This document shows positions 1 through 64,000 of a DNA stretch of 64,000 bases, one piece after another. Positions within the stretch are counted from its first letter, which is position 1; each line of letters starts with the position of its first letter. Origin of the DNA: Gluconacetobacter tumulisoli (GTDB taxonomy: Bacteria > Pseudomonadota > Alphaproteobacteria > Acetobacterales > Acetobacteraceae); contig NZ_JABEQM010000002.1 of NCBI RefSeq assembly GCF_014174155.1, positions 124,001-188,000 of the forward strand, given 5' to 3'. The notes beneath the pieces are model-generated. The model was not told where the DNA came from. It saw nothing but the letters and a program-made list of their open reading frames with translations, and made no database searches. The translations under genes and the position numbers were made by a program.

Positions 1-891
1 GCCGAACCGGCACTGGCCGTGGCGGCGACGATCCTGGTGCTGACCGGCCTGTTCTTCAAACTGTCGGCCGCCCCCTTCCATCTGTGGCTGGCGGACGTGC
101 TGGACGGCGCGCCGACGCCGGTCTCGGCCTTCGTCGCCGTGGTCTCCAAGATCGCGCTGTTCGTGGCCCTGGCCCGCTATTTCGCAATGACCGACCTGAC
201 CGGCACGTCCCTGCCCGCCCAGGACCTGGCGGTCGTCGCGGTGCTGAGCATGGTCGGCGGCAACCTGCTGGCGTTCGGGCAGACGAACCTGAAGCGCCTG
301 CTGGCCGGCTCGTCCATCGCCCATGTCGGCTATCTGCTGGTGGCGCTGCTGTCGGCGGGGCCGTTCGGCGCGGGCAGCGCCGCGTTCTATCTGGCGGCCT
401 ATGCGGCGGCCACCCTCGGCGCGTTCGCCGCCCTCGGCGCGGGGCCCGACCGGCCCGACCTGGCCGCGTGGCGCGGCATGTTCCACCGCCGGCCCGCCCT
501 GGCGCTGGCCCTGTCGGTCATGCTGCTGTCGCTGGCGGGCATTCCGCCGGCCGTCGGCTTCTTCGCCAAGGCCTATATCGTCGCGGCCGGCGTATCGGCG
601 CACCGGATGCTGCTGCTGGCGGCGCTGATCGTCAGCAGCATCATCGGATTGTGCTATTACCTGAACGTCGCCCGGATCATGATGGCGCCCGCCCCCGACA
701 CCGCGCCGGCAATGGCGGCGCGATCCGGCGGGACGACCGTCCTGCTGGCGGCGCTGGCGCTGGCGACCCTGCTGATCGGCCTGTTTCCCGGCCCACTGGT
801 CCAGCGCACCACGGCGCTGTTCCTGCCCGCCGTTCCGGCAACGGAAACGGCCGCGCGCGCTCGGGGCCCATTTGAAAACATGCGCTGGTGA
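1..891 (+). CDS. nuoN: NADH-quinone oxidoreductase subunit N, 3' part
   Basis: The frame is open from base 1, so the 5' end lies outside the window; 296 C-terminal residues are visible. NuoN is one of the three antiporter-like membrane subunits of respiratory complex I and helps pump protons across the inner membrane. The sequence is a chain of hydrophobic helices. Early on it carries the family's FKLSAAPFHLWLADVLDGAP segment, and further on QTNLKRLLAGSSIAHVGYLL, which contains the conserved lysine region of the proton_antipo_M domain. It ends with TGA at 889-891. The rest of the nuo operon should lie upstream. The gene after it (CBS protein) is unrelated, so this is probably the operon end. 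Confidence 0.95.
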   Translation, partial: AEPALAVAATILVLTGLFFKLSAAPFHLWLADVLDGAPTPVSAFVAVVSKIALFVALARYFAMTDLTGTSLPAQDLAVVAVLSMVGGNLLAFGQTNLKRLLAGSSIAHVGYLLVALLSAGPFGAGSAAFYLAAYAAATLGAFAALGAGPDRPDLAAWRGMFHRRPALALALSVMLLSLAGIPPAVGFFAKAYIVAAGVSAHRMLLLAALIVSSIIGLCYYLNVARIMMAPAPDTAPAMAARSGGTTVLLAALALATLLIGLFPGPLVQRTTALFLPAVPATETAARARGPFENMRW

Positions 892-896
892 ACCAG

Positions 897-922
897 GGAA
901 CGGCGCGGCCTCATGCGCCGTC
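897..922 (+). promoter_or_regulatory. Candidate EcfG-type promoter upstream of the CBS gene
   Basis: GGAAC, 17 bases, then CGTC: one mismatch to the EcfG (general stress sigma factor) consensus GGAAC-N16/17-CGTT known from alphaproteobacteria. It lies about 165 bases before the CBS start. Short motifs like this occur by chance; the support is that several neighbouring stress genes have similar matches. Confidence 0.25.
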
Positions 923-1086
923 CGCCACGGCGCACCTATTCAGAAGGCTCTCACGACTTTCTGTACACCGGCATTCCCGCCCAGGAGGGCGCGCCTCTTG
1001 CAATAACACCGGACCATCCTATTTTCCCTTGTATATTCCAAGAGGCATCGCAATCGGCTACGCGCGCGATGCGGGGGGCTTCTGCC

Positions 1087-1623
1087 ATGACCGCCACCGT
1101 CCTGCAGGTACTCGACCACAAGGGCCATCACGTGTTCACCGTCCGCGAGGACATGCCCGTCGGGCAGATCGCCGACGCGATGGTGCGGCACCATATCGGC
1201 GCGGTTCCGGTCACGAATGCGGCCGGACGGCTGATCGGCCTGGTGTCGGAGCGAACGCTGGTCACCGCCCTGTCCGCCCACGGCACCAATTTCGGCCGGC
1301 TGGCCGCCCGCGACATCATGATGCGCGACGTGCCGACCGCCACCCTGGACGAAAACATCATGGAGATCGGGCGCCGGATGACCGAACGCCGCACCCGCCA
1401 CCTGCCGGTGATCGACGAAGGCGCCATCATCGGGCTGGTCAGCATCGGCGATATCGTCAAGGCCCGGCTGGAGGAAGCCGAACACGTGACCCACGAACTC
1501 AGCGCCTACATCCGCGACAGCGATCACACCGCTTCCGGCCCCCGGACCAACCACCGGGATGCCGTCGCCCCCGCCGACCCGCATCGTGCGCGTCCGGCGC
1601 GGACACCGGGATACGCCCGATAG
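1087..1623 (+). CDS. CBS-domain protein (two CBS motifs)
   Basis: 178 aa. Two tandem CBS motifs fill roughly residues 8-60 and 70-125; the repeat is visible as IGAVPVTNAAGRLIGLVSER and RHLPVIDEGAIIGLVSIGD. CBS pairs (Bateman modules) bind adenosyl nucleotides such as AMP or ATP and usually sense energy or redox state. Stand-alone two-CBS proteins of this size are common stress proteins in alphaproteobacteria. The tail after residue 135 is Pro/Arg-rich and probably disordered. Start at ATG 1087; an in-frame ATG at 1069 would add MRGASA and cannot be excluded, and neither has a strong ribosome site. A longer in-frame extension back to 913 is unlikely to be translated. Confidence 0.85.
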   Translation: MTATVLQVLDHKGHHVFTVREDMPVGQIADAMVRHHIGAVPVTNAAGRLIGLVSERTLVTALSAHGTNFGRLAARDIMMRDVPTATLDENIMEIGRRMTERRTRHLPVIDEGAIIGLVSIGDIVKARLEEAEHVTHELSAYIRDSDHTASGPRTNHRDAVAPADPHRARPARTPGYAR

Positions 1624-1673
1624 CGTCACCGACAGCCGCCGCGCCGACAGCCACCGCCGATCGCCGCGTTGCG

Positions 1674-2666
1674 CTACGGCAGGCCCGTGCCCCCCGTTGC
1701 ACCCACCACCTGTCCGGTGACGTAGCTTGCCTCGGTCGACGCCAGCTGCACATAGATCGGCGCCAGTTCCACCGGCTGGCCGGGCCGCCCCATGGGGACG
1801 TTCTCGCCGAATTTCTCCACATTTTCCATCGTCTGTCCGCCGCTGACCTGCAACGGCGTCCAGAACGGGCCGGGGGCGACGGCATTGACCCGGATGCCCT
1901 TCGCGATCAGCTGCTTCGCCAGGCCCTTGGCGTAATTCGCGATCCCCGCCTTGGTGATGGAATAATCGAGGATATTGACCGAAGGATTATAGGCGTTGGT
2001 CGACGCGGTGAAGATCATCGCCGATCCCGGCTTCATATGCGTGATCGCCGCCTTGGTCAGCCAGAACAGCGCATAGAGATTGGTCTTCAGGGTCCAGTCG
2101 AAATCCTCGGTGCTGACATCGAGGATGTCGTCGTGCGTATGCTGGCGTCCCGCGCAGTTGACGAAGATATCCAGCCCGCCGAGTTCCGACGCGGCACGGT
2201 CGACCAGCGAGGCGCAGAACGTCTCGCTGCGGATATCCCCCGGCAGGGTCACCACCTTGCGCCCGGCCGCGCGGATCAGGTCGGCGACCTCGCGCGCGTC
2301 GCTTTCCTCCTGCGGCAGGTAATTGATGGCGACGTCCGCGCCCTCGCGCGCATAGGCGATCGCGGCGGCGCGGCCCAGGCCGGAATCGCCGCCGGTAATC
2401 AGCGCCTTGCGCCCGGCCAGGCGCCCGCTGCCGCGATAGCTCCGCTCGCCATGGTCGGGGCGCGGGACCATGCGCGACGCCAGGCCCGGCCAGGGCTGCG
2501 GCTGGGCCTTGAACGGGGCGTGGGGATACAGGCCGCGCGGGTCGGCCAGCGGCGCGGCCTGCGCCACGTGCTCCTGGCCGAAAGCCGGCGACACGACGCC
2601 CGCCGCCACGCCGGCCATTGCGCCGCGAATCACCCCGCGACGGGATGTGCCGTTATCGTCACTCAT
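1674..2666 (-). CDS. Tat-exported SDR-family oxidoreductase
   Basis: 330 aa. A short-chain dehydrogenase/reductase with an N-terminal twin-arginine signal (SRRGVIRGAMAG, residues ~8-19, ending near SPAFGQ), so probably exported folded. The Rossmann glycine motif is TGGDSGLG, the NNAG motif reads NCAG, and the catalytic Ser-Tyr-Lys set is seen as TAS followed by YSITK. It resembles the YghA/'glucose and ribitol dehydrogenase-like' SDR group, whose members have an N-terminal extension of about 45 residues before the fold and are stress-linked. AGGAGG lies four bases before ATG 2666 and fixes this start over an in-frame codon at 2705. Substrate unknown. Confidence 0.9.
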   Translation of the reverse strand: MSDDNGTSRRGVIRGAMAGVAAGVVSPAFGQEHVAQAAPLADPRGLYPHAPFKAQPQPWPGLASRMVPRPDHGERSYRGSGRLAGRKALITGGDSGLGRAAAIAYAREGADVAINYLPQEESDAREVADLIRAAGRKVVTLPGDIRSETFCASLVDRAASELGGLDIFVNCAGRQHTHDDILDVSTEDFDWTLKTNLYALFWLTKAAITHMKPGSAMIFTASTNAYNPSVNILDYSITKAGIANYAKGLAKQLIAKGIRVNAVAPGPFWTPLQVSGGQTMENVEKFGENVPMGRPGQPVELAPIYVQLASTEASYVTGQVVGATGGTGLP

Positions 2667-2972
2667 GAATCCTCCTCTGCGCGGTTCGCGACGCACGCGC
2701 CGCACCGGCCGTCATGGCCATGCAGGCCACCAGACGACCGCGAACCTGTCAGAATCTGGTTTTAAATTCGTTCTGTCGGCGACGGGGGGCCACCAAGGCC
2801 GGCCATGCTCGAAAAAACATGCAGACCGGACCGCAGACAGGCCTTCCGGACCTGCCGCGCGCCACGCCGTTCGCCGAACCGCCGGCCGACATGGGGGATC
2901 GATACATCCCGCTCTTCCGATCGTTCCGGTCCGGTCGGCCGGAAAGGCCGCCGGGCGGACGTTTCGCGTGTA
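2667..2972. other. Intergenic stretch, no gene seen
   Basis: About 300 bases between the start of the SDR gene and the end of the DUF2171 gene, both on the minus strand. Short frames exist on both strands but none has a ribosome site or a protein-like composition. It should hold the SDR promoter; I see no clear motif. Confidence 0.5.
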
Positions 2973-3221
2973 TCAGGTGGTGTCCTCGCCCGCGGGAATG
3001 TCGTCGTCGAATGATCCGATCGCGTCGGCGGCATGCCGGCCCAGGACGATGGACTGCCCCGCGATTTTGACCGCGTCGCTCAGCGGCAGGAAATGATAGG
3101 TGCCATCGGCACTCGTCACCTGCAGGCGCGTCCGGCCTTCCACCGCCCGGGCGACGCCCACCTGTACACCGTCGGACCCGACGACGGCCATTCCTGGCCG
3201 CACTTCGTCCGCATTGATCAT
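2973..3221 (-). CDS. DUF2171 small protein
   Basis: 82 aa. It matches the DUF2171 family pattern: a short beta-barrel-like protein starting MINADEVRPGMAVVGSDG with a repeated 'V-x-D-x-V' strand arrangement and the HFLPL segment. Members are annotated only as domain proteins and often sit beside stress and desiccation genes. The start at 3221 is chosen because GGAAGGAG lies just upstream; the in-frame extension to 3305 has no such site. The C-terminus is acidic (FDDDIPAGEDTT). Function unknown; the neighbourhood suggests a role in stress. Confidence 0.85.
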   Translation of the reverse strand: MINADEVRPGMAVVGSDGVQVGVARAVEGRTRLQVTSADGTYHFLPLSDAVKIAGQSIVLGRHAADAIGSFDDDIPAGEDTT

Positions 3222-3337
3222 GTCGCACTCCTTCCCTGTCCGGTATCCGTCGCCGGCAAATCGTGAAACGATGCCGGCACGGTCCGGAATTTTCGGCCGG
3301 AACAACCTGACCGTCGGCCGTCCCTGTCCCTTCCCCG

Positions 3338-3363
3338 AACGGATACAGTGCGGCGAAAGTTGC
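3338..3363 (-). promoter_or_regulatory. Candidate EcfG-like promoter for the DUF2171 gene
   Basis: Read on the minus strand: GCAAC, 17 bases, CGTT. One mismatch (-35 GCAAC for GGAAC). The -10 element is about 117 bases before the DUF2171 start. Confidence 0.25.
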
Positions 3364-3418
3364 GTTTTTCGATGGAACGGCCAGGATTCGCTTACGCGTC
3401 ATTGCCCGGGGGCCCTTC

Positions 3419-4132
3419 ATGCCATCACGCCGAACGATCGGCCGGCTCATGCCACTGGCCCTTCTTGTCGCCATCGGCGCGGCGATCGCGACCCATCGGG
3501 CCTGGCTGCCGGCCGCCTACGATCCGACCCGGCCACTGGACCTGACCGCCCCGCGCACCTTCATGACGCCGATCAAGCTGCGGCTGCTGTCCTCGGACCA
3601 GGGGATGTGCCAGGCGGCGCTCGCGACATCCGCGCTGCATTTGCGTCCTGTCCCCGTGGGGGGAACCGCGGCCTGCCCGGTACCGGACGGCGAACGGGTC
3701 GATGGCGGGCCGGCGCCGTCCCTGCCGGCCGGTTTCCTGGCCTCCTGCCGCCTTGCGGTCCGTTGGTCGATGTTCCAGACCGACGTGGCGGAACCGGCGG
3801 CGCGCGCGGTGTTCGGCATGGGCCTGCGCGGCATCCGCCAGGCCGGCAGCTTCGCCTGCCGCGATATCCGCGACCGCCCCGGCGCCATCAGCAGCCACGC
3901 CACCGCCGACGCGATCGACGTGTCCGCCTTCATCCTCGACGACGGACGGGAAATCCCCGTCAGCGCATGGCACGCGACGACCGCGCACGGGTCGGATCCG
4001 CGCATCGCCTTCCTCCATCGCGTCCGCGACGGCGCCTGCGGGATCTTCGGAATCGTCCTGTCCCCCGATTATAACGGACTGCACGCCGGCCACCTGCATC
4101 TCCAGGCGACCGGGTTCGGACTGTGCGACTGA
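3419..4132 (+). CDS. Extensin-like C-terminal domain protein
   Basis: 237 aa. One N-terminal hydrophobic segment (residues ~10-24, LMPLALLVAIGAAIA) suggests a membrane anchor or uncleaved signal. The remainder fits the bacterial 'extensin_like_C' family: conserved cysteines (GMCQAAL, ACPVPDG, ASCRLAV, FACRDI, GACGIF, LCD) and the metal-site-like HATADAIDVSAF and NGLHAGHLHLQ segments, a His/Asp pattern shared with D-Ala-D-Ala carboxypeptidase/peptidase M15-like folds. A periplasmic cell-wall role is plausible but not shown. GGGGG precedes ATG 3419. Length is usual for the family. Confidence 0.88.
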   Translation: MPSRRTIGRLMPLALLVAIGAAIATHRAWLPAAYDPTRPLDLTAPRTFMTPIKLRLLSSDQGMCQAALATSALHLRPVPVGGTAACPVPDGERVDGGPAPSLPAGFLASCRLAVRWSMFQTDVAEPAARAVFGMGLRGIRQAGSFACRDIRDRPGAISSHATADAIDVSAFILDDGREIPVSAWHATTAHGSDPRIAFLHRVRDGACGIFGIVLSPDYNGLHAGHLHLQATGFGLCD

Positions 4133-4423
4133 CCGTCCGGCCGATTTCGGGGCCCAGGACGCGCAGCCATGCGCCGAGCCGATGGATCGGGACGCGCACT
4201 TCCTTGATTTTTTTCGTTTTCTGGACTACAAAAATACGAACGCCTTCCTGTACTGTCATCATGTGAACCAATACAGGCGAAGGCCTTCATCCCGAAAAAC
4301 AAAACCAACGAAACCAGATCGCCCGGGACGCCGCGTCATTTCGAACCGAGCCTTTCCCGCGCATCCCGGGCCTCGACCCGGGATGGATGACGCCTTCCCA
4401 GCATGCAGGACGGAGGATGTGCC
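4133..4423. other. AT-richer intergenic stretch with inverted repeat
   Basis: No gene seen. It contains a T-rich run near 4207-4220 and an imperfect inverted repeat (next entry). It probably carries the terminator of the extensin-like gene and the promoter of the urcA-like gene. Confidence 0.5.
4242..4284. repeat. Imperfect inverted repeat
   Basis: Left arm GCCTTCCTGTA (4242-4252) pairs with TACAGGCGAAGGC (4272-4284), with two unpaired bases in the right arm and a loop of about 19 bases. No T-run follows on either side, so it may be a structured leader or operator rather than a classical terminator. Confidence 0.35.
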
Positions 4424-4837
4424 ATGACGACAGTGTTCCGGACGAAAGAGGCGAGCCGTCTCCGGCGGGCCGGGCCAGGGCTCGCCCTTGCGGCCGTCAT
4501 GGGACTTGTCCCGGTCATCCCGATCGTGGCGACCCCCGCCCCGGCCCATGCGCAGGCCGCCGACGAATCGGAACAGATCACCGTCGAGGCGACGCACCAC
4601 GTCCGGGTCGTCTATCATGCGCGGGACCTGCAGGACGTCACGCACGCACGGCGGTTCATCGGACGGCTGGACAAGGCGGCGCTGGTGGCCTGCGGCGACG
4701 ATACCGCGATCGCGGAAGAACTCCGGCGCGCCATCGAACGGTCGGACTGCCGGCGCGACGGCGTCCTGCGGGCGATCGCGGACGTGCGCGACCCGATGCT
4801 GGACCAGGCCCTGGCCCGCTACGGACTGCCGACGTGA
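4424..4837 (+). CDS. UrcA family protein
   Basis: 137 aa, secreted: a basic start, hydrophobic core (GLALAAVMGLVPVIPIV) and a cleavage site near AHAQA. The mature part has the UrcA features, including 'VVYHARDLQDVTHARRFIGRLDKAA' (HARDLQDVTHARR core), a pair of cysteines (VACGDD, SDCRRD) and a helical ending. UrcA proteins are small periplasmic proteins of unknown function found in Caulobacterales, Sphingomonadales and acetic acid bacteria. GGAGGATG upstream favours ATG 4424 over the in-frame ATG at 4403. Confidence 0.85.
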   Translation: MTTVFRTKEASRLRRAGPGLALAAVMGLVPVIPIVATPAPAHAQAADESEQITVEATHHVRVVYHARDLQDVTHARRFIGRLDKAALVACGDDTAIAEELRRAIERSDCRRDGVLRAIADVRDPMLDQALARYGLPT

Positions 4838-4964
4838 CGCGGCGGCCGGCCGACGCCCCGCCGCCGGACGATCACCGCTTTTTTTCTTCTGCCGCGTAAC
4901 AAAAAATGCCATGATCCCCCTGGCCGGCCGGAAATGCCGGCCAGTCAGGGGAAATGCCAGCCAG

Positions 4965-6062
4965 ATGCCGATATCCGGCCCGTCGCCTTCCTTCGCCGAC
5001 GAAAGCCGGCGGCTCGTCCCTGTCGCGCCCCCCGTACCCGAAATTCCCGTCCCGCAGCCGCCGTTTCCGGCCTCCCCGCTGCTGGAGGCCAGCGCCTGGC
5101 TGACGGCCATCGTCGCCAGTTCCGACGACGCCATCCTCAGCAAGACGCTGGACGGCACCATCCTCAGCTGGAACGCGGGGGCCGAGCGCATATTCGGCTA
5201 TACCGCCGCCGAGACGATCGGCCAGCCCATCACCATGCTGATCCCCGAAAGCCGGCTGCAGGAAGACGCGGTCATCCTGGCCCGCATCCGGGCGGGCGAG
5301 GACGTGGACCATTACGAAACCGTGCGGCGCCGCAAGGACGGCACCCTGATCGACATCTCGCTGATGGTCTCGCCGGTCCGCGACCGGACCGGACGTATCC
5401 TCGGCGCGTCCAAGATCGCCCGCGACATCAGCGACCGCAAGCGTGCCGAGGCGCGGCGCGACCTGCTGCTGCATGAGATGAACCACCGGGTGAAGAACCT
5501 GTTCGCTCTGGTCAACGGCCTGGTCTCGCTCAGTGCCCGGTCGGCCCGGGACGTGGACGACCTCGCCATCGCATTGTCCCAGCGGATCATGGCCCTGTCG
5601 CGCGCCCATGAATTGACCATGCCCGACCTGTCCCATGCCCTGCCCGCGCCGTCGCAGACCTCGCTGCACGCCCTGCTCCTGGCGATCGTGGCCCCGCTGG
5701 ACAATGACGAAGGCAGCCGCATCGCGATCTCCGGGCCGGATATCGCACTGCCCGGCGGGGTACTGACCTCCCTGGCGCTGCTGCTGCATGAATTCACGAC
5801 GAATGCCGCGAAATACGGCGCCCTGTCCTGCCCGGACGGCCGGCTGGACGTCGCCATCGCCCGGACGGGCGACATGATGGAACTGACCTGGACCGAAACC
5901 GGCGGCCCGCCCGTCACGCCGCCGGCGCCCGAGGTCGGATTCGGCAGCCGGCTGGAACGGGCCACGGTCCAGGGCGCGCTGCAGGGACAGGTGCATCGCG
6001 AATGGCTGCCGGCCGGCGTCGTCATCACGCTGTGCATCCCGCTGGCGCGCCTGGCGCCCTGA
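4965..6062 (+). CDS. PAS-domain HWE-family sensor histidine kinase
   Basis: 365 aa, no membrane segments, so cytosolic. A PAS domain (residues ~35-150) with the typical LDGTILSWNAGAERIFGYTA motif and a PAC ending at GRILGASKIARDISDRKRAE is followed by the kinase core. The phosphoacceptor box is HEMNHRVKNLFALVNGLVS (His in HRVKN), the N-box is LLHEFTTNAAKYGALS and the WxE motif is TWTETGG, which places it in the HWE/HisKA_2 group. Kinases of this group often act on the PhyR-NepR-EcfG stress pathway in alphaproteobacteria; a NepR-like gene lies 11 kb away. Start: ATG 4965 follows AGGGGAA by about 12 bases; ATG 4911 is an in-frame alternative without a ribosome site. No response regulator is adjacent. 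Confidence 0.9.
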   Translation: MPISGPSPSFADESRRLVPVAPPVPEIPVPQPPFPASPLLEASAWLTAIVASSDDAILSKTLDGTILSWNAGAERIFGYTAAETIGQPITMLIPESRLQEDAVILARIRAGEDVDHYETVRRRKDGTLIDISLMVSPVRDRTGRILGASKIARDISDRKRAEARRDLLLHEMNHRVKNLFALVNGLVSLSARSARDVDDLAIALSQRIMALSRAHELTMPDLSHALPAPSQTSLHALLLAIVAPLDNDEGSRIAISGPDIALPGGVLTSLALLLHEFTTNAAKYGALSCPDGRLDVAIARTGDMMELTWTETGGPPVTPPAPEVGFGSRLERATVQGALQGQVHREWLPAGVVITLCIPLARLAP

Positions 6063-6092
6063 CCTCCCGCCACGTCCTCTCTTTCATGTGAG

Positions 6093-6117
6093 GGAACGGG
6101 CCCGCCTCCCCCGCGCT
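6093..6117 (+). promoter_or_regulatory. Candidate EcfG-like promoter for the DUF2934-PfpI operon
   Basis: GGAAC, 16 bases, CGCT: one mismatch to GGAAC-N16/17-CGTT, about 146 bases before the start at 6263. Confidence 0.25.
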
Positions 6118-6181
6118 GGCTTCAGACAGGGCGGGACCGCACGCGGGCGACGACCGCGCACGCCGGTCGGCTCCGGCCGCA

Positions 6182-6206
6182 GAAGGGGCACGGCATGCGC
6201 CCCTTC
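6182..6206. terminator. Strong hairpin between kinase and DUF2934-PfpI genes
   Basis: Perfect 8-base arms GAAGGGGC and GCCCCTTC around a 9-base loop. No U-tract follows, so it is either a non-canonical terminator of the kinase gene, about 120 bases downstream of it, or a leader hairpin of the next gene. Confidence 0.35.
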
Positions 6207-6262
6207 CTCCCTGACGATTCACGGCACTCCCCCCTGGCACACCCGGCAGACGGAGAACGACG

Positions 6263-7144
6263 ATGACCGACAATCCCCTCGACATGTCCCCGACCCGCGA
6301 CGCCCGCATCCGCGCCCGGGCCCGCCTGCTCTGGCAGGAAGACGGATGCCCCGACGGCGGCGACACCGCCTATCTGGAGGCCGCCCGCGCCCTGATCGGC
6401 ATCGCGGACAGCGCCGGTGCCGGACAGATCCGCCCGTCCGACGAACAGGACGGGGTGGAAGATGCCTTCCTGCAGGACAATCTGGGCGAATTTCCCGGCC
6501 GGCTGACCGACCAGGGCGACGACCGCCTGGTGCCTTTCCCCACCCGTCGCCAGGCGCATATGGCCGCGAGGGATGAGGGCGGCATCATGGGCGAACTGGA
6601 CGGAAGGACGATCGCGATCCTGGCCACCGACGGCGTCGAGGAGGTGGAACTGACCGAACCCGTCAAGGCTCTGCGCGACGCGGGCGCCCGCACGGTGCTG
6701 GTGGCGCTGCATTCCGGCCAGATCCAGGCCATGAAAGCCGATGTCACGCCAACCAGGCGGTATGACGTCGACCTGCCGGTCGCCCAGGCGGCGGCGGTGG
6801 AATTCGACGGCCTGGTGCTGCCCGGCGGCACAACCAGCCCCGATCACCTGCGGATGGATGACGACGCCGTACGGTTCGTGCGGGAATTCGTGCAGGCCGG
6901 CAAGCCCATCGCGGCGATCTGCCATGGCCCCTGGACCCTGATCGACGCCGGCGGCGTGAACGGCCACACCATGACCTCGTGGCGGTCGCTGCGCGCCGAC
7001 CTGACCAATGCCGGCGCCCATTGGGTCGATGAATCGGTCGTGACCGACGGGATGCTGGTCACTTCGCGCAATCCCGGCGACCTGAAGCTGTTCTGCCCGG
7101 CCATCGTCACCCTCTTCGCCGGCGCGGCGGCGCACCCCGCCTGA
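6263..7144 (+). CDS. DUF2934-DJ-1/PfpI fusion protein
   Basis: 293 aa with two parts. Residues ~12-45 (RIRARARLLWQEDGCPDG...) match DUF2934, a small helical domain usually found alone or at N-termini. Residues ~113-290 form a PfpI/DJ-1 glutamine-amidotransferase-like domain with the acidic residues of GVEEVEL (E126/E127) and the nucleophile elbow AICHGPW (C220-H221), as in PfpI-type proteases and YhbO-like stress proteins. About 65 linker residues, acidic and Gln-rich, separate them. YhbO relatives protect against oxidative and glycation stress; which activity applies here is open. It is followed 29 bases later by the DUF3175 gene, so the two are probably co-transcribed. Confidence 0.9.
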   Translation: MTDNPLDMSPTRDARIRARARLLWQEDGCPDGGDTAYLEAARALIGIADSAGAGQIRPSDEQDGVEDAFLQDNLGEFPGRLTDQGDDRLVPFPTRRQAHMAARDEGGIMGELDGRTIAILATDGVEEVELTEPVKALRDAGARTVLVALHSGQIQAMKADVTPTRRYDVDLPVAQAAAVEFDGLVLPGGTTSPDHLRMDDDAVRFVREFVQAGKPIAAICHGPWTLIDAGGVNGHTMTSWRSLRADLTNAGAHWVDESVVTDGMLVTSRNPGDLKLFCPAIVTLFAGAAAHPA

Positions 7145-7173
7145 CCCGGCCCCGCGGCGCGAGGACCGTTCCC

Positions 7174-7476
7174 ATGACCGCCCGAAGGACACACCCCGCG
7201 CGGCGCCGGCGATGGTCCGCCGACGTCACGCGGCACAGCGACGCACTGGACCTCGAACCCGGCGTCTTCGCCAGCGACGACCCGCACCAGATCGCCGAAT
7301 CCCTGAAGCGCTCGGCCGAGGCCAGCACGCGGCGCAAATCCTCCCCGTTCCGTTCGGCGATGTCGATGCTGGTGTTCTACACCAACCGCGCGGGCCGGCA
7401 TCTGTCCCAGGCGCGGCTGCAGACCCTGGATCGCGCGAAGACGGAACTGCGCCGCCTGTTCGGCCGCCCCGGCTGA
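7174..7476 (+). CDS. DUF3175 protein
   Basis: 100 aa. The whole protein fits DUF3175: a basic start, then RRWSADVTRHSDALDLEPGVF, SLKRSAEASTRRKSSPFRSAM and MLVFYTNRAGRHLS, all family signatures. Members are small, basic, cytosolic and of unknown function, commonly next to stress genes. It is the second gene of a likely two-gene unit with the PfpI fusion. A 6-base hairpin (CGGCGG/CCGCCG, 7526-7544) about 50 bases past the stop could end the transcript. Confidence 0.88.
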   Translation: MTARRTHPARRRRWSADVTRHSDALDLEPGVFASDDPHQIAESLKRSAEASTRRKSSPFRSAMSMLVFYTNRAGRHLSQARLQTLDRAKTELRRLFGRPG

Positions 7477-7865
7477 CCTACGCTTCTTCCCGTCGATGGC
7501 AGCCCTTCGGCAGGCAGCCTGGACGCGGCGGAAAGCTGCCGCCGGCACGGTAAAGAAGCGATAGCCGGCGAAGGGCGGACGCCAATCCTTCACGCACGCG
7601 GACCAGCGGGCCATCGGTGCTTCCGCCGCCGGGTGATCTGCCGGGCCGTGTCGGCAGGATGACCGACGCCGAAGGTGCATAAGGCGCATGCGGTCCATCT
7701 GGCGGCAATCCGGCGGATGCGGGATACTTCACGTCCACCGCCGGATCCCCCAGGCGGTGTCCTGACGCGAAGGCAGGACCGTTCGCGGCACCATCGACGC
7801 CGATTTTCAAGGATCGCTCAACCGGACGGGGTCACGCGCCACGCCACCCCATCCGACGATCCTCC
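7477..7865. other. Intergenic stretch between convergent genes
   Basis: About 390 bases with no gene I can support; two short overlapping frames here have no ribosome site or recognisable composition. It lies between the ends of a plus-strand and a minus-strand transcript and contains the hairpin at 7526-7544. Confidence 0.5.
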
Positions 7866-8114
7866 CTAGCCCGCCTTCTTCGGCCGGGTCGCAGCCCCGC
7901 CCAGCGCCCCGCCCTTGCGGGACGATTCGTGGGAGACCGGATGCCCCCGCCCCGACCCGCTCTTCTTGCCGCCGCCGGTTTCCTTGTTCACCGTGGCCCA
8001 GGCCCGGCGCTCGGCCTCCTGCTCATCGACGCCACGCTGCTCGTAGCCGGCCTCGATATGCTCCGCCTGTCGCTTCTGCTTGTCGGTGTAGGATGATTTG
8101 TCTCCGCGCGGCAT
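7866..8114 (-). CDS. Small basic 'plasmid stabilization'-type protein
   Basis: 82 aa, highly charged and Gly/Lys-rich. The N-terminus (MPRGDKSSYTDKQKRQAEHI) and the middle (ERRAWATVNKETGGGKKSGS) follow a widespread small family often labelled 'plasmid stabilization protein', although it occurs on chromosomes and no partitioning role has been shown. It looks intrinsically disordered with one helix and is similar in style to desiccation/stress proteins. It starts 32 bases downstream of the katE stop on the same strand and is probably co-transcribed with katE. Confidence 0.8.
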   Translation of the reverse strand: MPRGDKSSYTDKQKRQAEHIEAGYEQRGVDEQEAERRAWATVNKETGGGKKSGSGRGHPVSHESSRKGGALGGAATRPKKAG

Positions 8115-8146
8115 GACACATGCTCCCTTGCGATTGATATCGCCGG

Positions 8147-10273
8147 TCAGACGGCGTGAACCCGGCTTTCACGCTCCCAGAACCGCAGGGCGCGGCAGGC
8201 CGTGACGAATCCCGCGACATCGCCGGCTTTCGCCAGCGGCAGGATCCCCCCGTCCATGTCCTGCGTCCGGATCCCCGCGCGCTTCATCAAGGGCTGGGCG
8301 GCGGCGGCATAGCCGATGAATTTCGCATGGGCGAAGGCATCCGCGACGAAATCGCGGGCCGTCGCTTCCTCGCACAGCACTGCCGTTCCCTCGGCGGACG
8401 GCAGCAGGATCACCGCGTCATACAGTACCGAGGGGGCACCCTTGATCTTCTGTCCGGCGGGGATGCGGACGCCGGCGCTCGTCACCACGCCACCGACCTG
8501 CGGCGCGACCAGTTCGACATTCGCCCCTTCGTCATCCGCCGCCTTCATGACGGCGTCCAGCAGGGCGGCATCGACGCCATCCGTTACCAGCACACCGAAT
8601 TTACGGCCGGCGAAATCGGCCGGCCCGTTCTTCAGGATGCTCAGCGCGGGCGATGGCGGCAGGCCGTCCAGCACCGGACGCGCCGGGGCCGGGGCCTCGG
8701 GCAGGCCGTCCAGGCCCAGGCCTTCTGCGACGGCGGTGGCCAGTTCCAGGTCGACATGGACCAGATGCCCCACCATCCGCTGCCGGATGGCCAGGGTTTC
8801 CACCTTGCTCAGCTCAAAGGTGAAGGCCTGCTGGATATGGACCTGCTCCGTCGCCGTCTGGCTGAGGTAGAACTGCCGGGCCTGGCTGTAATGATCGGCG
8901 AACAGCTCGGACCGTACCCGCGTCTTCACGCCGTCCTCGTGCGCCGGGAACGACGTGAACCCCCGGGCCGCGTCCTCGCGCGGGCCGCCCTGCGCGCCGC
9001 CCCAGGAATTGGGTTCGTAATTGGCCCGGCCCTTCGGGTTGTGCATCGCCATGTGCCCGTCCTGCTGGAAATGATGAAACGGGCATTTGGGCGCGTTGAT
9101 CGGAATATGCGTGAAATTCGGACCGCCCAGCCGCTTGACCTGGGTGTCGAGATAGGAAAAGTTCCGTCCCTGCAACAGCGGATCGTTGGTGAAATCCACG
9201 CCGGGCACGATATTCTGCGTGCAGAACGCAACCTGTTCGGTCTCGGCGAAGAAATTGTCGACCACGCGATCCAGCACCAGGCGTCCGACACGACGCACCG
9301 GGACCAGTTCCTCGGGGATCAGCTTGGTGGGGTCCAGCACGTCGAAATCGAAACTGTCGGCGAAATCGTCGTCGAACAGCTGGACGCCCAGTTCCCATTC
9401 CGGAAAACTTCCGGCCCCGATCGCGTCCCACAGGTCCCGGCGATGGAAATCCGGGTCCGCGCCATTGATCTTCACCGCCTCGTTCCAGACCACCGACTGC
9501 AGGCCCATCTTCGGCTTCCAGTGGAATTTGACGAAAGTCGACCGGCCGGCCGCGTTCACCAGGCGGAAGGTATGGACGCCGAATCCCTCCATGAAACGGA
9601 ACGACCGGGGCAGCGCGCGGTCCGACATCACCCAGAGCGCCATGTTGACGCTTTCCGGCGACAGGGAAATGAAATCCCAGAAATTGTCATGCGCCGACTG
9701 CGCCTGCGGAAAGTCCCGGTCGGGTTCCGGCTTCACCGAATGGATGACATCGGGAAACTTGATGGCGTCCTGGATGAAGAAGACCGGGATATTGTTGCCG
9801 ACAATGTCCCAGTTGCCTTCCTTCGTGTATAATTTGACCGCGAACCCCCGCACGTCGCGTGCCAGGTCGAACGATCCCTTGCTGCCGGCGACGGTGGAAA
9901 ACCGCACGAAGGCCGGCACCCGCTCGCCGGGCCGCTGCAGGACATCGGCCCGCGTCACGTCGGACAGCGAATCCGTCAGTTCGAAGAACCCGTGGGCGCC
10001 GTACCCGCGCGCATGGACCACCCGTTCGGGGATGCGTTCGTGGTCGAAATGGAAAATCTTTTCGCGAAAATGAAAATCTTCCAGAAGAACCGGCCCGCGC
10101 GCCCCGGCCTTCAGGGAATTCTGGTCGTCCGCGACCGGCGCGCCCTGCTGGGTCGTCAGGATCGGAACGTCGCCACCGGCCCCCTGGTGGGTTTCCCCCC
10201 CCGTGCCACGCGTGATGCGTTCGGTCCCGATGGTGGCGCGCGTACGGGCGTTATCCGGTGTTTTCGCAGTCAT
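8147..10273 (-). CDS. katE: Large-subunit (clade 2) catalase HPII
   Basis: 708 aa, the large-subunit catalase length. It decomposes hydrogen peroxide in the cytosol using heme. Catalytic His is H87 in [14 protein letters not shown], distal Asn is N160 in [11 protein letters not shown] and the proximal heme ligand is Y374 in RNFSYLDTQ; spacing matches E. coli HPII. The C-terminal ~150 residues (from about [11 protein letters not shown]) form the extra flavodoxin/DJ-1-like domain typical of this clade. The N-terminal extension (~50 residues) is also typical. HPII enzymes are usually induced by general stress or stationary phase; a possible EcfG-like promoter lies 70 bases upstream. Confidence 0.97.
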
Positions 10274-10342
10274 GAACGGTTCTCCGGTTCGATCGGGCTG
10301 GCGGGGCGGAATCGGCCCCTTGATGCCTCATGACTCGGGAAC

Positions 10343-10367
10343 AACGTGACGCAGGGACATGGGTTGC
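10343..10367 (-). promoter_or_regulatory. Candidate EcfG-like promoter of katE
   Basis: On the minus strand: GCAAC, 16 bases, CGTT. One mismatch in the -35 element. The -10 element lies 70 bases upstream of the katE ATG. Confidence 0.3.
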
Positions 10368-10427
10368 CCTGTCGCGGGCGCCATGCTGCCTCTTCCGTCA
10401 CGCATGTGTGACCTCAATCGTTTTTCC

Positions 10428-10452
10428 GGAACCATGGTATCCGGGCCCGGTT
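10428..10452 (+). promoter_or_regulatory. Candidate EcfG-like promoter of the Pro-rich secreted protein gene
   Basis: GGAAC, 16 bases, GGTT; one mismatch in the -10 element, 72 bases before ATG 10525. With the preceding element it would make a divergent stress promoter pair. Confidence 0.25.
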
Positions 10453-10524
10453 CGGTTACGCGAAACGTGCATCGACCGGCCATTCCCGGCCGGACCGCTC
10501 CGTTTCCGACAGAGGAGACCCGCA

Positions 10525-10902
10525 ATGTTCCGTTCCCACCCCGTCGCCAGGCTGATCCTCGCAGGGCTCCTCGCGGGAGGCGCAACCGGCGCCCTGCAGC
10601 CCGCGTCCGCGCAGACCTCCGACACGTCGCCCCCCGCTGGCGCCACGCCCTCCGCTCCCTCGCCCGCCCCATCGCCCGGGCCTGGCGCCAACCGGTCGAC
10701 CGTGCAGCCGTCGGAACGGCTGCCGACCTGGCCCAACCAGAAGCGCGAACAGGTCTCCCCTACGCCGGCATCGCCGGGCACCAGTCGTCAATCGCTGTCC
10801 GCCGAGCAGGCGAAGCGACAGGCCCACCACACGATCCCGGGCACGAACACCGTTCCCGGTACGACGGGGCAGCCACGCAGCACCACGCCGCCCCAGCCGT
10901 AA
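10525..10902 (+). CDS. Secreted Pro/Ser/Thr-rich protein of unknown function
   Basis: 125 aa. A clear signal peptide (HPVARLILAGLLAGGATGALQ, cleavage after PASAQ) is followed by a low-complexity Pro/Ser/Thr/Gly-rich mature part with no cysteines and a short basic helix (SLSAEQAKRQAHH). GAGGAGACCCGCA precedes ATG 10525, which fixes the start; the in-frame extension to 10330 lacks such a site. It is divergent from katE. I do not recognise a family; it is likely a disordered periplasmic or cell-surface protein. Antisense frames here reflect GC bias. Confidence 0.7.
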   Translation: MFRSHPVARLILAGLLAGGATGALQPASAQTSDTSPPAGATPSAPSPAPSPGPGANRSTVQPSERLPTWPNQKREQVSPTPASPGTSRQSLSAEQAKRQAHHTIPGTNTVPGTTGQPRSTTPPQP

Positions 10903-10974
10903 CGCCGGGCGACTACGGACACGACGACGGCGCCTACCCGGACCATGCCGGGCGGGCGCCGTTCGCCGGCCGGT

Positions 10975-11478
10975 TCAGGCGGCCATGTGGGTCAGCCGTT
11001 CCTCGGAAATGGTCGACAATTTCTTGTCCGCGCTCTTTTCTTCCTCCAGCGTTTCATGGAGGAGGGCCGCGCAATCCGGATGGCCGAGTTCCTTGGCCCA
11101 GGCGATCAGCGTCCCATATCGCGTGATCTCGTAATGCTCGACCGCCTGCGCGGACGAGGCGATCGCCGCGTCGAGGACGCTCTTGTCGTCGACCTCGTCG
11201 GAAATCTCGTCAGCTTCGTCGAGGATGCCGTCGATCGCCGGACATTTGACGGTCGAGAGCGCGACGCCGTGCATCTGGAACACCTGTTCCAGGCGCGCGA
11301 TATGCGTGCGTGTCTGCTCCAGATGATCCCGCAGACAATCCTTGAGCTCCATTGACGACGCCTTGTCGATCATCGCCGGCATGGTGCTCGCAATTCTCCT
11401 TTCGGCATAAAGGATGTCCTTCAGCTGGTGTACGAACAGATCGTTCATCGAGTGGATATCCCGCGTGAAGAGTCCCAT
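10975..11478 (-). CDS. Ferritin-like DUF892 (YciE/YciF) stress protein
   Basis: 167 aa. Family start MGLFTRDIHSMNDLFVHQLKDILYAE, with E/H residues of the four-helix ferritin-like bundle at intervals (ILYAERRI, HLEQTRTHIARLEQVF, VEHYEITRYGTLIAWA, LHETLEEEKSADKKL). YciE/YciF-type proteins form di-iron-binding helical bundles and are stress-induced in enterobacteria. GGAGGAAAGATC before ATG 11478 fixes the start; an upstream in-frame codon (11643) lies in an AT-rich leader. It is a single-gene unit pointing away from the AT-rich gap. Confidence 0.92.
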   Translation of the reverse strand: MGLFTRDIHSMNDLFVHQLKDILYAERRIASTMPAMIDKASSMELKDCLRDHLEQTRTHIARLEQVFQMHGVALSTVKCPAIDGILDEADEISDEVDDKSVLDAAIASSAQAVEHYEITRYGTLIAWAKELGHPDCAALLHETLEEEKSADKKLSTISEERLTHMAA

Positions 11479-11832
11479 GATCTTTCCTCCTGACTGGCCG
11501 GACGTCCGGAACGCAATGCCGTTCGCCCCAGGCATGCCGCATGCCCTGGCGGAAAAATCATCATGTAGACACATGATGTAAAGCCCTTTTGACGAACACG
11601 TGAAATACGAAACCATGCGATTTTTCGACCCTTTTCCGGCCATGCCGGATAACCGACCGTTTCAAATGAATAATTTTTATTTTCCCTTGTTATATCATTT
11701 GTTTCACGAATTTTGTCATGTCCGTGGATTTGAGAAAAACGGGCGACATATTGAAATGCCGATCACGCGCCCGACTCCCTCCCCTCTGGGAGAGCATGCG
11801 TCCTGATGATAATAATGCGAAGTATTTCGATC
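11479..11832. other. AT-rich divergent intergenic stretch
   Basis: No gene seen except possible short leaders. From 11560 to 11760 the base composition is clearly AT-richer than the surroundings, as expected for divergent promoters of the DUF892 gene and the small protein at 11833. A small hairpin CTCCC-ctct-GGGAG lies at 11779-11792. Confidence 0.5.
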
Positions 11833-11982
11833 ATGACTCGTCTTTTCCAATATTTATCCGACGACCCGGCCACCCGGGTGGCCGAACGCGGCCATGGCAC
11901 GGGCAAGACGCAGCATCATCCCCGCAAATTCGTCCAGGACCGGAAAAAGGCGGCGGCCGGGCGCAACGGCGGCCATCACTGA
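11833..11982 (+). CDS. 49-aa KGG-like small stress protein
   Basis: 49 aa: MTRLFQYLSDDPATRVAERG at the start and a basic tail FVQDRKKAAAGRNGGHH. The DRKKAAAGRNGG ending resembles the repeat unit of 'KGG' general stress proteins (as in GsiB-like or con-10 proteins), hydrophilic peptides associated with desiccation or starvation. No strong ribosome site is visible (GAAGTATTTCGATC precedes the ATG). Placed between other stress genes, it fits that context. The family assignment is tentative. Confidence 0.55.
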   Translation: MTRLFQYLSDDPATRVAERGHGTGKTQHHPRKFVQDRKKAAAGRNGGHH

Positions 11983-12041
11983 CGCCATGCCCATAGGCCG
12001 GGGGGCCGGTGGCGCCCGCTCCCCGGATGCAGATACCCTCT

Positions 12042-12725
12042 CTATCCTTCGGTCGGCGCTACCTGGCCGTCCCGCTGGGCCTCGGTGACCAGGCGGATAA
12101 CCTCCTCGTCCTCGACCTGGGCGAAATCGCGATAATACGCGCCGACGGCATAAAGCGGGCGCGGCTGCATCAGGCAGACGATGTCGTCACACTCGGCGGC
12201 GAGGGCCGCAATGCTGTCGGGCGGCGCCACCGGCACCGCCAGGATCAGGCGCGCCGGCCGCGCCCCGCGTACGGCCTGCAACGCCGCCCGCATGGTGCCC
12301 CCGGTCGCGATTCCGTCGTCGACGACGATCACGGTCCGCTCCGCCAGGGGCATCGGCGGCCGTCCTTTCAGGTACAGCCGGCGCTGCCGTGCGATTTCCC
12401 CAAGCTGGCGCTGCACGATGTCGCGGATCGCCCGGGTCCCGACCCCGAATTCCCCCACCAGCACCCGGTCCAGCACGATATGCGGCGCGGCGCCGTCCAC
12501 AACCGCCCCCAGGCCGTACTCCTCATGCCCCGGCAGGCCGATCTTGCGCACGAACAGCAGGTCCATGTCGGTGTGCAGCGCCCGCGCGACCTCGAACGCT
12601 ACCGGAACGCCGCCTCGCGGCAGCGCCAGGACAAGGGGGCGAGACGCGGCATAGGGCAGAAGGGCGGCGGCCAGCGCACGCCCGGCCTCCTGCCTGTCGC
12701 GAAACGGTTCCCGGCGGTCGGACAT
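12042..12725 (-). CDS. Phosphoribosyltransferase-family protein
   Basis: 227 aa. Type I PRTase fold: the PRPP-binding loop is VIVVDDGIATGGTM (two acidic residues followed by GIATGGT). An N-terminal LALPRGGVPVAFEVARAL segment supplies the PPi loop. This subgroup is not one of the classical salvage enzymes; it is the 'predicted phosphoribosyltransferase' often fused to or adjacent to a dienelactone hydrolase or an erythromycin-esterase-like protein. Here the esterase-like gene is upstream on the same strand, 33 bases away, so the two are probably co-transcribed. The nucleobase substrate is unknown. Confidence 0.88.
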   Translation of the reverse strand: MSDRREPFRDRQEAGRALAAALLPYAASRPLVLALPRGGVPVAFEVARALHTDMDLLFVRKIGLPGHEEYGLGAVVDGAAPHIVLDRVLVGEFGVGTRAIRDIVQRQLGEIARQRRLYLKGRPPMPLAERTVIVVDDGIATGGTMRAALQAVRGARPARLILAVPVAPPDSIAALAAECDDIVCLMQPRPLYAVGAYYRDFAQVEDEEVIRLVTEAQRDGQVAPTEG

Positions 12726-12758
12726 CGTCCTGTGGTCCCTCCTTCGCCTGCCCCGGGG

Positions 12759-14099
12759 TTACAGGCCGAACGGCCAGGTTTCCGGGGCGCCGTGCGGATG
12801 CGCGTGTCCCAGCGGCGTGACGGCCCGCGTTTCCTCGAACCAGACCCAGGCATCGAACTGCTCGGCCAGCGATGCCTCGAAATAATGGCTCGCCAGCTCG
12901 GTTTCGGGGCGATAGATCACGCCGATCGCCCGCTCGCGCAGCGGCCCGCGCAGATGCGCCCGCAACGGCGCCCGGCTGTCCCGCCAGTCCGTCAGGCTGC
13001 GCGGATGGCCCGCCCGGGCGAAGGCGTGTTCATAGCTGTCGAACCGCGCCGGGCGCACGTTCTTCACCTCCATGTCCCCGTCCCAGTCGCTGGCGGCCGC
13101 GACGGTGCCCCGGTCGGTGCCGAAGCCGATCAGCACGGCCTCGTCGCCATGGGCCATGCGGCACAATTCGCCGATGTTGAACTGGCCTTCCCACCCCATC
13201 GCAGTCGCGGCGGCATTGCCGACATGCGAATTATGCGCCCAGATCACGGCCTTCGCCGCATCGCCCCGATGGGCCAGCAGCGCCTGGATGGTCCCGAACA
13301 TGTGCCGGTCCCGCAGGTTCCAGCTTTCGGTCGCGCCGCGATACATGACCCGGTAATACAGTTCGGCGGCACGGACGATGCGCGCGTTCTGCACCGCGTC
13401 GAACCAGGCCTCGCCATCGTGGTGCAGGTAGCGCAGGCGATGGATCAGCAGGTCGCGCAGCTGCGCCACCACCGCGTCCTCGCAACTGTCCTGCCCCCGC
13501 CCGATCACCGCCCGCCCATACCGGGCCGGATCGTCCTGCCATGGCGTCAGGCGCGCATAGCGCCGCCGGGCGAACGCCGCCGCGTCGGGATCGACATGGT
13601 CGAGATAGGCCAGAACGGCATGGATCGATTCACCCAGGCTGTACAGGTCGAGCCCGTGAAACGACACGCGCTCGGCCTCCGCCCGGGTTTCGTTGTGACG
13701 ACGTAGCCAGTGCACGAAGGCGGCCACATCCTCGTTGCGCCACATCCAGGTCGGAAACCGGGTGAAGGCCGGTCCGCGCCACGGACGGGGCGCCCGATGC
13801 CGGGCATAATCGTCGATCCGCGCGCCGTCGGGCCAGTCGGCCTCGACCGCGACGATGGTGAAGCCATGATGTTCGACCAGCCGCCGGGTGATGGCGGCGC
13901 GCGCGCGGTAGAATTCCGACGTGCCGTGCGTCGCCTCGCCCAGCAGGACGACCCGGGCATCGCCGAAGCGATCGAAGGCCGCGCCGAACGCCTCGGCGTG
14001 ATCCAGGCCCGGCAAGGGTTCGCCATGGTCGCGCAACGCCTCGACCAGGCCCGCGGAACCGTCAGGACGGGCCCCGCTCCGAACGGATATATCGGCCAT
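12759..14099 (-). CDS. Erythromycin esterase family protein
   Basis: 446 aa. It has the Ere-like/EreA fold signatures: GEATHGTSEFYRARAAITRR, FTIVAVEADWPDG and the catalytic-type AHNSHVGNA (the two-His/Glu constellation of Ere enzymes). True EreA/EreB hydrolyse macrolide lactones; the larger family, including this length class found with PRTases, is mostly of unknown substrate, and resistance should not be assumed. GAAAGGGGCCTGTT precedes ATG 14099, favoured over an upstream in-frame codon at 14291 in AT-rich sequence. First gene of the pair with the PRTase. Confidence 0.88.
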   Translation of the reverse strand: MADISVRSGARPDGSAGLVEALRDHGEPLPGLDHAEAFGAAFDRFGDARVVLLGEATHGTSEFYRARAAITRRLVEHHGFTIVAVEADWPDGARIDDYARHRAPRPWRGPAFTRFPTWMWRNEDVAAFVHWLRRHNETRAEAERVSFHGLDLYSLGESIHAVLAYLDHVDPDAAAFARRRYARLTPWQDDPARYGRAVIGRGQDSCEDAVVAQLRDLLIHRLRYLHHDGEAWFDAVQNARIVRAAELYYRVMYRGATESWNLRDRHMFGTIQALLAHRGDAAKAVIWAHNSHVGNAAATAMGWEGQFNIGELCRMAHGDEAVLIGFGTDRGTVAAASDWDGDMEVKNVRPARFDSYEHAFARAGHPRSLTDWRDSRAPLRAHLRGPLRERAIGVIYRPETELASHYFEASLAEQFDAWVWFEETRAVTPLGHAHPHGAPETWPFGL

Positions 14100-14496
14100 A
14101 ACAGGCCCCTTTCCCCCGTCGCATATCGGGGTACATGCAGCGCCCCATGACGGTGGGCACGCGCCGGCCGGAATGCAGGGGCACCGGCCATCACGAAGCG
14201 CGGAGCGACAGGGGGCCGCCCCTCTTATCAACACAAAGTGAGAGTCCGATTGGAAGACATGTTTTGTCTTGCTATTTCCAGAACCGGCCATTTATCAATA
14301 TAAAGTATTTTTTTATATTTGTTAACGCCGATATTTAAAAACTTCCCTCTTTATTTTTCTACTTATTACTTACTTTCATTCAATACAGAATACTTTCATC
14401 TCGCGCATTCAAGAAAAACGAAGCCGACATGTCGGTTTTCGCCCAAAATTCCTGTCTTCTCCAAATTTGAATGACCCGCAACCGGGAGTCCGAAAT
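14100..14496. other. AT-rich intergenic stretch between divergent genes
   Basis: About 400 bases. From 14220 to 14420 it is strongly AT-rich with long A/T runs, unlike most of the window. No gene is supported. It is the likely divergent promoter region of the esterase-like and 2OG-oxygenase genes, and the composition hints at silencing-type (H-NS-like) control or an inserted segment. Confidence 0.5.
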
Positions 14497-15363
14497 ATGA
14501 ATAAGGAGTTCTCCGCAATAACAGGAGACGATACGACACCGGCATTATCCATCATCCCATCGCCCGACGATTCACCCATCCTGTCACCCATCCTGACCGC
14601 GAACCCCCATATCGATCCGCTCGCGGCGATCGCGCCCCGGACCGCGTTTCCGTCGCTGGCGGACGATGTTCTGGCCCGCATCGCCGACGACATGAACCGG
14701 CAGGGGTTCGGCGTCGCGACCGATTGCATCCATCCCGACGACCTGTCCGCGCTCCGCCGCTTCATCGAACAGGCGGTCGCGGCGGCCGGCGGCGAGTATG
14801 TGGCCTTCACCGGCCACGACAGCATCCGGGGCACCTTCCTCGAAACCCTGGCCCTCTCCCCCGAATTCATGCAGGCCTGCAGGACGATCTACCGGCACGG
14901 CACCGGCAGGACCCCGCCGACGGTGCCGTTCTACCAGGTCCTGCGGTGCCTTTCCGGAAAGACCGGTGAAAGGCACGCCTTTTTCTTTCATTACGATTCC
15001 TACGTCATCACCGCCCTGGTTCCGGTCATCATGCCGACCGAAGGCAAGCGCGGCGACCTGATGATGCTGCCCAATACCCGCCGGATCAGGACGACCTATT
15101 TCCGCAACCTGGTCGACAAGATCCTGCTCGACAACAAGGTGACGCAGGTCGCGCTGAGGCGGCTGATCTCCTGGGGGTACCTGCGCCCGACCCGGGTGCG
15201 CATGCGTCCGGGGAACGTCTATTTCTTCTGGGGCTACCGGTCCGTGCACGCAAACGAACCGTGCGATCACGACAAGACCCGGGCAACGGCCCTGTTTCAT
15301 TACGCCAATCCCCATGCCGGCAGCCGCCTGCGCGGCGTGGCGCGCGGCACGCCGGCGCCGTAA
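14497..15363 (+). CDS. 2OG-Fe(II) oxygenase-like protein
   Basis: 288 aa. The C-terminal ~200 residues resemble phytanoyl-CoA-dioxygenase-type iron/2-oxoglutarate enzymes: the H-x-D pair is FFFHYDSYVITALVPVIMP, and the distal His is likely in GYRSVHANEP. An Arg for 2-oxoglutarate binding is probable in DKTRATALFHY. The N-terminal ~55 residues are Ser/Pro/Asp-rich and look disordered. GGGAGT before ATG 14497 supports that start; an in-frame ATG at 14467 is an alternative. It sits alone behind an AT-rich region. Substrate unknown; relatives occur near polysaccharide genes. Confidence 0.65.
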   Translation: MNKEFSAITGDDTTPALSIIPSPDDSPILSPILTANPHIDPLAAIAPRTAFPSLADDVLARIADDMNRQGFGVATDCIHPDDLSALRRFIEQAVAAAGGEYVAFTGHDSIRGTFLETLALSPEFMQACRTIYRHGTGRTPPTVPFYQVLRCLSGKTGERHAFFFHYDSYVITALVPVIMPTEGKRGDLMMLPNTRRIRTTYFRNLVDKILLDNKVTQVALRRLISWGYLRPTRVRMRPGNVYFFWGYRSVHANEPCDHDKTRATALFHYANPHAGSRLRGVARGTPAP

Positions 15364-15414
15364 CCCGCACCGGCACGCGGAACCATGCGCATTGCCCATT
15401 TCCAGGGGAACGGA

Positions 15415-16530
15415 ATGCCGGCGCCCGGCATGGCGACCGCCAATTCCACGGGTACGCACCGCCAGCCGTCTTTCCGGCGCCCGCGCCCTGCCCGCCTGAA
15501 CATGGCGCGACGATTGATCGCGGCACTCCTGGCGGCGGCCCCCGCCCCCGCAGCCGCGGCGGTGCCGGAGGCCGCCCCGGGCGCCGCCTACGGCCCGGAA
15601 CTGGAGGGATTTTCCTATCCCTACCCCGTCGCCTCGTACCGCTTCCCGTCGCAGCGCCAGACCCTGCGCATGGCCTATATGGACGTCCGGCCCGACCGGC
15701 CGAACGGGCGTGTCGCGGTCCTGCTGCACGGCAAGAATTTCTGCGCCGCGACGTGGGAGGCAACGATCGGGGTCCTGTCGCGCTACGGCTACCGCGTCAT
15801 CGTTCCCGACCAGATCGGCTTCTGCAAATCCAGCAAGCCGGCCGCCTACCAGTTCAGCTTCCAGCAGCTGGCGCGGAACACGCACGACCTGCTGGACAGC
15901 CTGGGCATCCGGCAGGCGACCCTGATCGGCCATTCGACCGGCGGCATGCTCGCCATCCGCTACGCGCTGATGTACCCGGCCGCGACGCATCAACTGGTCC
16001 TGGTGGACCCGATCGGGCTGGAGGACTGGAAGGCCCGCGGCGTTCCCTCGCGCAGCGTGGACCAGTGGTATGCACATGAACTGCGGACCAGCGCCGACAG
16101 CATCCGGCAATACGAAATCCAGACCTACTATGCCGGCCAATGGCGGGACGGGTATGAAAAATGGGTCCAGATGCTGGCCGGCCTGTATCGCGGCCCAGGC
16201 AGGGCAGCCGTGGCCTGGGATTCGGCCCTGCTCTACGACATGATCTACACGCAGCCGGTCGTGTACGAACTGGGCGCGCTACGGGTGCCGACCGTCCTGA
16301 TGATCGGCGACAAGGACAGGACGGCGATCGGAAAGGACGCCGCCCCGCCCGATGTCCGCGCACAGATCGGCAATTATCCCGCCCTGGGCCACGCGGCGGC
16401 GCAGGCTATCCCGCACGCGACGCTGGTGGAATTTCCGGACCTGGGACATTCCCCGCAGCTTCAGGACCCCTCCTCCTTCCATGATGCGCTGCTGAAGGCG
16501 CTGGACAACGCCCCGTCCCCCGCACCGTGA
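15415..16530 (+). CDS. Secreted alpha/beta-hydrolase
   Basis: 371 aa. An alpha/beta-hydrolase fold with oxyanion region VAVLLHGKNFCAATWE, nucleophile elbow GHSTGG (Ser), acid residue likely in MIGDKDRTAIG and catalytic His in FPDLGHSPQ. A signal peptide is present (ARRLIAALLAAAPAPAAAA), so it is exported. Start is uncertain: AGGGGAACGG precedes ATG 15415, but that gives a long basic n-region; ATG 15502 would give a conventional signal peptide without a good ribosome site. It resembles bacterial esterase/haloperoxidase-like enzymes; substrate unknown. It ends 13 bases from the convergent GST gene. Confidence 0.85.
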   Translation: MPAPGMATANSTGTHRQPSFRRPRPARLNMARRLIAALLAAAPAPAAAAVPEAAPGAAYGPELEGFSYPYPVASYRFPSQRQTLRMAYMDVRPDRPNGRVAVLLHGKNFCAATWEATIGVLSRYGYRVIVPDQIGFCKSSKPAAYQFSFQQLARNTHDLLDSLGIRQATLIGHSTGGMLAIRYALMYPAATHQLVLVDPIGLEDWKARGVPSRSVDQWYAHELRTSADSIRQYEIQTYYAGQWRDGYEKWVQMLAGLYRGPGRAAVAWDSALLYDMIYTQPVVYELGALRVPTVLMIGDKDRTAIGKDAAPPDVRAQIGNYPALGHAAAQAIPHATLVEFPDLGHSPQLQDPSSFHDALLKALDNAPSPAP

Positions 16531-16543
16531 CACGCGCCCCCGG

Positions 16544-17212
16544 TCACGCCGCATAGGCGTAGGCTCCGCCCCGCTCCACCGCCCGCCGATAGGCCGGGCG
16601 GGCGTGGATGCGCTCCAGGAAGGCAGGAAGGACAGGACCGGCGTCGCCTGTTCCGGCCCGGACGGCCGCGGTTTCCACCGGAAAGCTCATCTGGATGTCC
16701 GCGGCGGTGAAGGCGTCGCCGGCAAACCAGGCCCGTGTCGACAGTTCGCGGGTCCAATACTCCATATGAAGCCGGAGCTGCGGCCCCAGAAAGCGCGCCT
16801 GCACGGCCCCTGCGATGATCCTGACGACCGGCCGCAGAAAAAACGGCGCCTGGCTCGGCAGCATGTCGAAAACCCCCTTCATCAGCAGCAGGGGCATGGC
16901 CGACCCTTCGGCATAATGCAGCCAGTAGGTATAACGCAGCCGATCCGCCGTGCCGGCCGGCGGGATCAACCGTCCCTTCCCGTATGTTTCGATAATATAC
17001 GTGATAATGGCACCAGATTCCGCGATGACCGTGTTGCCGTCGACCACGACCGGCGACTTGCCCAGCGGATGGATCGCACGCAGCGCCTGCGGCGCCTGCA
17101 TCGTCTTCGGATCGCGCTGGTAGAACCGGATGTCGTAGGGCAGACCCAACTCCTCCAGCAGCCAGAGCACACGCTGCGAACGGGAATTATTCAGGTGATG
17201 CACGATGATCAT
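16544..17212 (-). CDS. Glutathione S-transferase family protein
   Basis: 222 aa. N-terminal thioredoxin fold beginning MIIVHHLNNSRSQRVLWLLEELGLPY with the SRSQR active-site motif and the cis-Pro/ES pair seen in GKSPVVV and IAESGAIITYI; the C-terminal helical domain follows with FTAADIQMSFP. It most resembles the bacterial GST3/YfcG-like or beta-type groups. A detoxification role or disulfide chemistry with glutathione is likely, specific substrate unknown. AGGAGGATCGATCG precedes ATG 17212, so the upstream in-frame extension to 17338 is rejected. A near-EcfG promoter lies 44 bases upstream. Confidence 0.93.
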   Translation of the reverse strand: MIIVHHLNNSRSQRVLWLLEELGLPYDIRFYQRDPKTMQAPQALRAIHPLGKSPVVVDGNTVIAESGAIITYIIETYGKGRLIPPAGTADRLRYTYWLHYAEGSAMPLLLMKGVFDMLPSQAPFFLRPVVRIIAGAVQARFLGPQLRLHMEYWTRELSTRAWFAGDAFTAADIQMSFPVETAAVRAGTGDAGPVLPAFLERIHARPAYRRAVERGGAYAYAA

Positions 17213-17255
17213 CGATCGATCCTCCTGCCTCAAGACCCGGCGCCGGCATCGGCAT

Positions 17256-17280
17256 AACGGGGACCGCGCATCCGGGTTGC
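17256..17280 (-). promoter_or_regulatory. Candidate EcfG-like promoter of the GST gene
   Basis: Minus strand: GCAAC, 16 bases, CGTT; one mismatch in the -35 element, -10 element 44 bases from the GST start. Confidence 0.3.
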
Positions 17281-17334
17281 CGCACCGCGCGGCCGGTCCG
17301 GAGCGGCGTAACAGAACCTTGTGCGCGCCGGTCG

Positions 17335-17359
17335 TCAACTTGCGCGGGTGAAACCCGTT
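17335..17359 (+). promoter_or_regulatory. Marginal EcfG-like site before the NepR-like gene
   Basis: TCAAC, 16 bases, CGTT: two mismatches to the consensus, 47 bases before ATG 17406. NepR genes are usually autoregulated through EcfG, hence the mention; weak by itself. Confidence 0.15.
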
Positions 17360-17405
17360 CAGATCGTATCGTCAACCCACCAGACCTGATTGACCGGTAG
17401 ATATT

Positions 17406-17588
17406 ATGCAGATCACACATCATCGGCACACGCACGATGACGATGTGCCATTCGACCTCTGGCTGCGGCGAGAACTCCACGTCCTGTTCGACGCGGTCGC
17501 CCACGAACCCGTCCCGCCCGACCTTCTCCGCCTGGTCGAGCAGGGATCCGATGACCGGTGCCTGCAGGAACCATGCCGGTCCTGTTGA
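17406..17588 (+). CDS. NepR-like anti-sigma factor
   Basis: 60 aa. Residues ~16-45 (FDLWLRRELHVLFDAVAHEP followed by VPPDLLRLVEQ) fit the NepR core: helix 1, the 'D-x-V-x-x-E-P-V-P' turn and helix 2. NepR sequesters the EcfG sigma factor and is released when phosphorylated PhyR binds it, switching on the alphaproteobacterial general stress response. The N-terminus is His-rich. Unusual points: no phyR or ecfG gene is adjacent and the C-terminus has two cysteines (CLQEPCRSC). No good ribosome site precedes the ATG. The motif match is good for so short a protein, but the call rests on the motif alone. Confidence 0.6.
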   Translation: MQITHHRHTHDDDVPFDLWLRRELHVLFDAVAHEPVPPDLLRLVEQGSDDRCLQEPCRSC

Positions 17589-17711
17589 CGGCGAACGGTC
17601 CGAAGAACCGCACGTCCCCGGCCGTCCATGAGCACGCGATCAGATGGAATGGAATGCATCGCGTGCCCTTGTTCCACAGGGGTACGCGCTTCCCTGCACT
17701 CCTTCACGCAT

Positions 17712-17963
17712 TCAGGGCTTCCCGCTGCCGCGTCCTTTCCGCTCGACATGTCTCCGCCGTGTCCGCACTCCATCGATCCTCGACGCCAGCGTCCGAAGGG
17801 CTGCGGCCATGCTGCCGACAATGGTCGCCAGCAGCCTGACCCGCCGCTCCGCATCCTGCGGGCTGTATTTTTCGAGGGAGGTCACGATCTCGTCCAGCGT
17901 CCGCTCGACGGCGGCAAGGCGTCTTTCCAGGTCGGCGATCATGCTGTTTTCCAAGTCCACCAT
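17712..17963 (-). CDS. Small coiled-coil protein, second gene after an XRE regulator
   Basis: 83 aa. One strong amphipathic helix (DLENSMIADLERRLAAVERT then LDEIVTSLEKY) of leucine-heptad type, a second helix (RLLATIVGSMAAALRTLASR) and a basic tail (RTRRRHVERKGRG). GTTCGGGGGC precedes ATG 17963; an upstream GTG at 18035 would overlap the regulator and is less likely. It lies 43 bases behind the XRE gene on the same strand and may be its partner. I do not recognise the family. Confidence 0.6.
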   Translation of the reverse strand: MVDLENSMIADLERRLAAVERTLDEIVTSLEKYSPQDAERRVRLLATIVGSMAAALRTLASRIDGVRTRRRHVERKGRGSGKP

Positions 17964-18006
17964 GCCCCCGAACGACGCCGGATCGTGACCGGCCAGTCCG
18001 GCGTCC

Positions 18007-18597
18007 TTACCCCGCACCGCCGGGCCGCCCGGCACCGGCCGCGATCCTGGTCTGGCGTTCGATCCATTTCTGCGCGTTGATCTTTCGCACCGGATCGAGC
18101 CTGCGATAGAGCATCACAAGGTCATGCTCGTCCGGCGACAGGACGGCCTCGATCTTCTCGTCGGCCATGCCCGTCAGCAGCGCCTCGGCGTCCACGCCAA
18201 GGATCCGCGCCAATTCGGCAAGATGTTTCTGGGCACCCCCCTCGCGCCCGGTTTCCCAGAATGCGATGGCCGAGCGCGACAGGCCCAGCCCGTCGGCCAG
18301 TTGCTGCTGGCTGAGCCCCGCGATTTTCCGAAGGATCCGGATCCGCTTGCCCAGTTCGGCGCTGGGGGAAGCCTTCCGGCCGGCCTCCGGATCGATACCC
18401 TGCAACCGGGCCTTCGCCTGCCGGACCCATTGCCGGAAACCGCCCTGGCTGACCCGCGACGGCGGTGATCCCGGCCCTTCGCCCGGGTCCCGATACAGCA
18501 CGCCGTCGCGCAGCACGTCGACGACGACGCGCGACGGGCTGCCACGACCGGTGGGTGTCCAGATCTGGCCGGGCTGGAGGACGACGGCGTACTGCAT
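18007..18597 (-). CDS. XRE-family transcriptional regulator
   Basis: 196 aa. A helix-turn-helix of the Cro/CI type lies at residues ~85-140: LGKRIRILRKIAGLSQQQLA, GLSRSAIAFWETGREGGAQK, LAELARILGVDAEALLTG. The ~80 N-terminal residues (beginning MQYAVVLQPGQIWTPTGRGS) are not part of the HTH and may bind a ligand or target. The C-terminus has another helical segment ending in a basic WIERQTRIAAG. It sits between the small coiled-coil protein and the Hint-domain protein, all on the minus strand; the target is unknown. Confidence 0.85.
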   Translation of the reverse strand: MQYAVVLQPGQIWTPTGRGSPSRVVVDVLRDGVLYRDPGEGPGSPPSRVSQGGFRQWVRQAKARLQGIDPEAGRKASPSAELGKRIRILRKIAGLSQQQLADGLGLSRSAIAFWETGREGGAQKHLAELARILGVDAEALLTGMADEKIEAVLSPDEHDLVMLYRRLDPVRKINAQKWIERQTRIAAGAGRPGGAG

Positions 18598-18666
18598 GGC
18601 CAGGGCGACGTCCGGAAACCGGCCCTGGCCGGCGGGCCGCCCCCCGAACGCCTGTCAGCCCGCGGC

Positions 18667-20415
18667 TCAGCCGTGCCGGGCGCTGGCCAGGCCCTCGTCG
18701 TCGCGCACCACATACGGACCCGCCGCAAGGATCTTCACCGCCAGCAGCCCGATCGTGCTGGGCCGGCGCGCGCCCAGCGGCAGAAGCGCATTGCCGTCCG
18801 TCCAGCGGCAGGACGCACTGTCCGGCACGTGCCATCCGGCAAAGTCCCCGGCCGTCAGGTGATCATCGATCCGACGGGTGACATCGGCGTCGAACAGGGT
18901 GACCTCCCCCACCAGCACCCCGAGTTCTCGCCGATCGTCGAGGAACGGTCCCACGACGTCCGACGGCCTGCCGGCCCGCGAGACGATGCGGACCTGCGCG
19001 ATTTCGGACGGGATCATGAACACGGCATGGCCATTGGCCTCGCGCGCCTGGCGGATAATCCGGCCGGTTTCCGTCACCAGATGCAACCCGGCATCCTGCG
19101 TCGTCTCCGGCGCGGCCGTCACGCGGGGCAGGCCCAGGGATACGGCACGGTCCTCGATCCGGCGGAACAGGGGCTCCACCACCTCCCGCGCCACGCAGAG
19201 CGGCGCTGCCGCGTCATCCGCCCAGGTCTTGCGCGGGCCGAACGGGCCGACAACCACGCTCCCCTCCTGGACCGGGCGAAAGGACTGGCGGTTTCCAGTC
19301 GCGAGGTAGCTTTCGGTTAGCAGGCCATCGGCCGTGACGACCGAATGCTCCTCCGTCTCGATATGGTAGACATCGAAACTGCTCAGGGATGTCTCGACAA
19401 TGATCGACCGCCCGTTCACCAGCATGCGGGCCGGGATCATCCGGCCATCGACATACAGGCAATGTTCCGGTGTCACCAGCAGATCCTTGACCGGCATGCC
19501 CTCGGCGAAGGCATCCTTGCGGATCCGCACCGGATATTCGTCCCGGCCGGCGGCCGTCACACGCTGCATGCCGACCCAGATGATGGTGCGCACGACGTCG
19601 CGCCCCTCGACATGGGCCAGAACCGCATCGCCGATCCGCATGTCCTCGACGGCGCATGTCCCGTCCGGCGTGGCGATCAGCGTGCCCGGCAGGAAGCAGG
19701 TAATGATGCCGTTGGCACCATCGGACTGGGTGAAACTCTTCGAATAGCTCGTGATGTTCCCGAACAATCCTTTATGGGCCGTTCCTGTTCCCTTCAGGTT
19801 GAACGGATCTCCCTGCAGCGTAATGGTCCGTCCCGCACCCAGAAGGCCGAGCAGGCTGACACCATCGCCGATCGTGGTCGTGTTGGTCGCGACATCATAG
19901 GACGCGGAAATACTCGTCAGGGGAACGACCTGACCGAGCACATTGACGGTGGGTGGGAAATCCATCACGAAATTGGCGGGAATCGTGGTGGTCGGGTTTC
20001 CATTCGCATCCACGAAATCCACCGGCACATTCAGGACCCCCAGCGAAAGCCCGGTCGGATCGACCTTGATCTCGCCGCCGGCAGGCCCGACGGTCACGGT
20101 GCTCAGCGCCCCCACCCCGATCACATTGCCTTCGAGCTCCAGGATACCGCCATCGACGGTCAGGCTGGTCGCGGCCCCGACCCCGATCAGGCCGCCACCG
20201 ACCTGCGCCGTGGCGCCGTTTTCGACGGTAACCGACGACAGCGCATTGATGCCGGTCAGGTTCGTCAGATTGACGACGACAGGATCCCCCGCGGGCGTTT
20301 CAGAATTTTTCGTGACGAGGATGGCACTGATCGCGTTCAGCCCGACCACGCCCGACAGGTCGCCGGAGCTGTATACGGTCGCCGTGCCGGCGTTAATGGA
20401 GACCAAAGCCGTCAT
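18667..20415 (-). CDS. Hint-domain (Hedgehog/intein-like) protein with beta-repeats
   Basis: 582 aa. The N-terminal ~120 residues contain four imperfect ~24-residue repeats around GLNAISAILV, GINALSSVTV, GVGAATSLTV and GVGALSTVTV, as in beta-solenoid or autotransporter-type stalks. A Hint domain follows: block A is CFLPGTLIATPDGTCAVEDM with Cys240 as the would-be splicing/cleavage nucleophile, then RIGDAVLAH and VTPEHCLYVDG (the TxxH block B site) and HIETEEHSVVTADGLLTES. This matches the Hint_2 family of extracellular proteins common in Acetobacteraceae and Rhodobacterales. No N-terminal Sec signal is visible. GAGGAGGAAGTCC precedes ATG 20415. Confidence 0.88.
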   Translation of the reverse strand: MTALVSINAGTATVYSSGDLSGVVGLNAISAILVTKNSETPAGDPVVVNLTNLTGINALSSVTVENGATAQVGGGLIGVGAATSLTVDGGILELEGNVIGVGALSTVTVGPAGGEIKVDPTGLSLGVLNVPVDFVDANGNPTTTIPANFVMDFPPTVNVLGQVVPLTSISASYDVATNTTTIGDGVSLLGLLGAGRTITLQGDPFNLKGTGTAHKGLFGNITSYSKSFTQSDGANGIITCFLPGTLIATPDGTCAVEDMRIGDAVLAHVEGRDVVRTIIWVGMQRVTAAGRDEYPVRIRKDAFAEGMPVKDLLVTPEHCLYVDGRMIPARMLVNGRSIIVETSLSSFDVYHIETEEHSVVTADGLLTESYLATGNRQSFRPVQEGSVVVGPFGPRKTWADDAAAPLCVAREVVEPLFRRIEDRAVSLGLPRVTAAPETTQDAGLHLVTETGRIIRQAREANGHAVFMIPSEIAQVRIVSRAGRPSDVVGPFLDDRRELGVLVGEVTLFDADVTRRIDDHLTAGDFAGWHVPDSASCRWTDGNALLPLGARRPSTIGLLAVKILAAGPYVVRDDEGLASARHG

Positions 20416-20982
20416 GGACTTCCTCCTCGGATTCTGGGGATCTCTGCAATGACAGAAAAATACAAACAACAATCTGAGTCAAATAATTAAAGCCGAATGT
20501 TCCAAGTATTTAACTGACAAAATTTAATTACATGACGAAATACTTAATCATATATTTACCTTTCCATGATCGGGACATCATCGACCGATCGCGGTGGCAA
20601 AACCCCTCGTGGGGCCGGTGCCCTTTATCAGAGATCAGATCTTATGGAGAGGGCGACGGGCGCGGATCGGCCGGCGACACCAGCGCCGGATTGCCGCCTG
20701 GGGGCAGCCGTCGCCCTGCGTCGCCGCTCCGCCAGGACGGCATCGCACTCCACGAAAGGCAATGAAGGCGAGCGCCGGGGGGCGCAAGCAGCCATGCGCC
20801 GTTTCGATCCCCCGCCGCACGCCTCCCCTTTTGCTGCGGCGAAGACGCCGAGGAAGGCCGCAGCATGGCGGTCAGATGGGCGGACAGGCGCCCTCACCGG
20901 GCCTCATCCGGATGCCCGCGATGCCGGGGCAATCCTCGATTGAGGGAACGGCCCCGTGGGGTCCGGGGCCGCCCCATGCGGC
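20416..20982. other. Intergenic stretch, partly AT-rich
   Basis: About 570 bases. 20450-20580 is AT-rich and is the probable promoter region of the Hint gene. The remainder contains several short overlapping frames on both strands, none with a ribosome site. A perfect hairpin lies at 20949-20971. Confidence 0.5.
20949..20971. terminator. Perfect 8-base hairpin past the hypothetical gene
   Basis: CGGCCCCG - 7-base loop - CGGGGCCG, starting 12 bases downstream of the minus-strand stop at 20983. There is only a weak pyrimidine run after it on that strand, so it is a possible intrinsic terminator. Confidence 0.4.
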
Positions 20983-21267
20983 TCAGGGCAGGTCTTCGTC
21001 CCGGTCGCGGACCCAGGCATCCAGATCCAGGAACGCCTCGACCATGCGCTCCACCGCCACGGCGCGGGTCGGCACGTCCGGCTGCCGGGTCCGCCAGGAA
21101 TCGACCAGTTCCAGGACGGGTTCCCCCAGGCTGAAGCTGGCTGTCTCGGTCTCGGCGGGGGCGTGGTCGGGGCGGGCGGTCAGGGCCGAATGCAGGCCCG
21201 AAACCTGCGCACGCAGCGCGGTCAGGTGCGACAGGATCTCGATGGAGGTCAGATCAGGCATGGCCAT
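20983..21267 (-). CDS. Small hypothetical protein
   Basis: 94 aa, acidic, no signal or membrane segment. A helical N-terminus (SIEILSHLTALRAQVSGLHS) is followed by a Glu/Thr/Ala linker and a second helical part rich in Val/Leu and ending DLDAWVRDRDEDLP. GGAGAAT precedes ATG 21267; ATG 21261 is an equal alternative. I do not recognise a family. Between the Hint gene and the GDPD gene, same strand, 119 bases from the latter. Confidence 0.55.
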   Translation of the reverse strand: MAMPDLTSIEILSHLTALRAQVSGLHSALTARPDHAPAETETASFSLGEPVLELVDSWRTRQPDVPTRAVAVERMVEAFLDLDAWVRDRDEDLP

Positions 21268-21386
21268 ATTCTCCGGAACCGCAGGGCATCGCGGACAATC
21301 CGCTCTTCAGCCCCTATCGCCCTGCGATGCGAATGGTTCCACCAGCCGGCCGGCAGCCCCTGCCCCCACCCGGACCGGGATGCGGT

Positions 21387-22502
21387 CTATGGCCCGTCGA
21401 GCGCCAGCCGCCCGATCGCGGGGTCGTCGGTGAAGAACCCGTCCAGTCCCAGGTCCAGATACCGCCTGATCTCGGCGATCGCGCCGGCCGGGTTGCGGGC
21501 GTTCTCTCCGGCGTCGTTGCGCAATTGCCGGGGCAGGAAACGATTTTCCGGCCGGCAGGTATAGGAATGGACCAGCAGGCCCGCCCGATGCGCGTCCGCG
21601 ACCAGTGTCGAGGGCGCCTGCCACGCGCCGGTGTCGTCGCGCGGGATCAGGTCGGTATTGGACGGCCCGATGACATCGGCATAGGTCCTGACCTCGCGCA
21701 GCCCGGCGGGCGTCATCAGGTCGCCGAAACGCGTCCGGCTGCCCTGCGCCGCAAGGTCGGGCGGAACCTCCTGCCGTTCGCCCATCAGCAGCATCAGCCG
21801 CGCCTGCGGATTGACCGCCTGGACCCGCCCGCGCAGCGTGCGCAAATTCGTGGTCTCGAACGACTGGACCTCCAGCGGCGCGAAGCGCGTGTAGTCATGG
21901 GCGGCGATCACGCGCAGGAATGTTTCCTCGGGCGTATGGCCCAGCGCGTGGAAATGGGTCGAATTCTTGATTTCCGGAATCAGGCCGACCACCCGGCCGC
22001 GCGCCGCGGATTCGGCCGCGACGAAATCGATGATTTCCTCGAACGTCGGGATATCGAAATGCCCGTCATAGCGCGTGTTCTGCGGCCGGACATCCGGCAG
22101 GCGTTCGCGCGCCCGCAGGGTCTTGAGCTCCGCCAGCGTGAAATCGGTGGTGAACCACCCGGTCTCGCGCGTGCCGTCGATGACCAGCGTGCGGCGGCGC
22201 GCGGCGAATTCGGGACGGTCCGCGACGTCGGTGGTGCCGGCGATGTTGCTTTCATGACGCGCGACCAGCACCCCGTCGCGGGTCGGCACCAGGTCGGGCT
22301 CGACATAGTCGGCGCCGTCGGCGATCGCCTTGGCATAGGACGCCAGGGTATGTTCCGGCCGCAGCGCCGACGCGCCGCGATGACCGAAGACCAGCGGCCG
22401 CGGCGCCAGCGACGCGGCGGCCCACGCCCGGGTCGCCCGCATTGCCGTCCCGGCGGCGCCCGCCGCGCCGATGGCCCCTAGAATATGCCTGCGTGTCAGC
22501 AT
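21387..22502 (-). CDS. glpQ: Glycerophosphodiester phosphodiesterase, exported
   Basis: 371 aa. It begins with a Tat-type signal (MLTRRHILGAIGAAGAAG, cleavage near RAWAA), so it is periplasmic. It hydrolyses glycerophosphodiesters to glycerol-3-phosphate and an alcohol. The GDPD catalytic and metal residues are seen in VFGHRGASALRPEHTLASY (His and Arg), DYVEPDLVPTRDGVLVARHE (Glu, Asp, His) and later LIPEIKNSTHF. Length and the long mature part match the periplasmic GlpQ type, which needs calcium. The start is at ATG 22502, where the hydrophobic signal begins. No transporter for glycerol-3-phosphate is in view. Confidence 0.93.
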   Translation of the reverse strand: MLTRRHILGAIGAAGAAGTAMRATRAWAAASLAPRPLVFGHRGASALRPEHTLASYAKAIADGADYVEPDLVPTRDGVLVARHESNIAGTTDVADRPEFAARRRTLVIDGTRETGWFTTDFTLAELKTLRARERLPDVRPQNTRYDGHFDIPTFEEIIDFVAAESAARGRVVGLIPEIKNSTHFHALGHTPEETFLRVIAAHDYTRFAPLEVQSFETTNLRTLRGRVQAVNPQARLMLLMGERQEVPPDLAAQGSRTRFGDLMTPAGLREVRTYADVIGPSNTDLIPRDDTGAWQAPSTLVADAHRAGLLVHSYTCRPENRFLPRQLRNDAGENARNPAGAIAEIRRYLDLGLDGFFTDDPAIGRLALDGP

Positions 22503-23050
22503 CGATCCGCCCTTGGAACGTCGCGCCAGGCGTGTGGATGACCATGCGCCGCGCGATCGGAAAGGCGGCATACTGTCCCGAAGCCCGGCCGATGTTCAAG
22601 GCACCCCCCGGCGATCATTGACCAGGCTGGTGGCGCTGCCGACGATCGCAATCGCCAGCAGGCGGTCGAAAAACGCGGCTGCTTGAACTCCTCGAACGCC
22701 TTCCGGCCGGGGACGCCCCCGGGAACCCGCCACCCTCTTTGGAACGAGCACGTGTTTTCCACGATGTTCGCAAATCGTCATTCCTGCGGCATGATGTTCC
22801 ACAACGCCCTGTCCACCCCGCCACCGACAGGGCGCCGGCACCGTGGATCGATGCCGTTCTGCACCTGCGGGCGGCGTCCCCCGCGCCGGACGATGCGGCG
22901 CCGTTCTGGACAGGGCGGGACGTTCCCGGTCATATGCCGCCAAGAGAATGGGCCCACCCGGGACGGAAGGCGGATTTCGACGATGATGACGACATGCGGG
23001 ATCCGCACCGGCGACCGGCCGGCCCCCGCCGCGCCCGCGCGGACGCCCCG
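22503..23050. other. Intergenic stretch between divergent genes
   Basis: About 550 bases. Frames run through it on both strands, including an in-frame 5' extension of the glycosyltransferase gene, but their translations are low-complexity Arg/Pro-rich and no start has a convincing ribosome site. It should hold the promoters of glpQ and the glycosyltransferase; no motif recognised. Confidence 0.45.
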
Positions 23051-24292
23051 ATGAAGATCCTGTTCGCCTTCGAAAACCCGCTGCCCAGCACCGAGGCCGA
23101 TGCCGAAGTCTTCGTGACCACCGCGCGCTACCTGGCGCGGCAGGCGTCGCGCGCGTGGCTGCATGTCCCGATGCGCGACGCGGCCGGATGCCAGGCGGTG
23201 GCCCGGACGACCGGCCTGTCGCTGCTGCGCGCCTGGGCGCCGGTCCGGCCCGCGCCGGCGCGGCACCTGTTCTGCGGCCTGACCCTGGTCTGGCGCCGGG
23301 CCTTCCGCCAGGCCGATTTCATCTACACCCGCAACCTGTGGATCGCATGGATGGCGATCCTGTTCCGCCAGCGGGTGGTATTCGACCATTACCGCCCGTG
23401 GGCCGAACAGATCCCGCCCCTGCGGCGCTGGCTGCATCGCCTGATGTGCAATCCGCGCTTCCTGCTGAACATCTGCCATTCCGACTATACCCGGCGGACC
23501 TATCTGGACCTGGGCATCCCGGCGGACAAGCTGCGCTGCATCCGCAACGGCTTCGAGCCCGGCCGCCTTCAGGCCCCGATCCCGGCGCAGGACGCCCGGC
23601 GCGAAGTAGGCCTCCCCGCCGACCGCAAGATCGTGGTCTATACCGGCCGGGTCAATCACAAGAAGGGCCTGCCGCTGGTGATCGAGGCCGCGAAGGCCCT
23701 GCCCGACCTGCTGTTCGTGCTGGTCGGCTCATACGGCCAGGGCCCGATCGAGGAAATGGCGCGGTCGGTCCCCAACGTCCGGATCGTGCCGTTCCAGCCG
23801 CCGGAAACACTGACCCGTTACGTCTACGCCGCCGACGTGCTGCTGATCCCGCCGTCGCTGCAGCCGCTGGCGCGGTACGGCTCGACGGTCCTGCCGCTGA
23901 AGCTGTTCTTCTACATGGCGTCGGGACGCCCGATCCTGGCCGGCAACACCCCCGATGTGCGCGAGGTCCTGCGCCATGGCGAAAACGCGTTCCTGTGCGC
24001 GCCGGATTCCCCCCGGGCGCTGATCGACGGGCTGGCCGCCCTGACCGCCGACCCGGCCCTGTCGGCCCGCCTGTCCGCGACGGCCCTGGCCGAAAGCGCC
24101 GGCCTGACCTGGGACGCGCGCGTCCGCCAGATCACCGCCGCCATCCAGGACCGTCTGGCCGCCCCCCCCGCCCCGCCCGGGGTCTGGGGCCGCAGCCGGC
24201 ACCGCGCGTGGCTGCGCCAGTCCTGGCGCTGGCTGAACCATCTGGCGCGCACCGGATCGCCGGTCCTGCCCCCCGACCTGTCGGGCACGTAA
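23051..24292 (+). CDS. Glycosyltransferase family 4 protein
   Basis: 413 aa. GT-B fold: the C-terminal half has the GT4 signature VVYTGRVNHKKGLPLVIEAA (donor-binding K) and an E-x7-E-like region (YMASGRPILAGNTPDVREVL). It transfers a sugar from a nucleotide donor to a lipid or protein-linked acceptor at the membrane. No membrane segments. The chosen start (ATG 23051, MKILFAFENPLPSTEADAEV) is the usual GT4 N-terminus; upstream in-frame sequence to 22739 is not protein-like. It opens the inositol/envelope cluster. A short hairpin at 24348-24365 separates it from the convergent radical SAM gene. Confidence 0.9.
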   Translation: MKILFAFENPLPSTEADAEVFVTTARYLARQASRAWLHVPMRDAAGCQAVARTTGLSLLRAWAPVRPAPARHLFCGLTLVWRRAFRQADFIYTRNLWIAWMAILFRQRVVFDHYRPWAEQIPPLRRWLHRLMCNPRFLLNICHSDYTRRTYLDLGIPADKLRCIRNGFEPGRLQAPIPAQDARREVGLPADRKIVVYTGRVNHKKGLPLVIEAAKALPDLLFVLVGSYGQGPIEEMARSVPNVRIVPFQPPETLTRYVYAADVLLIPPSLQPLARYGSTVLPLKLFFYMASGRPILAGNTPDVREVLRHGENAFLCAPDSPRALIDGLAALTADPALSARLSATALAESAGLTWDARVRQITAAIQDRLAAPPAPPGVWGRSRHRAWLRQSWRWLNHLARTGSPVLPPDLSGT

Positions 24293-24347
24293 GCCTCCGT
24301 TACGCGTGACGACTGGATCTCGAAGGCGCCGCCTCTGACGGGCCCAC

Positions 24348-24365
24348 GGGGCAACGCAACGCCCC
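24348..24365. terminator. Short hairpin between convergent genes
   Basis: GGGGC-AACGCAAC-GCCCC between the ends of the glycosyltransferase (24292) and radical SAM (24377) genes; it could end both transcripts but lacks a clear T-run. Confidence 0.3.
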
Positions 24366-24376
24366 TTGAATCACGC

Positions 24377-25390
24377 CTACTCGGCCGCCACGGCGATCGC
24401 AGGCCGGGCAGTGGTCGGGTCGGGGATGTTCTGCCGGCCGCGATAGCGATCGAACAGGCTGACCTGGTGCACGCAGCTCAGCGTGCAGGTCGGGCTGCAT
24501 CCTTTCTCGGTATGATATTCGCGCTTGATGTCCTCGCGCGTGTAGTCCAGCAGCGCGATGGCGGGATAGCCCCGCTGCTGCGAGCACCAATGCACGCTTC
24601 CGTCCTCGGTGACGTAGAGGTAGCGCGCGCCCGCGCGGCATTTCCAGTCATTGGACCGGCCATGCATCAGGTTCTTCTGGAACAGGCGGTAATTCAGCGT
24701 ATGCACCAGCGACGGCGAGATCTTCGTCACGGTCTCATACGCCTGCATCTGCGCGGGGCTGAGCGGCTTGAGCGTCCCGTGATGGTCGTGCAGCACGCCC
24801 ACCGAATGCTGCAGGCCGTACTTGGCCGCCGTTTCCGCCACGGTGATGACGTCCTGCGTGCGCTCGCCGCTGACCCCCAGCACCGAATTCACGTTGACCT
24901 TGAAGCGCGCATGCTTCGACAGCAGCCCCAGCCGGTTTTCCACCGACGACAGGCTCTTCATCGAAATCTCGTCAGGCTTCAGGTTGTCGATGCTGATCTG
25001 CATGCCCTGCAGGCCGGCGGCGTTCAGCCGGTCGATCCAGGCGCGCGACAGGCGGAAGCCGTTGGTGATCATGGTCACGATCATGCCGTGGTTCCGCGCG
25101 GCCCGGATCACCTTGTCCAGGTCCGGATGCAGCAGCGGCTCCCCCCCCGTGAAGGTGATCGACGCGGTCTTCAGCGCCGCCAGGTGATCGACCCGCGCCA
25201 GCAGGTCCGCCAGCGGCACCGGCGGGGAAAAATCGTCATATTCGTTGCAGTAGCCGCACGCCAGGTTGCAGCGCCGGGTCACGACGACCTGCGCCAGAAG
25301 GGGTGTATATCGCGACCCCACCGCCCGCGACAGGAAACGCACGCCGTCGCGCAGGGTGGCAAGACGGCGGGACAGGGAACTCTCGGACAT
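24377..25390 (-). CDS. Radical SAM protein with C-terminal Cys cluster (SPASM-like)
   Basis: 337 aa. The radical SAM [4Fe-4S] motif C-x3-C-x2-C is C41/C45/C48 in TRRCNLACGYCNEYDDF, followed by the GGEPLLHPDL motif and a TIM-barrel body. A second cysteine group (KCRAGARYLY, VHWCSQQRG, GCSPTCTLSCVHQ) near residues 250-310 looks like a SPASM/twitch auxiliary cluster. It is related to the HpnH-like and other B12-free radical SAM proteins often found with polar-lipid and glycan genes. Product unknown. It starts 285 bases from the divergent lptF gene. ATG 25390 lies where similarity to the family N-terminus begins; an upstream in-frame extension is Arg/Pro-rich junk. Confidence 0.88.
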   Translation of the reverse strand: MSESSLSRRLATLRDGVRFLSRAVGSRYTPLLAQVVVTRRCNLACGYCNEYDDFSPPVPLADLLARVDHLAALKTASITFTGGEPLLHPDLDKVIRAARNHGMIVTMITNGFRLSRAWIDRLNAAGLQGMQISIDNLKPDEISMKSLSSVENRLGLLSKHARFKVNVNSVLGVSGERTQDVITVAETAAKYGLQHSVGVLHDHHGTLKPLSPAQMQAYETVTKISPSLVHTLNYRLFQKNLMHGRSNDWKCRAGARYLYVTEDGSVHWCSQQRGYPAIALLDYTREDIKREYHTEKGCSPTCTLSCVHQVSLFDRYRGRQNIPDPTTARPAIAVAAE

Positions 25391-25674
25391 GGGTACCGCG
25401 CTGAAGCCTTCGGGCAAACAATATAGGACAGGGAAGGCGATACTAGCCGCCCCGGCCGCCGGGCGATAGGTCCGGGCGGGCGGTCGGCGGGACCCGCGCC
25501 GCGACCATGCCGGCGGCTGGACGTTTGACCCTGGTGGAGCGGCTGAATATACTGCGGACACATCCGGAGTGGGCGGATGCCGGGATGTCCGCGACGCCCG
25601 GGCGGACGGGTGCCAGGCCCCGCCCCGCATGCCGCGCATGGGACCGCACGTCCAAGAATGGACCGTATGCCGCC

Positions 25675-26814
25675 TTGATTATCCGGGATTATCTGTTTCG
25701 CGAGATCGGCAAGCCGATGGCCGCCATGCTGGCCATCTGCGTCGCCCTGTTCGCCGGCTACAGCGCCGCCGACTTCCTGTCGGATGCGGTCAACGGCCTG
25801 CTGTCGACCAACACCATCCTGGAACTGGTGGCGCTGAAGGTCCTGATCGGGCTGGAGGTCCTGGTCCCGGTGTCGTTGTACCTGTCGATCGTCATGGCGT
25901 TCGGCACGCTGTACGGCAATTCCGAATTCACCGCCCTGCACGCGCTGCGCGTGACGCCGCCGATGATCATGCGGACGGTGCTGACCCTGGGCGCCTGCGT
26001 CGCGGTGGGGGTCGCCGTGCTGTCGCTGGTCGTCCGGCCCTGGGCCTATCACCGGCTGCACGAACTGTCCAAGGAGGCCGAGCTGTCGCTGGATGTCGAC
26101 GCCATGCAGGCCGGAACGTTCTATATCGTCCAGCACGGCGCGCGCGTGATCTACCTGGCCGAACGGCGCGGACCGGGCAGCCCGGCGCGGGATGTCTTCG
26201 TGCAGGTCCGGCATGCCGACTATACCCAGATCATCCACGCGCAGCTGGCCTATCCGCTGATGGACGAGGGCCCGGGCCGGCACGACGTCGATGTCCGCCT
26301 GAAGAACGCCCATGTCTACGACCTGGCACGCAAGCCGGGCGGCCATGACCAGGTCCTGAACGTTCGCGAGGTCACCGAGGATCCAAGCAGCCGCGACACC
26401 GAGCCGCTGGGGTACAGTTCCGTCGCCGCCGGCACCCTGCGGATCGCCCGGTCGGCCGCGCCGGCGGATGTCGCCGAGATCCAGTGGCGGCTGTCCACCG
26501 GGATCACCGCCCTGCTGCTGGCCATGCTGGCGGTGCCGCTGGGCCGGGGCAAGCCCCGCCAGAACCGCCATGGCAAACTGGGGACCGCGATCCTGATCTT
26601 CTTCGTGTACTACCTGCTCTACACCTCCGCGCGGACCTGGGTGCAGCACGGCATGGTGGGGACGGTGCCCGGCATCTGGTGGGCGCCGGCGATGCTGGCC
26701 GTCGTTACCCTGGTCGTCGCGCGGGATTTCATCCCCGATCCCCGGACCTGGCTGCCGGCGCGCCTCCGGGCCATCCTCGGCGCCCGCGCGCCGGCAACCG
26801 GCGCACAGCGATGA
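25675..26814 (+). CDS. lptF: LptF-like permease (ABC lipid transporter membrane subunit)
   Basis: 379 aa. YjgP/YjgQ family: the canonical start IIRDYLFREIGKPMAAML, TM segments at residues ~15-35, 50-75, 95-115 and three near the C-terminus, and a periplasmic beta-jellyroll loop (residues ~130-260) between TM3 and TM4. LptF with LptG and the ATPase LptB extracts lipopolysaccharide from the inner membrane. Start: TTG 25675 gives the family N-terminus; upstream in-frame ATG/GTG would add non-homologous residues, so the TTG is preferred though no clear ribosome site is seen. Ten bases separate it from lptG. lptF/lptG are normally elsewhere in alphaproteobacteria, so this pair may be a second copy. 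Confidence 0.9.
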   Translation: MIIRDYLFREIGKPMAAMLAICVALFAGYSAADFLSDAVNGLLSTNTILELVALKVLIGLEVLVPVSLYLSIVMAFGTLYGNSEFTALHALRVTPPMIMRTVLTLGACVAVGVAVLSLVVRPWAYHRLHELSKEAELSLDVDAMQAGTFYIVQHGARVIYLAERRGPGSPARDVFVQVRHADYTQIIHAQLAYPLMDEGPGRHDVDVRLKNAHVYDLARKPGGHDQVLNVREVTEDPSSRDTEPLGYSSVAAGTLRIARSAAPADVAEIQWRLSTGITALLLAMLAVPLGRGKPRQNRHGKLGTAILIFFVYYLLYTSARTWVQHGMVGTVPGIWWAPAMLAVVTLVVARDFIPDPRTWLPARLRAILGARAPATGAQR

Positions 26815-26824
26815 TCGGCCCGCG

Positions 26825-27898
26825 ATGAAACGATTCGACCGCTATATCCAGCTTGTCACCCTGCGGGTCTTCCTGCTGGTGGCGACGGGCCTGGTGGCGC
26901 TGTTCAGCCTGCTGGAATTCGTCGACCAGATGGCCTTCGTCGGCCAGGGCCACTACCGGGTGGGCGACGCGTTCGAATACACGCTGCTGCTGGTCCCGGC
27001 GCGGTTCATGCAGGTCACGCCGATCTCGATGCTGCTGGCCTGCCTGCTGGGCCTGGGGGGGCTGGCGAAGCATTCCGAACTGACGGCGCTGCAGGGCATC
27101 GGCCTGTCCGAGGCCAGGATCGTCGGAGCCGCGCTCCGCCTGGTCGTGCCGATCGTCGCCGTGCTGTTCCTGATCGGGCAATTCGTGGTTCCACCGGCCC
27201 AGCAGCTGGCGCAGGCCAGGCGCACGGCCGCCCTGTCGTCCGTCGAAACGGCGTCGGACGGCGACGCGCTCTGGGCGCACAGCGGCAACGAGGAATTCCT
27301 GAGCGTGCACAGCTTCGGCAACGGCACCACGCCCGAGGACATCGACATCTACGCCTTCGGCACGGACGGCGGCCTGCGGCAGGCCATCCACGCCCGCAAC
27401 GCCGACATCGGGGCGGATGGGACGTGGCTGCTGCATGACGTGACGCGCAAGGACATCACGTCGGACCTGTTCCATACCGACCGCCTGGACACGCTGCCGT
27501 GGCATTCGTTCCTGACCATGCAGCAGATCCATTTCCTGACCCTGCCGCCGGAAAGCGTGCCGCCGGTGGCGCTCTGGCGCTATATCCGCCATCTGAAGCG
27601 GCTGCATCAGCCCGCCACGCGCTACGAGCAGGAACTCTGGGCCAGGATCAGCATCCCGTTCGCGATGATCGGCCTGATCGCCTGCGCCGCCCCTTTCGTG
27701 TTCGGGCCGCCGCGCTCGCAGAATCTCGGCTACCGGATGGCGGTCGGGGTGGCGATCGCCATCGTCTTCTCGCTGGGGCAGGAAATCACCAGCAGGCTGG
27801 GCGTGCTGTTCGACCTGAACCCGGCGCTGACGGCGCTGACCCCGGCGGCGCTGCTGATGATCTCGGCCGCCTACCTGTTCATACACACGCGGGGATAG
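26825..27898 (+). CDS. lptG: LptG-like permease
   Basis: 357 aa. The family start MKRFDRYIQLVTLRVFLLVA, a GLGGLAKHSELTALQGIGLS coupling-helix segment (the site that meets the LptB ATPase), a periplasmic loop (~130-260) and three C-terminal TM segments with FVFGPPRSQNLGYRM. It pairs with LptF in the inner-membrane part of lipid transport. It follows lptF with a 10-base gap. Its last 20 bases overlap the end of the CDP-alcohol phosphotransferase gene on the other strand (27879-27898), a tail-to-tail overlap. Substrate may be LPS or another envelope lipid. Confidence 0.92.
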   Translation: MKRFDRYIQLVTLRVFLLVATGLVALFSLLEFVDQMAFVGQGHYRVGDAFEYTLLLVPARFMQVTPISMLLACLLGLGGLAKHSELTALQGIGLSEARIVGAALRLVVPIVAVLFLIGQFVVPPAQQLAQARRTAALSSVETASDGDALWAHSGNEEFLSVHSFGNGTTPEDIDIYAFGTDGGLRQAIHARNADIGADGTWLLHDVTRKDITSDLFHTDRLDTLPWHSFLTMQQIHFLTLPPESVPPVALWRYIRHLKRLHQPATRYEQELWARISIPFAMIGLIACAAPFVFGPPRSQNLGYRMAVGVAIAIVFSLGQEITSRLGVLFDLNPALTALTPAALLMISAAYLFIHTRG

Positions 27899-28820
27899 GG
27901 GCGGGGACGGGCTCGGCCCGCGTCACCGGGTCCGGGTCCGCCGGGTCCTGCCCCAGGGTCGCCAGTTCGATGCCGAACGCCGCGTCGCACGCGCGCTGCC
28001 GCACCATCAGGGCCAGCAGGACCAGGCCCAGCCCCACGATCTCGATCCCGAAATAGAGCAGCGGCGCCCGGGCCAGAGCGCAGATGAAAATGCCGATCGT
28101 GCGATAGTTGGCCGACAGGATCGACCAACGCCGCACTAGCGGCGCGAAGGCCTGGCGATAGCGCAAGCGAACGGCGGGCGCACGGTCCGGATGCGCCGCC
28201 AGGGTGGCCGACAGCCGGCGATGCAGCGCCACCGCGCCGCCCGCCGTCAGATGCTGTATCCGCGCATAGACGCCGAACAGGACATCCCCCGGCCCCCTGC
28301 GGCGCGAAACCGCCAGCTTCGGAAAGGCGGAGGATCCCCGGCCCCAGCCCCAGAAATTATATTCCTGGCGTTGCATCTCGTACGCCGCGGACTGCACCGC
28401 GTGGCACAGGCCGGCCAGGACGACGACGACCCAGACCCACGCCCCGTGATCACGGACCAGCGCCAGCGCCAGACCCGTATAGACCGCGATGAAGGTGACG
28501 TAGTCGCAGATCCCGTCCAGGATCTTGCCGGTGTGGGACTGGCTGTTCGTCAGGCGGGCCAGCTGCCCGTCCGCGCCGTCCAGCACGTGCCAGGCGATCA
28601 TCAGCACGAACCCGGCCACGGCGCAGCGCGGGTCGCGATACTGGTGATAGGCCAGGCCGGCCAGCAGGCCCGATGCCATCCCGCTGACCGATACGGCATT
28701 GGGCGTGATGCCCAGCCGGGCGAAACGCGGCGTCAGGTAGCTTGAAATCGGATGGATGACGTGGAGATTGGTGATCTCCTCGATCTCCGACGTCCGGCGG
28801 ACGGGCTCAGAAATGTCCAC
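27879..28820 (-). CDS. CDP-alcohol phosphatidyltransferase-family enzyme, DIPPS-like
   Basis: 313 aa with about six TM segments. The catalytic motif D-G-x2-A-R-x8-G-x3-D-x3-D is complete (D84, G85, A88, R89, G98, D102, D106, with D81 ahead). Enzymes of this family move a phospho-alcohol from a CDP-activated donor to a hydroxyl acceptor. Gene order with a CDP-sugar/inositol cytidylyltransferase and inositol-phosphate synthase matches the components of archaeal/bacterial di-myo-inositol phosphate phosphate synthase (DIPPS) or of inositol phospholipid synthesis. Start is GTG 28820 with GAAGG about 12 bases upstream. 55 bases separate it from the cytidylyltransferase gene; likely one operon. Confidence 0.88.
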   Translation of the reverse strand: MDISEPVRRTSEIEEITNLHVIHPISSYLTPRFARLGITPNAVSVSGMASGLLAGLAYHQYRDPRCAVAGFVLMIAWHVLDGADGQLARLTNSQSHTGKILDGICDYVTFIAVYTGLALALVRDHGAWVWVVVVLAGLCHAVQSAAYEMQRQEYNFWGWGRGSSAFPKLAVSRRRGPGDVLFGVYARIQHLTAGGAVALHRRLSATLAAHPDRAPAVRLRYRQAFAPLVRRWSILSANYRTIGIFICALARAPLLYFGIEIVGLGLVLLALMVRQRACDAAFGIELATLGQDPADPDPVTRAEPVPAPIPACV

Positions 28821-28875
28821 GATATCCGGACCTTCGCTTCATGATGGATCGCCTTGTGCACCGCCCGGAACGCGT

Positions 28876-29592
28876 TCAGAGGCGCCCCTGCGCCATCAGC
28901 CGGTCGGCCTTGTCGTAGGCGACCGGATCGTCGACATCGATCCACAGCCGGTCGCCGATATCCAGCACATGCGCGCGCCGCCAGCGCGCCAGCGTGTTCA
29001 TGGCGCCGGAAATGCTGTCCTCGCCTTCCGCCTGGCTGCTTTCCAGTGCGTCGAACATGATCGGCGTGCACAGGAAGATGCCGGTGTCGAAGGCGTTGTA
29101 GTCCTCGATCGACTTGCCGATCCGCTCGATGCGCCCGTCCGTGCATTTAACGCGCGTCACGTCGTCCGGATCGTTGAGCATGCGGTCGATATCGAAATCG
29201 ACGCCCAGCGTGACGGTGTCCGGCCGATGCGGCGCGGACACCATCAGGTGATTGATCTGCGGATCCAGCAGATGGTCGCACATCGTCAGCAGGAACGGCC
29301 CGTCCAGGTACGGCTTGGCGCACAGCACGGACACGCCGTTGGCGCGATCCCAGGCCGGATTGCGCACATGCGTGATCCCGACGCCCTCGGCCGCCGCCAG
29401 AATGTCGAGCTCGCGTTGCAGTTCGTCGCCGCGATAGCCGTTGACGACGACGAATTCGTCAATCCCGCCGCGCCGCGCCCGTTCGATGACATGCGCGATC
29501 AGCGGCCGCCCCCGGATGGGGACCAGGGGCTTCAGCGGCCCCTTGTCCCGCAGGCGGCTGCCCTGCCCCGCGGCAACGATCAGGCATTTCAT
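28876..29592 (-). CDS. NTP-transferase, inositol-1-phosphate cytidylyltransferase-like
   Basis: 238 aa. Nucleotidyltransferase fold: VAAGQGSRL binding loop near residues 6-15, VNGYRGDEL, a metal-binding TMCDHLLDP and the end motif WIDVDDPVAY. The arrangement (QGSRLRD, GPFLLTMCDH, FDTGIFLCTP) resembles the IPCT half of the hyperthermophilic IPCT/DIPPS enzyme, which makes CDP-inositol from CTP and L-myo-inositol-1-phosphate. Its TGA-ATG junction with the inositol synthase gene (TGATG at 29590-29594) implies translational coupling. Assigned by motif plus neighbours; other phosphosugar donors (sugar-1-phosphate) are possible. Confidence 0.78.
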   Translation of the reverse strand: MKCLIVAAGQGSRLRDKGPLKPLVPIRGRPLIAHVIERARRGGIDEFVVVNGYRGDELQRELDILAAAEGVGITHVRNPAWDRANGVSVLCAKPYLDGPFLLTMCDHLLDPQINHLMVSAPHRPDTVTLGVDFDIDRMLNDPDDVTRVKCTDGRIERIGKSIEDYNAFDTGIFLCTPIMFDALESSQAEGEDSISGAMNTLARWRRAHVLDIGDRLWIDVDDPVAYDKADRLMAQGRL

Positions 29593-30719
29593 CAGACGGG
29601 GACGGCGTCCGCGGTGTGCCCGTGGATGAAGGTCTCGACCATCTCATAGGCCTCGTCATCCGTGTACTGGACCGGCGGATGCTTGCAGAAATAGGCGCTG
29701 GGGCCGGCCAGCACGCCGCCGACGCCGTGATCCAGCGCCAGCTTGCAGCAGCGGATCATGTCGATGGCGACACCGGCGGAATTGGGCGAATCCTGCACCG
29801 ACAGGCGCAGTTCGATTTCCATCGGCACGTCGCCGTACAGCTGGCCTTCCATGCGGATGAACGCCACCTTGTTGTCGTTCTGCCACGGCACGTAGTCGCT
29901 GGGCCCGACATGGATGGTGGTGTTTTCCAGCCGCGTCTTGGCAACCGCCTGCACGGCCTCGGTCTTCGAGGTCTTCTTGGACGCCAGGCGTTCCTGCTTC
30001 TTCATGTTCAGGAAGTCGGTGTTGCCGCCGGTGTTCAGCTGGTAGGTCCGCAGCAGCTTGACCCCGCGCTTGGCGAACAGGTCCGTCAGCACGCGGTGCA
30101 CGATGGTCGCGCCCAGCTGCGACTTGATGTCGTCGCCGATGATCGGCAGGTTGCGCTCGGCGAAACGCCCCGCGAAATCCGGGTCGCTGGCGATGAACAC
30201 GGGAATGTTGTTGATGAAGCCGACCCCGGCCTCCAGCGCGCATTCGGCGTAGAAGCGCGCGGCCTTCTCCGACCCCACGGGCAGGTAGTTCAGCAGGATC
30301 TCCGCCCCGCTGCGCTTCAGCTCGTCCACCACCTGGGCCTTCGTCAGCTCGGGCACGTCCGCGCACACGAAGGTACGGTCCTCGTCATAGGCGGCCATGT
30401 GCTCGGACACGCCGTCCAGCACCGGACCCATCTGCACGGTCACGCCGGCGTCGGGAATGTCCTTCTGGAAGACGGTGACGCAGTTCGGACGGGCGAAAAT
30501 GGCGCGGTTCACATCCGTGCCGACCTTGCGGGCATCGACGTCGAACGCCGCCACGACCGCGATGTCGCAGGGACGATAGCCGCCGACCGCCTCGTGCATC
30601 AGGCCGACCACCTCCTCGCGGCAACGCTCGGGAGTGTAGAAATGAATGCCCTGTATCAGCGCGCTGGCACAGTTGCCCACGCCTGCGATCGCGATACGGA
30701 TGCCGCCTTTAGTCTTCAT
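29592..30719 (-). CDS. ino1: Inositol-3-phosphate synthase (MIPS)
   Basis: 375 aa. It converts glucose-6-phosphate to L-myo-inositol-1-phosphate with NAD+. Family features: the Rossmann loop [15 protein letters not shown], the [18 protein letters not shown] segment, [12 protein letters not shown]-like KVAF region and [16 protein letters not shown]. The length matches the short bacterial/archaeal MIPS rather than the ~500-residue eukaryotic form. The first ORF codon in frame is at 30821, but ATG 30719 (MKTKGG) fits the family start. It is the first gene of the operon with the cytidylyltransferase and CDP-alcohol phosphotransferase. Confidence 0.95.
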
Positions 30720-31732
30720 AATCGATCCCGTGTCTCTTACGGTGTAGGAAAGGCTCCGCGCCCGGCCACTCATTTGGCCGACACGCTTCGATATGCAGAA
30801 TGTCCGTCTGAAGAGGACCATCCCGAGGCCCGCACGGCGCGTGACTGCTGTGCCCCGTCGTTTCGTACCGCAGAACCCGATGGCGCGGCCTTCGCGGACC
30901 GGTCAACCTTTCCGGGTCCGAACAGCCGTCAATGTCTCAAAGCCTCCCGTGACGCTGGCAGGCACCATCATGGAAAACCACAGTAAAATCAAGATCCGGC
31001 CCCTCTCCCCGGCCCTGCGGCCATGGCCGGCGGCGGGTCGTCCCGCGTTACGCCTTGATCTGTAACACTATCCTGTCCCCGCACCGCCGGTCCGCCCTCC
31101 CCACGGGCCGCCCGGCGGCCCCCTCGGCGGGATCGGGCCCGCGCCGGCGGCATGCTTCCCGGCCCACGCAGACCGCATGAAGCGGACCGGTCCGCCAACC
31201 GCCGACGGTCCCCGCCCGGGGGGTGGAAGATCCCAAAATCCACAACCAGGACAAGCATGTCTCCCCGTTCGCGGCCCCGCGACGCAGGGCAGGACAGGCC
31301 GGCACGAGCCCGCCGGGACCCGGCCGGGGCACCCGTCCCCGCCGGCCCGGAACCGGCAGGAAAGACGACCGTCCCGGTTCACCGGACGACGGTAAAATTC
31401 TGTGTCTTTATGTTACAAGTTGCCGGCGACGGGCACGCCGACGGCGGGACCGGGCGGCCCGCTTGCGAAGCCGCGAGGACCGCCCGCCATGATCCGCAAC
31501 CGCAGGGCCGGCCTGCGTGTCCGGGCGCCGGATCGGGGCTGCCCTCCGGACCGTGCCCGCCGGAAAACGCGCCTCCCCGCGCCGGCGGACCGAGTTTTAA
31601 AACAGGCTCTTAACCTGCCTTTAACATCGATGCCGGACATCTCGGCCTGCCTGTTACATCACCTGCGCCGGAACGTTCCTTGTCCGGCATGAAAAGAGGA
31701 CGCGGTGTCCAATCGATCGGAAACACACGGCC
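30720..31732. other. 1-kb intergenic region upstream of the pilus operon
   Basis: I see no gene in about 1000 bases between ino1 (minus) and the pilus operon (plus); the frames are Pro/Arg-rich and lack ribosome sites. An AT-richer pocket lies at 31395-31420 and another at 31590-31660, the latter with two near-copies of CCTGCCTnTtACATC-like sequence (from 31614 and 31643), which look like regulator sites for the pilus promoter. The length suggests long regulation or an undetected small RNA. Confidence 0.5.
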
Positions 31733-32308
31733 ATGCAAGCGCGCACCGCACCGCCCCCCGCCGGACCCGGGCGCGGGCGGGCCGGCATCGCGCTGTGCCT
31801 GGCGGCGATCACATGCCTGTCCATGCCTGACGCCCGCGCCGCGATCATGGCCGGACAGATCCACACGCGCCTGGTCATCCGTCCCGGATGCACGGTGACG
31901 CGCGACGCCCTGTTTCCCGACGCCCCTGGCCGCGACCTGGGATCGCTCGATTTCGGCGAGGTCCCCCCGACTTGGACGCGCCCGCTGACCGCGCAATTGT
32001 CCGGGCCGGACGGCGGGCAGGGCCTGCGGGTCGCCTGCAGCCGCGACATCGGCGGTTTCGCGGTCGCGATCGACGGCGGCCGGCGCGGCGACCGGACCCT
32101 GGCCGCCGGGTCCGGCCGTGTGGCGTACGGCCTGTATCGCGACGCGGCGCGCCTGCACCCCTACCGCGTCGACCAGCCGGAACGTTTCGCGGTACCGCCC
32201 ACCGGCATCGCGGTCGACGTGCCCGTCTACGGCATGGTCGCGCCCGCCCCCGTCCCGCAGGCCCCCGGCCGCTATACCGACATGCTGCTGGTGACGCTGG
32301 ATTTCTGA
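31733..32308 (+). CDS. Spore coat U-domain pilin, first subunit
   Basis: 191 aa. Signal peptide MQARTAPPP... with core RAGIALCLAAITCLSM and cleavage near DARAA. The mature part is a single SCPU (spore coat protein U) beta-sandwich with two cysteines (RPGCTVTRDA, RVACSRDI) and the C-terminal GRYTDMLLVTLDF strand. SCPU proteins are subunits of archaic (Csu-type) chaperone-usher pili in Acinetobacter and many proteobacteria. First of three pilin-type genes ahead of chaperone, usher and tip. Confidence 0.88.
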   Translation: MQARTAPPPAGPGRGRAGIALCLAAITCLSMPDARAAIMAGQIHTRLVIRPGCTVTRDALFPDAPGRDLGSLDFGEVPPTWTRPLTAQLSGPDGGQGLRVACSRDIGGFAVAIDGGRRGDRTLAAGSGRVAYGLYRDAARLHPYRVDQPERFAVPPTGIAVDVPVYGMVAPAPVPQAPGRYTDMLLVTLDF

Positions 32309-32408
32309 CCGTGCCGCGACCGCCCGGCCCCGGTGCATGCCTCCCCTTCCCCACCCGGCGACGTTCCCCGAACGCGCGCGAAAACCCTCGACAGGACAAG
32401 AGCATTCC

Positions 32409-32969
32409 ATGACGAACCGCCTTACGACAGCCGCGCTCCTGGGCATGGCGGCAGGCTTCCTGCCCATGACACCCTCCCCGGCCGGAGCCGCCACGATCAA
32501 CGGCACGGTCGAGGCGCACCTGGCCCTGACCAGCGCCTGCAGCATCAACGGCGCCGCGCCGAATGACGGCTCGGGCACCGGCTCGGTCGATTTCGGCACG
32601 CTGGAATTCGGCACGCAGACCTCGCTGTTCTCCCAGGCCGACGGGCAGGTGACCGACAGCGGGACGCAGGGCATCGCGATCCAGTGCACTCCCGGCACCG
32701 ACGCCACGCTGACCTTCGTCAGCGGCGCCAACGACACCAACGCCAGCGCGGGCCATGTCCACGCCCTGACGGACGGCAACAGCCATTACGTACCCTACGA
32801 CATCTTCGCCACGTCGCAGCGCACGACGCCGCTGGCCAATGCCGGCACGGTCCTGCTGACCGCGGACGGCACGCAGCAGGCCATCCCGCTCTATGGCCGC
32901 GCCTACGGGGCCGCCGGCCTGGCGGCCGGCACCTATGCGGACACCATCAGCGTCACCCTGACATTCTGA
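32409..32969 (+). CDS. Spore coat U-domain pilin, second subunit (CsuA/B-like)
   Basis: 186 aa. Signal peptide (MTNRLTTAALLGMAAGFLPM, cleavage near AGAAT) and one SCPU domain: TINGTVEAHLALTSACSING, DFGTLEFGTQTS, the second cysteine in GIAIQCTPGTDA and the end GTYADTISVTLTF. The sequence has the repeated Gly/Thr/Ser pattern of the major pilin CsuA/B. ATG 32409 follows AGGACAAG; an in-frame ATG at 32337 would add a Pro-rich lead and is rejected. The next gene begins 13 bases on. Confidence 0.9.
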   Translation: MTNRLTTAALLGMAAGFLPMTPSPAGAATINGTVEAHLALTSACSINGAAPNDGSGTGSVDFGTLEFGTQTSLFSQADGQVTDSGTQGIAIQCTPGTDATLTFVSGANDTNASAGHVHALTDGNSHYVPYDIFATSQRTTPLANAGTVLLTADGTQQAIPLYGRAYGAAGLAAGTYADTISVTLTF

Positions 32970-32982
32970 AAGGCCGCCCGCC

Positions 32983-33528
32983 ATTTCCCCGCCCCTGCCG
33001 CGGGCGGCGCGGCTGCTGCCGATCCTGGGCGCCGTCCTGCCGCTGACGGCGCCCGCCCACGCCACGACCAGCACCACCATGGCCGTGTCGGCCATCGTGA
33101 CCGCCGGTTGCGAAATCGACGGCCAGGTCCCCGCCGACGGCGGTTCGGTCGGCAGTTTCGGCACGCTGGATTTCGGCAGCCAGCCGTCGCTGTCGACCGA
33201 AACGCTGACCGGAACGCTGCTGGGCGGATCGGGGGTGACCATCAGCTGCACCCCGGGCGTCGCGGCCAGCATGCAGGTCGATGGCGGCCGGCACGACGAC
33301 GGCACCACGCGCAACCTGCAACTGGCGGCCGGCTCGGCGCAGGTGCCCTACCGGCTGTACAGCGACAGCGCCGAAACCGCCGAAATCCCCCCCGGACTGG
33401 CGGTGACGCTGGACACCTCGACCACGCCGGGGGCGGTGACGCTGCCGCTGTACGGACGGCTGGCCCTGCCCGGCACCGGGCCGGCCGGGACCTATGCCGA
33501 CACGCTGACCATCACCCTGCAATGGTAG
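32983..33528 (+). CDS. Spore coat U-domain pilin, third subunit, non-canonical start
   Basis: 181 aa if read from ATT 32983. The mature domain (SAIVTAGCEIDGQVPADG, GTLDFGSQPSLS, ISCTPGVAASM, GTYADTLTITLQW) is a standard SCPU pilin. Upstream of the first ATG (33079) the frame is open and encodes a signal peptide (PRAARLLPILGAVLPLTA, cleavage AHA) but has no ATG, GTG or TTG. ATT 32983 sits 9 bases after GAAAGG, 13 bases past the previous stop, giving a 27-residue signal. CTG 32995 is another choice. Starting at 33079 would delete the signal. Confidence 0.75.
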   Translation: MSPPLPRAARLLPILGAVLPLTAPAHATTSTTMAVSAIVTAGCEIDGQVPADGGSVGSFGTLDFGSQPSLSTETLTGTLLGGSGVTISCTPGVAASMQVDGGRHDDGTTRNLQLAAGSAQVPYRLYSDSAETAEIPPGLAVTLDTSTTPGAVTLPLYGRLALPGTGPAGTYADTLTITLQW

Positions 33529-33544
33529 AAGACCGGACGCCGAC

Positions 33545-34345
33545 ATGAGCCTTTTTTCTTTCCCCGCCTCCGTCCCGTCCCGGCGGTTGGCCCGGATGCC
33601 GGCGCGGGCCCTGGCGGGCATGCTGGCGGCCGCGCTGCTGCTGGCGTCGTGGGGGGCGCGGGCCGGAACGTCGATCGTGATCTGGCCTATCGATCCGGTC
33701 ATTACCGCCGACCGGACGGCAGCGGCGTTGTGGCTGGAAAACCGGGGCCGGCAGCCGGCGCTGATGCAGGTCCGCCTCTTTCGCTGGGACCAGGACCGGC
33801 AGGACGACCGGTATCACACGCAGGCGGACCTGATCGGCAGCCCGCCGATGGTGCAGATCGCGCCGGGCGCCCGGCAACTGGTCCGCCTGATCCGCACCGC
33901 CGACCTGCCACCCCGCACCGAGACCGCATATCGCATCATCGTCGACGAGGTCCCGATCCCCGGCGGCCCCGACGCGTCCGGTCCGGCCGGCCGCCATGCC
34001 GCCGCCATCACCTTCCAGATGCGCTATTCGATCCCGCTCTTCGTCTATGGCGACGGGCTGGGGCCGCAGGGCGGGCGCCCGGCGCTGGACTGGCGGATCG
34101 TCACCGATGCCGGCAGGCCGGTGCTGGAGGTCCGCAACCAGGGGCCGATCCATGCCCGCCTGACGCGGGTCGCGTTCCGCCGGCCCGGCGGCAGCGTAGC
34201 GGTCGCCGACGGATTGCTGGGCTACGTGCTGGCGCACGGGACGATGCGCTGGCCACTCGCCGCGCCGGGCGCCTCCATCGGCGGGCAACTGGTCGCCGTC
34301 GTCAATGGCGCGCCGCAGGCATCGACGATTCCGCAGCGGCACTGA
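33545..34345 (+). CDS. csuC: Pilus periplasmic chaperone (CsuC-like)
   Basis: 266 aa. Signal peptide (ARALAGMLAAALLLASWGARA) then two immunoglobulin-like domains of the PapD type: residues ~45-160 with VIWPIDPVITADRTAAALWL, RLIRTADLPPRTETAYRIIV (the conserved Arg/Lys anchors for the subunit C-terminus) and a second domain with QMRYSIPLFVYG. It folds pilin subunits and delivers them to the usher by donor-strand complementation. It overlaps the usher start by TGATG (34343-34347). Confidence 0.9.
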   Translation: MSLFSFPASVPSRRLARMPARALAGMLAAALLLASWGARAGTSIVIWPIDPVITADRTAAALWLENRGRQPALMQVRLFRWDQDRQDDRYHTQADLIGSPPMVQIAPGARQLVRLIRTADLPPRTETAYRIIVDEVPIPGGPDASGPAGRHAAAITFQMRYSIPLFVYGDGLGPQGGRPALDWRIVTDAGRPVLEVRNQGPIHARLTRVAFRRPGGSVAVADGLLGYVLAHGTMRWPLAAPGASIGGQLVAVVNGAPQASTIPQRH

Positions 34346-36861
34346 TGCGCGTATCGGGCCTGCGCGCCCTGGCGGTGGCCTTGGGCCTGTCCCCGCTGGG
34401 GGCGCCCCTGCCACCCCCCGCGCGTGCCTCCGCCCCGCCCCCGGCCGACGGGCGCCTGCCCGCGGCGCCACGCGCGACGGGGGCGATGCCGGACGCCAGC
34501 CTGTACCTGGAACTGATCGTCAACCAGCGCGACACCGGCCTGCTGGCCCCGGTCCTGGACCGGCGGGGACATTTCCTGGTCGCCCCGTCCCTGCTGCGCC
34601 GGGCGGGGTTGCCCGTCACGGCGCCCGCCGTCGCGGCCGCGATGGCGGGCCGCTCCCCGGGGGACGACGTCCCGGTGGCGCTGGACGATGTCGCCGGGCT
34701 GCGGGTCGCCTACGATTCCGCCGGCCAGCGCCTGCTGCTGACGGTGCCGGCGGCGTGGCTGCCGCGCCAGACGATCGGCGGCGACCGGATCATGGACCGC
34801 CACCACGCCCGCAGCTCCATGGGTGCCCTGTTCAATTACGACGTCTATGGCAGCACGACCGGCACCACGGGCGCCCTGTCGGCCTGGACCGAGGCCCGGG
34901 CCTTCGGCCGGTTCGGCGCCCTGTCCAGCACCGGCGTCGCGCAGATGGCTCTCGGCGGTGCGGCCGGCGCATCGTTCCGCCGGTACGACACCACCTGGCG
35001 CTGGTCGGACGAGGACCGGGTCATGACGATCGAGGGCGGCGACCTCGTCACCCGCGCCCTGCCCTGGAGCAGCGCGATCCGGCTGGGCGGGGCGCAGGTC
35101 GCGCGCGATTTCGCGGTGCGGCCCGACATCGTCACCTATCCGCTGCCGCGCTTCTCGGGCCAGGCGGCGGTCCCCACCGCCGTGGACCTGTTCATCAACG
35201 GACGCCAGGCCAGCCGCAGCCAGGTTGATCCCGGCCCGTTCACCCTGACGGATGTGCCCTACATCAACGGCGCGGGCGAGGCCACGGTGGTCACCACCGA
35301 CGCGCTGGGCCGGCCGGTGCAGACCTCGGTGCCGTTCTATGTCGCCAGCACGCTGCTGCGGCCGGGCCTGTCGGACTATACCGTGGCGGCGGGGGCGATC
35401 CGGCGGCGCTACGGCATCGCCGATTTCGATTACGGCACCCCGACGCTCAGCGGGTCCTACCGGCGGGGCATCCTGCCGGTCCTGACGCTGGAGGCCCACG
35501 CCGAATTCGCCCCGCAGCTGGCACTGGGCGGGGTTGGCGCGCTGGTGCAGGCCGGCGCCCGGCTGGGCGTGTTCAACGCGGCGGTCAGCGAAAGCCGCCG
35601 CCGCGACAACGGCTATCGCGCGCTGGGCCTGTCGGGCGCGGGCCCGGGCGCGAATGCCGGATGGACGTCCCTGCCCGCCCAGGGCCGCCAATACGACGTC
35701 GGCTACCAGTACACCGCGCGCCGGGTGAACATCAGCGTCCAGCGCATCTGGCGCACGGCGGGCTATACCGACCTGTCGGCGGACGACGCGTCGTCCTACC
35801 GCCTCAGCCGGTCCAGCCTGCAGGCCACCGCCAGCCTGTCGCTGGGCCGCTTCGGCACGCTGGCGGCCGGATATTTCGACATCCGCTCGGACAGCACGGA
35901 ACGGACGCGCCTGATGAACGTCAGCCACACGATCCCGCTGTGGGGCGGGGCCAGCCTGTACCTGTCGGCCAATCGCGCGTTCGGCGCGACGGCCGGGGGA
36001 TACCGCGGCGGATCGGGCGGCGGCGCGTGGTCCGGCACCGCGCAGCTGGTCGTGCCGCTGGCCGGCCTGGGCACCGTCGGCGCCGGGTTCGGCCACGACG
36101 CGACCGGCCAGGACGACGAACAGGCCAGCATCAGCCGCGCGACCCCCGCGCGCGGCGGCCTGGGATGGAATGCGGCCTATGTCCATTACAACGACCGCAA
36201 CCGCGACGGCACGATGCAGGCCAGCCTGACCTGGCGCACCCGCGCGGCGCAGCTCCAGGGCGGGATCTACGGCCCGGTCGCGCAGACCACCGAATGGGCC
36301 GAGGCCAGCGGATCGGTCGTGCTGATGGATGACGATCTGTTCGCGGCCAACCGGGTGCAGGACGGCTTCGTCGTCATCAGCACCGACGGCGTGCCGGGTG
36401 TGCCCGTCCGCTACGAAAACCAGGCCATGGGCCGCACCGACCGGTCGGGACATCTGCTGATGCCCTATGCGACGTCCTATTATCCCGGGAAATACGAGAT
36501 CGATCCCCTGGACCTGCCCGCGAACATGCAGGCCACGACCGTGGCGCAGCGGATCTCGGTCCGCAACGGCAGCGGATATCTGCTGCGCTTTCCCCTGCGG
36601 CGCGTCGTCGCCGCGACCATCCGGCTGGTCGACGCGCCGGGGCGGCCCCTGCCGATGGGCAGCGTGGTCCATGCCGCCGGCGCGACGGCCTATGTCGGCT
36701 GGGACGGCATCGTCTATCTGGACAACATGCAGGCGCGCAATCGCCTGTCTGTCGACCTGCCCGGCGGCGGACACTGCACGGCCGGCGTGACGCTGGACCC
36801 CGCCAGCCCCCGCATCGCGCAGATCGGCCCGCTGCCCTGCGTCGCAGGGGGCACGCCATGA
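34345..36861 (+). CDS. csuD: Outer membrane usher protein (CsuD-like)
   Basis: 838 aa. Usher fold: signal peptide (ALAVALGLSPLGAPLPPPARAS), N-terminal domain with PDASLYLELIVNQRDTGLL, the 24-strand barrel and plug region (SSYRLSRSSLQATASLS, RTRLMNVSHTIPLWGG) and two C-terminal domains (VPVRYENQAMGRTDRSGHLL, NGSGYLLRFPLRRVV, GGHCTAGVTLDP). It exports and polymerises pilin subunits at the outer membrane. Start at ATG 34345 overlaps the chaperone stop (TGATG). An in-frame extension runs upstream to 33649 but overlaps the chaperone gene and is rejected. Confidence 0.93.
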   Translation: MRVSGLRALAVALGLSPLGAPLPPPARASAPPPADGRLPAAPRATGAMPDASLYLELIVNQRDTGLLAPVLDRRGHFLVAPSLLRRAGLPVTAPAVAAAMAGRSPGDDVPVALDDVAGLRVAYDSAGQRLLLTVPAAWLPRQTIGGDRIMDRHHARSSMGALFNYDVYGSTTGTTGALSAWTEARAFGRFGALSSTGVAQMALGGAAGASFRRYDTTWRWSDEDRVMTIEGGDLVTRALPWSSAIRLGGAQVARDFAVRPDIVTYPLPRFSGQAAVPTAVDLFINGRQASRSQVDPGPFTLTDVPYINGAGEATVVTTDALGRPVQTSVPFYVASTLLRPGLSDYTVAAGAIRRRYGIADFDYGTPTLSGSYRRGILPVLTLEAHAEFAPQLALGGVGALVQAGARLGVFNAAVSESRRRDNGYRALGLSGAGPGANAGWTSLPAQGRQYDVGYQYTARRVNISVQRIWRTAGYTDLSADDASSYRLSRSSLQATASLSLGRFGTLAAGYFDIRSDSTERTRLMNVSHTIPLWGGASLYLSANRAFGATAGGYRGGSGGGAWSGTAQLVVPLAGLGTVGAGFGHDATGQDDEQASISRATPARGGLGWNAAYVHYNDRNRDGTMQASLTWRTRAAQLQGGIYGPVAQTTEWAEASGSVVLMDDDLFAANRVQDGFVVISTDGVPGVPVRYENQAMGRTDRSGHLLMPYATSYYPGKYEIDPLDLPANMQATTVAQRISVRNGSGYLLRFPLRRVVAATIRLVDAPGRPLPMGSVVHAAGATAYVGWDGIVYLDNMQARNRLSVDLPGGGHCTAGVTLDPASPRIAQIGPLPCVAGGTP

Positions 36862-37853
36862 CCGGCCGTTGGCGACGGCTCCGGCGGACGCTCCTCCTGC
36901 TGCCGGTCTTCATCCTTCCCGCACTGGCCACGCTCCCCGCCGGGGCCCGGGCGGCGTGCGCCGTCAACAATCCGGGCGCGGCGTCGCTGGGCGCGATCTC
37001 GTCGCTCGAAATCAGCCAGGCGGGCAACCACACCGAAATCAACACCGGATTCACCTGCCCCGGCTCGCTGCTGAGCATCGTATATCCCCAGACGATCCAG
37101 GCGCAGATCACCGCCGCCACCGGCCTGACCGACACGGCCAGCGGCGACACGCTGCCCTTCGCGATCTGCCAGGACAGCGCATGCGCCACGCAGTACGCCG
37201 TCGGCCAGACATTGACCTGGCAGAAGACCAACCTGCTGGACCTGCTGGGCCTGTTCGGGGGCCCGGGCGGCACGCTGCCGCTTTATGTCCAGGTTCCGTC
37301 GGGCAACTACAATGTCGCGGCGGGCACCTATGCCGGCAGCATCACCATCCGCTGGAGCTGGAGCCTCTGCGTCCTGCTGGGCATCGGAAATTTATGCCTG
37401 GCGCCCGACACCGGCAGCACGACCGAAACGCTCGTCCTGTCCCTGACCATCACCGCGGATTGCGACATCGACGCGCCGAACCTGAATTTCGGCGCCGCCC
37501 CCCTGGTGTCCGGCTTCGCCCCGGTCTCGCAGGGCCTGAACGTGCGCTGCACCAGGGGATCGGCCTACAGCGTCGGGCTGGGCGACGGCGGGGCCTATGA
37601 CGGCACCAGCCGCCGCATGCAGGATCCGGCGGGCGATTTCCTGCGCTACGAGATCTACAAGCAGGCGGGCGCCGAACGCTGGGGCGACCAAGGCACGGCC
37701 CGGCGCGCCAGCGCGACCGCCGATTCCAACGCCGGATTGCTGGATGGCGTCACCGCGCAGCAATTCACCTATACCGCGGCCATCCTGACCGGCCAGACCA
37801 CCCCGCCCGCCGGAACCTATGCCGACACCATCGTCGTGGATGTCCAGTTCTAG
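36858..37853 (+). CDS. csuE: Tip adhesin-like protein with two SCPU-type domains (CsuE-like)
   Basis: 331 aa. Signal peptide (RRTLLLLPVFILPALATLPA, cleavage near ARAAC). The C-terminal half is an SCPU domain (TITADCDIDAPNLNFG, NVRCTRGSAYS, GTYADTIVVDVQF); the N-terminal half is a second, larger beta-domain with cysteines (ACAVNNPG, FTCPGSLL, ICQDSACATQY). That two-domain arrangement matches CsuE, the tip subunit of archaic pili. ATGA overlap (36858-36861) with the usher gene shows translational coupling. It ends the operon. Confidence 0.88.
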   Translation: MTGRWRRLRRTLLLLPVFILPALATLPAGARAACAVNNPGAASLGAISSLEISQAGNHTEINTGFTCPGSLLSIVYPQTIQAQITAATGLTDTASGDTLPFAICQDSACATQYAVGQTLTWQKTNLLDLLGLFGGPGGTLPLYVQVPSGNYNVAAGTYAGSITIRWSWSLCVLLGIGNLCLAPDTGSTTETLVLSLTITADCDIDAPNLNFGAAPLVSGFAPVSQGLNVRCTRGSAYSVGLGDGGAYDGTSRRMQDPAGDFLRYEIYKQAGAERWGDQGTARRASATADSNAGLLDGVTAQQFTYTAAILTGQTTPPAGTYADTIVVDVQF

Positions 37854-37896
37854 GACGGCCACGACCGGGGCGGTCGCCCCTGCCCCGCAGCGCCGT

Positions 37897-39132
37897 TCAG
37901 GTGATGGGTCCCCGCATCTCCGCGGCGCCGCTCCGCTTCAGGACGACAACGGCGAGGACATAGACCAGCAGGCCCGTCACGGACAGCAGCGCCCCTCCGG
38001 TCCCCAGCGCGCCGTACCCGAACTGCCGCGCCAGGAGCATGCTGCCGAGCGAGGCGCCCAGGGCGTTCGCTATGTTGAACGCGGAGTGGTTGAGCGAAGC
38101 GGCCAGCGTCTGCGCGTCCCCCGCAAAATCCATCAGCCGCGTCTGAAGCGCGGGACCGAGCGCATTGACGAAGGCCGGAACCAGGAAGACGTCGATCATC
38201 AGGCCGGCGCCGTTATGCAGGACGGCCGGAAAGGCCGCCATCGCAACGGCGCTGCCCGCCAGGGCAAGGACCGCGGCGAGATCGAGATTGCGGTCCACGA
38301 GCCAGGCGCCGGTATTCGTGCCCGCGAGCATCCCGGCCCCCCAGATGATCATGTAGAGCATGACCGCCCATTCCGGGACATGCGTGACGTTCTGCAGCAC
38401 GCTCGTCAGATAGGTATAGACCGCGAACATGCCGCCAAAACCGATGGCGGCGGTCAGGAGCGTCAGCATCACCTGCATGTTGCCCAGCGCCGTCACTTCC
38501 CGCAGGGGCGAGTTCGACCGGTTGGGGCGATCGGCGGGAATATAGCGCCAGACGCCCAGGAAAGTGACGAAGCCGAAAACGCCGATGATCAGATAGGCGA
38601 CCCGCCAGCCGAGATGGTTGGCCGCGAAGGTCGAGAACGGCGCGCCGACGAGCGTCGAGATCGCGATGCCGGACAGCACGCGCCCCACGGCCCAGCCGCG
38701 CCGCGATCGTTCCACCATCGAGGCCGCGACGAGCGCCGAGATCCCGAACAGCGCCCCATGCGGCAGTCCCGTGATGAAGCGCGCGACCTCGACCAGGCCC
38801 GCCGTCGGCATCAGGACGCTCAGGACGTTCCCCAGGCAGAACAGAAGCAGCAGGCAGAGCAGGAGCTCGCGGCGGGACAGCCGCGCGCCGAGAATGGTGA
38901 TGAGCGGCGCACCGACCACCACGCCGAGCGCATAGGCCGTGATCGCATAGCCCGCGTCGGCCGGCGAAAGACGAAGCGACGACGCAAATTCCGGCAGCAT
39001 GCCCATGATGGCGAACTCCCCTGTCCCGACAACGAACGTGCCGAACGTCAGGATAAGGAGGGCGGCCGTTTTCCCGTGCGGCGGCGCAACCTGGGCGACG
39101 CCGTCTTCAGGCAGTACGGTTTCTGATGTCAT
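37897..39132 (-). CDS. MFS transporter (DHA1/AraJ-like)
   Basis: 411 aa, 12 predicted TM segments. MFS motifs: GTFVVGTGEFAIMGML at TM1, the DRxGRR-type loop as ARLSRRELLLCLLL, and a central loop at SNSPLREVTALG. It resembles the AraJ/DHA1 drug-H+ antiporter group (sugar or small-molecule efflux). It lies 27 bases downstream of the GlcG-like gene, same strand, so the two are probably co-transcribed; both are probably controlled by the upstream IclR-family gene. Substrate unknown. No strong ribosome site before ATG 39132. Confidence 0.9.
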   Translation of the reverse strand: MTSETVLPEDGVAQVAPPHGKTAALLILTFGTFVVGTGEFAIMGMLPEFASSLRLSPADAGYAITAYALGVVVGAPLITILGARLSRRELLLCLLLLFCLGNVLSVLMPTAGLVEVARFITGLPHGALFGISALVAASMVERSRRGWAVGRVLSGIAISTLVGAPFSTFAANHLGWRVAYLIIGVFGFVTFLGVWRYIPADRPNRSNSPLREVTALGNMQVMLTLLTAAIGFGGMFAVYTYLTSVLQNVTHVPEWAVMLYMIIWGAGMLAGTNTGAWLVDRNLDLAAVLALAGSAVAMAAFPAVLHNGAGLMIDVFLVPAFVNALGPALQTRLMDFAGDAQTLAASLNHSAFNIANALGASLGSMLLARQFGYGALGTGGALLSVTGLLVYVLAVVVLKRSGAAEMRGPIT

Positions 39133-39159
39133 GGGGAAGTCCGGGAAGAAGGGAAGGGA

Positions 39160-39558
39160 TCAGGCTGCGAGGGCGGTCGCGGCGACGCGCGCGATGGCGA
39201 TATCGTCTTCCGTGCTGGCGCCGGACACGCCGATGGCGCCGAGAAACGTTCCGTCACCCGACTTGAGCACGACGCCGCCACCGAAGCTGGTCAGGCCGCC
39301 ATTGGTGTTTTCCAGCGAATAGGCGTCCCCGCCCGGGCAGGCAATCCGCGCGAAATCGGAACTGTCCATCTGGAACAGGGCCGCCGTCCGCGCCTTCCGG
39401 TTGCTGACATCGATCGCGCCGAGGATGGTGCCCTCCATGCGGATGAACGCCACCGGCCAGGCAGCGGCATCCACGATGGACACGCAGACGGTGACGCCTA
39501 GCCGTTCCGCCTCCGTGCGGGCGGCGGCAAGCATGGCGGTGGCGGAGGAGAGATGCAT
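39160..39558 (-). CDS. GlcG/HbpS-family heme-binding-type protein (DUF336)
   Basis: 132 aa. The whole protein fits the GlcG/HbpS (DUF336) fold: [61 protein letters not shown] and GAIGVSGASTEDDIAIA. Members bind heme or act in glycolate and aromatic-compound operons; function here is unknown. Start at ATG 39558, since the in-frame start at 39609 adds an Arg-rich stretch. Its promoter region (39559-39648) ends at the palindrome 39648-39662, which overlaps the iclR stop. Confidence 0.88.
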   Translation of the reverse strand: MHLSSATAMLAAARTEAERLGVTVCVSIVDAAAWPVAFIRMEGTILGAIDVSNRKARTAALFQMDSSDFARIACPGGDAYSLENTNGGLTSFGGGVVLKSGDGTFLGAIGVSGASTEDDIAIARVAATALAA

Positions 39559-39647
39559 GCGATATGGCCTTCGGTCTTCGCGTAAAAGGCGCACATTAGC
39601 TGCCATCACCGGCGAGGGAATGCGCGACAGGGCGAAATCCGCGTTTA

Positions 39648-39662
39648 TTCAACATTGTTGAA
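39648..39662. promoter_or_regulatory. 15-base palindrome, IclR operator candidate
   Basis: TTCAACATTGTTGAA: perfect palindrome about a central base. It overlaps the end of the iclR gene and lies 90 bases upstream of the GlcG-like start. A near-identical copy lies upstream of iclR (40444-40458). Confidence 0.6.
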
Positions 39663-40380
39663 CGGTCGCGCGCTCGACATGTTTCATCATCATCCAGCCC
39701 AGGCGGGTGAGCCTGTCGCGCGGCAGGCCGGACGCCGGGCCCGTCAGGCTGATGCTGGCCCGCACCTCCCCGTTTTCCCGCCACGGGATGGCCACGCAGT
39801 TCCAGCCGGGGCGGTAGGCCTCGATATCGAGCGCATAGCCCTTGGTGCGGACATCCTCGATACGGCCCAGGATGTCGTCGCCCAGCGCATCGGCGCGGGT
39901 CGCCAGGACGCGTTTGCTCAGGCCGGGAACGAAGGCGAGAAACACCAGCCCGACGGCGGACCGCTCCAGCTTGTCGCGATAACGCATATGCGAGGCATCG
40001 GCCTCCTGCCCGCCCGCCTCCAGGATGTCGAGATAGGCAGCCTCGTCGCCGCTCGGCACGGCCAGGAAGACGGTCGCCCCGCTCTCGCGGGCAATGGCCT
40101 CCAACGCGGGGCGCATGCGCGTGCGCAACGCATTGTCGTCCCCCGCGATGCGGGCGAGGTTCAGGATCCGGCCGCCCAGATGATACCGCATGTCGCCGGG
40201 CCGGCGTTGCACATACCCCAGGTGGTCTAGCGTCTGGAGGATATTGTGGGCCGTCGTCTTTCCAAGCCCGGAGATCGCGGCGATCTGCTGCAGCCGCGCG
40301 CTCCCGCCCGCCTGCGCGATGATCTCCAGGATGGCCGCGGAGCGTTCGATGGACTGGATCAGCTTCGGCGCCTTTTCCAC
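39649..40380 (-). CDS. IclR-family transcriptional regulator
   Basis: 243 aa from GTG 40380. N-terminal winged helix: SIERSAAILEIIAQAGGSAR, LQQIAAISGLGKTTAHNILQ, TLDHLGYVQRR; the C-terminal IclR effector domain follows (RESGATVFLAVPSGDEAAY, RSAVGLVFLAFVPG, NGEVRASISLTGP). GGGGGACGGCCAC precedes the GTG. ATG 40461 is in-frame but would place the operator palindrome inside the coding region; GTG 40380 is preferred. It probably controls the GlcG-MFS operon and itself. Confidence 0.92.
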   Translation of the reverse strand: MEKAPKLIQSIERSAAILEIIAQAGGSARLQQIAAISGLGKTTAHNILQTLDHLGYVQRRPGDMRYHLGGRILNLARIAGDDNALRTRMRPALEAIARESGATVFLAVPSGDEAAYLDILEAGGQEADASHMRYRDKLERSAVGLVFLAFVPGLSKRVLATRADALGDDILGRIEDVRTKGYALDIEAYRPGWNCVAIPWRENGEVRASISLTGPASGLPRDRLTRLGWMMMKHVERATVQQC

Positions 40381-40443
40381 GTGGCCGTCCCCCTGTCGCC
40401 AGACGGCGTCGCGCGGCGCATGATTTCGGCCGATGTCCGAAAG

Positions 40444-40458
40444 TTCAACATAGCTGAA
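40444..40458. promoter_or_regulatory. 15-base near-palindrome, second IclR operator candidate
   Basis: TTCAACATAGCTGAA: matches the 39648 site at 13 of 15 positions, 64 bases upstream of the iclR GTG. Autoregulation is the likely meaning. Confidence 0.55.
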
Positions 40459-40614
40459 CATAGGGGCGTTTCGGGGTCAATGCCCGTCCCCCCGCCGCCC
40501 CCGTCCCCCTTGATGTCAGACCGCCGATGATCCCGGCCCGCCGCGCGGCGCCGAAAAACCACGTCGGGTCGCCAACGGGGGCGGATTCAGAACCCGCCCC
40601 TCAGTACCGGCCTC

Positions 40615-42960
40615 TCAGTCGAAATGCTTGCTCAGGGTGAAGAACACCATCTGCGGCGCCCCGGCCTGGAGGGTCTGGTAGGTGCCGCCGGGGTCGGTCG
40701 CGACGAAGCCGGTGCTGCCGACGGTCGCGACATACTGCTTGTTGAACAGGTTCGTCACGTTCAACTGCATGTCCACCCCGTGCAGGACGCCATGCGGCTG
40801 CTGGAAGCGATAGCCCACGGCAAGGTTGAAGATGGCATTGGGCGCGACATGCTGGTCGTTGGTGTAGGTATAGTACCGCTTGCCCTGGTACTGCATCAGA
40901 ATATTGCCCCACCACGCGCCGTCGTCATAGGAAAGCTGGACATTGGCCATGTTGCGCGGCGTGGCGACCACGTCGCGGCCCTTGGTGGCGATTTCAAGCT
41001 GGCCCGAACCGCTATAGACATTGCTGTCATAGAAGGAATTGTTGAACGCATAGGACCCGTACAGCGACCAGTTCCGCGCCAGGCGCCAGGTCGCCGCGGC
41101 CTCGACGCCGCGCGCGGTGACGCCGCCGACATTGGCCAGCGCCGTGGGGGTGCCCACGATGGCCGAGGACGTCTGCGTCGCCAGCAGCCGGTTTTCGAAT
41201 TCGACGTAATATCCGGTCAGGCTGGCCTGCACGATCCGGTTGTGGAAACGCCAGCCCAGCTCCTCGGTGTTCGACATTTCGGGCTTCAGCTTGCCGCGGA
41301 TGGCATCGAACCCGGCCTGCGACGTGGAAAACGGACCGGCGGTGGCGGCGCTGGTGAAGGCGTTCATGTTGCGCGAATAATCGACGAACACCTCGTTATG
41401 GGCGTCCAGCCGGTCGTTCAGCCCGACCTGCGGCAGGAAGGCGTTCGCCGCCCCGATCGTGCCGGCGGCGAACTGGCTGCCGACGCCGGTCTGCGGATAG
41501 ACGCTGCGCGAGCTGTTATCGACGATCAGCGACTTGAAACCCGCGTATCCCTTCAGGGCCTTCGTGATCTGCCATGTATCCTGCAGATGCGTCTGGTAGG
41601 TGCGGGTCCCGAAGACATAGCCCCACTGGACGACGAACGGGTTGGTGTACCAATGCATCACCGCCGGCCCGGACGTCGCGTCCAGCGGATAGAAGGCGCG
41701 CGATTCCTCGAATATGTTGTTCTCGAACCAGAACCCGCCTTCGATCGTATGATGGCCGACATGATAGGTCAGGCCCGTCAGCAGGCCCTCGCGATGGATG
41801 TCGTAATTGGTGTTCCGCGCGGAAATCGCCCCGCCGCCCAGCGCGGCGGGGGTCGGAACGAACGGGGTGGCGAACAGGCCCTGCCCCTGGTCCAGATGGC
41901 CGTAGACGGTCGCGAACCCGGTCAGGCCGTGCGCCAGGTCCGCATCGACCCGCCCGTAGGACAGCACGTCGTTGCGCTTCCCATCCGAATTCCAGTAGAC
42001 GTCGTTGGGGTCGGTATAACCGCTCGGCAGCGGCCGCCCGGCCTGGTAGGCCCGGGCGACCTGCTGCGCCAGGGCGTAATTTCCCGTGATGTTGTCGACG
42101 TCGTAGCCGAATTGCCGGATCATCGACGGCGACAGGTCCTGATAATCGTTCTGCCGCAGTTCGGACCAGTCGGCGAACAGCGTCACCTTCACATGTTCGC
42201 CGACGGGCTGGATATATTTCGCGTTGGCCTGCTGCTGGCGCTGGATGCCCGACCCCTTCCATTTATTGGCGTCCGACCAGTCATAGCCGACATAGAACCG
42301 GCCGCCGCCGGCCAGCTCCCCGGAATTGACGCGCATGAAGGTGCGATAGGTGCCGGCCGACCCCACCGTGCCCGACACGTCCACGCCGAACCGGCGCGTC
42401 GGGTCGATCGACGAAAAGGTCAGCGTACCGCCCAGATTGTTCGACGCCGCCGTCCCCAGGGCGCCCGCCCCCTGGGCGATCGTCGCGGGACCGTTGTTTT
42501 CCGTCTGCAGGGCGCGGTTGATCGACAGCCCGTTGTCGTTGCCGTAATTGAGGTCGCCCAGCGGCACCCCATCCATGGTGAAGCCCAGCTGGTTCTGCGT
42601 GAACCCCCGGATGATGATCTGCTGCGACCATTCGTAGGCGCCCATCGGGTCGGACGCGCTGAACATGACGCCGGGCAGCTTGGACAGGGTCTTGAACGGG
42701 CTTGTTCCCGGCGCCGTCTTCTGCAGTTCGGACCGCGACAGGGTCTGGACCTGACGCGCCGCGCCCGCACCCAGCACGACCATCGCCTCCATCGCGGGCG
42801 CGGGCTCTTTCGCGGCCGCGACGGGGGGCCGGGCCGGGGATCTGGCGGGCGATCCGGCGGGGGTGGACACCGGCCGCGTCGTGCCGTTCTCCGCCGCCCC
42901 GGCCGCGGAAGACCACAGCACCATCGACGACAGGGCCGTGGTGACGAATAAATTTTTCAT
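40615..42960 (-). CDS. TonB-dependent receptor
   Basis: 781 aa. Signal peptide (MKNLFVTTALSSMVLWSSAA, cleavage near AGAAE), a Pro/Ala-rich linker, the plug domain (SPFKTLSKLPGVMFSASDPM, IIIRGFTQNQLGFTMDGVPL, AQGAGALGTAASNNLGG) and a beta-barrel ending with ...MVFFTLSKHFD, an aromatic terminal strand. It imports a substrate across the outer membrane with energy from TonB. The neighbours on the other side of an AT-rich spacer are phnX and a LysR regulator, which hints at a phosphonate, but the substrate is unknown; no TonB box could be chosen with confidence. Confidence 0.93.
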   Translation of the reverse strand: MKNLFVTTALSSMVLWSSAAGAAENGTTRPVSTPAGSPARSPARPPVAAAKEPAPAMEAMVVLGAGAARQVQTLSRSELQKTAPGTSPFKTLSKLPGVMFSASDPMGAYEWSQQIIIRGFTQNQLGFTMDGVPLGDLNYGNDNGLSINRALQTENNGPATIAQGAGALGTAASNNLGGTLTFSSIDPTRRFGVDVSGTVGSAGTYRTFMRVNSGELAGGGRFYVGYDWSDANKWKGSGIQRQQQANAKYIQPVGEHVKVTLFADWSELRQNDYQDLSPSMIRQFGYDVDNITGNYALAQQVARAYQAGRPLPSGYTDPNDVYWNSDGKRNDVLSYGRVDADLAHGLTGFATVYGHLDQGQGLFATPFVPTPAALGGGAISARNTNYDIHREGLLTGLTYHVGHHTIEGGFWFENNIFEESRAFYPLDATSGPAVMHWYTNPFVVQWGYVFGTRTYQTHLQDTWQITKALKGYAGFKSLIVDNSSRSVYPQTGVGSQFAAGTIGAANAFLPQVGLNDRLDAHNEVFVDYSRNMNAFTSAATAGPFSTSQAGFDAIRGKLKPEMSNTEELGWRFHNRIVQASLTGYYVEFENRLLATQTSSAIVGTPTALANVGGVTARGVEAAATWRLARNWSLYGSYAFNNSFYDSNVYSGSGQLEIATKGRDVVATPRNMANVQLSYDDGAWWGNILMQYQGKRYYTYTNDQHVAPNAIFNLAVGYRFQQPHGVLHGVDMQLNVTNLFNKQYVATVGSTGFVATDPGGTYQTLQAGAPQMVFFTLSKHFD

Positions 42961-43152
42961 GTCGATCCGAATCCGTGCAGTCATGATCAATGAAATCCGA
43001 AAATCCGTCGCGCATTACGCCGCGGATCCTCACAACATTTCTTATCAAGACCCTTATACACAAACCGGAGTGGTCTATTTTTATAGTTTTATGACGTTTT
43101 AAATACTTATTGTCGATCCTATATACCAAATAAATACGAATATCGATTTATC
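42961..43152. promoter_or_regulatory. AT-rich promoter region of the TonB receptor
   Basis: 192 bases, AT-rich from 43060. It contains TATCGATTTA (43141-43150), which is also found in the lysR upstream region (44163-44172). Possible regulator half-site. Confidence 0.4.
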
Positions 43153-43989
43153 TTATGCTTCCCCCGGCGCTTCGCCACGCGCACCGGCCGCATCGAACGC
43201 GCGGATAACCGGCAGCAGGTCGGCGACGCTGTCGATCACGGCATGGGCGCCGGCCGTGCGCAGCGTGTCATGGGCCCGGGCACGCCGATCGGCGAATTCC
43301 GCCGCATCCATCGCCCGGATCTCGTCCTCGGTGCAGCCGAAGCTGTTTCCGCTGACCGCGACGCCGACGGTCCATGCGCCGGCCGCAAGGCCCTCGCCGA
43401 TGCCGACGCCGGTATCGTCGACCTTGACCACCCGCGACGCCGGCCAGACATCCAGGTCGATCATCGCGCGCCACATCATCATCGGGCTGGGCCGGCCCTG
43501 CGGGGTGTCGCCGGTGCACACCACGCAGTCGGCCGCGAACCCCTGGGCGCGGGCCAGCGGAATGATTTCGGCCATGATCTCGTGCGTGTAGCCGGTCGTC
43601 GACCCGATGCGCAGGCCCATCGCCCGCAACCGGGCCACGACGTCCGCCGCCCCGGGGATCAGCGTCGCGTACCGCCGCGCCGCCGCGACGTTGCGGGGCA
43701 GAAACATGGCATACAGCGCGTCGATCTCCGCCTCGCCCGGCGGGGTACCGTGCCGGGCGGTCCAGGCGGCACGGATGCGCGGCTGCGCCAGCAGGGCGGC
43801 GATATGCGGGCGCTTGGCCATCCCCATCGGAACCCGCGCCTCGGCGATGGAGATCTCGACCCCGAAGGCGGCAAAGGTCTCGACGAAGGCCCCCATCGGC
43901 GCGCACGACCCGTAATCGATGACCGTCCCGGCCCAGTCGAACACCACCGCGCGCAGGTGCGCCAGCGGCCTCTCCCTCGCCGGGATCAC
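43153..43989 (-). CDS. phnX: Phosphonoacetaldehyde hydrolase
   Basis: 278 aa. HAD-superfamily enzyme that cleaves phosphonoacetaldehyde to acetaldehyde and phosphate during 2-aminoethylphosphonate use. Motif I is VVFDWAGTVIDYG (nucleophile D18); the Schiff-base lysine region is PMGMAKRPHIAALL; motif III region TGYTHEIMAEIIPLA and GDTPQGRPSPMM; acidic pair in VKVDDTGVGIGEG. Starts at GTG 43989 with GGAGACGGGTC upstream. The transaminase PhnW that would supply its substrate is not in the window. It is divergent from a LysR regulator, with an inverted-repeat operator candidate between them. Confidence 0.93.
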   Translation of the reverse strand: MIPARERPLAHLRAVVFDWAGTVIDYGSCAPMGAFVETFAAFGVEISIAEARVPMGMAKRPHIAALLAQPRIRAAWTARHGTPPGEAEIDALYAMFLPRNVAAARRYATLIPGAADVVARLRAMGLRIGSTTGYTHEIMAEIIPLARAQGFAADCVVCTGDTPQGRPSPMMMWRAMIDLDVWPASRVVKVDDTGVGIGEGLAAGAWTVGVAVSGNSFGCTEDEIRAMDAAEFADRRARAHDTLRTAGAHAVIDSVADLLPVIRAFDAAGARGEAPGEA

Positions 43990-44140
43990 GACCCGTCTCC
44001 CCGACGCCCGCGCCGCCGGATGCGGACGCGCGCCGCGCCGGAGCTGTGATGGAAAAGGACGCGACGCCGGACCATGCGTGTTCTCCCTGCCTGGCCTTGA
44101 TTCTGCCTGGCCCTTGATGCCCGACTCCGTTTAATTTATG

Positions 44141-44171
44141 AAATCGATAATGATTATATTAGTATCGATTT
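44141..44171. promoter_or_regulatory. Inverted repeat between phnX and lysR
   Basis: AAATCGATA (44141-44149) and TATCGATTT (44163-44171) form perfect 9-base arms around 13 AT-rich bases. It lies 21 bases before the lysR ATG. LysR-type regulators bind dyads of this kind between divergent genes, so it is a strong operator candidate. Confidence 0.55.
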
Positions 44172-44192
44172 AATTTATAATCTGGTGGACCC

Positions 44193-45164
44193 ATGCAATA
44201 TGTCCAGCTTCGCGCCTTCCACGCCGTGGCGGAACATGGCGGCTTTTCCCGCGCGGCCGAGGCGCTGGGCCTGACCCAGCCGGCCATTTCCGACCAGGTC
44301 CGCCGGCTGGAACAGGAATTCGGCGTCGCCCTGTTCCATCGCAAGGGACGGATGGTCGAACCCACCGACCTCGGCCGCCGCCTGCTGTCGACCACGCGGC
44401 AGCTCTTCGCATGCGAACAGAACGCCCGCACCCTGCTGTCCTCGGCGGGGGCGCTGACCCTGGGCACGCTGGCAGTGGTGGCGGACGCGCCGGACCTGGC
44501 GGTCAAGCTGATCGCGGCGTTCCGCGCGGCCCATCCGAACGTCACCGTGTCGCTGTCCATCGCGAACGCCGAATCCTGCGTCACGCGGGTACTGGACAGC
44601 AGCGCCGACGCCGCGGTCACCGCCGCCCCGCCGATCGACGGCCGCGTGATGGGGATGGAACTGCGCCGCGAACGGCTGATGGCGCTGGCCCCACGGGACC
44701 TCGCCCTGCCGGAGGGCGGCCTGCGCCTGTCCGACTTCGCCGCCCACGGCGTCATTTTTCGCGAGAGCCGCTCGCTGACGCAACGCCTGCTGGCGTCGGA
44801 ACTGGCCCGGCATGGATTGCAGGTCACGCCCGCCATCCTGGTCGAGGGCCGCGAGGCCCTGGTCGAGGCGGTGGCGCAGCGCCTGGGCATCGGCGTCATC
44901 GCGCCCAGCGAATTCCCCGGCCATCCCGGCGTGCGCCTGGCACCGATCGCGGACATGGAGGCCGAGATGATCGAACATCTGGTCGCCCTGGCCGACACCC
45001 CCCGCACCCGGGCGGTCGACGCCCTGTTCGCGCTGGCCGCGCCGCCTTCCCTCGCGCTCACGAACGGATCGGAACAATCCGAGGGCAGGGAGGAAGCGGC
45101 ATGTCCGGTCCCGGGATGTGACGAAGCTTCCGCGCGTAACACGGTGGCTGCCGGGACAAAATGA
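44193..45164 (+). CDS. LysR-family transcriptional regulator
   Basis: 323 aa. HTH at residues 1-60: MQYVQLRAFHAVAEHGGFSR, AAEALGLTQPAISDQVRRLE, QEFGVALFHRKGRMVEPTDLG. The remainder is the LysR_substrate binding domain with the usual hinge. GGTGGACCC precedes ATG 44193. Divergent from phnX across an inverted repeat; the classic LysR arrangement suggests control of phnX and perhaps the TonB receptor. Relatives with phnX neighbours regulate aminoethylphosphonate use. The last ~20 residues run beyond the usual domain end. Confidence 0.92.
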   Translation: MQYVQLRAFHAVAEHGGFSRAAEALGLTQPAISDQVRRLEQEFGVALFHRKGRMVEPTDLGRRLLSTTRQLFACEQNARTLLSSAGALTLGTLAVVADAPDLAVKLIAAFRAAHPNVTVSLSIANAESCVTRVLDSSADAAVTAAPPIDGRVMGMELRRERLMALAPRDLALPEGGLRLSDFAAHGVIFRESRSLTQRLLASELARHGLQVTPAILVEGREALVEAVAQRLGIGVIAPSEFPGHPGVRLAPIADMEAEMIEHLVALADTPRTRAVDALFALAAPPSLALTNGSEQSEGREEAACPVPGCDEASARNTVAAGTK

Positions 45165-45179
45165 AAAGCGGGAGCCCCT

Positions 45180-46589
45180 TCAGGACGCCACGACCCGAAG
45201 GCCGCCTGATGCAGAGACGGCAGGAGAGCCGCCTCCCCCATCGTTCGACACGCGCGCCGCCTGCGGTCCTTTGGCCGTCCAGCGGTTTTCGGGAACCGGC
45301 AGGCCCAGATGGCCCCGAAGGGTGTCCTGTTCGTAGTCCGTCTTGAAAAGACCGCGCTGCTGGAGGATCGGAATGACGCGTTCGCGGAATAGCGTGAAAT
45401 CGTGGGAAGCCGACACACGGATATTGAATCCGTCGGCGGCGCCGTCGCGGAACCAGCGCTCAATCTCGTCCGCGACCGTCTCCGCCGATCCGACGAAGGA
45501 AAGGCGCCAGGTCCCGTAGCGCTCGGCGGCCTGCCGCAGCGTGAATCCATTCGTCCGGACGCCACGCAGGATACGCTCGGCATGCCCCTTGTAGCTGTTG
45601 AGCGTCAGACCACTGACGTCCGGGAATGGCCCGTCAATCGGATATTGACGGAAATCGTGATAATTGAAGGCACGGCCAAGCGCGACGAGCTTCTGCTCGA
45701 TCGTGATGTCCCCGACGCGCGCCTGGGCGATGGCCTGCGCTTCCTCGTCGGTATCCGCGATGATCGGCGCGATGCCGGGCAGAACGGTGATCAGGTCCGG
45801 ATCGCGGCCGGCGGCCTGCGCCCTGCGCTTCAAATCCTGGTAGTAGTCGCGGGCGCCGTCGAAATCCTCGACGCCGGCGAAGGTCACGTCTGCGATTTCC
45901 GCGCCGAGCTGCCGCCCGTCATTGCTGTCGCCCGCCTGGAAGATCACCGGATAGCCCTGCCTCGAACGGCTCAAGGCGAGCGGGCCGGCGACGGACAGGA
46001 ACTCGCCCTTGTGGTTCAAGGCATGCTGCTTGGATTTGTCCAGGAAGATGCCCCTCTCCTTGTCGCGGGGAAAGGCATCGTCCTCGTAGCTGTCCCACAA
46101 TCCCTTGACGACTTCGACGAACTCCTTCGCGCGGCGATAGCGGACGGCGTGATCCAGGTGCTTGTCGTGTCCGTAATTCCGGGCTGCCCCTTCAAGCCCG
46201 GTGGTCACGACGTTCCAGCCCGCCCGGCCACGGCTGATATGGTCGAGCGAGCCGAACAGCCGCGCGACATTGTAGGGTTCCCAATAGGTGGTGGTCAGCG
46301 TGCCGACCAGGCCGATCTTCGACGTCGAGACGGCCAGCGCCGACAGAAGCGTCAGCGGCTCCAGACGGTTGAGGAAATGCGGCGCCGTATCGGGCGTGAT
46401 GAACGGGCTGTCGACGATGAAGACGAGATCGAATTTCGCTTCCTCCGCCAGCCGGGCATTCCGGATATACCAGTCGATATCGATGCTGGCGTCGGATTGC
46501 AGATCCGGACGGCGCCACAGGGAGAAATCGGTGCCCACACCCGCCAGGATGGCGCCGAGCTTGAGGGTGCGCCGCTTGGAGTGGCTCAT
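45180..46589 (-). CDS. LLM-class flavin monooxygenase, NtaA/SnaA/DszA group
   Basis: 469 aa. Luciferase-like monooxygenase of the larger NtaA/SnaA/DszA (dibenzothiophene-sulfone, nitrilotriacetate) subgroup: KLGAILAGVGTDFSLWRRPD start, GRAGWNVVTTGLEGAARNYG, YRRAKEFVEVVKGLWDSYED and PVIFQAGDSNDGRQLGAEIAD (FMN region). Such enzymes use reduced FMN from a separate reductase to attack C-S or C-N bonds. The C-terminal 40 residues (SNDGGGGSPAV..) are Gly/Ala-rich. GAGGAAGGCCATC precedes ATG 46589. It lies 15 bases from the convergent lysR stop and is divergent from the flavoprotein pair. Confidence 0.9.
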   Translation of the reverse strand: MSHSKRRTLKLGAILAGVGTDFSLWRRPDLQSDASIDIDWYIRNARLAEEAKFDLVFIVDSPFITPDTAPHFLNRLEPLTLLSALAVSTSKIGLVGTLTTTYWEPYNVARLFGSLDHISRGRAGWNVVTTGLEGAARNYGHDKHLDHAVRYRRAKEFVEVVKGLWDSYEDDAFPRDKERGIFLDKSKQHALNHKGEFLSVAGPLALSRSRQGYPVIFQAGDSNDGRQLGAEIADVTFAGVEDFDGARDYYQDLKRRAQAAGRDPDLITVLPGIAPIIADTDEEAQAIAQARVGDITIEQKLVALGRAFNYHDFRQYPIDGPFPDVSGLTLNSYKGHAERILRGVRTNGFTLRQAAERYGTWRLSFVGSAETVADEIERWFRDGAADGFNIRVSASHDFTLFRERVIPILQQRGLFKTDYEQDTLRGHLGLPVPENRWTAKGPQAARVSNDGGGGSPAVSASGGLRVVAS

Positions 46590-47048
46590 GATGGCCTTCC
46601 TCGAATGCTGTGATGGGTCGTCAGGCGCCGATCTTTCGATCTCCGCCTTCCCGCCGCCAGCAAAAAATATTCAATCGATCCATGTGGAAATCAAAACCAT
46701 CGGGACGAACTCAGGACTAAAATTTAAGAATATAAAATCGACGTGCAAAGAAAACTCGCTTGCGAGGGAACCGACCCTCATACGACGTTCGCCGACATCT
46801 GCCGGAGTCTTCAAGGAGCGCCTGCGTTGTTTCCGTCTTCGGCCAGGTTCCGCCCGGGAAAGGCATCGGTGCATATCTATGGGGGCCAGCCAACAGCGAC
46901 GTGCCGGGAACGCGCCGGATGCACGATGGCGCGACCGGCATGTGCGTCCTGCAGGGTTAGGGATATCCGGGAACGTACGTCCTCCCTCCGGCGGTCCGCG
47001 CATGGCGTTGCCCGGCGCCCACATCGATTTCTCAGGATATGACAGGAC
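46590..47048. other. Divergent intergenic region
   Basis: About 460 bases between the LLM gene (minus) and the flavoprotein (plus). No gene is supported; 46680-46760 is AT-rich and is the most likely promoter zone. I looked for SAM/sulfur riboswitch patterns and saw none I would defend. Confidence 0.5.
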
Positions 47049-48644
47049 ATGAAGGCAATAGACGCGGACGTTCTGGTCGTCGGTGGCGGCATGGCCGCGG
47101 GCTGGGCGGCCATTTCCGCCGCGAAGACGGGTGCTTCGGTGGTCGTGGTGGACAAGGGCTTCATGGGGACGAGCGGCGTCACCGCCCCGGCCGGGCCGAA
47201 CCATTGGTGGGTTCCCCCCGACACGGCACAGCGCGAAGCGGCCATCCGACGACGGCTTGAAACCGCGTTCGGCCTGGCGGATCCGGAATGGATGGAACGG
47301 ATCATCGACATCACCTGGCGATCCATCCCCGAACTGGACCCCTATTACCCGTTTTCGGGCGACGGCAAGGGGGGCCTCTTCCGTTCCGGCCTGCGCGGGC
47401 CGGAATATGTGCGGGCACTGCGCCGTTACGCGACGGACCTGGGCGTGCGCGTGCTCGACCATCACCCGGTTCTGGAACTTCTGGGGCGGCGGGATGGCTC
47501 GGTCGGCGGCGCGGGCGGCTACGACCGCCTGGGCGGCGTATCATGGCGCGCCCGCGCCGGGGCGGTGATCCTGGCGACCGGAGGCTGCGGCTTTCGCTCC
47601 GGCCTGATCGGCAGTTATTCCAATACCGGCGACGGCTACCTGATGGGCGTGGAGGCCGGCGCGGACCTGTCCGGCATGGAATTCTGCGTGTCCTATTCCA
47701 TTTCCCCGGCCTGGCTGAGCACGCGGACGCTTCCCTATACCGGCGCACGCTATTACGACGCCTCGGGCGCGGAGATCGACGTTCCGGCCGGGGCGAACCG
47801 CACCCGCGAACATCTGCTCGTCCTTGCGGACGCATTTCGCGCCGGACCGGTCCATGCGGATCTGCACGAGGCGCCGAAGGCGCTGCGGGGGGTGGTGCGC
47901 CAGATCCAGCCGGCGACGGTCGCGGCCTTCGAACGCCGGGGGCTGGACATGTTTCGTGACCGGTTCGAGGTGAAGCTGTTCGGCGAAGGCACGATCCGCG
48001 GCACCGGGGGCTTGCGGATCGTCGATACGGGCTGCGCGACATCGGTGCCCGGGCTTTTCGCGGCAGGAGACGCCGCCACGCGCGAGCATATCGCCGGCGC
48101 GACGAGCGGCGGCGGCGCACAGAACGCCGCCTGGGCGCTCTCGTCCGGCGTCCTGTCGGGCCAGGCCGCCGCCGCCCTGGCGCGCAGGCAGGGCAAGGGG
48201 GCGCCTGACGCGGCGCTGGAACCCCTGGGGCGGGCGGGGCTGCGGCCGGCGGGCGGCAGTCGCGCGGTCGACCGGAAAGCCCTCCAGAAGGCCGCCGGAG
48301 ACGAAATCCTCGATCTCGACAAGGCGTTGCGGCGCCGCGCGGACGGGCTGGAAGCCTCGGCACGGACGCTTGAGGACGGATGGACGGAGATCAGCCAGCA
48401 CCTGCGCGGCGACGGGCGCGACGCGGTTGCGGCCCGCGAGACGGCGGCGATGGTCGCCACGGCCCGCTGGTGCAACGCCGCCGCCCTCGCCCGGACCGAG
48501 AGCCGTGGCATGCATGTGCGTGAGGATTTTCCACGGACCGATCCGCGCCTGGCCTGTCGCCAGATCGTGGGCGGGCTCGATCGGATCCGGATCCGGCCCG
48601 ATGGCGCGCGCCAGGAAAAAACCGGGGGGAAGACAATCGGATGA
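47049..48644 (+). CDS. FAD-dependent oxidoreductase, AprA/fumarate-reductase-like
   Basis: 531 aa. FAD-binding Rossmann motif DADVLVVGGGMAAGWAAISA, then the flavoprotein features of the succinate dehydrogenase/fumarate reductase/adenylylsulfate reductase family: the TSGVTAPAGPNHWW region (catalytic neighbourhood), ILATGGCGFRSGLIGSYSNT, AAGDAATREHIAGATSGGGA near the FAD C-terminal loop. The following gene is a ferredoxin with ATGA overlap, so the two look like an AprAB-type pair; the neighbours handle organosulfur. It probably reduces or oxidises a sulfur species with electrons through the ferredoxin. CAGGAC precedes the ATG. Confidence 0.82.
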   Translation: MKAIDADVLVVGGGMAAGWAAISAAKTGASVVVVDKGFMGTSGVTAPAGPNHWWVPPDTAQREAAIRRRLETAFGLADPEWMERIIDITWRSIPELDPYYPFSGDGKGGLFRSGLRGPEYVRALRRYATDLGVRVLDHHPVLELLGRRDGSVGGAGGYDRLGGVSWRARAGAVILATGGCGFRSGLIGSYSNTGDGYLMGVEAGADLSGMEFCVSYSISPAWLSTRTLPYTGARYYDASGAEIDVPAGANRTREHLLVLADAFRAGPVHADLHEAPKALRGVVRQIQPATVAAFERRGLDMFRDRFEVKLFGEGTIRGTGGLRIVDTGCATSVPGLFAAGDAATREHIAGATSGGGAQNAAWALSSGVLSGQAAAALARRQGKGAPDAALEPLGRAGLRPAGGSRAVDRKALQKAAGDEILDLDKALRRRADGLEASARTLEDGWTEISQHLRGDGRDAVAARETAAMVATARWCNAAALARTESRGMHVREDFPRTDPRLACRQIVGGLDRIRIRPDGARQEKTGGKTIG

Positions 48645-49093
48645 TCGAAGACATTCTTTCGGAACGCTGCACCGGCTGCAACGCATGCGTCGTCGCCTGT
48701 CCCGACCATGTGCTGGATCCGGGCGTGGCCGATGGGCCGCCGGTCATCGCCCGTGTCGAGCAGTGCCAGACCTGCTTCCTCTGCGAACTCCATTGCGCGC
48801 ATGACGCCATCTATGTCGCGGTGGAAGGTCCCGGGGCCGGGACCACGCTCCATCATCCTGAGGCGCTGATCGGGCGTCTTCGCCACGATTACGGCTGGGA
48901 CGGCAGCACCAGCGACCCCTTGCGCGACTTCTGGCAACTGGGGCCGCTGTTGCGAGAGGGGCTGGAGATATCGGCTGCACGCCATGCTCGCCGGCAGACG
49001 CGCGCGCTGAAGGAGGCAGGAACAGGACAGGAGGGAGACGACGCCGCCGGTTATCCCCCAGCGAAGGCGGTGACGGACGACCCGACGGCATGA
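48641..49093 (+). CDS. Two-cluster [4Fe-4S] ferredoxin
   Basis: 150 aa. Two cysteine sets: CTGCNACVVACP (residues ~10-21) and CQTCFLCELHC (residues ~42-52), each C-x2-C-x2-C-x3-C, binding two [4Fe-4S] clusters. It is coupled to the flavoprotein by ATGA (48641-48644) and is comparable to AprB or to the ferredoxin subunit of other flavoprotein pairs. The C-terminal ~70 residues are Asp/Gly-rich and unlike AprB. Electron donor or acceptor for the flavoprotein. Confidence 0.88.
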   Translation: MIEDILSERCTGCNACVVACPDHVLDPGVADGPPVIARVEQCQTCFLCELHCAHDAIYVAVEGPGAGTTLHHPEALIGRLRHDYGWDGSTSDPLRDFWQLGPLLREGLEISAARHARRQTRALKEAGTGQEGDDAAGYPPAKAVTDDPTA

Positions 49094-49839
49094 TGCGCGC
49101 ACCCGGATCAGGCTGGCACAGTCGACGGCAATGGCCCCCATCACCCTGGTCGTCGGTAACCGGCGCGGGCTGATCGATTCCCGCCTCAAGACGACCGGCC
49201 GGCAGCAGAGCCTTTCATACCGGATCCAACGGGCTTCTCGCGGCTGGCGCACCGCCGATCGGCACGTGACGATAAAGGCCATCGTTGAAGACGAGCCGAG
49301 AAGATGTCGCCAGACAAAGCAGACTCTTCGGCATACACGATTGTTCCAACCCGGTCGCGCCACGACAAGCACGACCGCTCACCAGGTGCAGCACGATCAT
49401 CCTGACAGCGCGATCTTCGCCCCTGGCCGGCGATGCGTTCCGACATCTCCGGTAACTGCCATTTTCCGGCAGATGACAGTCATATATGGCGTTGTCCGTC
49501 GTAACGGCAGTTGCCGATCGCCTTCTTGATTCAACGGCTTGTTTCGCAATGCGGTACCATCGTCCGCGCGAGTGTCGTTGACATATTAATAACCACAAAC
49601 ATTCGTGTAATTTTTTCTCGCATGACATTTTCACTCATGCGCACGATATTTTCCCGACAACGCGCTTCACGCATGTTCACGTAAATCCAGACGGTACCCA
49701 CCATCATGACGCCAGGTAACGCGGGGCAGTGTCCGATCAAGGCGCCGCTGAGGCCGTGTAACGCGGCCGCTACGAGCGTGCACAGCTTGATGTTGACGGG
49801 CGATGCGCCCGAGTATTTCGATCCGGGACACAATATTCG
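49094..49839. other. Long intergenic stretch before the TonB receptor
   Basis: About 750 bases. Frames on both strands lack ribosome sites and protein-like composition. From 49560 it is AT-richer than its flanks. It carries an imperfect inverted repeat (GGTAACTGCC near 49450 and GGCAGTTGCC near 49506, separated by about 45 bases). It may be a decayed gene or a regulatory region of the receptor. Confidence 0.45.
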
Positions 49840-52083
49840 ATGACAGAAGACACAAGACAGGCAACAATCAGGCGAGTGAACGGGGCGACGTCCGCGTTCG
49901 TGGCTGGCCTGATTGCGTCCGCGTCCGCCCATGCCGAAAATCTCCCCACCCGCAAGATACCGGCCCCTCATGCCGGCCAGTCAGCGCGTCCGGCACCGCA
50001 TCCCGCCACCTCGCAACCGCCATCCGCCAGGTCTGCGGTGCCTGCGGCAAACGTCGTTCCAGCGCCTGAGACGATCAGCGTCCGCGCCAGCGCGCGCACG
50101 CCGCGCCTGGCCGCCGCGGTTCCATTGGGTGCCTTGGGTGCGCGCTCGGAACTCGACACGCCCTTTGCCATCAGTTCCGTCTCGGCGGCGAAGATGGAGC
50201 AGCTTCAGGCCGCCGATATCAACGACGTGTTTCGCTCGGAACCCGGCGTGCAGGAAAACTCCAATGGCGGATCCACCGCGTCGGGCGCCAGCTTCCGCGT
50301 GCGCGGCCTCAGCCTGGACTGGAGTAACGGGTACAAGATCGACGGCATGGCGATCCCATATTGGTATATCGACCTGCCGATGGCGAATTTCGAACGCCTG
50401 CAACTGACCAAGGGCGCGTCCGCCTTCATGTACGGGTTCGGTTCGCCCGGGGGCGTTCTGGATTTCCAGCTCAAGAAACCGGTCGAGGAACGCAAGCTGA
50501 CGCTCGAGGCGGGCTATCGTACCGATGCGGTGTTCCGCCAGATGCTCGACACCGGCGGGTCTTTTGATCGCGCGCATCGCTTCACCTATCGCCTCGTATT
50601 CGGCAACGAGGTGGGCAATCAGTATAACAGCAGCTTCATGCGCAACACATCGGTATCGTTTTCGACGCGCGCGCAGATTACCGATAATTTCTCCTGGCAT
50701 TTCGACGCATTCTACGATGCCAGCCTGCAGAAGGACATGGTCAACGGCGTCGCCGTCAGTTCAAGCGCCATCGGCCCGAACTTCAATTATCTTGCGCCGA
50801 TCAGCGGACGAGCACCATTCGGCGCACCCGGCTCCTGGAAAACGAACGACGTCAAGGTGTTCCGCACCGGATTTGACTGGAATTTCGCGCCTGGCTGGCG
50901 CGCCGGCATCGCCTATGGCTATACCCACCTCGACGAACGCTTTCCATCGAACCAGGTGACGTTCACGAGTACGAATGGCGACTATTTCTCCCGCGCGTTC
51001 GAACAGGATCGCGTTCTGGGTTATCATCAGGTCGACGCCTCGACCGAGGGACATTTCCAGACTGGCCCGCTCAAACATGACGTGCTGATCGGGATCACAT
51101 GGGAACGGCAGGATTTCGCCGCCGATGCGACAGCCGGCCTGCTGGGTCCGACCGAATACGGAAACATCCATTCCGATCGGCCATCCATCACGGATGCGAC
51201 GAATTTCACTCCGCATCTGTATCATTATCTCGACAATGTGCAGGTGGCGCCTTTCTGGACAGACACGATCAGCTGGCGCAAATGGTCGCTGCTCGCCGGC
51301 GCTCGCTATACGGACTACCAGGAAAACGATTTTTCGACCTCAGGCGCACAGACCGCTGCCCGCCGGAATAATCCCGTAACCCCGATCGTCTCGTTGTCCT
51401 ACAAGGTCGATCCCGGCATCAACGCCTATTTCTCCTATGTCGAGGCAATGCAGACCGGCGGCATCGGCGGTCCCACCAACGTCAACTACATGCAGGTCTT
51501 CGGCCCGATCCGCAGCCAGGAGTACGAGCTCGGGCTGAAGGTGCAAAGACGGATATGGAGCGGCACCGTGGCGTTGTACCGGCTCGACACCGGGTCCGCC
51601 TATACCAACGCGCAGAATTACTACACGCAGGACGGCATTTCCCGTTATCAGGGCGTGGAGGCCGCCGGCGGGGTGCGCGTGACGCGCGACCTCACGCTCA
51701 ACGGCAGCATCACCTACCTCAATGCCTATTATGTATCGGGGCCGGCATCGGTCGTGGACCACAAGCTCGAGGCGGTCGCGCCGTTCCAGGCTTCGTTCGG
51801 CGCGGATTACGCGATCCCGCTGGTGCATGGGCTGAGCGTGAACGGCGGATTCAACTATGTCGGGCCAAGCTGGCTCGACGCCGCGAATACATTCCACCTG
51901 CAATCCTATCTGGTGGGTGATCTGGGCGCATCCTATGTCACGCAGGTCGACAGGCATAAGCTGACCTTCCGCGCGACAGTCAAGAATATCGGCAATGAAC
52001 GCTACTGGGTCAGCCGGGGCAGCTACAACCTGTTCCCCGGCGCGCCACGGACCGTCGTTCTGTCGATGCGTTTCGACCTCTGA
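49840..52083 (+). CDS. TonB-dependent siderophore-type/organosulfur receptor
   Basis: 747 aa. A basic start with a signal (SAFVAGLIASASAHA), then a Pro/Ala-rich stretch, plug domain (SVSAAKMEQLQAADINDVFR, VRGLSLDWSNGYKIDGMAIP, LTKGASAFMYGFGSPGGVLD) and a barrel closing at TVVLSMRFDL. It belongs to the FhuA/FecA-like receptor family by plug pattern. Downstream are LLM and TauD enzymes on the same strand, which suggests it imports a sulfate ester or sulfonate; the P. putida SftP receptor for aromatic sulfates is a precedent. No good ribosome site before ATG 49840. Confidence 0.88.
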   Translation: MTEDTRQATIRRVNGATSAFVAGLIASASAHAENLPTRKIPAPHAGQSARPAPHPATSQPPSARSAVPAANVVPAPETISVRASARTPRLAAAVPLGALGARSELDTPFAISSVSAAKMEQLQAADINDVFRSEPGVQENSNGGSTASGASFRVRGLSLDWSNGYKIDGMAIPYWYIDLPMANFERLQLTKGASAFMYGFGSPGGVLDFQLKKPVEERKLTLEAGYRTDAVFRQMLDTGGSFDRAHRFTYRLVFGNEVGNQYNSSFMRNTSVSFSTRAQITDNFSWHFDAFYDASLQKDMVNGVAVSSSAIGPNFNYLAPISGRAPFGAPGSWKTNDVKVFRTGFDWNFAPGWRAGIAYGYTHLDERFPSNQVTFTSTNGDYFSRAFEQDRVLGYHQVDASTEGHFQTGPLKHDVLIGITWERQDFAADATAGLLGPTEYGNIHSDRPSITDATNFTPHLYHYLDNVQVAPFWTDTISWRKWSLLAGARYTDYQENDFSTSGAQTAARRNNPVTPIVSLSYKVDPGINAYFSYVEAMQTGGIGGPTNVNYMQVFGPIRSQEYELGLKVQRRIWSGTVALYRLDTGSAYTNAQNYYTQDGISRYQGVEAAGGVRVTRDLTLNGSITYLNAYYVSGPASVVDHKLEAVAPFQASFGADYAIPLVHGLSVNGGFNYVGPSWLDAANTFHLQSYLVGDLGASYVTQVDRHKLTFRATVKNIGNERYWVSRGSYNLFPGAPRTVVLSMRFDL

Positions 52084-52106
52084 CTTCAACAGCGAGGAAA
52101 AAACCA

Positions 52107-53186
52107 ATGTCCGTCAATTTCATCGGCTATATCGGCTTCAACAACACGTCTGAAATCCATGGCGTCCGCAAGCGGGTGCTCGATCGAACCTATGTCGTGG
52201 ACGCCCTGCGCGCGCAGGAGGAGGGCGGCTTCGACCGCGTGCTCATCCCGTTCGGCTCCAATTCGCCGGAAAGCCAGATCGTCGCGGCCTATGGCGCGGC
52301 GCTGACGACGCGGCTCGGATTTCTTGTTGCCCACCGGCCGGGCTTCACGCAGCCGACATTGGCCGCGCGCCAGCTTGCGACGCTCGACCAGCTTTCCCAG
52401 GGGCGGGTCGCGGTGCATATCATCACCGGCGGCGCGGACGAGGAAATGGCGCGCGACGGCGATATCGGCACCACCAAGGCCGAACGCTACGCGCGATCCG
52501 ACGAATATCTGGCCATCCTGCGCCAGGAATGGTCCGCGAAGACGCCCTTCGATCATGATGGAAAATTCTATCATATCCGCCAGGCCAGCAGCGCGATCCA
52601 TCCCGAGAACCTGCCGGTCTTCTTCGGCGGCACCTCGGCGGAAGCCATCGACGTCGCCGGCCGCCATGCCGACGTCTACGCGACCTGGGGCGAGACGCTC
52701 GATGCGACGCGAGAGATCGTGGCGCGCGTCCGCGCATCGGCGGCCCGCCATGGCCGGCAGATCGGATTTTCGCTTTCGCTGCGCCCGGTGATCGCGGATA
52801 CCGAAGAAGCGGCCTGGAAACGTGCCGACGAGATCGTGGAGCGCGTGCGCGCCAGGCGCGAGGACGCCGGCCTGCCGACCAGCGGTCACCGCCCGCCCAA
52901 CGACGGATCGCGACGCCTGCTGGAAACCGCATCGTCCACGCGTCGCGACGCCAGGCTGTGGACCGGCGTCGCCCAACTGACGGGTGCCGCCGGCAACTCG
53001 ACCGGCCTGGTGGGCACGCCGGAACAGGTCGCCGATGCCCTTCTGGAATATCACAGGATCGGCATAGGAAATTTCCTTATCCGTGGATTCGATCCCCTGG
53101 CCGATGCCATCGCCTATGGCCGCGACCTGATCCCCCTGGTGCGCGAGAAGGTGGCCGCATCGGGCGACCTGGCCGCCGCCAGCTGA
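52107..53186 (+). CDS. LLM flavin monooxygenase, SsuD-like
   Basis: 359 aa. Alkanesulfonate-monooxygenase (SsuD) group: SVNFIGYIGFNNTSEIHG start, ARQLATLDQLSQGRVAVHII then TGGADEEMARDGD (FMN phosphate loop), PVFFGGTSAEAIDVAGRHAD, and the C-terminal FLIRGFDPLADAIAYGRDLI. Such enzymes use FMNH2 and oxygen to release sulfite from sulfonates. The reductase SsuE is not in the window. GAGGAA precedes the ATG, 24 bases after the receptor stop. Close paralog of the products at 54306 and 62952. A TauD-type gene follows. Confidence 0.92.
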   Translation: MSVNFIGYIGFNNTSEIHGVRKRVLDRTYVVDALRAQEEGGFDRVLIPFGSNSPESQIVAAYGAALTTRLGFLVAHRPGFTQPTLAARQLATLDQLSQGRVAVHIITGGADEEMARDGDIGTTKAERYARSDEYLAILRQEWSAKTPFDHDGKFYHIRQASSAIHPENLPVFFGGTSAEAIDVAGRHADVYATWGETLDATREIVARVRASAARHGRQIGFSLSLRPVIADTEEAAWKRADEIVERVRARREDAGLPTSGHRPPNDGSRRLLETASSTRRDARLWTGVAQLTGAAGNSTGLVGTPEQVADALLEYHRIGIGNFLIRGFDPLADAIAYGRDLIPLVREKVAASGDLAAAS

Positions 53187-53280
53187 TCACATCGCCACGC
53201 ACCAGCCGGCCGGCCGCCGGCGTCGGATTCAATGACGGTACGGACGATCGGGTCCGGCCGCACCAAGAGGAACTGTCATC

Positions 53281-54126
53281 ATGAATGCGATTACCAGACT
53301 GGGAAGCTTCACGATAACGCCGCTGCAGCCAACCATCGGGGCCGAGATCGGCGGGCTCGACCTGCGCGCGCCGATCACGGACGAGGTCCGGGACGCGCTG
53401 AAACAGGCGCTTCTGCGCCACAAGGTCCTGTTTTTCCGTGACCAGATCATCGACACCCATCAGCAGGCCGCGTTCGCGAACCGGTTCGGACCGCTCTATA
53501 CCCATCCCAGCACGCATCGCTCGCCCGCAATTCCTTCGGCACATGCGATTTCAGCCGAGGAATTCAAAACCTACGCCGCCGATTACGACACGCGGCGTCA
53601 GGGCTGGGACGCCTATCATACCGATACGAGCTGGCGCCTGGTGCCGACCTGGGGCGCGGTCCTGCGCGCGGTCAATTTGCCGGAACAGGGGGGCGACACG
53701 ATCTGGGTCGACGGCGCACGCGCGCTTGAAACATTGCCCGACGACGCCCGGGCACGACTGGAAGGCCTTCACGTCACGCATGATTTCGGCAGTTCGCTGA
53801 AGCGGGCAGGCCACGAATACCCGATCGTGGCGCACCCCGCGATCCGCACCCATCGCGAGACGGGGCAGAAGATCCTGTGGGTGAATTTCTCGCTGCGCCC
53901 GACGCTGATCGGTCTCGATATCGCGGAAAGCCGCGAATTGCTGACGATCGTCAGCGACCAGTATCGCCGGCCGGAAAACCAGGTGCGCTTCTCGTGGCGC
54001 CCCGGCTCGCTCGCCTTCTGGGACAATCGTGCCGCCGTCCATTACGCCGTACGCAATTACGGGGATTTTCCGCGCCTGCTCGAACGGATCCTGATCGCGG
54101 ACGAACCGCTTTACGCGGATCTCTGA
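53281..54126 (+). CDS. TauD/TfdA-type 2OG-Fe(II) dioxygenase
   Basis: 281 aa. Typical TauD length. The iron ligands are H113 and D115 (AYHTDTSW) and H254 (VHYAVRNYGDFPRLLERI), with the 2-oxoglutarate arginine at R265/R269. It hydroxylates the carbon next to sulfur or oxygen, releasing sulfite from taurine (TauD) or sulfate from alkyl sulfates (AtsK). Context (TonB receptor, LLM) fits either role. GAGGAACTGTCATC precedes the ATG. About 95 bases from the LLM gene upstream; probably the same transcript. Confidence 0.93.
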   Translation: MNAITRLGSFTITPLQPTIGAEIGGLDLRAPITDEVRDALKQALLRHKVLFFRDQIIDTHQQAAFANRFGPLYTHPSTHRSPAIPSAHAISAEEFKTYAADYDTRRQGWDAYHTDTSWRLVPTWGAVLRAVNLPEQGGDTIWVDGARALETLPDDARARLEGLHVTHDFGSSLKRAGHEYPIVAHPAIRTHRETGQKILWVNFSLRPTLIGLDIAESRELLTIVSDQYRRPENQVRFSWRPGSLAFWDNRAAVHYAVRNYGDFPRLLERILIADEPLYADL

Positions 54127-54196
54127 CGCCATGGCGGGGACGTGACCATGATACGCGGACACGTCGCCTGCCATTTTCCACTTCAGGGATGATGCT

Positions 54197-54209
54197 CTCA
54201 AGTCTTGAG
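54197..54209. promoter_or_regulatory. 13-base palindrome upstream of the LLM-SBP-TauD operon
   Basis: CTCAAGTCTTGAG, perfect about one central base, 97 bases before ATG 54306 and 71 bases after the TauD stop. Either a regulator site or a short terminator; no T-run supports the latter. Confidence 0.4.
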
Positions 54210-54305
54210 CAATCCCAAACCATCATATGAATTATATTTTCGCGACATGCGCCCTGTCTCCATAGTTAGGTTCCACGCCAGGACGTCAGGGTGGAGAAAC
54301 GCAAC

Positions 54306-55457
54306 ATGCCCGTGGAATTCATCGGCTATCTGACTGGCCGCAACCAGTCCGAAACCATTCCCGGCACCGGGCCGGTGGTCGATCCCGACTATATCGCGAC
54401 GACCGCCAGGGTGCATGAGGATGCCGGCTTCGACCGCGTACTGACGGCCTTTCATTCCAATTCCCCCGACAGCATCCTGATCGCCCAGCACGCGGCGTCG
54501 GTGACGCGGCGGCTCGGCCTGCTGGTGGCCCATCGGCCCGGCTTCGTGGCGCCGACCCTCGCCGCGCGGCAGTTCGCCACACTCGATCAGATCACGCGCG
54601 GACGCGTCGCCATCCACATCATCACCGGGGGGAACGATATCGAGCTCCAGGCCGACGGCGATCACACGACCAAGGTCGAGCGTTATGCCCGAACCGACGA
54701 ATATCTCGATATCGTCCGCAAGGAGTGGGTCAGCCAGAGGCCGTTCGACCATCAGGGACAATTCTACCGCGTCCATGGCGCGCAATCGCAAATCCATCCC
54801 TATCGGCCGACCGGGATTCCGATCTATTTCGGCGGCGTCTCCGACGAGGCCATCCGCGTCGCGGGACGCCATGCGGACGCCTATGCGCTGTGGGGCGAGA
54901 CTTATGACGAGGTCGCGAAGCTGATCGCCCGCGTCAGTGCCGCCGCAGCCGGAAATGGGCGCCCGGCGCCGCGCTTCTCGCTCTCGCTGCGGCCGATCCT
55001 TGCCGACACCGAAGACGCGGCGTGGGACCGGGCCCGGCAGATCCGCGCGCGCATCGTCGCCTTGCAGGGCGACGCGGTCCAGCCCGATGCGTCGGCCGCG
55101 CTCGATACGGCAGGCGCGCGTCCCTCCGCCCGGACCCTGCCGACGAACGAGGGCTCGCGCCGGCTGCAAAGACTGGTCGCGCGCGGCGAACGGCTGGACA
55201 CGCGCCTCTGGACCGGCGTTGCCGCCGTGACCGGAGGCCGCTGGAACTCCACCTCCCTGGTGGGCACGCCGGACCAGGTGGCCCAGGCGATGGACGCATA
55301 TTATCGGCTCGGCATCACGACGTTCCTGATTCGCGGATTCGACCCGATCAGCGACGCCGTGGCCTACGGCCGGGACCTGATCCCGCGCGTGCGCGCCCTC
55401 GCCGCCGCCGGGGACGCGGCCCGGGGCGCGACCACGATCAATCCGCACGCCGCATGA
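54306..55457 (+). CDS. LLM flavin monooxygenase, SsuD-like
   Basis: 383 aa. A close paralog of the product at 52107 and even closer to the one at 62952: PVEFIGYLTGRNQSETIPGT, then ARQFATLDQITRGRVAIHII, TGGNDIELQADGDHTTKVER, PIYFGGVSDEAIRVAGRHAD. The start at ATG 54306 follows GGTGGAGAAACGCAAC; a GTG at 54291 is an in-frame alternative. Ends with an ATGA overlap into the SBP gene (55454-55457), so it heads a coupled operon LLM-SBP-TauD. Likely releases sulfite from a sulfonate. Confidence 0.92.
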   Translation: MPVEFIGYLTGRNQSETIPGTGPVVDPDYIATTARVHEDAGFDRVLTAFHSNSPDSILIAQHAASVTRRLGLLVAHRPGFVAPTLAARQFATLDQITRGRVAIHIITGGNDIELQADGDHTTKVERYARTDEYLDIVRKEWVSQRPFDHQGQFYRVHGAQSQIHPYRPTGIPIYFGGVSDEAIRVAGRHADAYALWGETYDEVAKLIARVSAAAAGNGRPAPRFSLSLRPILADTEDAAWDRARQIRARIVALQGDAVQPDASAALDTAGARPSARTLPTNEGSRRLQRLVARGERLDTRLWTGVAAVTGGRWNSTSLVGTPDQVAQAMDAYYRLGITTFLIRGFDPISDAVAYGRDLIPRVRALAAAGDAARGATTINPHAA

Positions 55458-56419
55458 TCCCTGTCGGCCGGCGACGGCTCATCCAGGCCCTGGCGGCCGT
55501 CGCCTCGCCGATCCCGTCACGGGCATGGGCGGCAGGCGGCGTGCAGCCCGTTGCCATCAGCTACCAGCGCTCGTCGGCGGTGATGCTGGCGCTTCAGGCC
55601 AATCCCGACCTTGCCACGAAATTCGGCGCGTCGATGGCCCGCGTCGGCCTCGTGCCGCACTGGTATCAGTTTACGCATTTCCAGGATGCGATGATCAGCG
55701 ACAGCATCCAGATCCAGGGCGATTCCGCCGACGCCGTCCCGATCTTCGCCCAGGCGGCGCATGCGCCCCTGACCTATCTCGCGCAGGAAAGTCCTTCCCC
55801 CACGGCCGAGGCGCTGATCGTCCACGCGACGGACGGGATCGATACGATTGCAGGCCTGCGCGGAAAGCGCATCGCCGTCGCGCGCGGGTCGGGATGCCAT
55901 TACCTGCTCGTGCGTGTGCTGCGCGATGCCGGGCTGACGCCGGGCGACGTGCATATCTCCTTCCTGGAACCACCCCAGGCCGCTGCGGCGTTCGCGCAGA
56001 AATCCGTCGACGGCTGGGCCATCTGGGATCCGTTCCTCGCGGTGACGCAGGCCCGTATTCCCGTGCGCGTGCTCTGCGACGGGCGCGGCGTGACCGAGTA
56101 CTATCGGTTCTACATGATCGACAACGCCTTCGCGCTCGCCCATCCTGAAGCCGCCGACATCATGTACACAGCCCTGCGCGAGGCGTCGGACTGGCTCCGC
56201 GCCCATCCCGATGACGGCGCCCGCCTGCTTTCGCCCGCGTGGGGCAATATGCCGCAGGACATCGTCCGCACCATCACCAGCCGCCGCAGCCTGCATGTCG
56301 AGGCGATTACGCCGGCCGCACTCGCCGCTCAGCAGCGCATCGCCGATGCATTCACGACGCTGGGGCTGGTTCCCGGGCGGGTGGATATCAGCGCGATGCC
56401 GGTATGGCGCGCACCATGA
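55454..56419 (+). CDS. ABC-type substrate-binding protein, SsuA-like
   Basis: 321 aa. Signal peptide (MIPVGRRRLIQALAAVASPI, cleavage near SRAWA) and a type-2 periplasmic-binding fold similar to SsuA/TauA: VAISYQRSSAVMLALQANPD, DGIDTIAGLRGKRIAVARGS, EPPQAAAAFAQKSVDGWAIW, DPFLAVTQARIPV. It would present a sulfonate or sulfate ester to an ABC transporter. No permease or ATPase gene is adjacent. ATGA overlaps link it to the LLM before it and to the TauD-like gene after it. Confidence 0.88.
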   Translation: MIPVGRRRLIQALAAVASPIPSRAWAAGGVQPVAISYQRSSAVMLALQANPDLATKFGASMARVGLVPHWYQFTHFQDAMISDSIQIQGDSADAVPIFAQAAHAPLTYLAQESPSPTAEALIVHATDGIDTIAGLRGKRIAVARGSGCHYLLVRVLRDAGLTPGDVHISFLEPPQAAAAFAQKSVDGWAIWDPFLAVTQARIPVRVLCDGRGVTEYYRFYMIDNAFALAHPEAADIMYTALREASDWLRAHPDDGARLLSPAWGNMPQDIVRTITSRRSLHVEAITPAALAAQQRIADAFTTLGLVPGRVDISAMPVWRAP

Positions 56420-57339
56420 CGCACCCGCAGAACTTTCGTGCGGGCGATCCGGAACCGGCCGCCGCCCACGTCGCTCTGACCGACGCGGCGCTGGCCGAAC
56501 TGCGCGATCTTGCCCGCCGCCCGCACGCACGACCCGACCTGCCGGCCTGCCGGGCGACCATGGCACGGATACGGCGCCTTCTGCACGAAGGCCCCGGATT
56601 TGCCGTCCTCGGCACGCTCCCCCTCGACGGGATGACGCAGGACGCGGCCCGCGGACTGTTCCAGCGTCTCGCCACCATGGTGGCCCGGCCCGTCGCGCAG
56701 AAATTCACCGGCACCGCGATCTATGACGTGCACGACACCGGGCGCCATGCCCTGCCCGGCAGCGGCGTGCGGCCGGACCAGACCAACATCGAACTCAGCA
56801 TCCATAACGACAACGCCTACAACACGACACTGCCCGAGATCGTTGTTCTGCTGTGCCTGCGTCCCGCCGCCCGGGAAGAGGAAGGCTGGAACCGAGTCCT
56901 GAGCTTCGCGGCCCTGCACGAAGTTCTGGCCGCGCGGTTCCCCGCGTTGCTGCCGCGCCTGTATCGCCCCTTTCCCTTCGACCGGCAGCGCGAACATGCG
57001 CCGGACGAGTCCCCGATCCTGCACGCGCCGATTTTCGCACGCGAGGACGGGCGCCTGGTCACCCGGATGGGCCTGCATCAGATACGCTCGGGCTACGTGA
57101 TGACCGGCGAGACCATGAGCACGGAGACGCAGGCGGCACTCTCGGCGGTCACGCAAACACTCGCTGACCCATCGCTGGCCGTCGATCTGCGCCTGCGGGC
57201 GGGCGAGATGCTGTTCATCGCCAATCGCGCGATCGGGCACAGCCGCACCGGCTTCATCGACCCGCCGGACCGGGACCGAAAACGGCTGATGGTCCGCCTC
57301 TGGCTGCGCGACAGCGGATCGATAGCCTACGCGGGATAG
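56416..57339 (+). CDS. TauD/TfdA-type dioxygenase, divergent member
   Basis: 307 aa. It is further from TauD than the protein at 53281. Iron ligands: H130 and D132 (LSIHNDNAY); distal His in IANRAIGHSRTGF and the arginines in RKRLMVRLWLR. Resembles clavaminate-synthase-like/TauD relatives. Its ATG (56416) overlaps the SBP stop (ATGA), so it is made with the SBP and LLM. An ATG at 56404 is also in frame. Oxygenates a sulfur- or amine-bearing carbon by inference from the operon; the substrate is unknown. Confidence 0.85.
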   Translation: MTHPQNFRAGDPEPAAAHVALTDAALAELRDLARRPHARPDLPACRATMARIRRLLHEGPGFAVLGTLPLDGMTQDAARGLFQRLATMVARPVAQKFTGTAIYDVHDTGRHALPGSGVRPDQTNIELSIHNDNAYNTTLPEIVVLLCLRPAAREEEGWNRVLSFAALHEVLAARFPALLPRLYRPFPFDRQREHAPDESPILHAPIFAREDGRLVTRMGLHQIRSGYVMTGETMSTETQAALSAVTQTLADPSLAVDLRLRAGEMLFIANRAIGHSRTGFIDPPDRDRKRLMVRLWLRDSGSIAYAG

Positions 57340-57703
57340 AGCCCTGCCAGGCGGGAGCGCCCGCTTCCGGGGCAGGATGGCATTTCGCGCCGCGATCGCC
57401 AGTCCTCGCTGCGCCGCGGCCGGGGCCTCCCATCGACACCCGGAGGCACGCCCTTGCTGGCCGAGACCGGACTGAACGACTTTCCCTGTCGGGTGACGTT
57501 CGGCGCATTCAGTTCCGGCAACCTGATCGTCCAGGCAGGCGCCGGCTGGGGTGCCGGGGGTATGTATGGGACGCAGTTTCACCTGATTCCCTCTCTCCTG
57601 TCAGGTGAACATTATTCACACCATTATTTTTCGTGATTTAATTGTATCCCACGATCTTCACGGGCAAAGTTCCTGTCACCGACCGACAAAGAGTGTACTT
57701 GCC
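57340..57703. other. Intergenic stretch with inverted repeat
   Basis: About 360 bases, no gene seen. It contains an inverted repeat GGTGAA-cattA-TTCACACC-like element from 57604 and AT-rich sequence just before the SBP gene, the probable promoter of that gene. Confidence 0.45.
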
Positions 57704-58672
57704 ATGACCCCTGCCGCCCGCACCCCGTTCCGTCGCATCCTGGGCACTCTTGCCCTTCTGTGCCTCCCGCTTCTTTCGACGAGCGGCGCATCAGCCGCCC
57801 GGGCGGATGACGAACTGGTGGTCGCGGACCAGAAGGGGCAGCAGAAGGCGTTGCTGGAGGCCGCCGGGGCCGACCGGGACCTGCCCTATCGCATTCGCTG
57901 GGTCGAGTTCGAGGCCGCCGCTCCGCTGCTGCAGGCGCTGGGGGCCGGGGCGGTCGATACCGGCATCGCGGGCGACGGGCCATTCCTGTTCGCCTGGGGC
58001 GCGGGCCTGCCGGTCAAGGCCGCCCAGCTGATCCCGCCGCGCGGGGGCGGCCGGGCCACGGCGGTGGTGGTGTCGGCGGGATCGGCGATCCGCGGCCTGT
58101 CCGACCTGTCGGGCAGGCGGGTCGCGACCGGGCGCGGGTCCATCGGCCACCTGCTCCTGCTGCGCCTGATCCAGACGGGGGCGATCCCGGCGCCGGCACC
58201 GCGAATCGTATTCCTGGCCCCGGCCCAGGCCAAGGCGGCGCTGGATAGCGGCGGCATCGACGCCTGGTCGACGTGGGAACCCTATGTCTCGCTGGAAACG
58301 GTGCAGAATCACGGACACGTCCTGGCCGATGGCGCGGGCCTCATGCCGAACAACAGCTTCTTCGTCGCGACCGACGCCGCGCTGGCGCACAAGCACGCCG
58401 AACTGGCCGATTTCTATCGCCGCGTCGCCCGGGCCTATGCGTGGGGCGGCGGGCACCAGCAGGATTATGCCGCGCTTCTGGCGCGCCAGACCGGCCTGCC
58501 GCAGGCAGTCGCACAGGCGGTGGCGCAGAAGCTGATCGCCACCCCCGCCGCCATCGACGACACGGTCGTGCAGGCCGAGCGGACCACGCTGCAGACATAC
58601 CGCTCGGCCGGCTTCCTGTCCTCGGCCGGCCCGTTCGAGACGGCGTTCGACCGAAGCTTCACCCAGCCATGA
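57704..58672 (+). CDS. ABC-type substrate-binding protein, SsuA/TauA-like
   Basis: 322 aa. Signal peptide (RRILGTLALLCLPLLSTSGA, cleavage near SAARA), then the type-2 binding fold (RIRWVEFEAAAPLLQALGAG, AVVVSAGSAIRGLSDLSGRR, GIDAWSTWEPYVSLETVQNH). The SsuA-like DAWSTWEPY motif is clear. A second, distinct SBP for organosulfur compounds beside the one at 55454; no cognate permease in the window. Start at ATG 57704; the in-frame extension upstream (57605) is not protein-like. Confidence 0.88.
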   Translation: MTPAARTPFRRILGTLALLCLPLLSTSGASAARADDELVVADQKGQQKALLEAAGADRDLPYRIRWVEFEAAAPLLQALGAGAVDTGIAGDGPFLFAWGAGLPVKAAQLIPPRGGGRATAVVVSAGSAIRGLSDLSGRRVATGRGSIGHLLLLRLIQTGAIPAPAPRIVFLAPAQAKAALDSGGIDAWSTWEPYVSLETVQNHGHVLADGAGLMPNNSFFVATDAALAHKHAELADFYRRVARAYAWGGGHQQDYAALLARQTGLPQAVAQAVAQKLIATPAAIDDTVVQAERTTLQTYRSAGFLSSAGPFETAFDRSFTQP

Positions 58673-58781
58673 GGGGGCGCTCCCCGTCATGCCGCCGGCG
58701 TGCGGCCCCGGATTGAATTCATGAATTGCCTGTCGTTCGAACCCGCTCCACAATCCACGACCGTTCGCAGGTCAAAGGCAA

Positions 58782-59603
58782 ATGAAAGAGCCGATCATGA
58801 GCGGTCTTCCCTTGCAGGCCGGGCGCACGGCATTCGGTGGCAATCCGGACAGCTATGAGGCCGCACGCCCGCCCTACCCGGACGCCGTGTACGCGGCCCT
58901 GCGGGAACGATGCGTGATCGACGGCTCGCGCGTGTTCGAAATCGGGGCCGGGACGGGAAAAGCGACGTTTCCGATTCTGGTCGATCGGCCGGCACGGTTG
59001 ACAGCCATCGAACCCGATCCGCGCCTCGCCACGCATCTCGGCAATCTGGCCGACCGGAACTGGCCGATGCTGGAAATCGTGGCACATCCCTGGGAAGACG
59101 CGGTCCTGCCCGATAATGGCTATGATTTCGGCTTCGCGGCGACGGCCTTTCACTGGCTGCCTCAGGCACAAGCCTTGCGGAAGGTCTTTCAGACCCTCAG
59201 GTCCGGCGGCTGGTGGGCCGCCTGGTGGAACGTCTTCGGGGATCCGGACACGCCCGATGCATTCCATCAGCGCGTGGCCCCCCTGTTTCGAGGCCTGCGG
59301 AATTCGCCGGCATGGGAACCGGGACGGCGACCGTTCGCGCTCGATATCGATGCTCGGGTCGCCGATCTGAAACTGGCCGGCTTCGAACAGCCTGTCGTGG
59401 ATATTCTGCGCTGGACAATCAGCATGGACGCCGGCCAGGTCCGGGCGCTGGCGGCAACATTTTCGGAAGTGGTGAACGCGGAGGCGCCCGCACGGCAGAA
59501 GCTGCTGAACGCACTGGCCTCGGCGGTCGACGACGAGTTCGGCGGCCGGGTCGACAGAAACTTCGTCACGCCTTTGTACATGGCCCGCAGACCCGGCGGC
59601 TGA
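58782..59603 (+). CDS. Class I SAM-dependent methyltransferase
   Basis: 273 aa. SAM-binding motif I is VFEIGAGTGKATFPI; motif II/III region has TAIEPDPRLA and VLPDNGYDFGFAATAFHWLP. UbiE/Methyltransf_11-type. CAAAGG precedes ATG 58782; ATG 58797 is possible. It lies between the SBP and the rhodanese gene, opposite strand to the latter. Substrate unknown; thiol or sulfonate methylation could fit the setting, but that is conjecture. Confidence 0.85.
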   Translation: MKEPIMSGLPLQAGRTAFGGNPDSYEAARPPYPDAVYAALRERCVIDGSRVFEIGAGTGKATFPILVDRPARLTAIEPDPRLATHLGNLADRNWPMLEIVAHPWEDAVLPDNGYDFGFAATAFHWLPQAQALRKVFQTLRSGGWWAAWWNVFGDPDTPDAFHQRVAPLFRGLRNSPAWEPGRRPFALDIDARVADLKLAGFEQPVVDILRWTISMDAGQVRALAATFSEVVNAEAPARQKLLNALASAVDDEFGGRVDRNFVTPLYMARRPGG

Positions 59604-59677
59604 TGCCGCCGGGTCGATGACGGCATCCGGGCAGCCTGCGCCTTTCCCTCATCATGTTTCCCCGGCAGGCCCGTGCC

Positions 59678-61282
59678 TCACTCCAGCACGGAAAATCCGT
59701 GCGTTCCGTCGCGTTCCAGCTGCGCAACCAGGCCGAACTCCCAGTCCAGATACGCCTGCATGGCAGCGGCGGCATTGTCCGTACCCTCGTACGGACGCTT
59801 GTAGACATCCTCAGGACGCGAGAGCGCGCGCCCCGCGTCCAGGCCGGTTTCCAGCGCCTGGCCGGCCGCCTGCCATGCCGCCGTGCCGCCCTCCAGCACC
59901 CGCACGGACAGCCCCGCGCGCGCAAGCTCCGGCGCCGCCAGGCGGGCGGCGAGCCCGTCGGGCGAGGTCAGCACGATATCCGCCCCCTCCAGGCGCGGAT
60001 GCCCGGGCAGGTCGGGACGTATGGCGAACACGGCCCCCGGCACATGCCCCTTGCGGAAAGCCGGGCTGGCGGCAAGGTCGATCACCAGCGGCCCGCCCCC
60101 CGCCGCGCGTTCCGCAAGCAGCCCGGCCACGGACACAGGCTCGGACTCCGGCAGCGGGCCGGCCAGCAGCAGGGGCTCCGGACCGGTCGCACGCGGCAGG
60201 TCCGCCCAGTCGTCCAGCACATAGACCTCCCGCCAGCCGAGCTGCCGCAGCCAGTGGCCGGTCATGCGGGCACGCACGCCGTCATCGTCGGTCAGCACGA
60301 TGGTGCCGTGGCGCACGCCGATCCACTCGTCGGTCGCCTGCACCAGCTGGCCGCCCGGCGCCGAACGGAAGTCCGCGAGATGCCCGGCCGCGTATTCCTC
60401 GGGCGCGCGGACGTCGAGCCGATAGACCGTCCGGCCCGGATCGGCCTGGAACGCCGACAGCGCCGCCGGTCCGATCAACCGCACGCCGGTGCGCCGCGCC
60501 AGCGTCGCCGCCGCGTCGCGGGCCCGCGCCACGTTCGCGTGGGTGGGCGCCTCCCCGACCCGCGTCGCGCCATGGTCCAGTTCCAGTCCCGCCAGGGTCC
60601 AGCCGATGGTGCCGTTGCGCAGCGCGAAGACGGGGTTGGGAATGCCGGCATTGACCAGCGACTGCGCGCCGATGATCGATCGGGTGCGGCCGGCGCAGTT
60701 CACCACCACGGTGGTGGCGGCCGACGGCACGATGTCGCGCACCCGCAGGGCCAGCTCCCCGCCCGGCACGGACTGCCCGCCGGGGATGGACATGACGTGG
60801 TATTCGCTGAAGCGCCGCGCGTCGAGAATCACCAGGTCGTCGCCGCGCGCGATCCGCGCCTGCAGCTCCGGCGCCGGCAGCGACGGCGTGCGGCGGACAT
60901 GCTCGACCAGTTCGCCGAACGCCTTGGACGGCACGTTGACGTCGATGAAGATCTCGCCGCCCGACGCGCGCCAGCCGGCCAACCCGCCTTCCAGCACGCT
61001 GACATTGCCGTAGCCGAGTGCCGCGAAGACCGGCAGCGCACGCGCAACCCGGCCCTCCCCGTCGTCATAGAGCACGACCGGCGCGTCGCGGCGCGGGACC
61101 AGGCCCGCGATCCGTTCCTCGATCCGTCCCAGGGGCAGGTTGACGGCGAACAGCGGATGGGCCGCCGCGAACGGCCCCTCCTCGCGCAGGTCCAGCAGCG
61201 CGATCTCATCCCCCGCGCGCAGAAGGCGCCGCACGTCCTCGGAGGATGTGAGTGCGACGGGCCGCTCCGTCATGGCGTTCAT
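59678..61282 (-). CDS. Four-domain rhodanese-like protein
   Basis: 534 aa, built of four rhodanese folds (residues ~10-110, 135-245, 270-380, 390-495). Only the second has the active-site cysteine (C196 in VVVNCAGRTR); the equivalent positions in the others are Asp or Ser (LYDDGEG, LTDDDGV, LTSPDGL). Multi-domain rhodaneses transfer sulfane sulfur, with inactive domains serving binding or regulation. ATGA overlap with the CDO-like gene (61279-61282) couples them, as in CDO-rhodanese fusions known in Cupriavidus. Probably uses sulfur released by the dioxygenase. The C-terminus has ~40 extra residues. Confidence 0.9.
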   Translation of the reverse strand: MNAMTERPVALTSSEDVRRLLRAGDEIALLDLREEGPFAAAHPLFAVNLPLGRIEERIAGLVPRRDAPVVLYDDGEGRVARALPVFAALGYGNVSVLEGGLAGWRASGGEIFIDVNVPSKAFGELVEHVRRTPSLPAPELQARIARGDDLVILDARRFSEYHVMSIPGGQSVPGGELALRVRDIVPSAATTVVVNCAGRTRSIIGAQSLVNAGIPNPVFALRNGTIGWTLAGLELDHGATRVGEAPTHANVARARDAAATLARRTGVRLIGPAALSAFQADPGRTVYRLDVRAPEEYAAGHLADFRSAPGGQLVQATDEWIGVRHGTIVLTDDDGVRARMTGHWLRQLGWREVYVLDDWADLPRATGPEPLLLAGPLPESEPVSVAGLLAERAAGGGPLVIDLAASPAFRKGHVPGAVFAIRPDLPGHPRLEGADIVLTSPDGLAARLAAPELARAGLSVRVLEGGTAAWQAAGQALETGLDAGRALSRPEDVYKRPYEGTDNAAAAMQAYLDWEFGLVAQLERDGTHGFSVLE

Positions 61283-61878
61283 ACTGCCTCCGCCCGCTTC
61301 GAGCGGTCCCAGAGATTCGGCACATCCTCGCTGGAATAGCCGGAAATGAAGGATTTCTCGATCCCCGTGACCGGATCGTAGGTGGCGCGCGACACGCCGC
61401 CGATATTGTCGCCATAGACATGGATCGAAATCGACGTCTCGTCGGCCAGCGCGTTGGCGACCAGGTGATAATCGTTCACGCCCGGGGCCAGGAACGCGAC
61501 ATCGCCGGGATCCAGCACGCTGGTCTCGCCGGCATGGAAGCTGCCGTCGGCCGCCCGCGTGAACTGGGTCTCGCTCTCGCGCCCGCGCAGCATGCCGATC
61601 AGGCCCCAGACGCGATGGTCGTGCAGCGGCGTCTTCTGCCCCGGCCCCCAGACGAAACTGACGACCGAGAAGCGCTCCAGCGGATCGCAATGCAGCAGGT
61701 ACTGGCTGTATCGTTCCGGGTTCGGGCGGGTAAGGGGCTCGGGCAGCCATCCGTCGTGCGCGACCAGGTCCCGCAGCAGCACGGCCCCTTCCCGCTGGAT
61801 GGCGTCCGGCGGCAGGCCGCGTTCGTGCAGGCGGGTGAAGCGGACGACGAAATCCCGCAGCGGTGCAATCGATGTCAT
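61279..61878 (-). CDS. Cysteine dioxygenase-family thiol dioxygenase
   Basis: 199 aa. CDO_I cupin: iron ligands H86 and H88 (TPLHDHRVWGLIGML) and H153 (SIHVYG); Arg57 (NPERYSQY) is placed to bind the carboxylate. It oxidises a thiol (cysteine or 3-mercaptopropionate) to the sulfinate with O2. Residue choice between Cys and 3-MPA types is not decided here. Start ATG 61878; 5 bases follow the stop of the aldolase gene. The following gene is the four-domain rhodanese, overlapping by ATGA. Confidence 0.9.
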   Translation of the reverse strand: MTSIAPLRDFVVRFTRLHERGLPPDAIQREGAVLLRDLVAHDGWLPEPLTRPNPERYSQYLLHCDPLERFSVVSFVWGPGQKTPLHDHRVWGLIGMLRGRESETQFTRAADGSFHAGETSVLDPGDVAFLAPGVNDYHLVANALADETSISIHVYGDNIGGVSRATYDPVTGIEKSFISGYSSEDVPNLWDRSKRAEAV

Positions 61879-61883
61879 GTCAT

Positions 61884-62693
61884 TCAATCCAGAAGGTCGG
61901 GTTCCAGGGCCACGATCGAATCCCACAGCGGCTGGAACGAGAAATAGCCGCCCTGGTGGGTGCCCACCTGGCCGGCGGTCAGGCGCGCCACGTCGGGCGC
62001 GATCAGTTTCAGCGGGCCGGCCGCCTGCGCCAGCAGCTGGGCATGCGCCGCATTGTCCATGCTGATGAACCACCAGGCGGCGGCCTCGATCGTCGGCCCG
62101 ACCGTCAGCAACCCGTGATTCTGCAGGATCAGCGCCTTGCGCTGCCCCAGCGTCGCGGCCAGGCGCTCGCCCTCGCTCTCATCCAGCACGACGCCGCCAT
62201 ACGGGTCGAACACCACATGGTCCTCGTAGAAGGCGCAGGAATCCTGCGTGATCGGCAGCAGTCCGGTTCCCAGTGCCGAGAACGCCTTGCCGTAGGTCGA
62301 ATGGGTATGGGCCGCGGCAACGACATCGGGGCGCGCCCGGTGCAGGGCCGAATGGATCGTGAAGCCGGCCGTGTTGATCGGCCGATCCCCGACCAGGATC
62401 GTGCCGTCATGATCGACGAGTTGAAGGTCGGAGACCCTGATTCGCGAGAAATGAACGGCCAGGGGATTGATCCAGTACCGATCCGGAAATTCGGGATCAC
62501 GCACGGTGACGTGCCCGGCCAGGCCCTGGTCGAAACCATAGCGCGCGAACAGCCGGAACGTCGCAGCCAGGCGCTGCTTGCGATGCAGCCGCTCCTCTTC
62601 GAACGATGCGGCCGGCGGCCGGGGTTCCAGGCAGCGCTCCCGCGCCCGTGTCGAATCCCCTGCCGGCGCAACGGACGGCGCAATGGCATTCAT
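61884..62693 (-). CDS. Class II aldolase/adducin-family protein
   Basis: 269 aa. Metal-binding histidines in AAAHTHSTYGKAF and LQNHGLLTVG are the class II aldolase/adducin pattern (zinc site as in L-fuculose-phosphate aldolase). This subfamily, with N-terminal FRLFARYGFDQGLAGHVTVR, is widely annotated as 'class II aldolase/adducin' and has no settled function; some members remove C2/C3 units. Placed in the LLM-aldolase-CDO-rhodanese operon it could act on the aldehyde left after sulfite release. ATG 62693 overlaps the stop of the small ORF (ATGA). Confidence 0.88.
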   Translation of the reverse strand: MNAIAPSVAPAGDSTRARERCLEPRPPAASFEEERLHRKQRLAATFRLFARYGFDQGLAGHVTVRDPEFPDRYWINPLAVHFSRIRVSDLQLVDHDGTILVGDRPINTAGFTIHSALHRARPDVVAAAHTHSTYGKAFSALGTGLLPITQDSCAFYEDHVVFDPYGGVVLDESEGERLAATLGQRKALILQNHGLLTVGPTIEAAAWWFISMDNAAHAQLLAQAAGPLKLIAPDVARLTAGQVGTHQGGYFSFQPLWDSIVALEPDLLD

Positions 62694-62941
62694 GCCGACA
62701 GTCCCCTTTCCTCGAAATCAGCAGCCGCATGCGGCATCCAGCGCGGCCCCGCTCCGCAGTCCGGCGGTGGCCGGTCCGGGGCGTCCGTCCGGCTGCGCGA
62801 CGGGCAGGTCAGCAGGATATCGGCGCCATCGACGGCCCGGGGCGCCCCCGCCTTCCGGGCGCCGAACGGCGCCGGCACGGGGCGAGGCCAGGCGCCGGGC
62901 CGGTTGACGGCGACAAGGGCGCGCGACGCAACGTCCGGCAT
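62690..62941 (-). CDS. Possible small operon protein
   Basis: 83 aa, Pro/Arg/Ala-rich, no recognisable domain. Its position argues for reality: it begins 11 bases after the LLM stop and its TGA overlaps the aldolase ATG by ATGA. GAGGGCCGGGCC precedes the ATG. Composition is low-complexity and GC bias can generate such frames, so it may be spurious. Confidence 0.35.
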   Translation of the reverse strand: MPDVASRALVAVNRPGAWPRPVPAPFGARKAGAPRAVDGADILLTCPSRSRTDAPDRPPPDCGAGPRWMPHAAADFEERGLSA

Positions 62942-62951
62942 GGCCCGGCCC

Positions 62952-64000
62952 TCAGGCCGCCGCGGTTCGCACGCGGGCCTCCTCCGCCGCGACCAGGGCG
63001 CGCACGCGGGGGATCAGGTCGCGCCCATAGACATGGGCGTCGAGCAGCGGGTCGAAGCCCCGGATCAGGAAGGTGGTGATGCCGATGCGATAATAATCCA
63101 GCAGCGCCTCCGCCACCTGGTCCGGCGTGCCGACCAGCGAGGTCGAATTGCCCCGGGCCCCGGTCAGCGCCGCAAGGCCCGTCCACAGCCGCTTGTCCAG
63201 ACGTGCCCCCCGGTCGGCCGCTTCCAGCAGCCGGCGCGATCCCTCGTTGGGGATCTCGGCGGGGCGGGCGAAGCCGGTCTTTTCCTGCAGCGCCCGGGCG
63301 GTGTCCAGGATCGCGTCGGCCCTGGCCCAGGCCGCGTCCTCGGTCTCGGCCAGGATCGGGCGCAGCGACAGCGAGAAGCGCGGCGTGCGGCCGTGCCGCG
63401 CGGCGGCCGCGCGCACCCGCGCCACCGTCTCGCCGACCTGCTCATAGGTTTCGCCCCACAGCGCATACACGTCGGCATGCTTGCCCGCGACCGCGATCGC
63501 TTCCTCGGACGATCCGCCGAAATAGACCGGAATCCCCGCCTCGCGGTACGGATGGACCAGCGAATGGGCGCCCCGGGCGTCATAGAACCGTCCCGTGTAA
63601 TCGAAGGGAGCCCGGCTGCTCCATTCGGCCCGGACGATATCCAGGTACTCGCTGGTCCGCGCATAGCGCTCGGCCTTGGTGGTATGGTCGCCATCGGCCT
63701 GCAGCTCGACGTCGCTGCCGCCGGTAATCACATGCAGGGCGACCCGCCCGCGCGTCAGGTGATCCAGCGTCGCGAACTGGCGCGCCGCGATGGTGGGGGC
63801 GTTGAAGCCGGGCCGATGGGCGATCAGCAGCCCCAGGTCCCGCGTGACCGACGCCGCATGCTGGGCCAGCAGGATGCTTTCGGGTGAATTCGAATGAAAG
63901 GCGATCAGCGTCCGGTCGAAACCGCCATTCTCATGGATCTTCGCCGAGGCCTCAACATGGTTCAGGTCGATGACCGGGCCGGTGGGCGGGATGGTCTCCG
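62952..64000 (-). CDS. LLM flavin monooxygenase, SsuD-like, 5' end outside the window
   Basis: 349 C-terminal residues visible; the frame is open to base 64000, so the start is beyond the window. Very similar to the product at 54306: ETIPPTGPVIDLNH, ATLDHLTRGRVALHVI, TGGSDVELQADGDHTTKAER, PVYFGGSSEEAIAVAGKHAD, FLIRGFDPLLDAHVYGRDLI. Third SsuD-like paralog. It heads the minus-strand operon LLM-(small ORF)-aldolase-CDO-rhodanese. Sulfite release from a sulfonate is the expected activity. Confidence 0.93.
   Translation of the reverse strand, partial: ETIPPTGPVIDLNHVEASAKIHENGGFDRTLIAFHSNSPESILLAQHAASVTRDLGLLIAHRPGFNAPTIAARQFATLDHLTRGRVALHVITGGSDVELQADGDHTTKAERYARTSEYLDIVRAEWSSRAPFDYTGRFYDARGAHSLVHPYREAGIPVYFGGSSEEAIAVAGKHADVYALWGETYEQVGETVARVRAAAARHGRTPRFSLSLRPILAETEDAAWARADAILDTARALQEKTGFARPAEIPNEGSRRLLEAADRGARLDKRLWTGLAALTGARGNSTSLVGTPDQVAEALLDYYRIGITTFLIRGFDPLLDAHVYGRDLIPRVRALVAAEEARVRTAAA

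Follow-up and report, generated by a model that had tools for sequence, protein, structure and literature searches.

A stretch of the Gluconacetobacter tumulisoli genome crowded with flavin monooxygenases, 2-oxoglutarate dioxygenases, and binding proteins raises the question of whether these genes belong to one system for obtaining sulfur from organic compounds and which of the enzymes can be taken at their family name. The window analyzed here is the whole stretch of 64,000 nucleotides (positions 124,001 to 188,000 of contig NZ_JABEQM010000002.1); coordinates count from its first letter, and numbers above 64,000 are window-equivalent positions beyond its edge. We consider it likely that the genes from about position 45180 onward form a mixed sulfur-scavenging island in Gluconacetobacter, supplying organosulfur anions as a sulfur source when sulfate is short. 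Sequence annotation places binding proteins, an SsuABC-type importer, a TonB receptor, FMNH2- and 2-oxoglutarate-dependent oxygenases, a flavin reductase, a thiol dioxygenase, a rhodanese, and an AsfA/AsfB-like electron-transfer pair side by side here, and many of these genes also cluster in relatives. Support for the organosulfur theme is good; we infer the substrates and the induction of the genes by sulfur limitation. Nutrient-scavenging islands are a known type, and most parts of this one are familiar; it also contains an enzyme subfamily that is under-described and an operon that is conserved among relatives. The preliminary description had placed several oxidative sulfur-release routes here, of which the organosulfur-acquisition island stands, whereas the SsuD, AtsK, and second TauD parts are not supported.

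Domain searches located PF00296 (LLM) matches at 45180-46589(-), 52107-53186(+), 54306-55457(+), and 62952-64043(-), confirming the four LLM monooxygenases reported earlier, and PF02668 matches at 53281-54126 and 56416-57339. The whole genome has 15 PF00296 matches by profile search; four such genes would fall within 18.9 kb anywhere with a probability of ~0.0005 under uniform placement, a crude figure that ignores gene duplication. Most of the genes had been described as lying in ATGA-coupled operons, which was generous, as such overlaps were confirmed at five junctions (48641, 55454, 56416, 61279, and 62690), the last of them behind a gene stump. A LysR-type regulator (44193..45164, plus strand; PF03466, PF00126) is convergent with the first LLM gene. 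Two genes of the island are absent from the earlier account: one for a class II aldolase and one for a methyltransferase (58782..59603, plus strand; PF08241), the latter perhaps unrelated and without a place in any proposed step. Scans of the window returned no tRNA and no Rfam match at gathering score.

The transport genes reported earlier are all present. The TonB-dependent receptor (49840..52083, plus strand; PF00593, PF07715) falls in the siderophore-receptor subfamily (TIGR01783, 239 bits; cutoff, 223.5), and family and domain searches identified two SsuA-like substrate-binding proteins on the plus strand, at 55454..56419 (ATGA-coupled) and 57704..58672. The ABC permease and ATPase, rightly said to be out of view, lie at 67673-68683 and 68677-69462. 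They are preceded beyond the window by a LysR regulator, a peroxiredoxin, a PF01613 flavin reductase, and a third binding protein; the permease and ATPase, together with the LysR, reductase, and binding-protein genes, lie 0.2 to 5.5 kb past the edge. The importer is of the SsuABC type, and both it and its binding protein belong to the sulfonate/nitrate class.

The left end of the island begins with an NtaA/MoxC-type LLM flavin monooxygenase (45180..46589, minus strand; TIGR03860, 491 bits; cutoff, 280), whose nearest solved structures are 3sdo, YtnJ, and MoxC. Profile and family searches identified the next gene as an AsfA-type FAD flavoprotein with a complex II/fumarate reductase fold (47049..48644, plus strand); ATGA-coupled directly downstream is an AsfB-type ferredoxin with eight cysteines in two 4Fe-4S motifs (48641..49093, plus strand). 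This pair had been called AprAB-like, an assignment that we replace: the AprA family NF005331 gave 42.6 bits against a cutoff of 557, and by fold, complex II chains ranked at the top, with AprA (1jnr) only 29th. The pair is instead AsfA/AsfB-like. A locus called asfRAB is described on the chromid of C. metallidurans CH34, where an AsfA profile gave a single strong match (710 bits; runner-up, 77); this candidate AsfA has a ferredoxin alongside and is 46% identical to the window protein. According to a review, AsfA/AsfB are tied to aromatic sulfonates under sulfate limitation and, in P. putida S-313, are required for growth on aromatic but not aliphatic sulfonates. Next to the window pair is what is probably the remnant of a gene for an SsuA-like binding protein (49082..49229, plus strand), recognized from two short tblastn pieces of 50% and 56% identity that are weak alone; G. 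aggeris carries a full-length SsuA-like binding-protein gene at this position (L164:4707-5672).

Among the best 80 AsfA loci, a ferredoxin was present in 78 and lay directly after AsfA in 77, accompanied by an SsuB-like ATPase (50/80), an SsuA-like binding protein (48/80), an NtaA-type LLM (44/80), TauD (24/80), a rhodanese (19/80), or a thiol dioxygenase (17/80); the controls were Cpn60 (3), the upstream TonB receptor (0), and HAD (0). The window AsfA is 55 to 60% identical to sphingomonad proteins and 74 to 76% identical to Acetobacter proteins; because the latter are nearer, we do not claim a clear sphingomonad origin for the left half of the island. Genes of the asf type, which serve as a marker of aromatic sulfonate use in soil, are now placed in acetic acid bacteria, for which the literature matches listed contained nothing specific on organosulfur use.

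The remaining three LLM enzymes, S1 (52107..53186, plus strand), S2 (54306..55457, plus strand), and S3 (62952..64000, minus strand, continuing 43 bases past the window edge to 64043), share the LLM TIM-barrel fold, with S2 and S3 being paralogues. Of 200 Acetobacteraceae genomes, 55 carry LLMs close to S3 (E value of 1e-85). The SsuD-type role proposed for these enzymes is not supported by profile scores or alignment. All three score 206 to 221 bits, under half of the SsuD equivalog cutoffs (510 and 518; TIGR03565, 518.2), whereas a genuine SsuD on another contig of the genome (C3), which served as a control, reaches 608 bits with TIGR03565. Both sulfonate-binding arginines of SsuD, R226 and R297, are replaced in S1 to S3; they are also absent from 78 checked S-type relatives, some of which are duplicates. 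At the sulfonate site in MsuD numbering, W195 is kept, R225 has become S, R296 has become T, and the RGGA loop reads TGAA, TGGR, or TGAR. In their place, S226, R228, and R329 (SsuD numbering) are found in 60 of 60 S-type enzymes, including the three in the window, and in 21 of 21 additional ones, the two arginines lying near the pocket. S1 to S3 probably still bind a small anion, through arginines 228 and 329 rather than 226 and 297.

It could be argued that the arginine changes are neutral and that S1 to S3 are ordinary broad-range alkanesulfonate monooxygenases, a reading of this one part that is compatible with the island and that we regard as somewhat unlikely. The S1 model (m51181318e93c, the only one of the three modeled) matches MsuD with FMN and methanesulfonate best (TM, 0.82), W196 is retained in 59 of 60 S-type enzymes, and several S-type LLMs adjoin SsuABC-type importers. 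Against this, sulfite formation is reported to be not measurable for MsuD R225A and R296A, and the 60-sequence alignment has S and T/L/S, respectively, at those positions; the low profile scores point the same way, as does an LLM tree in which the S-type branch lies 2.5 changes per column from SsuD. A role as alkanesulfonate monooxygenases is not supported. A more specific proposal, distinctly unlikely as a whole, is that S1 to S3 form a separate SsuD-like family whose anion clamp has moved to the invariant R228 and R329 at nearby barrel strand ends, and that S3 takes a sulfinate or related oxidized product of the thiol dioxygenase encoded in its operon, not an alkanesulfonate, in a line from thiol to sulfinate to sulfite with the rhodanese as sulfur carrier. 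If the arginine exchange alters the substrate, subfamily proteins named alkanesulfonate monooxygenase would be misnamed, among them an S1-type enzyme from Sphingobium sp. TomTYG65 whose record carries that name, and sulfonate use predicted from S-type proteins would be wrong.

Two TauD-type dioxygenases had been reported, and both carry PF02668, but only the first is of the TauD family. That protein (53281..54126, plus strand) is 39% identical to E. coli TauD and has the iron site, with HxD at 113 and the distal H at 254. It scores 208 against the TauD equivalog cutoff of 313 and differs from TauD at positions 73 and 95, which we take to be taurine contacts. Sulfate-ester use of the AtsK type finds no backing, as this protein scores higher against TauD (176 bits) than against AtsK (119 bits), and no sulfatase-family match was found among the island genes profile-searched. 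The second protein (56416..57339, plus strand; PF02668, 87 bits; ATGA-coupled) is nearer FrbJ-like hydroxylases and asparagine oxygenases than TauD proper: its structural relatives include 7n7v (75 bits) and FrbJ (68 bits), with no TauD among the four matches listed.

S3 heads a core of five genes, followed by a 2-hydroxyacid dehydrogenase, a class II aldolase, a thiol dioxygenase, and a rhodanese, that is conserved in part of the Acetobacteraceae. In the window, all are on the minus strand. The dehydrogenase is reduced to an 83-amino-acid open reading frame (62690..62941), which is not a new small protein but the stump of a D-2-hydroxyacid dehydrogenase gene matched over 90 to 100% of its length at the same place in 13 relatives; most of the gene has disappeared here, and in G042 it is absent at the corresponding place, so the enzyme is dispensable or replaced. 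The class II aldolase/adducin family protein (61884..62693) scores 427 bits with NF004855 (PRK06208; cutoff, 255). The supposed cysteine dioxygenase (61279..61878) is indeed a thiol dioxygenase but appears to be of the 3-mercaptopropionate-dioxygenase type, with H86, H88, and H138 and the triad S151, H153, and Y155; a Ser-His-Tyr triad is given as a feature of 3-mercaptopropionate dioxygenase in the abstract of PMC10966181. It matches four bacterial structures at 200 to 223 bits, of which two are named 3-mercaptopropionate dioxygenase (200 to 204 bits) and the two better ones (213 to 223 bits) were labeled "Cysteine dioxygenase type I" by their depositors; the entries that go by cysteine dioxygenase type 1 score no more than 23 bits. 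The rhodanese (59678..61282), present as reported, has four PF00581 stretches and a single cysteine, C196, in a CAGRTR loop.

Of 15 Acetobacteraceae loci with S3 beside the aldolase, 13 have all five genes in this sequence, and the block's divergent partner is a LysR gene, usually with the peroxiredoxin, flavin reductase, and ABC importer. The rhodanese directly follows the thiol dioxygenase in all 17 of the best 80 AsfA loci that hold both. Neither association is universal: an S-type LLM is close to the thiol dioxygenase in only 8 of 28 Acetobacteraceae genomes with both, although broken contigs may hide some, and 5 of 12 thiol-dioxygenase regions (G171, G072, G003, G033, and G011 C6) have no rhodanese, aldolase, or S3 nearby. 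Both observations count against the island reading, as do the siderophore-receptor score of the TonB protein, the misfit of the methyltransferase, the decay or absence of the dehydrogenase gene in the window and in G042, and the reported lack of a significant effect on 3-mercaptopropionate when the rhodanese partner was deleted in P. protegens. The TonB receptor and methyltransferase would also suit a chance heap of unrelated oxygenases and transporters, which is hardly credible because the genes co-occur in distant genera among the best 80 AsfA loci and gene order is conserved; the clustering probability also speaks against it.

The core operon might alternatively serve the carbon side, catabolizing one mercapto- or sulfo-hydroxyacid (e.g., mercaptolactate or sulfolactate like) with no general scavenging role. 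The conserved dehydrogenase and aldolase, found near core genes outside the Acetobacteraceae as well (G209 and G212), would fit; the loss of the dehydrogenase in two Gluconacetobacter, its lack of a match in the Curvibacter G217 region, the sulfonate/nitrate type of the importer and binding protein, and a search of the island genes that turned up neither a CoA ligase nor any other gene of a carbon pathway make this account of one part unlikely. The five-gene operon did not appear in the titles or abstract openings of the publications that a literature search listed, and it would constitute a defined candidate route from organic thiols or sulfinates toward cysteine.

Under the scavenging-island reading, TonB and ABC import would admit organosulfur anions under sulfate shortage, and the flavin reductase would supply FMNH2 to the LLM enzymes. 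These and the TauD-like enzyme would oxygenate the carbon adjoining sulfur to release sulfite, while AsfA/AsfB may pass electrons to aromatic-sulfonate oxygenation, perhaps together with the NtaA-type LLM. A mercapto acid would become a sulfinate through the thiol dioxygenase, the rhodanese would handle sulfane sulfur, and the sulfite would be reduced by the genome's own sulfite reductase on its way to cysteine. The genome does encode sulfite reductase and PF01507 proteins, and cysE adjoins the island.

Comparison with known systems draws on parts of five publications (PMC12947264, PMC2864759, PMC7760384, PMC8234197, and PMC4267179). With asfRABC of P. putida S-313 and asfRAB of C. metallidurans, the window shares the tandem FAD flavoprotein and ferredoxin, with LysR and SsuA-like proteins in the vicinity (the identity was measured against the CH34 protein); it differs in the NtaA-type LLM beside the pair, the adjacent binding-protein stump, and the lack of a permease or ATPase directly alongside in the window. 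An FMNH2-type TIM-barrel LLM, a flavin reductase, and an SsuABC-type importer are common to ssuEADCB/MsuD of E. coli and Pseudomonas, but the window LLMs lack R226 and R297, the reductase is PF01613, and SsuD is elsewhere in the genome. As in the consulted descriptions of 3mdo-tst (PA2602-PA2603; P. protegens CHA0 c14110-c14100), the thiol dioxygenase is directly upstream of the rhodanese, although here the pair lies downstream of S3, the dehydrogenase stump, and the aldolase, with a divergent importer operon. The likeness to tauABCD is confined to the dioxygenase and its iron ligands, as there is no TauABC alongside. A further resemblance is to Sphingobium sp. TomTYG65 and Novosphingobium sp. 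KACC 22771, which hold an NtaA-type LLM, AsfA, ferredoxin, a protein like the second binding protein, an S1-type LLM, rhodanese, and thiol dioxygenase in one 31-kb stretch; TomTYG65 also has TauD and, unlike the window, an arylsulfatase and an MFS transporter, whereas the aldolase operon and S2/S3 distinguish the window from the sphingomonad islands.

The organosulfur island at 45180-64000 is real and mostly ordinary: each of its modules is of a known kind, and we infer its substrates and induction. The window (C2:124001-188000) comes from a Gluconacetobacter (Acetobacteraceae) whose genome of 3.96 Mb is spread over 49 contigs; gene calls were made by a script based on codon usage and checked with Pfam and NCBIfam, and every gene listed in the preliminary description was present at its place. 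The ATGA coupling it described held as overlaps at five junctions, one of which lies behind a gene stump. Four of the 15 PF00296 matches (LLM-type proteins) in the genome sit within 18.9 kb, a clustering unlikely by chance given p ~0.0005 under uniform placement, a crude test. The first reading is weakest in its substrate claim for the SsuD-like enzymes among them, which is also the island's most interesting matter.

The three SsuD-like LLMs, S1 (52107-53186, +), S2 (54306-55457, +), and S3 (62952-64043, -), share 58-71% identity with each other and 32-35% with Escherichia coli SsuD. According to the MsuD structure paper, sulfonate is bound by W195, R225, R296, and the loop RGGA, the site is lined by H227 and Y330, and the variants R225A, R296A, and W195A yield no measurable sulfite. 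S1-S3 keep the tryptophan but have lost both sulfonate-binding arginines of SsuD and MsuD. For comparison, 57 relatives ("S-type") were taken from fetched neighborhood loci of other genomes at a coverage of at least 0.8, excluding the short loci L016-L053; several genomes were fetched twice, and 44 relatives remain at <95% identity and 27 at <80%. In SsuD numbering, S226, R228, R329, and F331 occur in all 60 S-type sequences (the relatives plus S1-S3). At position 297, 53 sequences have T, six have L, and one has S; 59/60 have W at position 196. Three more LLMs from the same search lie nearer to SsuD: the first carries the complete SsuD set, another retains R-H-R-Y, and the third shows neither set.

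Because the first loci had been chosen through organosulfur neighbors, we fetched 20 further family regions, drawn from a list of S3-close LLMs and mostly of low identity. All 21 further S-type enzymes carry S226, R228, and R329, at identities down to 46%; 16 combine W196 with F331 and five F196 with W331, and position 297 is never R. SsuD residues are kept in the one SsuD-type enzyme from these regions and in the SsuD on contig C3 of the same genome. A second organosulfur cluster lies on C3 (8576-16832 of locus C3:138001-158000, L074), with an SsuD over both cutoffs (649 and 608 bits), an SfnB-like enzyme under its cutoff, two NtaA-type LLMs, a flavin-reductase-like match, and a TonB receptor. 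In a tree, the S-type is separated from SsuD by a branch length of 2.5 (support, 100/100), with two very long-branched SsuD-like rows inside; S2 and S3 fall in one Acetobacteraceae clade, and S1 groups with sphingomonad, Asticcacaulis, and G192 enzymes. The best fold match of the S1 model (mean pLDDT, 82.6) is MsuD with FMN and methanesulfonate, and strands of the model end at 225 and 325, directly before R226 and R326 of S1 (228 and 329 of SsuD). Since H227 and Y330 line the MsuD site, the R228 and R329 positions should be near the substrate, and these new arginines may bind it.

S3 belongs to a block shared by part of the family, which makes up the right-hand half of the island. Among 15 Acetobacteraceae loci holding S3, aldolase, thiol dioxygenase, and rhodanese together, 13 (G123, G221, G227, G220, G229, G205, G202, G201, G135, G009, G001, G056, and G192) show the order S3, 2-hydroxyacid dehydrogenase, aldolase, thiol dioxygenase, and rhodanese, with a divergent LysR gene. 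The exceptions are G042, in which the dehydrogenase is absent here and a 64% homologue lies ~13 kb off, and the window, in which most of the gene is lost. Its remnant is an 83-codon open reading frame (62690-62941), with the gene kept at the same place in the 13 relatives; no close homologue that could replace it was found in the genome, the best other full-domain matches reaching 34-43%. The divergent side varies: G009 and G001 gave no match for the flavin reductase and G042 none for the importer, and the G056 region lacks all of these genes. The G192 region is truncated, and the G228 locus stops at contig ends. S3 relatives occur in 8/14 genomes of the genus, counting the present one. Among 200 family genomes, 50 have the thiol dioxygenase and 55 an LLM close to S3 (own genome included in each count), the two lying near each other in 8 of the 28 genomes with both (G000, G123, G042, G135, G009, G001, G056, and G192).

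The thiol dioxygenase (61279-61878, -) scores 200-223 bits against four bacterial structures, two of them named 3-mercaptopropionate dioxygenase and the two top-scoring ones named cysteine dioxygenase type I by their depositors; entries named cysteine dioxygenase type 1 score at most 23 bits. On these scores we call it a predicted 3-mercaptopropionate-dioxygenase type. The four-domain rhodanese (59678-61282, -) has a single cysteine, residue 196, and its remaining domains look noncatalytic. The homologous pair of Pseudomonas protegens is described as apparently one transcription unit, with 3-mercaptopropionate building up in the 3mdo mutant and not significantly in the tst mutant. Rhodanese, aldolase (61884-62693, -), and S3 were absent from 5 of 12 fetched thiol dioxygenase regions (G171, G072, G003, G033, and G011 C6), which counts against a constant thiol dioxygenase-rhodanese linkage. 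Of two proposed TauD-type dioxygenases, that at 53281-54126 (+) stands as TauD-like (39% identity to E. coli, iron ligands kept); that at 56416-57339 (+) is nearer FrbJ and similar hydroxylases.

The ABC permease and ATPase thought to be out of view lie just past the edge, at 67673-68683 and 68677-69462 in continued window coordinates, after genes for LysR (64237-65094), an AhpC/TSA-type protein (65190-65915), a flavin reductase (65881-66432), and a third binding protein (66615-67676). cysE (69647-70459) and a Cpn60 gene (70595-72220) border the island, as in G229 and G228. Upstream, 37897-43989 holds an MFS transporter, an HbpS-like protein, an IclR regulator, a second TonB receptor, and a HAD hydrolase. 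Contig C1 carries sulfite reductase and two PF01507 proteins, and the genome can therefore probably assimilate sulfite. Most likely, organosulfur compounds would be imported by TonB and ABC systems and oxygenated by FMNH2-dependent and 2-oxoglutarate-dependent enzymes, releasing sulfite to be reduced and captured as cysteine.

With 42.6 bits where the cutoff is 557, the supposed AprAB-like pair is rejected as AprAB; it consists of an AsfA-like flavoprotein (47049-48644, +; AsfA below) and an AsfB-like ferredoxin (48641-49093, +). The predicted AsfA structure (mean pLDDT, 78.8) has the complex II/fumarate reductase fold, with AprA at rank 29. AsfA is present in 8/200 family genomes, own included. 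It is 70-87% identical to AsfA of Gluconacetobacter aggeris (87%), G. tumulicola (85%), and G229 but only 48% to that of the same-genus G123 and G042. This patchy record and a GC content of 0.61-0.66 at 46-54 kb, versus 0.69-0.71 at 58-64 kb, suggest exchange or replacement in the left-hand half. The G. tumulicola match is split into two abutting pieces (L166 4954-6556; also L099 10001-11603), suggesting a frameshift or assembly error. Between the ferredoxin and TonB receptor genes, 49082-49229 is a probable binding-protein gene stump with a full-length counterpart in G. aggeris. AsfA-type flavoproteins also occur outside Proteobacteria, in Nostoc, Komarekiella, and Paenibacillus (L145, L146, L149-L152, and L154-L157), some as two copies close together.

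We labeled neighborhoods by tblastn (E 1e-8; one label per place) in the best-scoring 80 of at least 562 AsfA loci, with flanks of up to 10 kb, some ended by contig ends. These 80 held ferredoxin (78), ATPase (50), a relative of the binding protein at 57704-58672 (+) (48), NtaA-type LLM as at 45180-46589 (-) (44), permease (42), AhpC/TSA-like protein (29), aldolase (26), S3-like LLM (25), TauD (24), rhodanese (19), thiol dioxygenase (17), and the LysR regulator LysR2 (16). ATPase, permease, LysR, and binding-protein counts are less telling than those of ferredoxin, rhodanese, and thiol dioxygenase because they concern large families. Among window-derived controls, Cpn60 appeared in three of the 80, and the upstream TonB receptor and HAD hydrolase in none. 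Thiol dioxygenase and rhodanese were adjacent on the same strand in all 17 loci holding both, rhodanese stood without thiol dioxygenase in two, and the 56416 dioxygenase appeared in G. aggeris only. A review describes the asf cluster as encoding a binding protein and an ABC transporter along with reductase/ferredoxin and LysR, and as switched on when sulfate is limiting; it adds that a Pseudomonas putida S-313 asfA mutant could no longer use aromatic sulfonates but still used aliphatic ones. The Cupriavidus metallidurans CH34 genome paper describes asfRAB on the chromid, where searching with a profile built from 12 relatives gives a single strong AsfA match (710 bits; next, 77) adjoined by a ferredoxin, as in the island.
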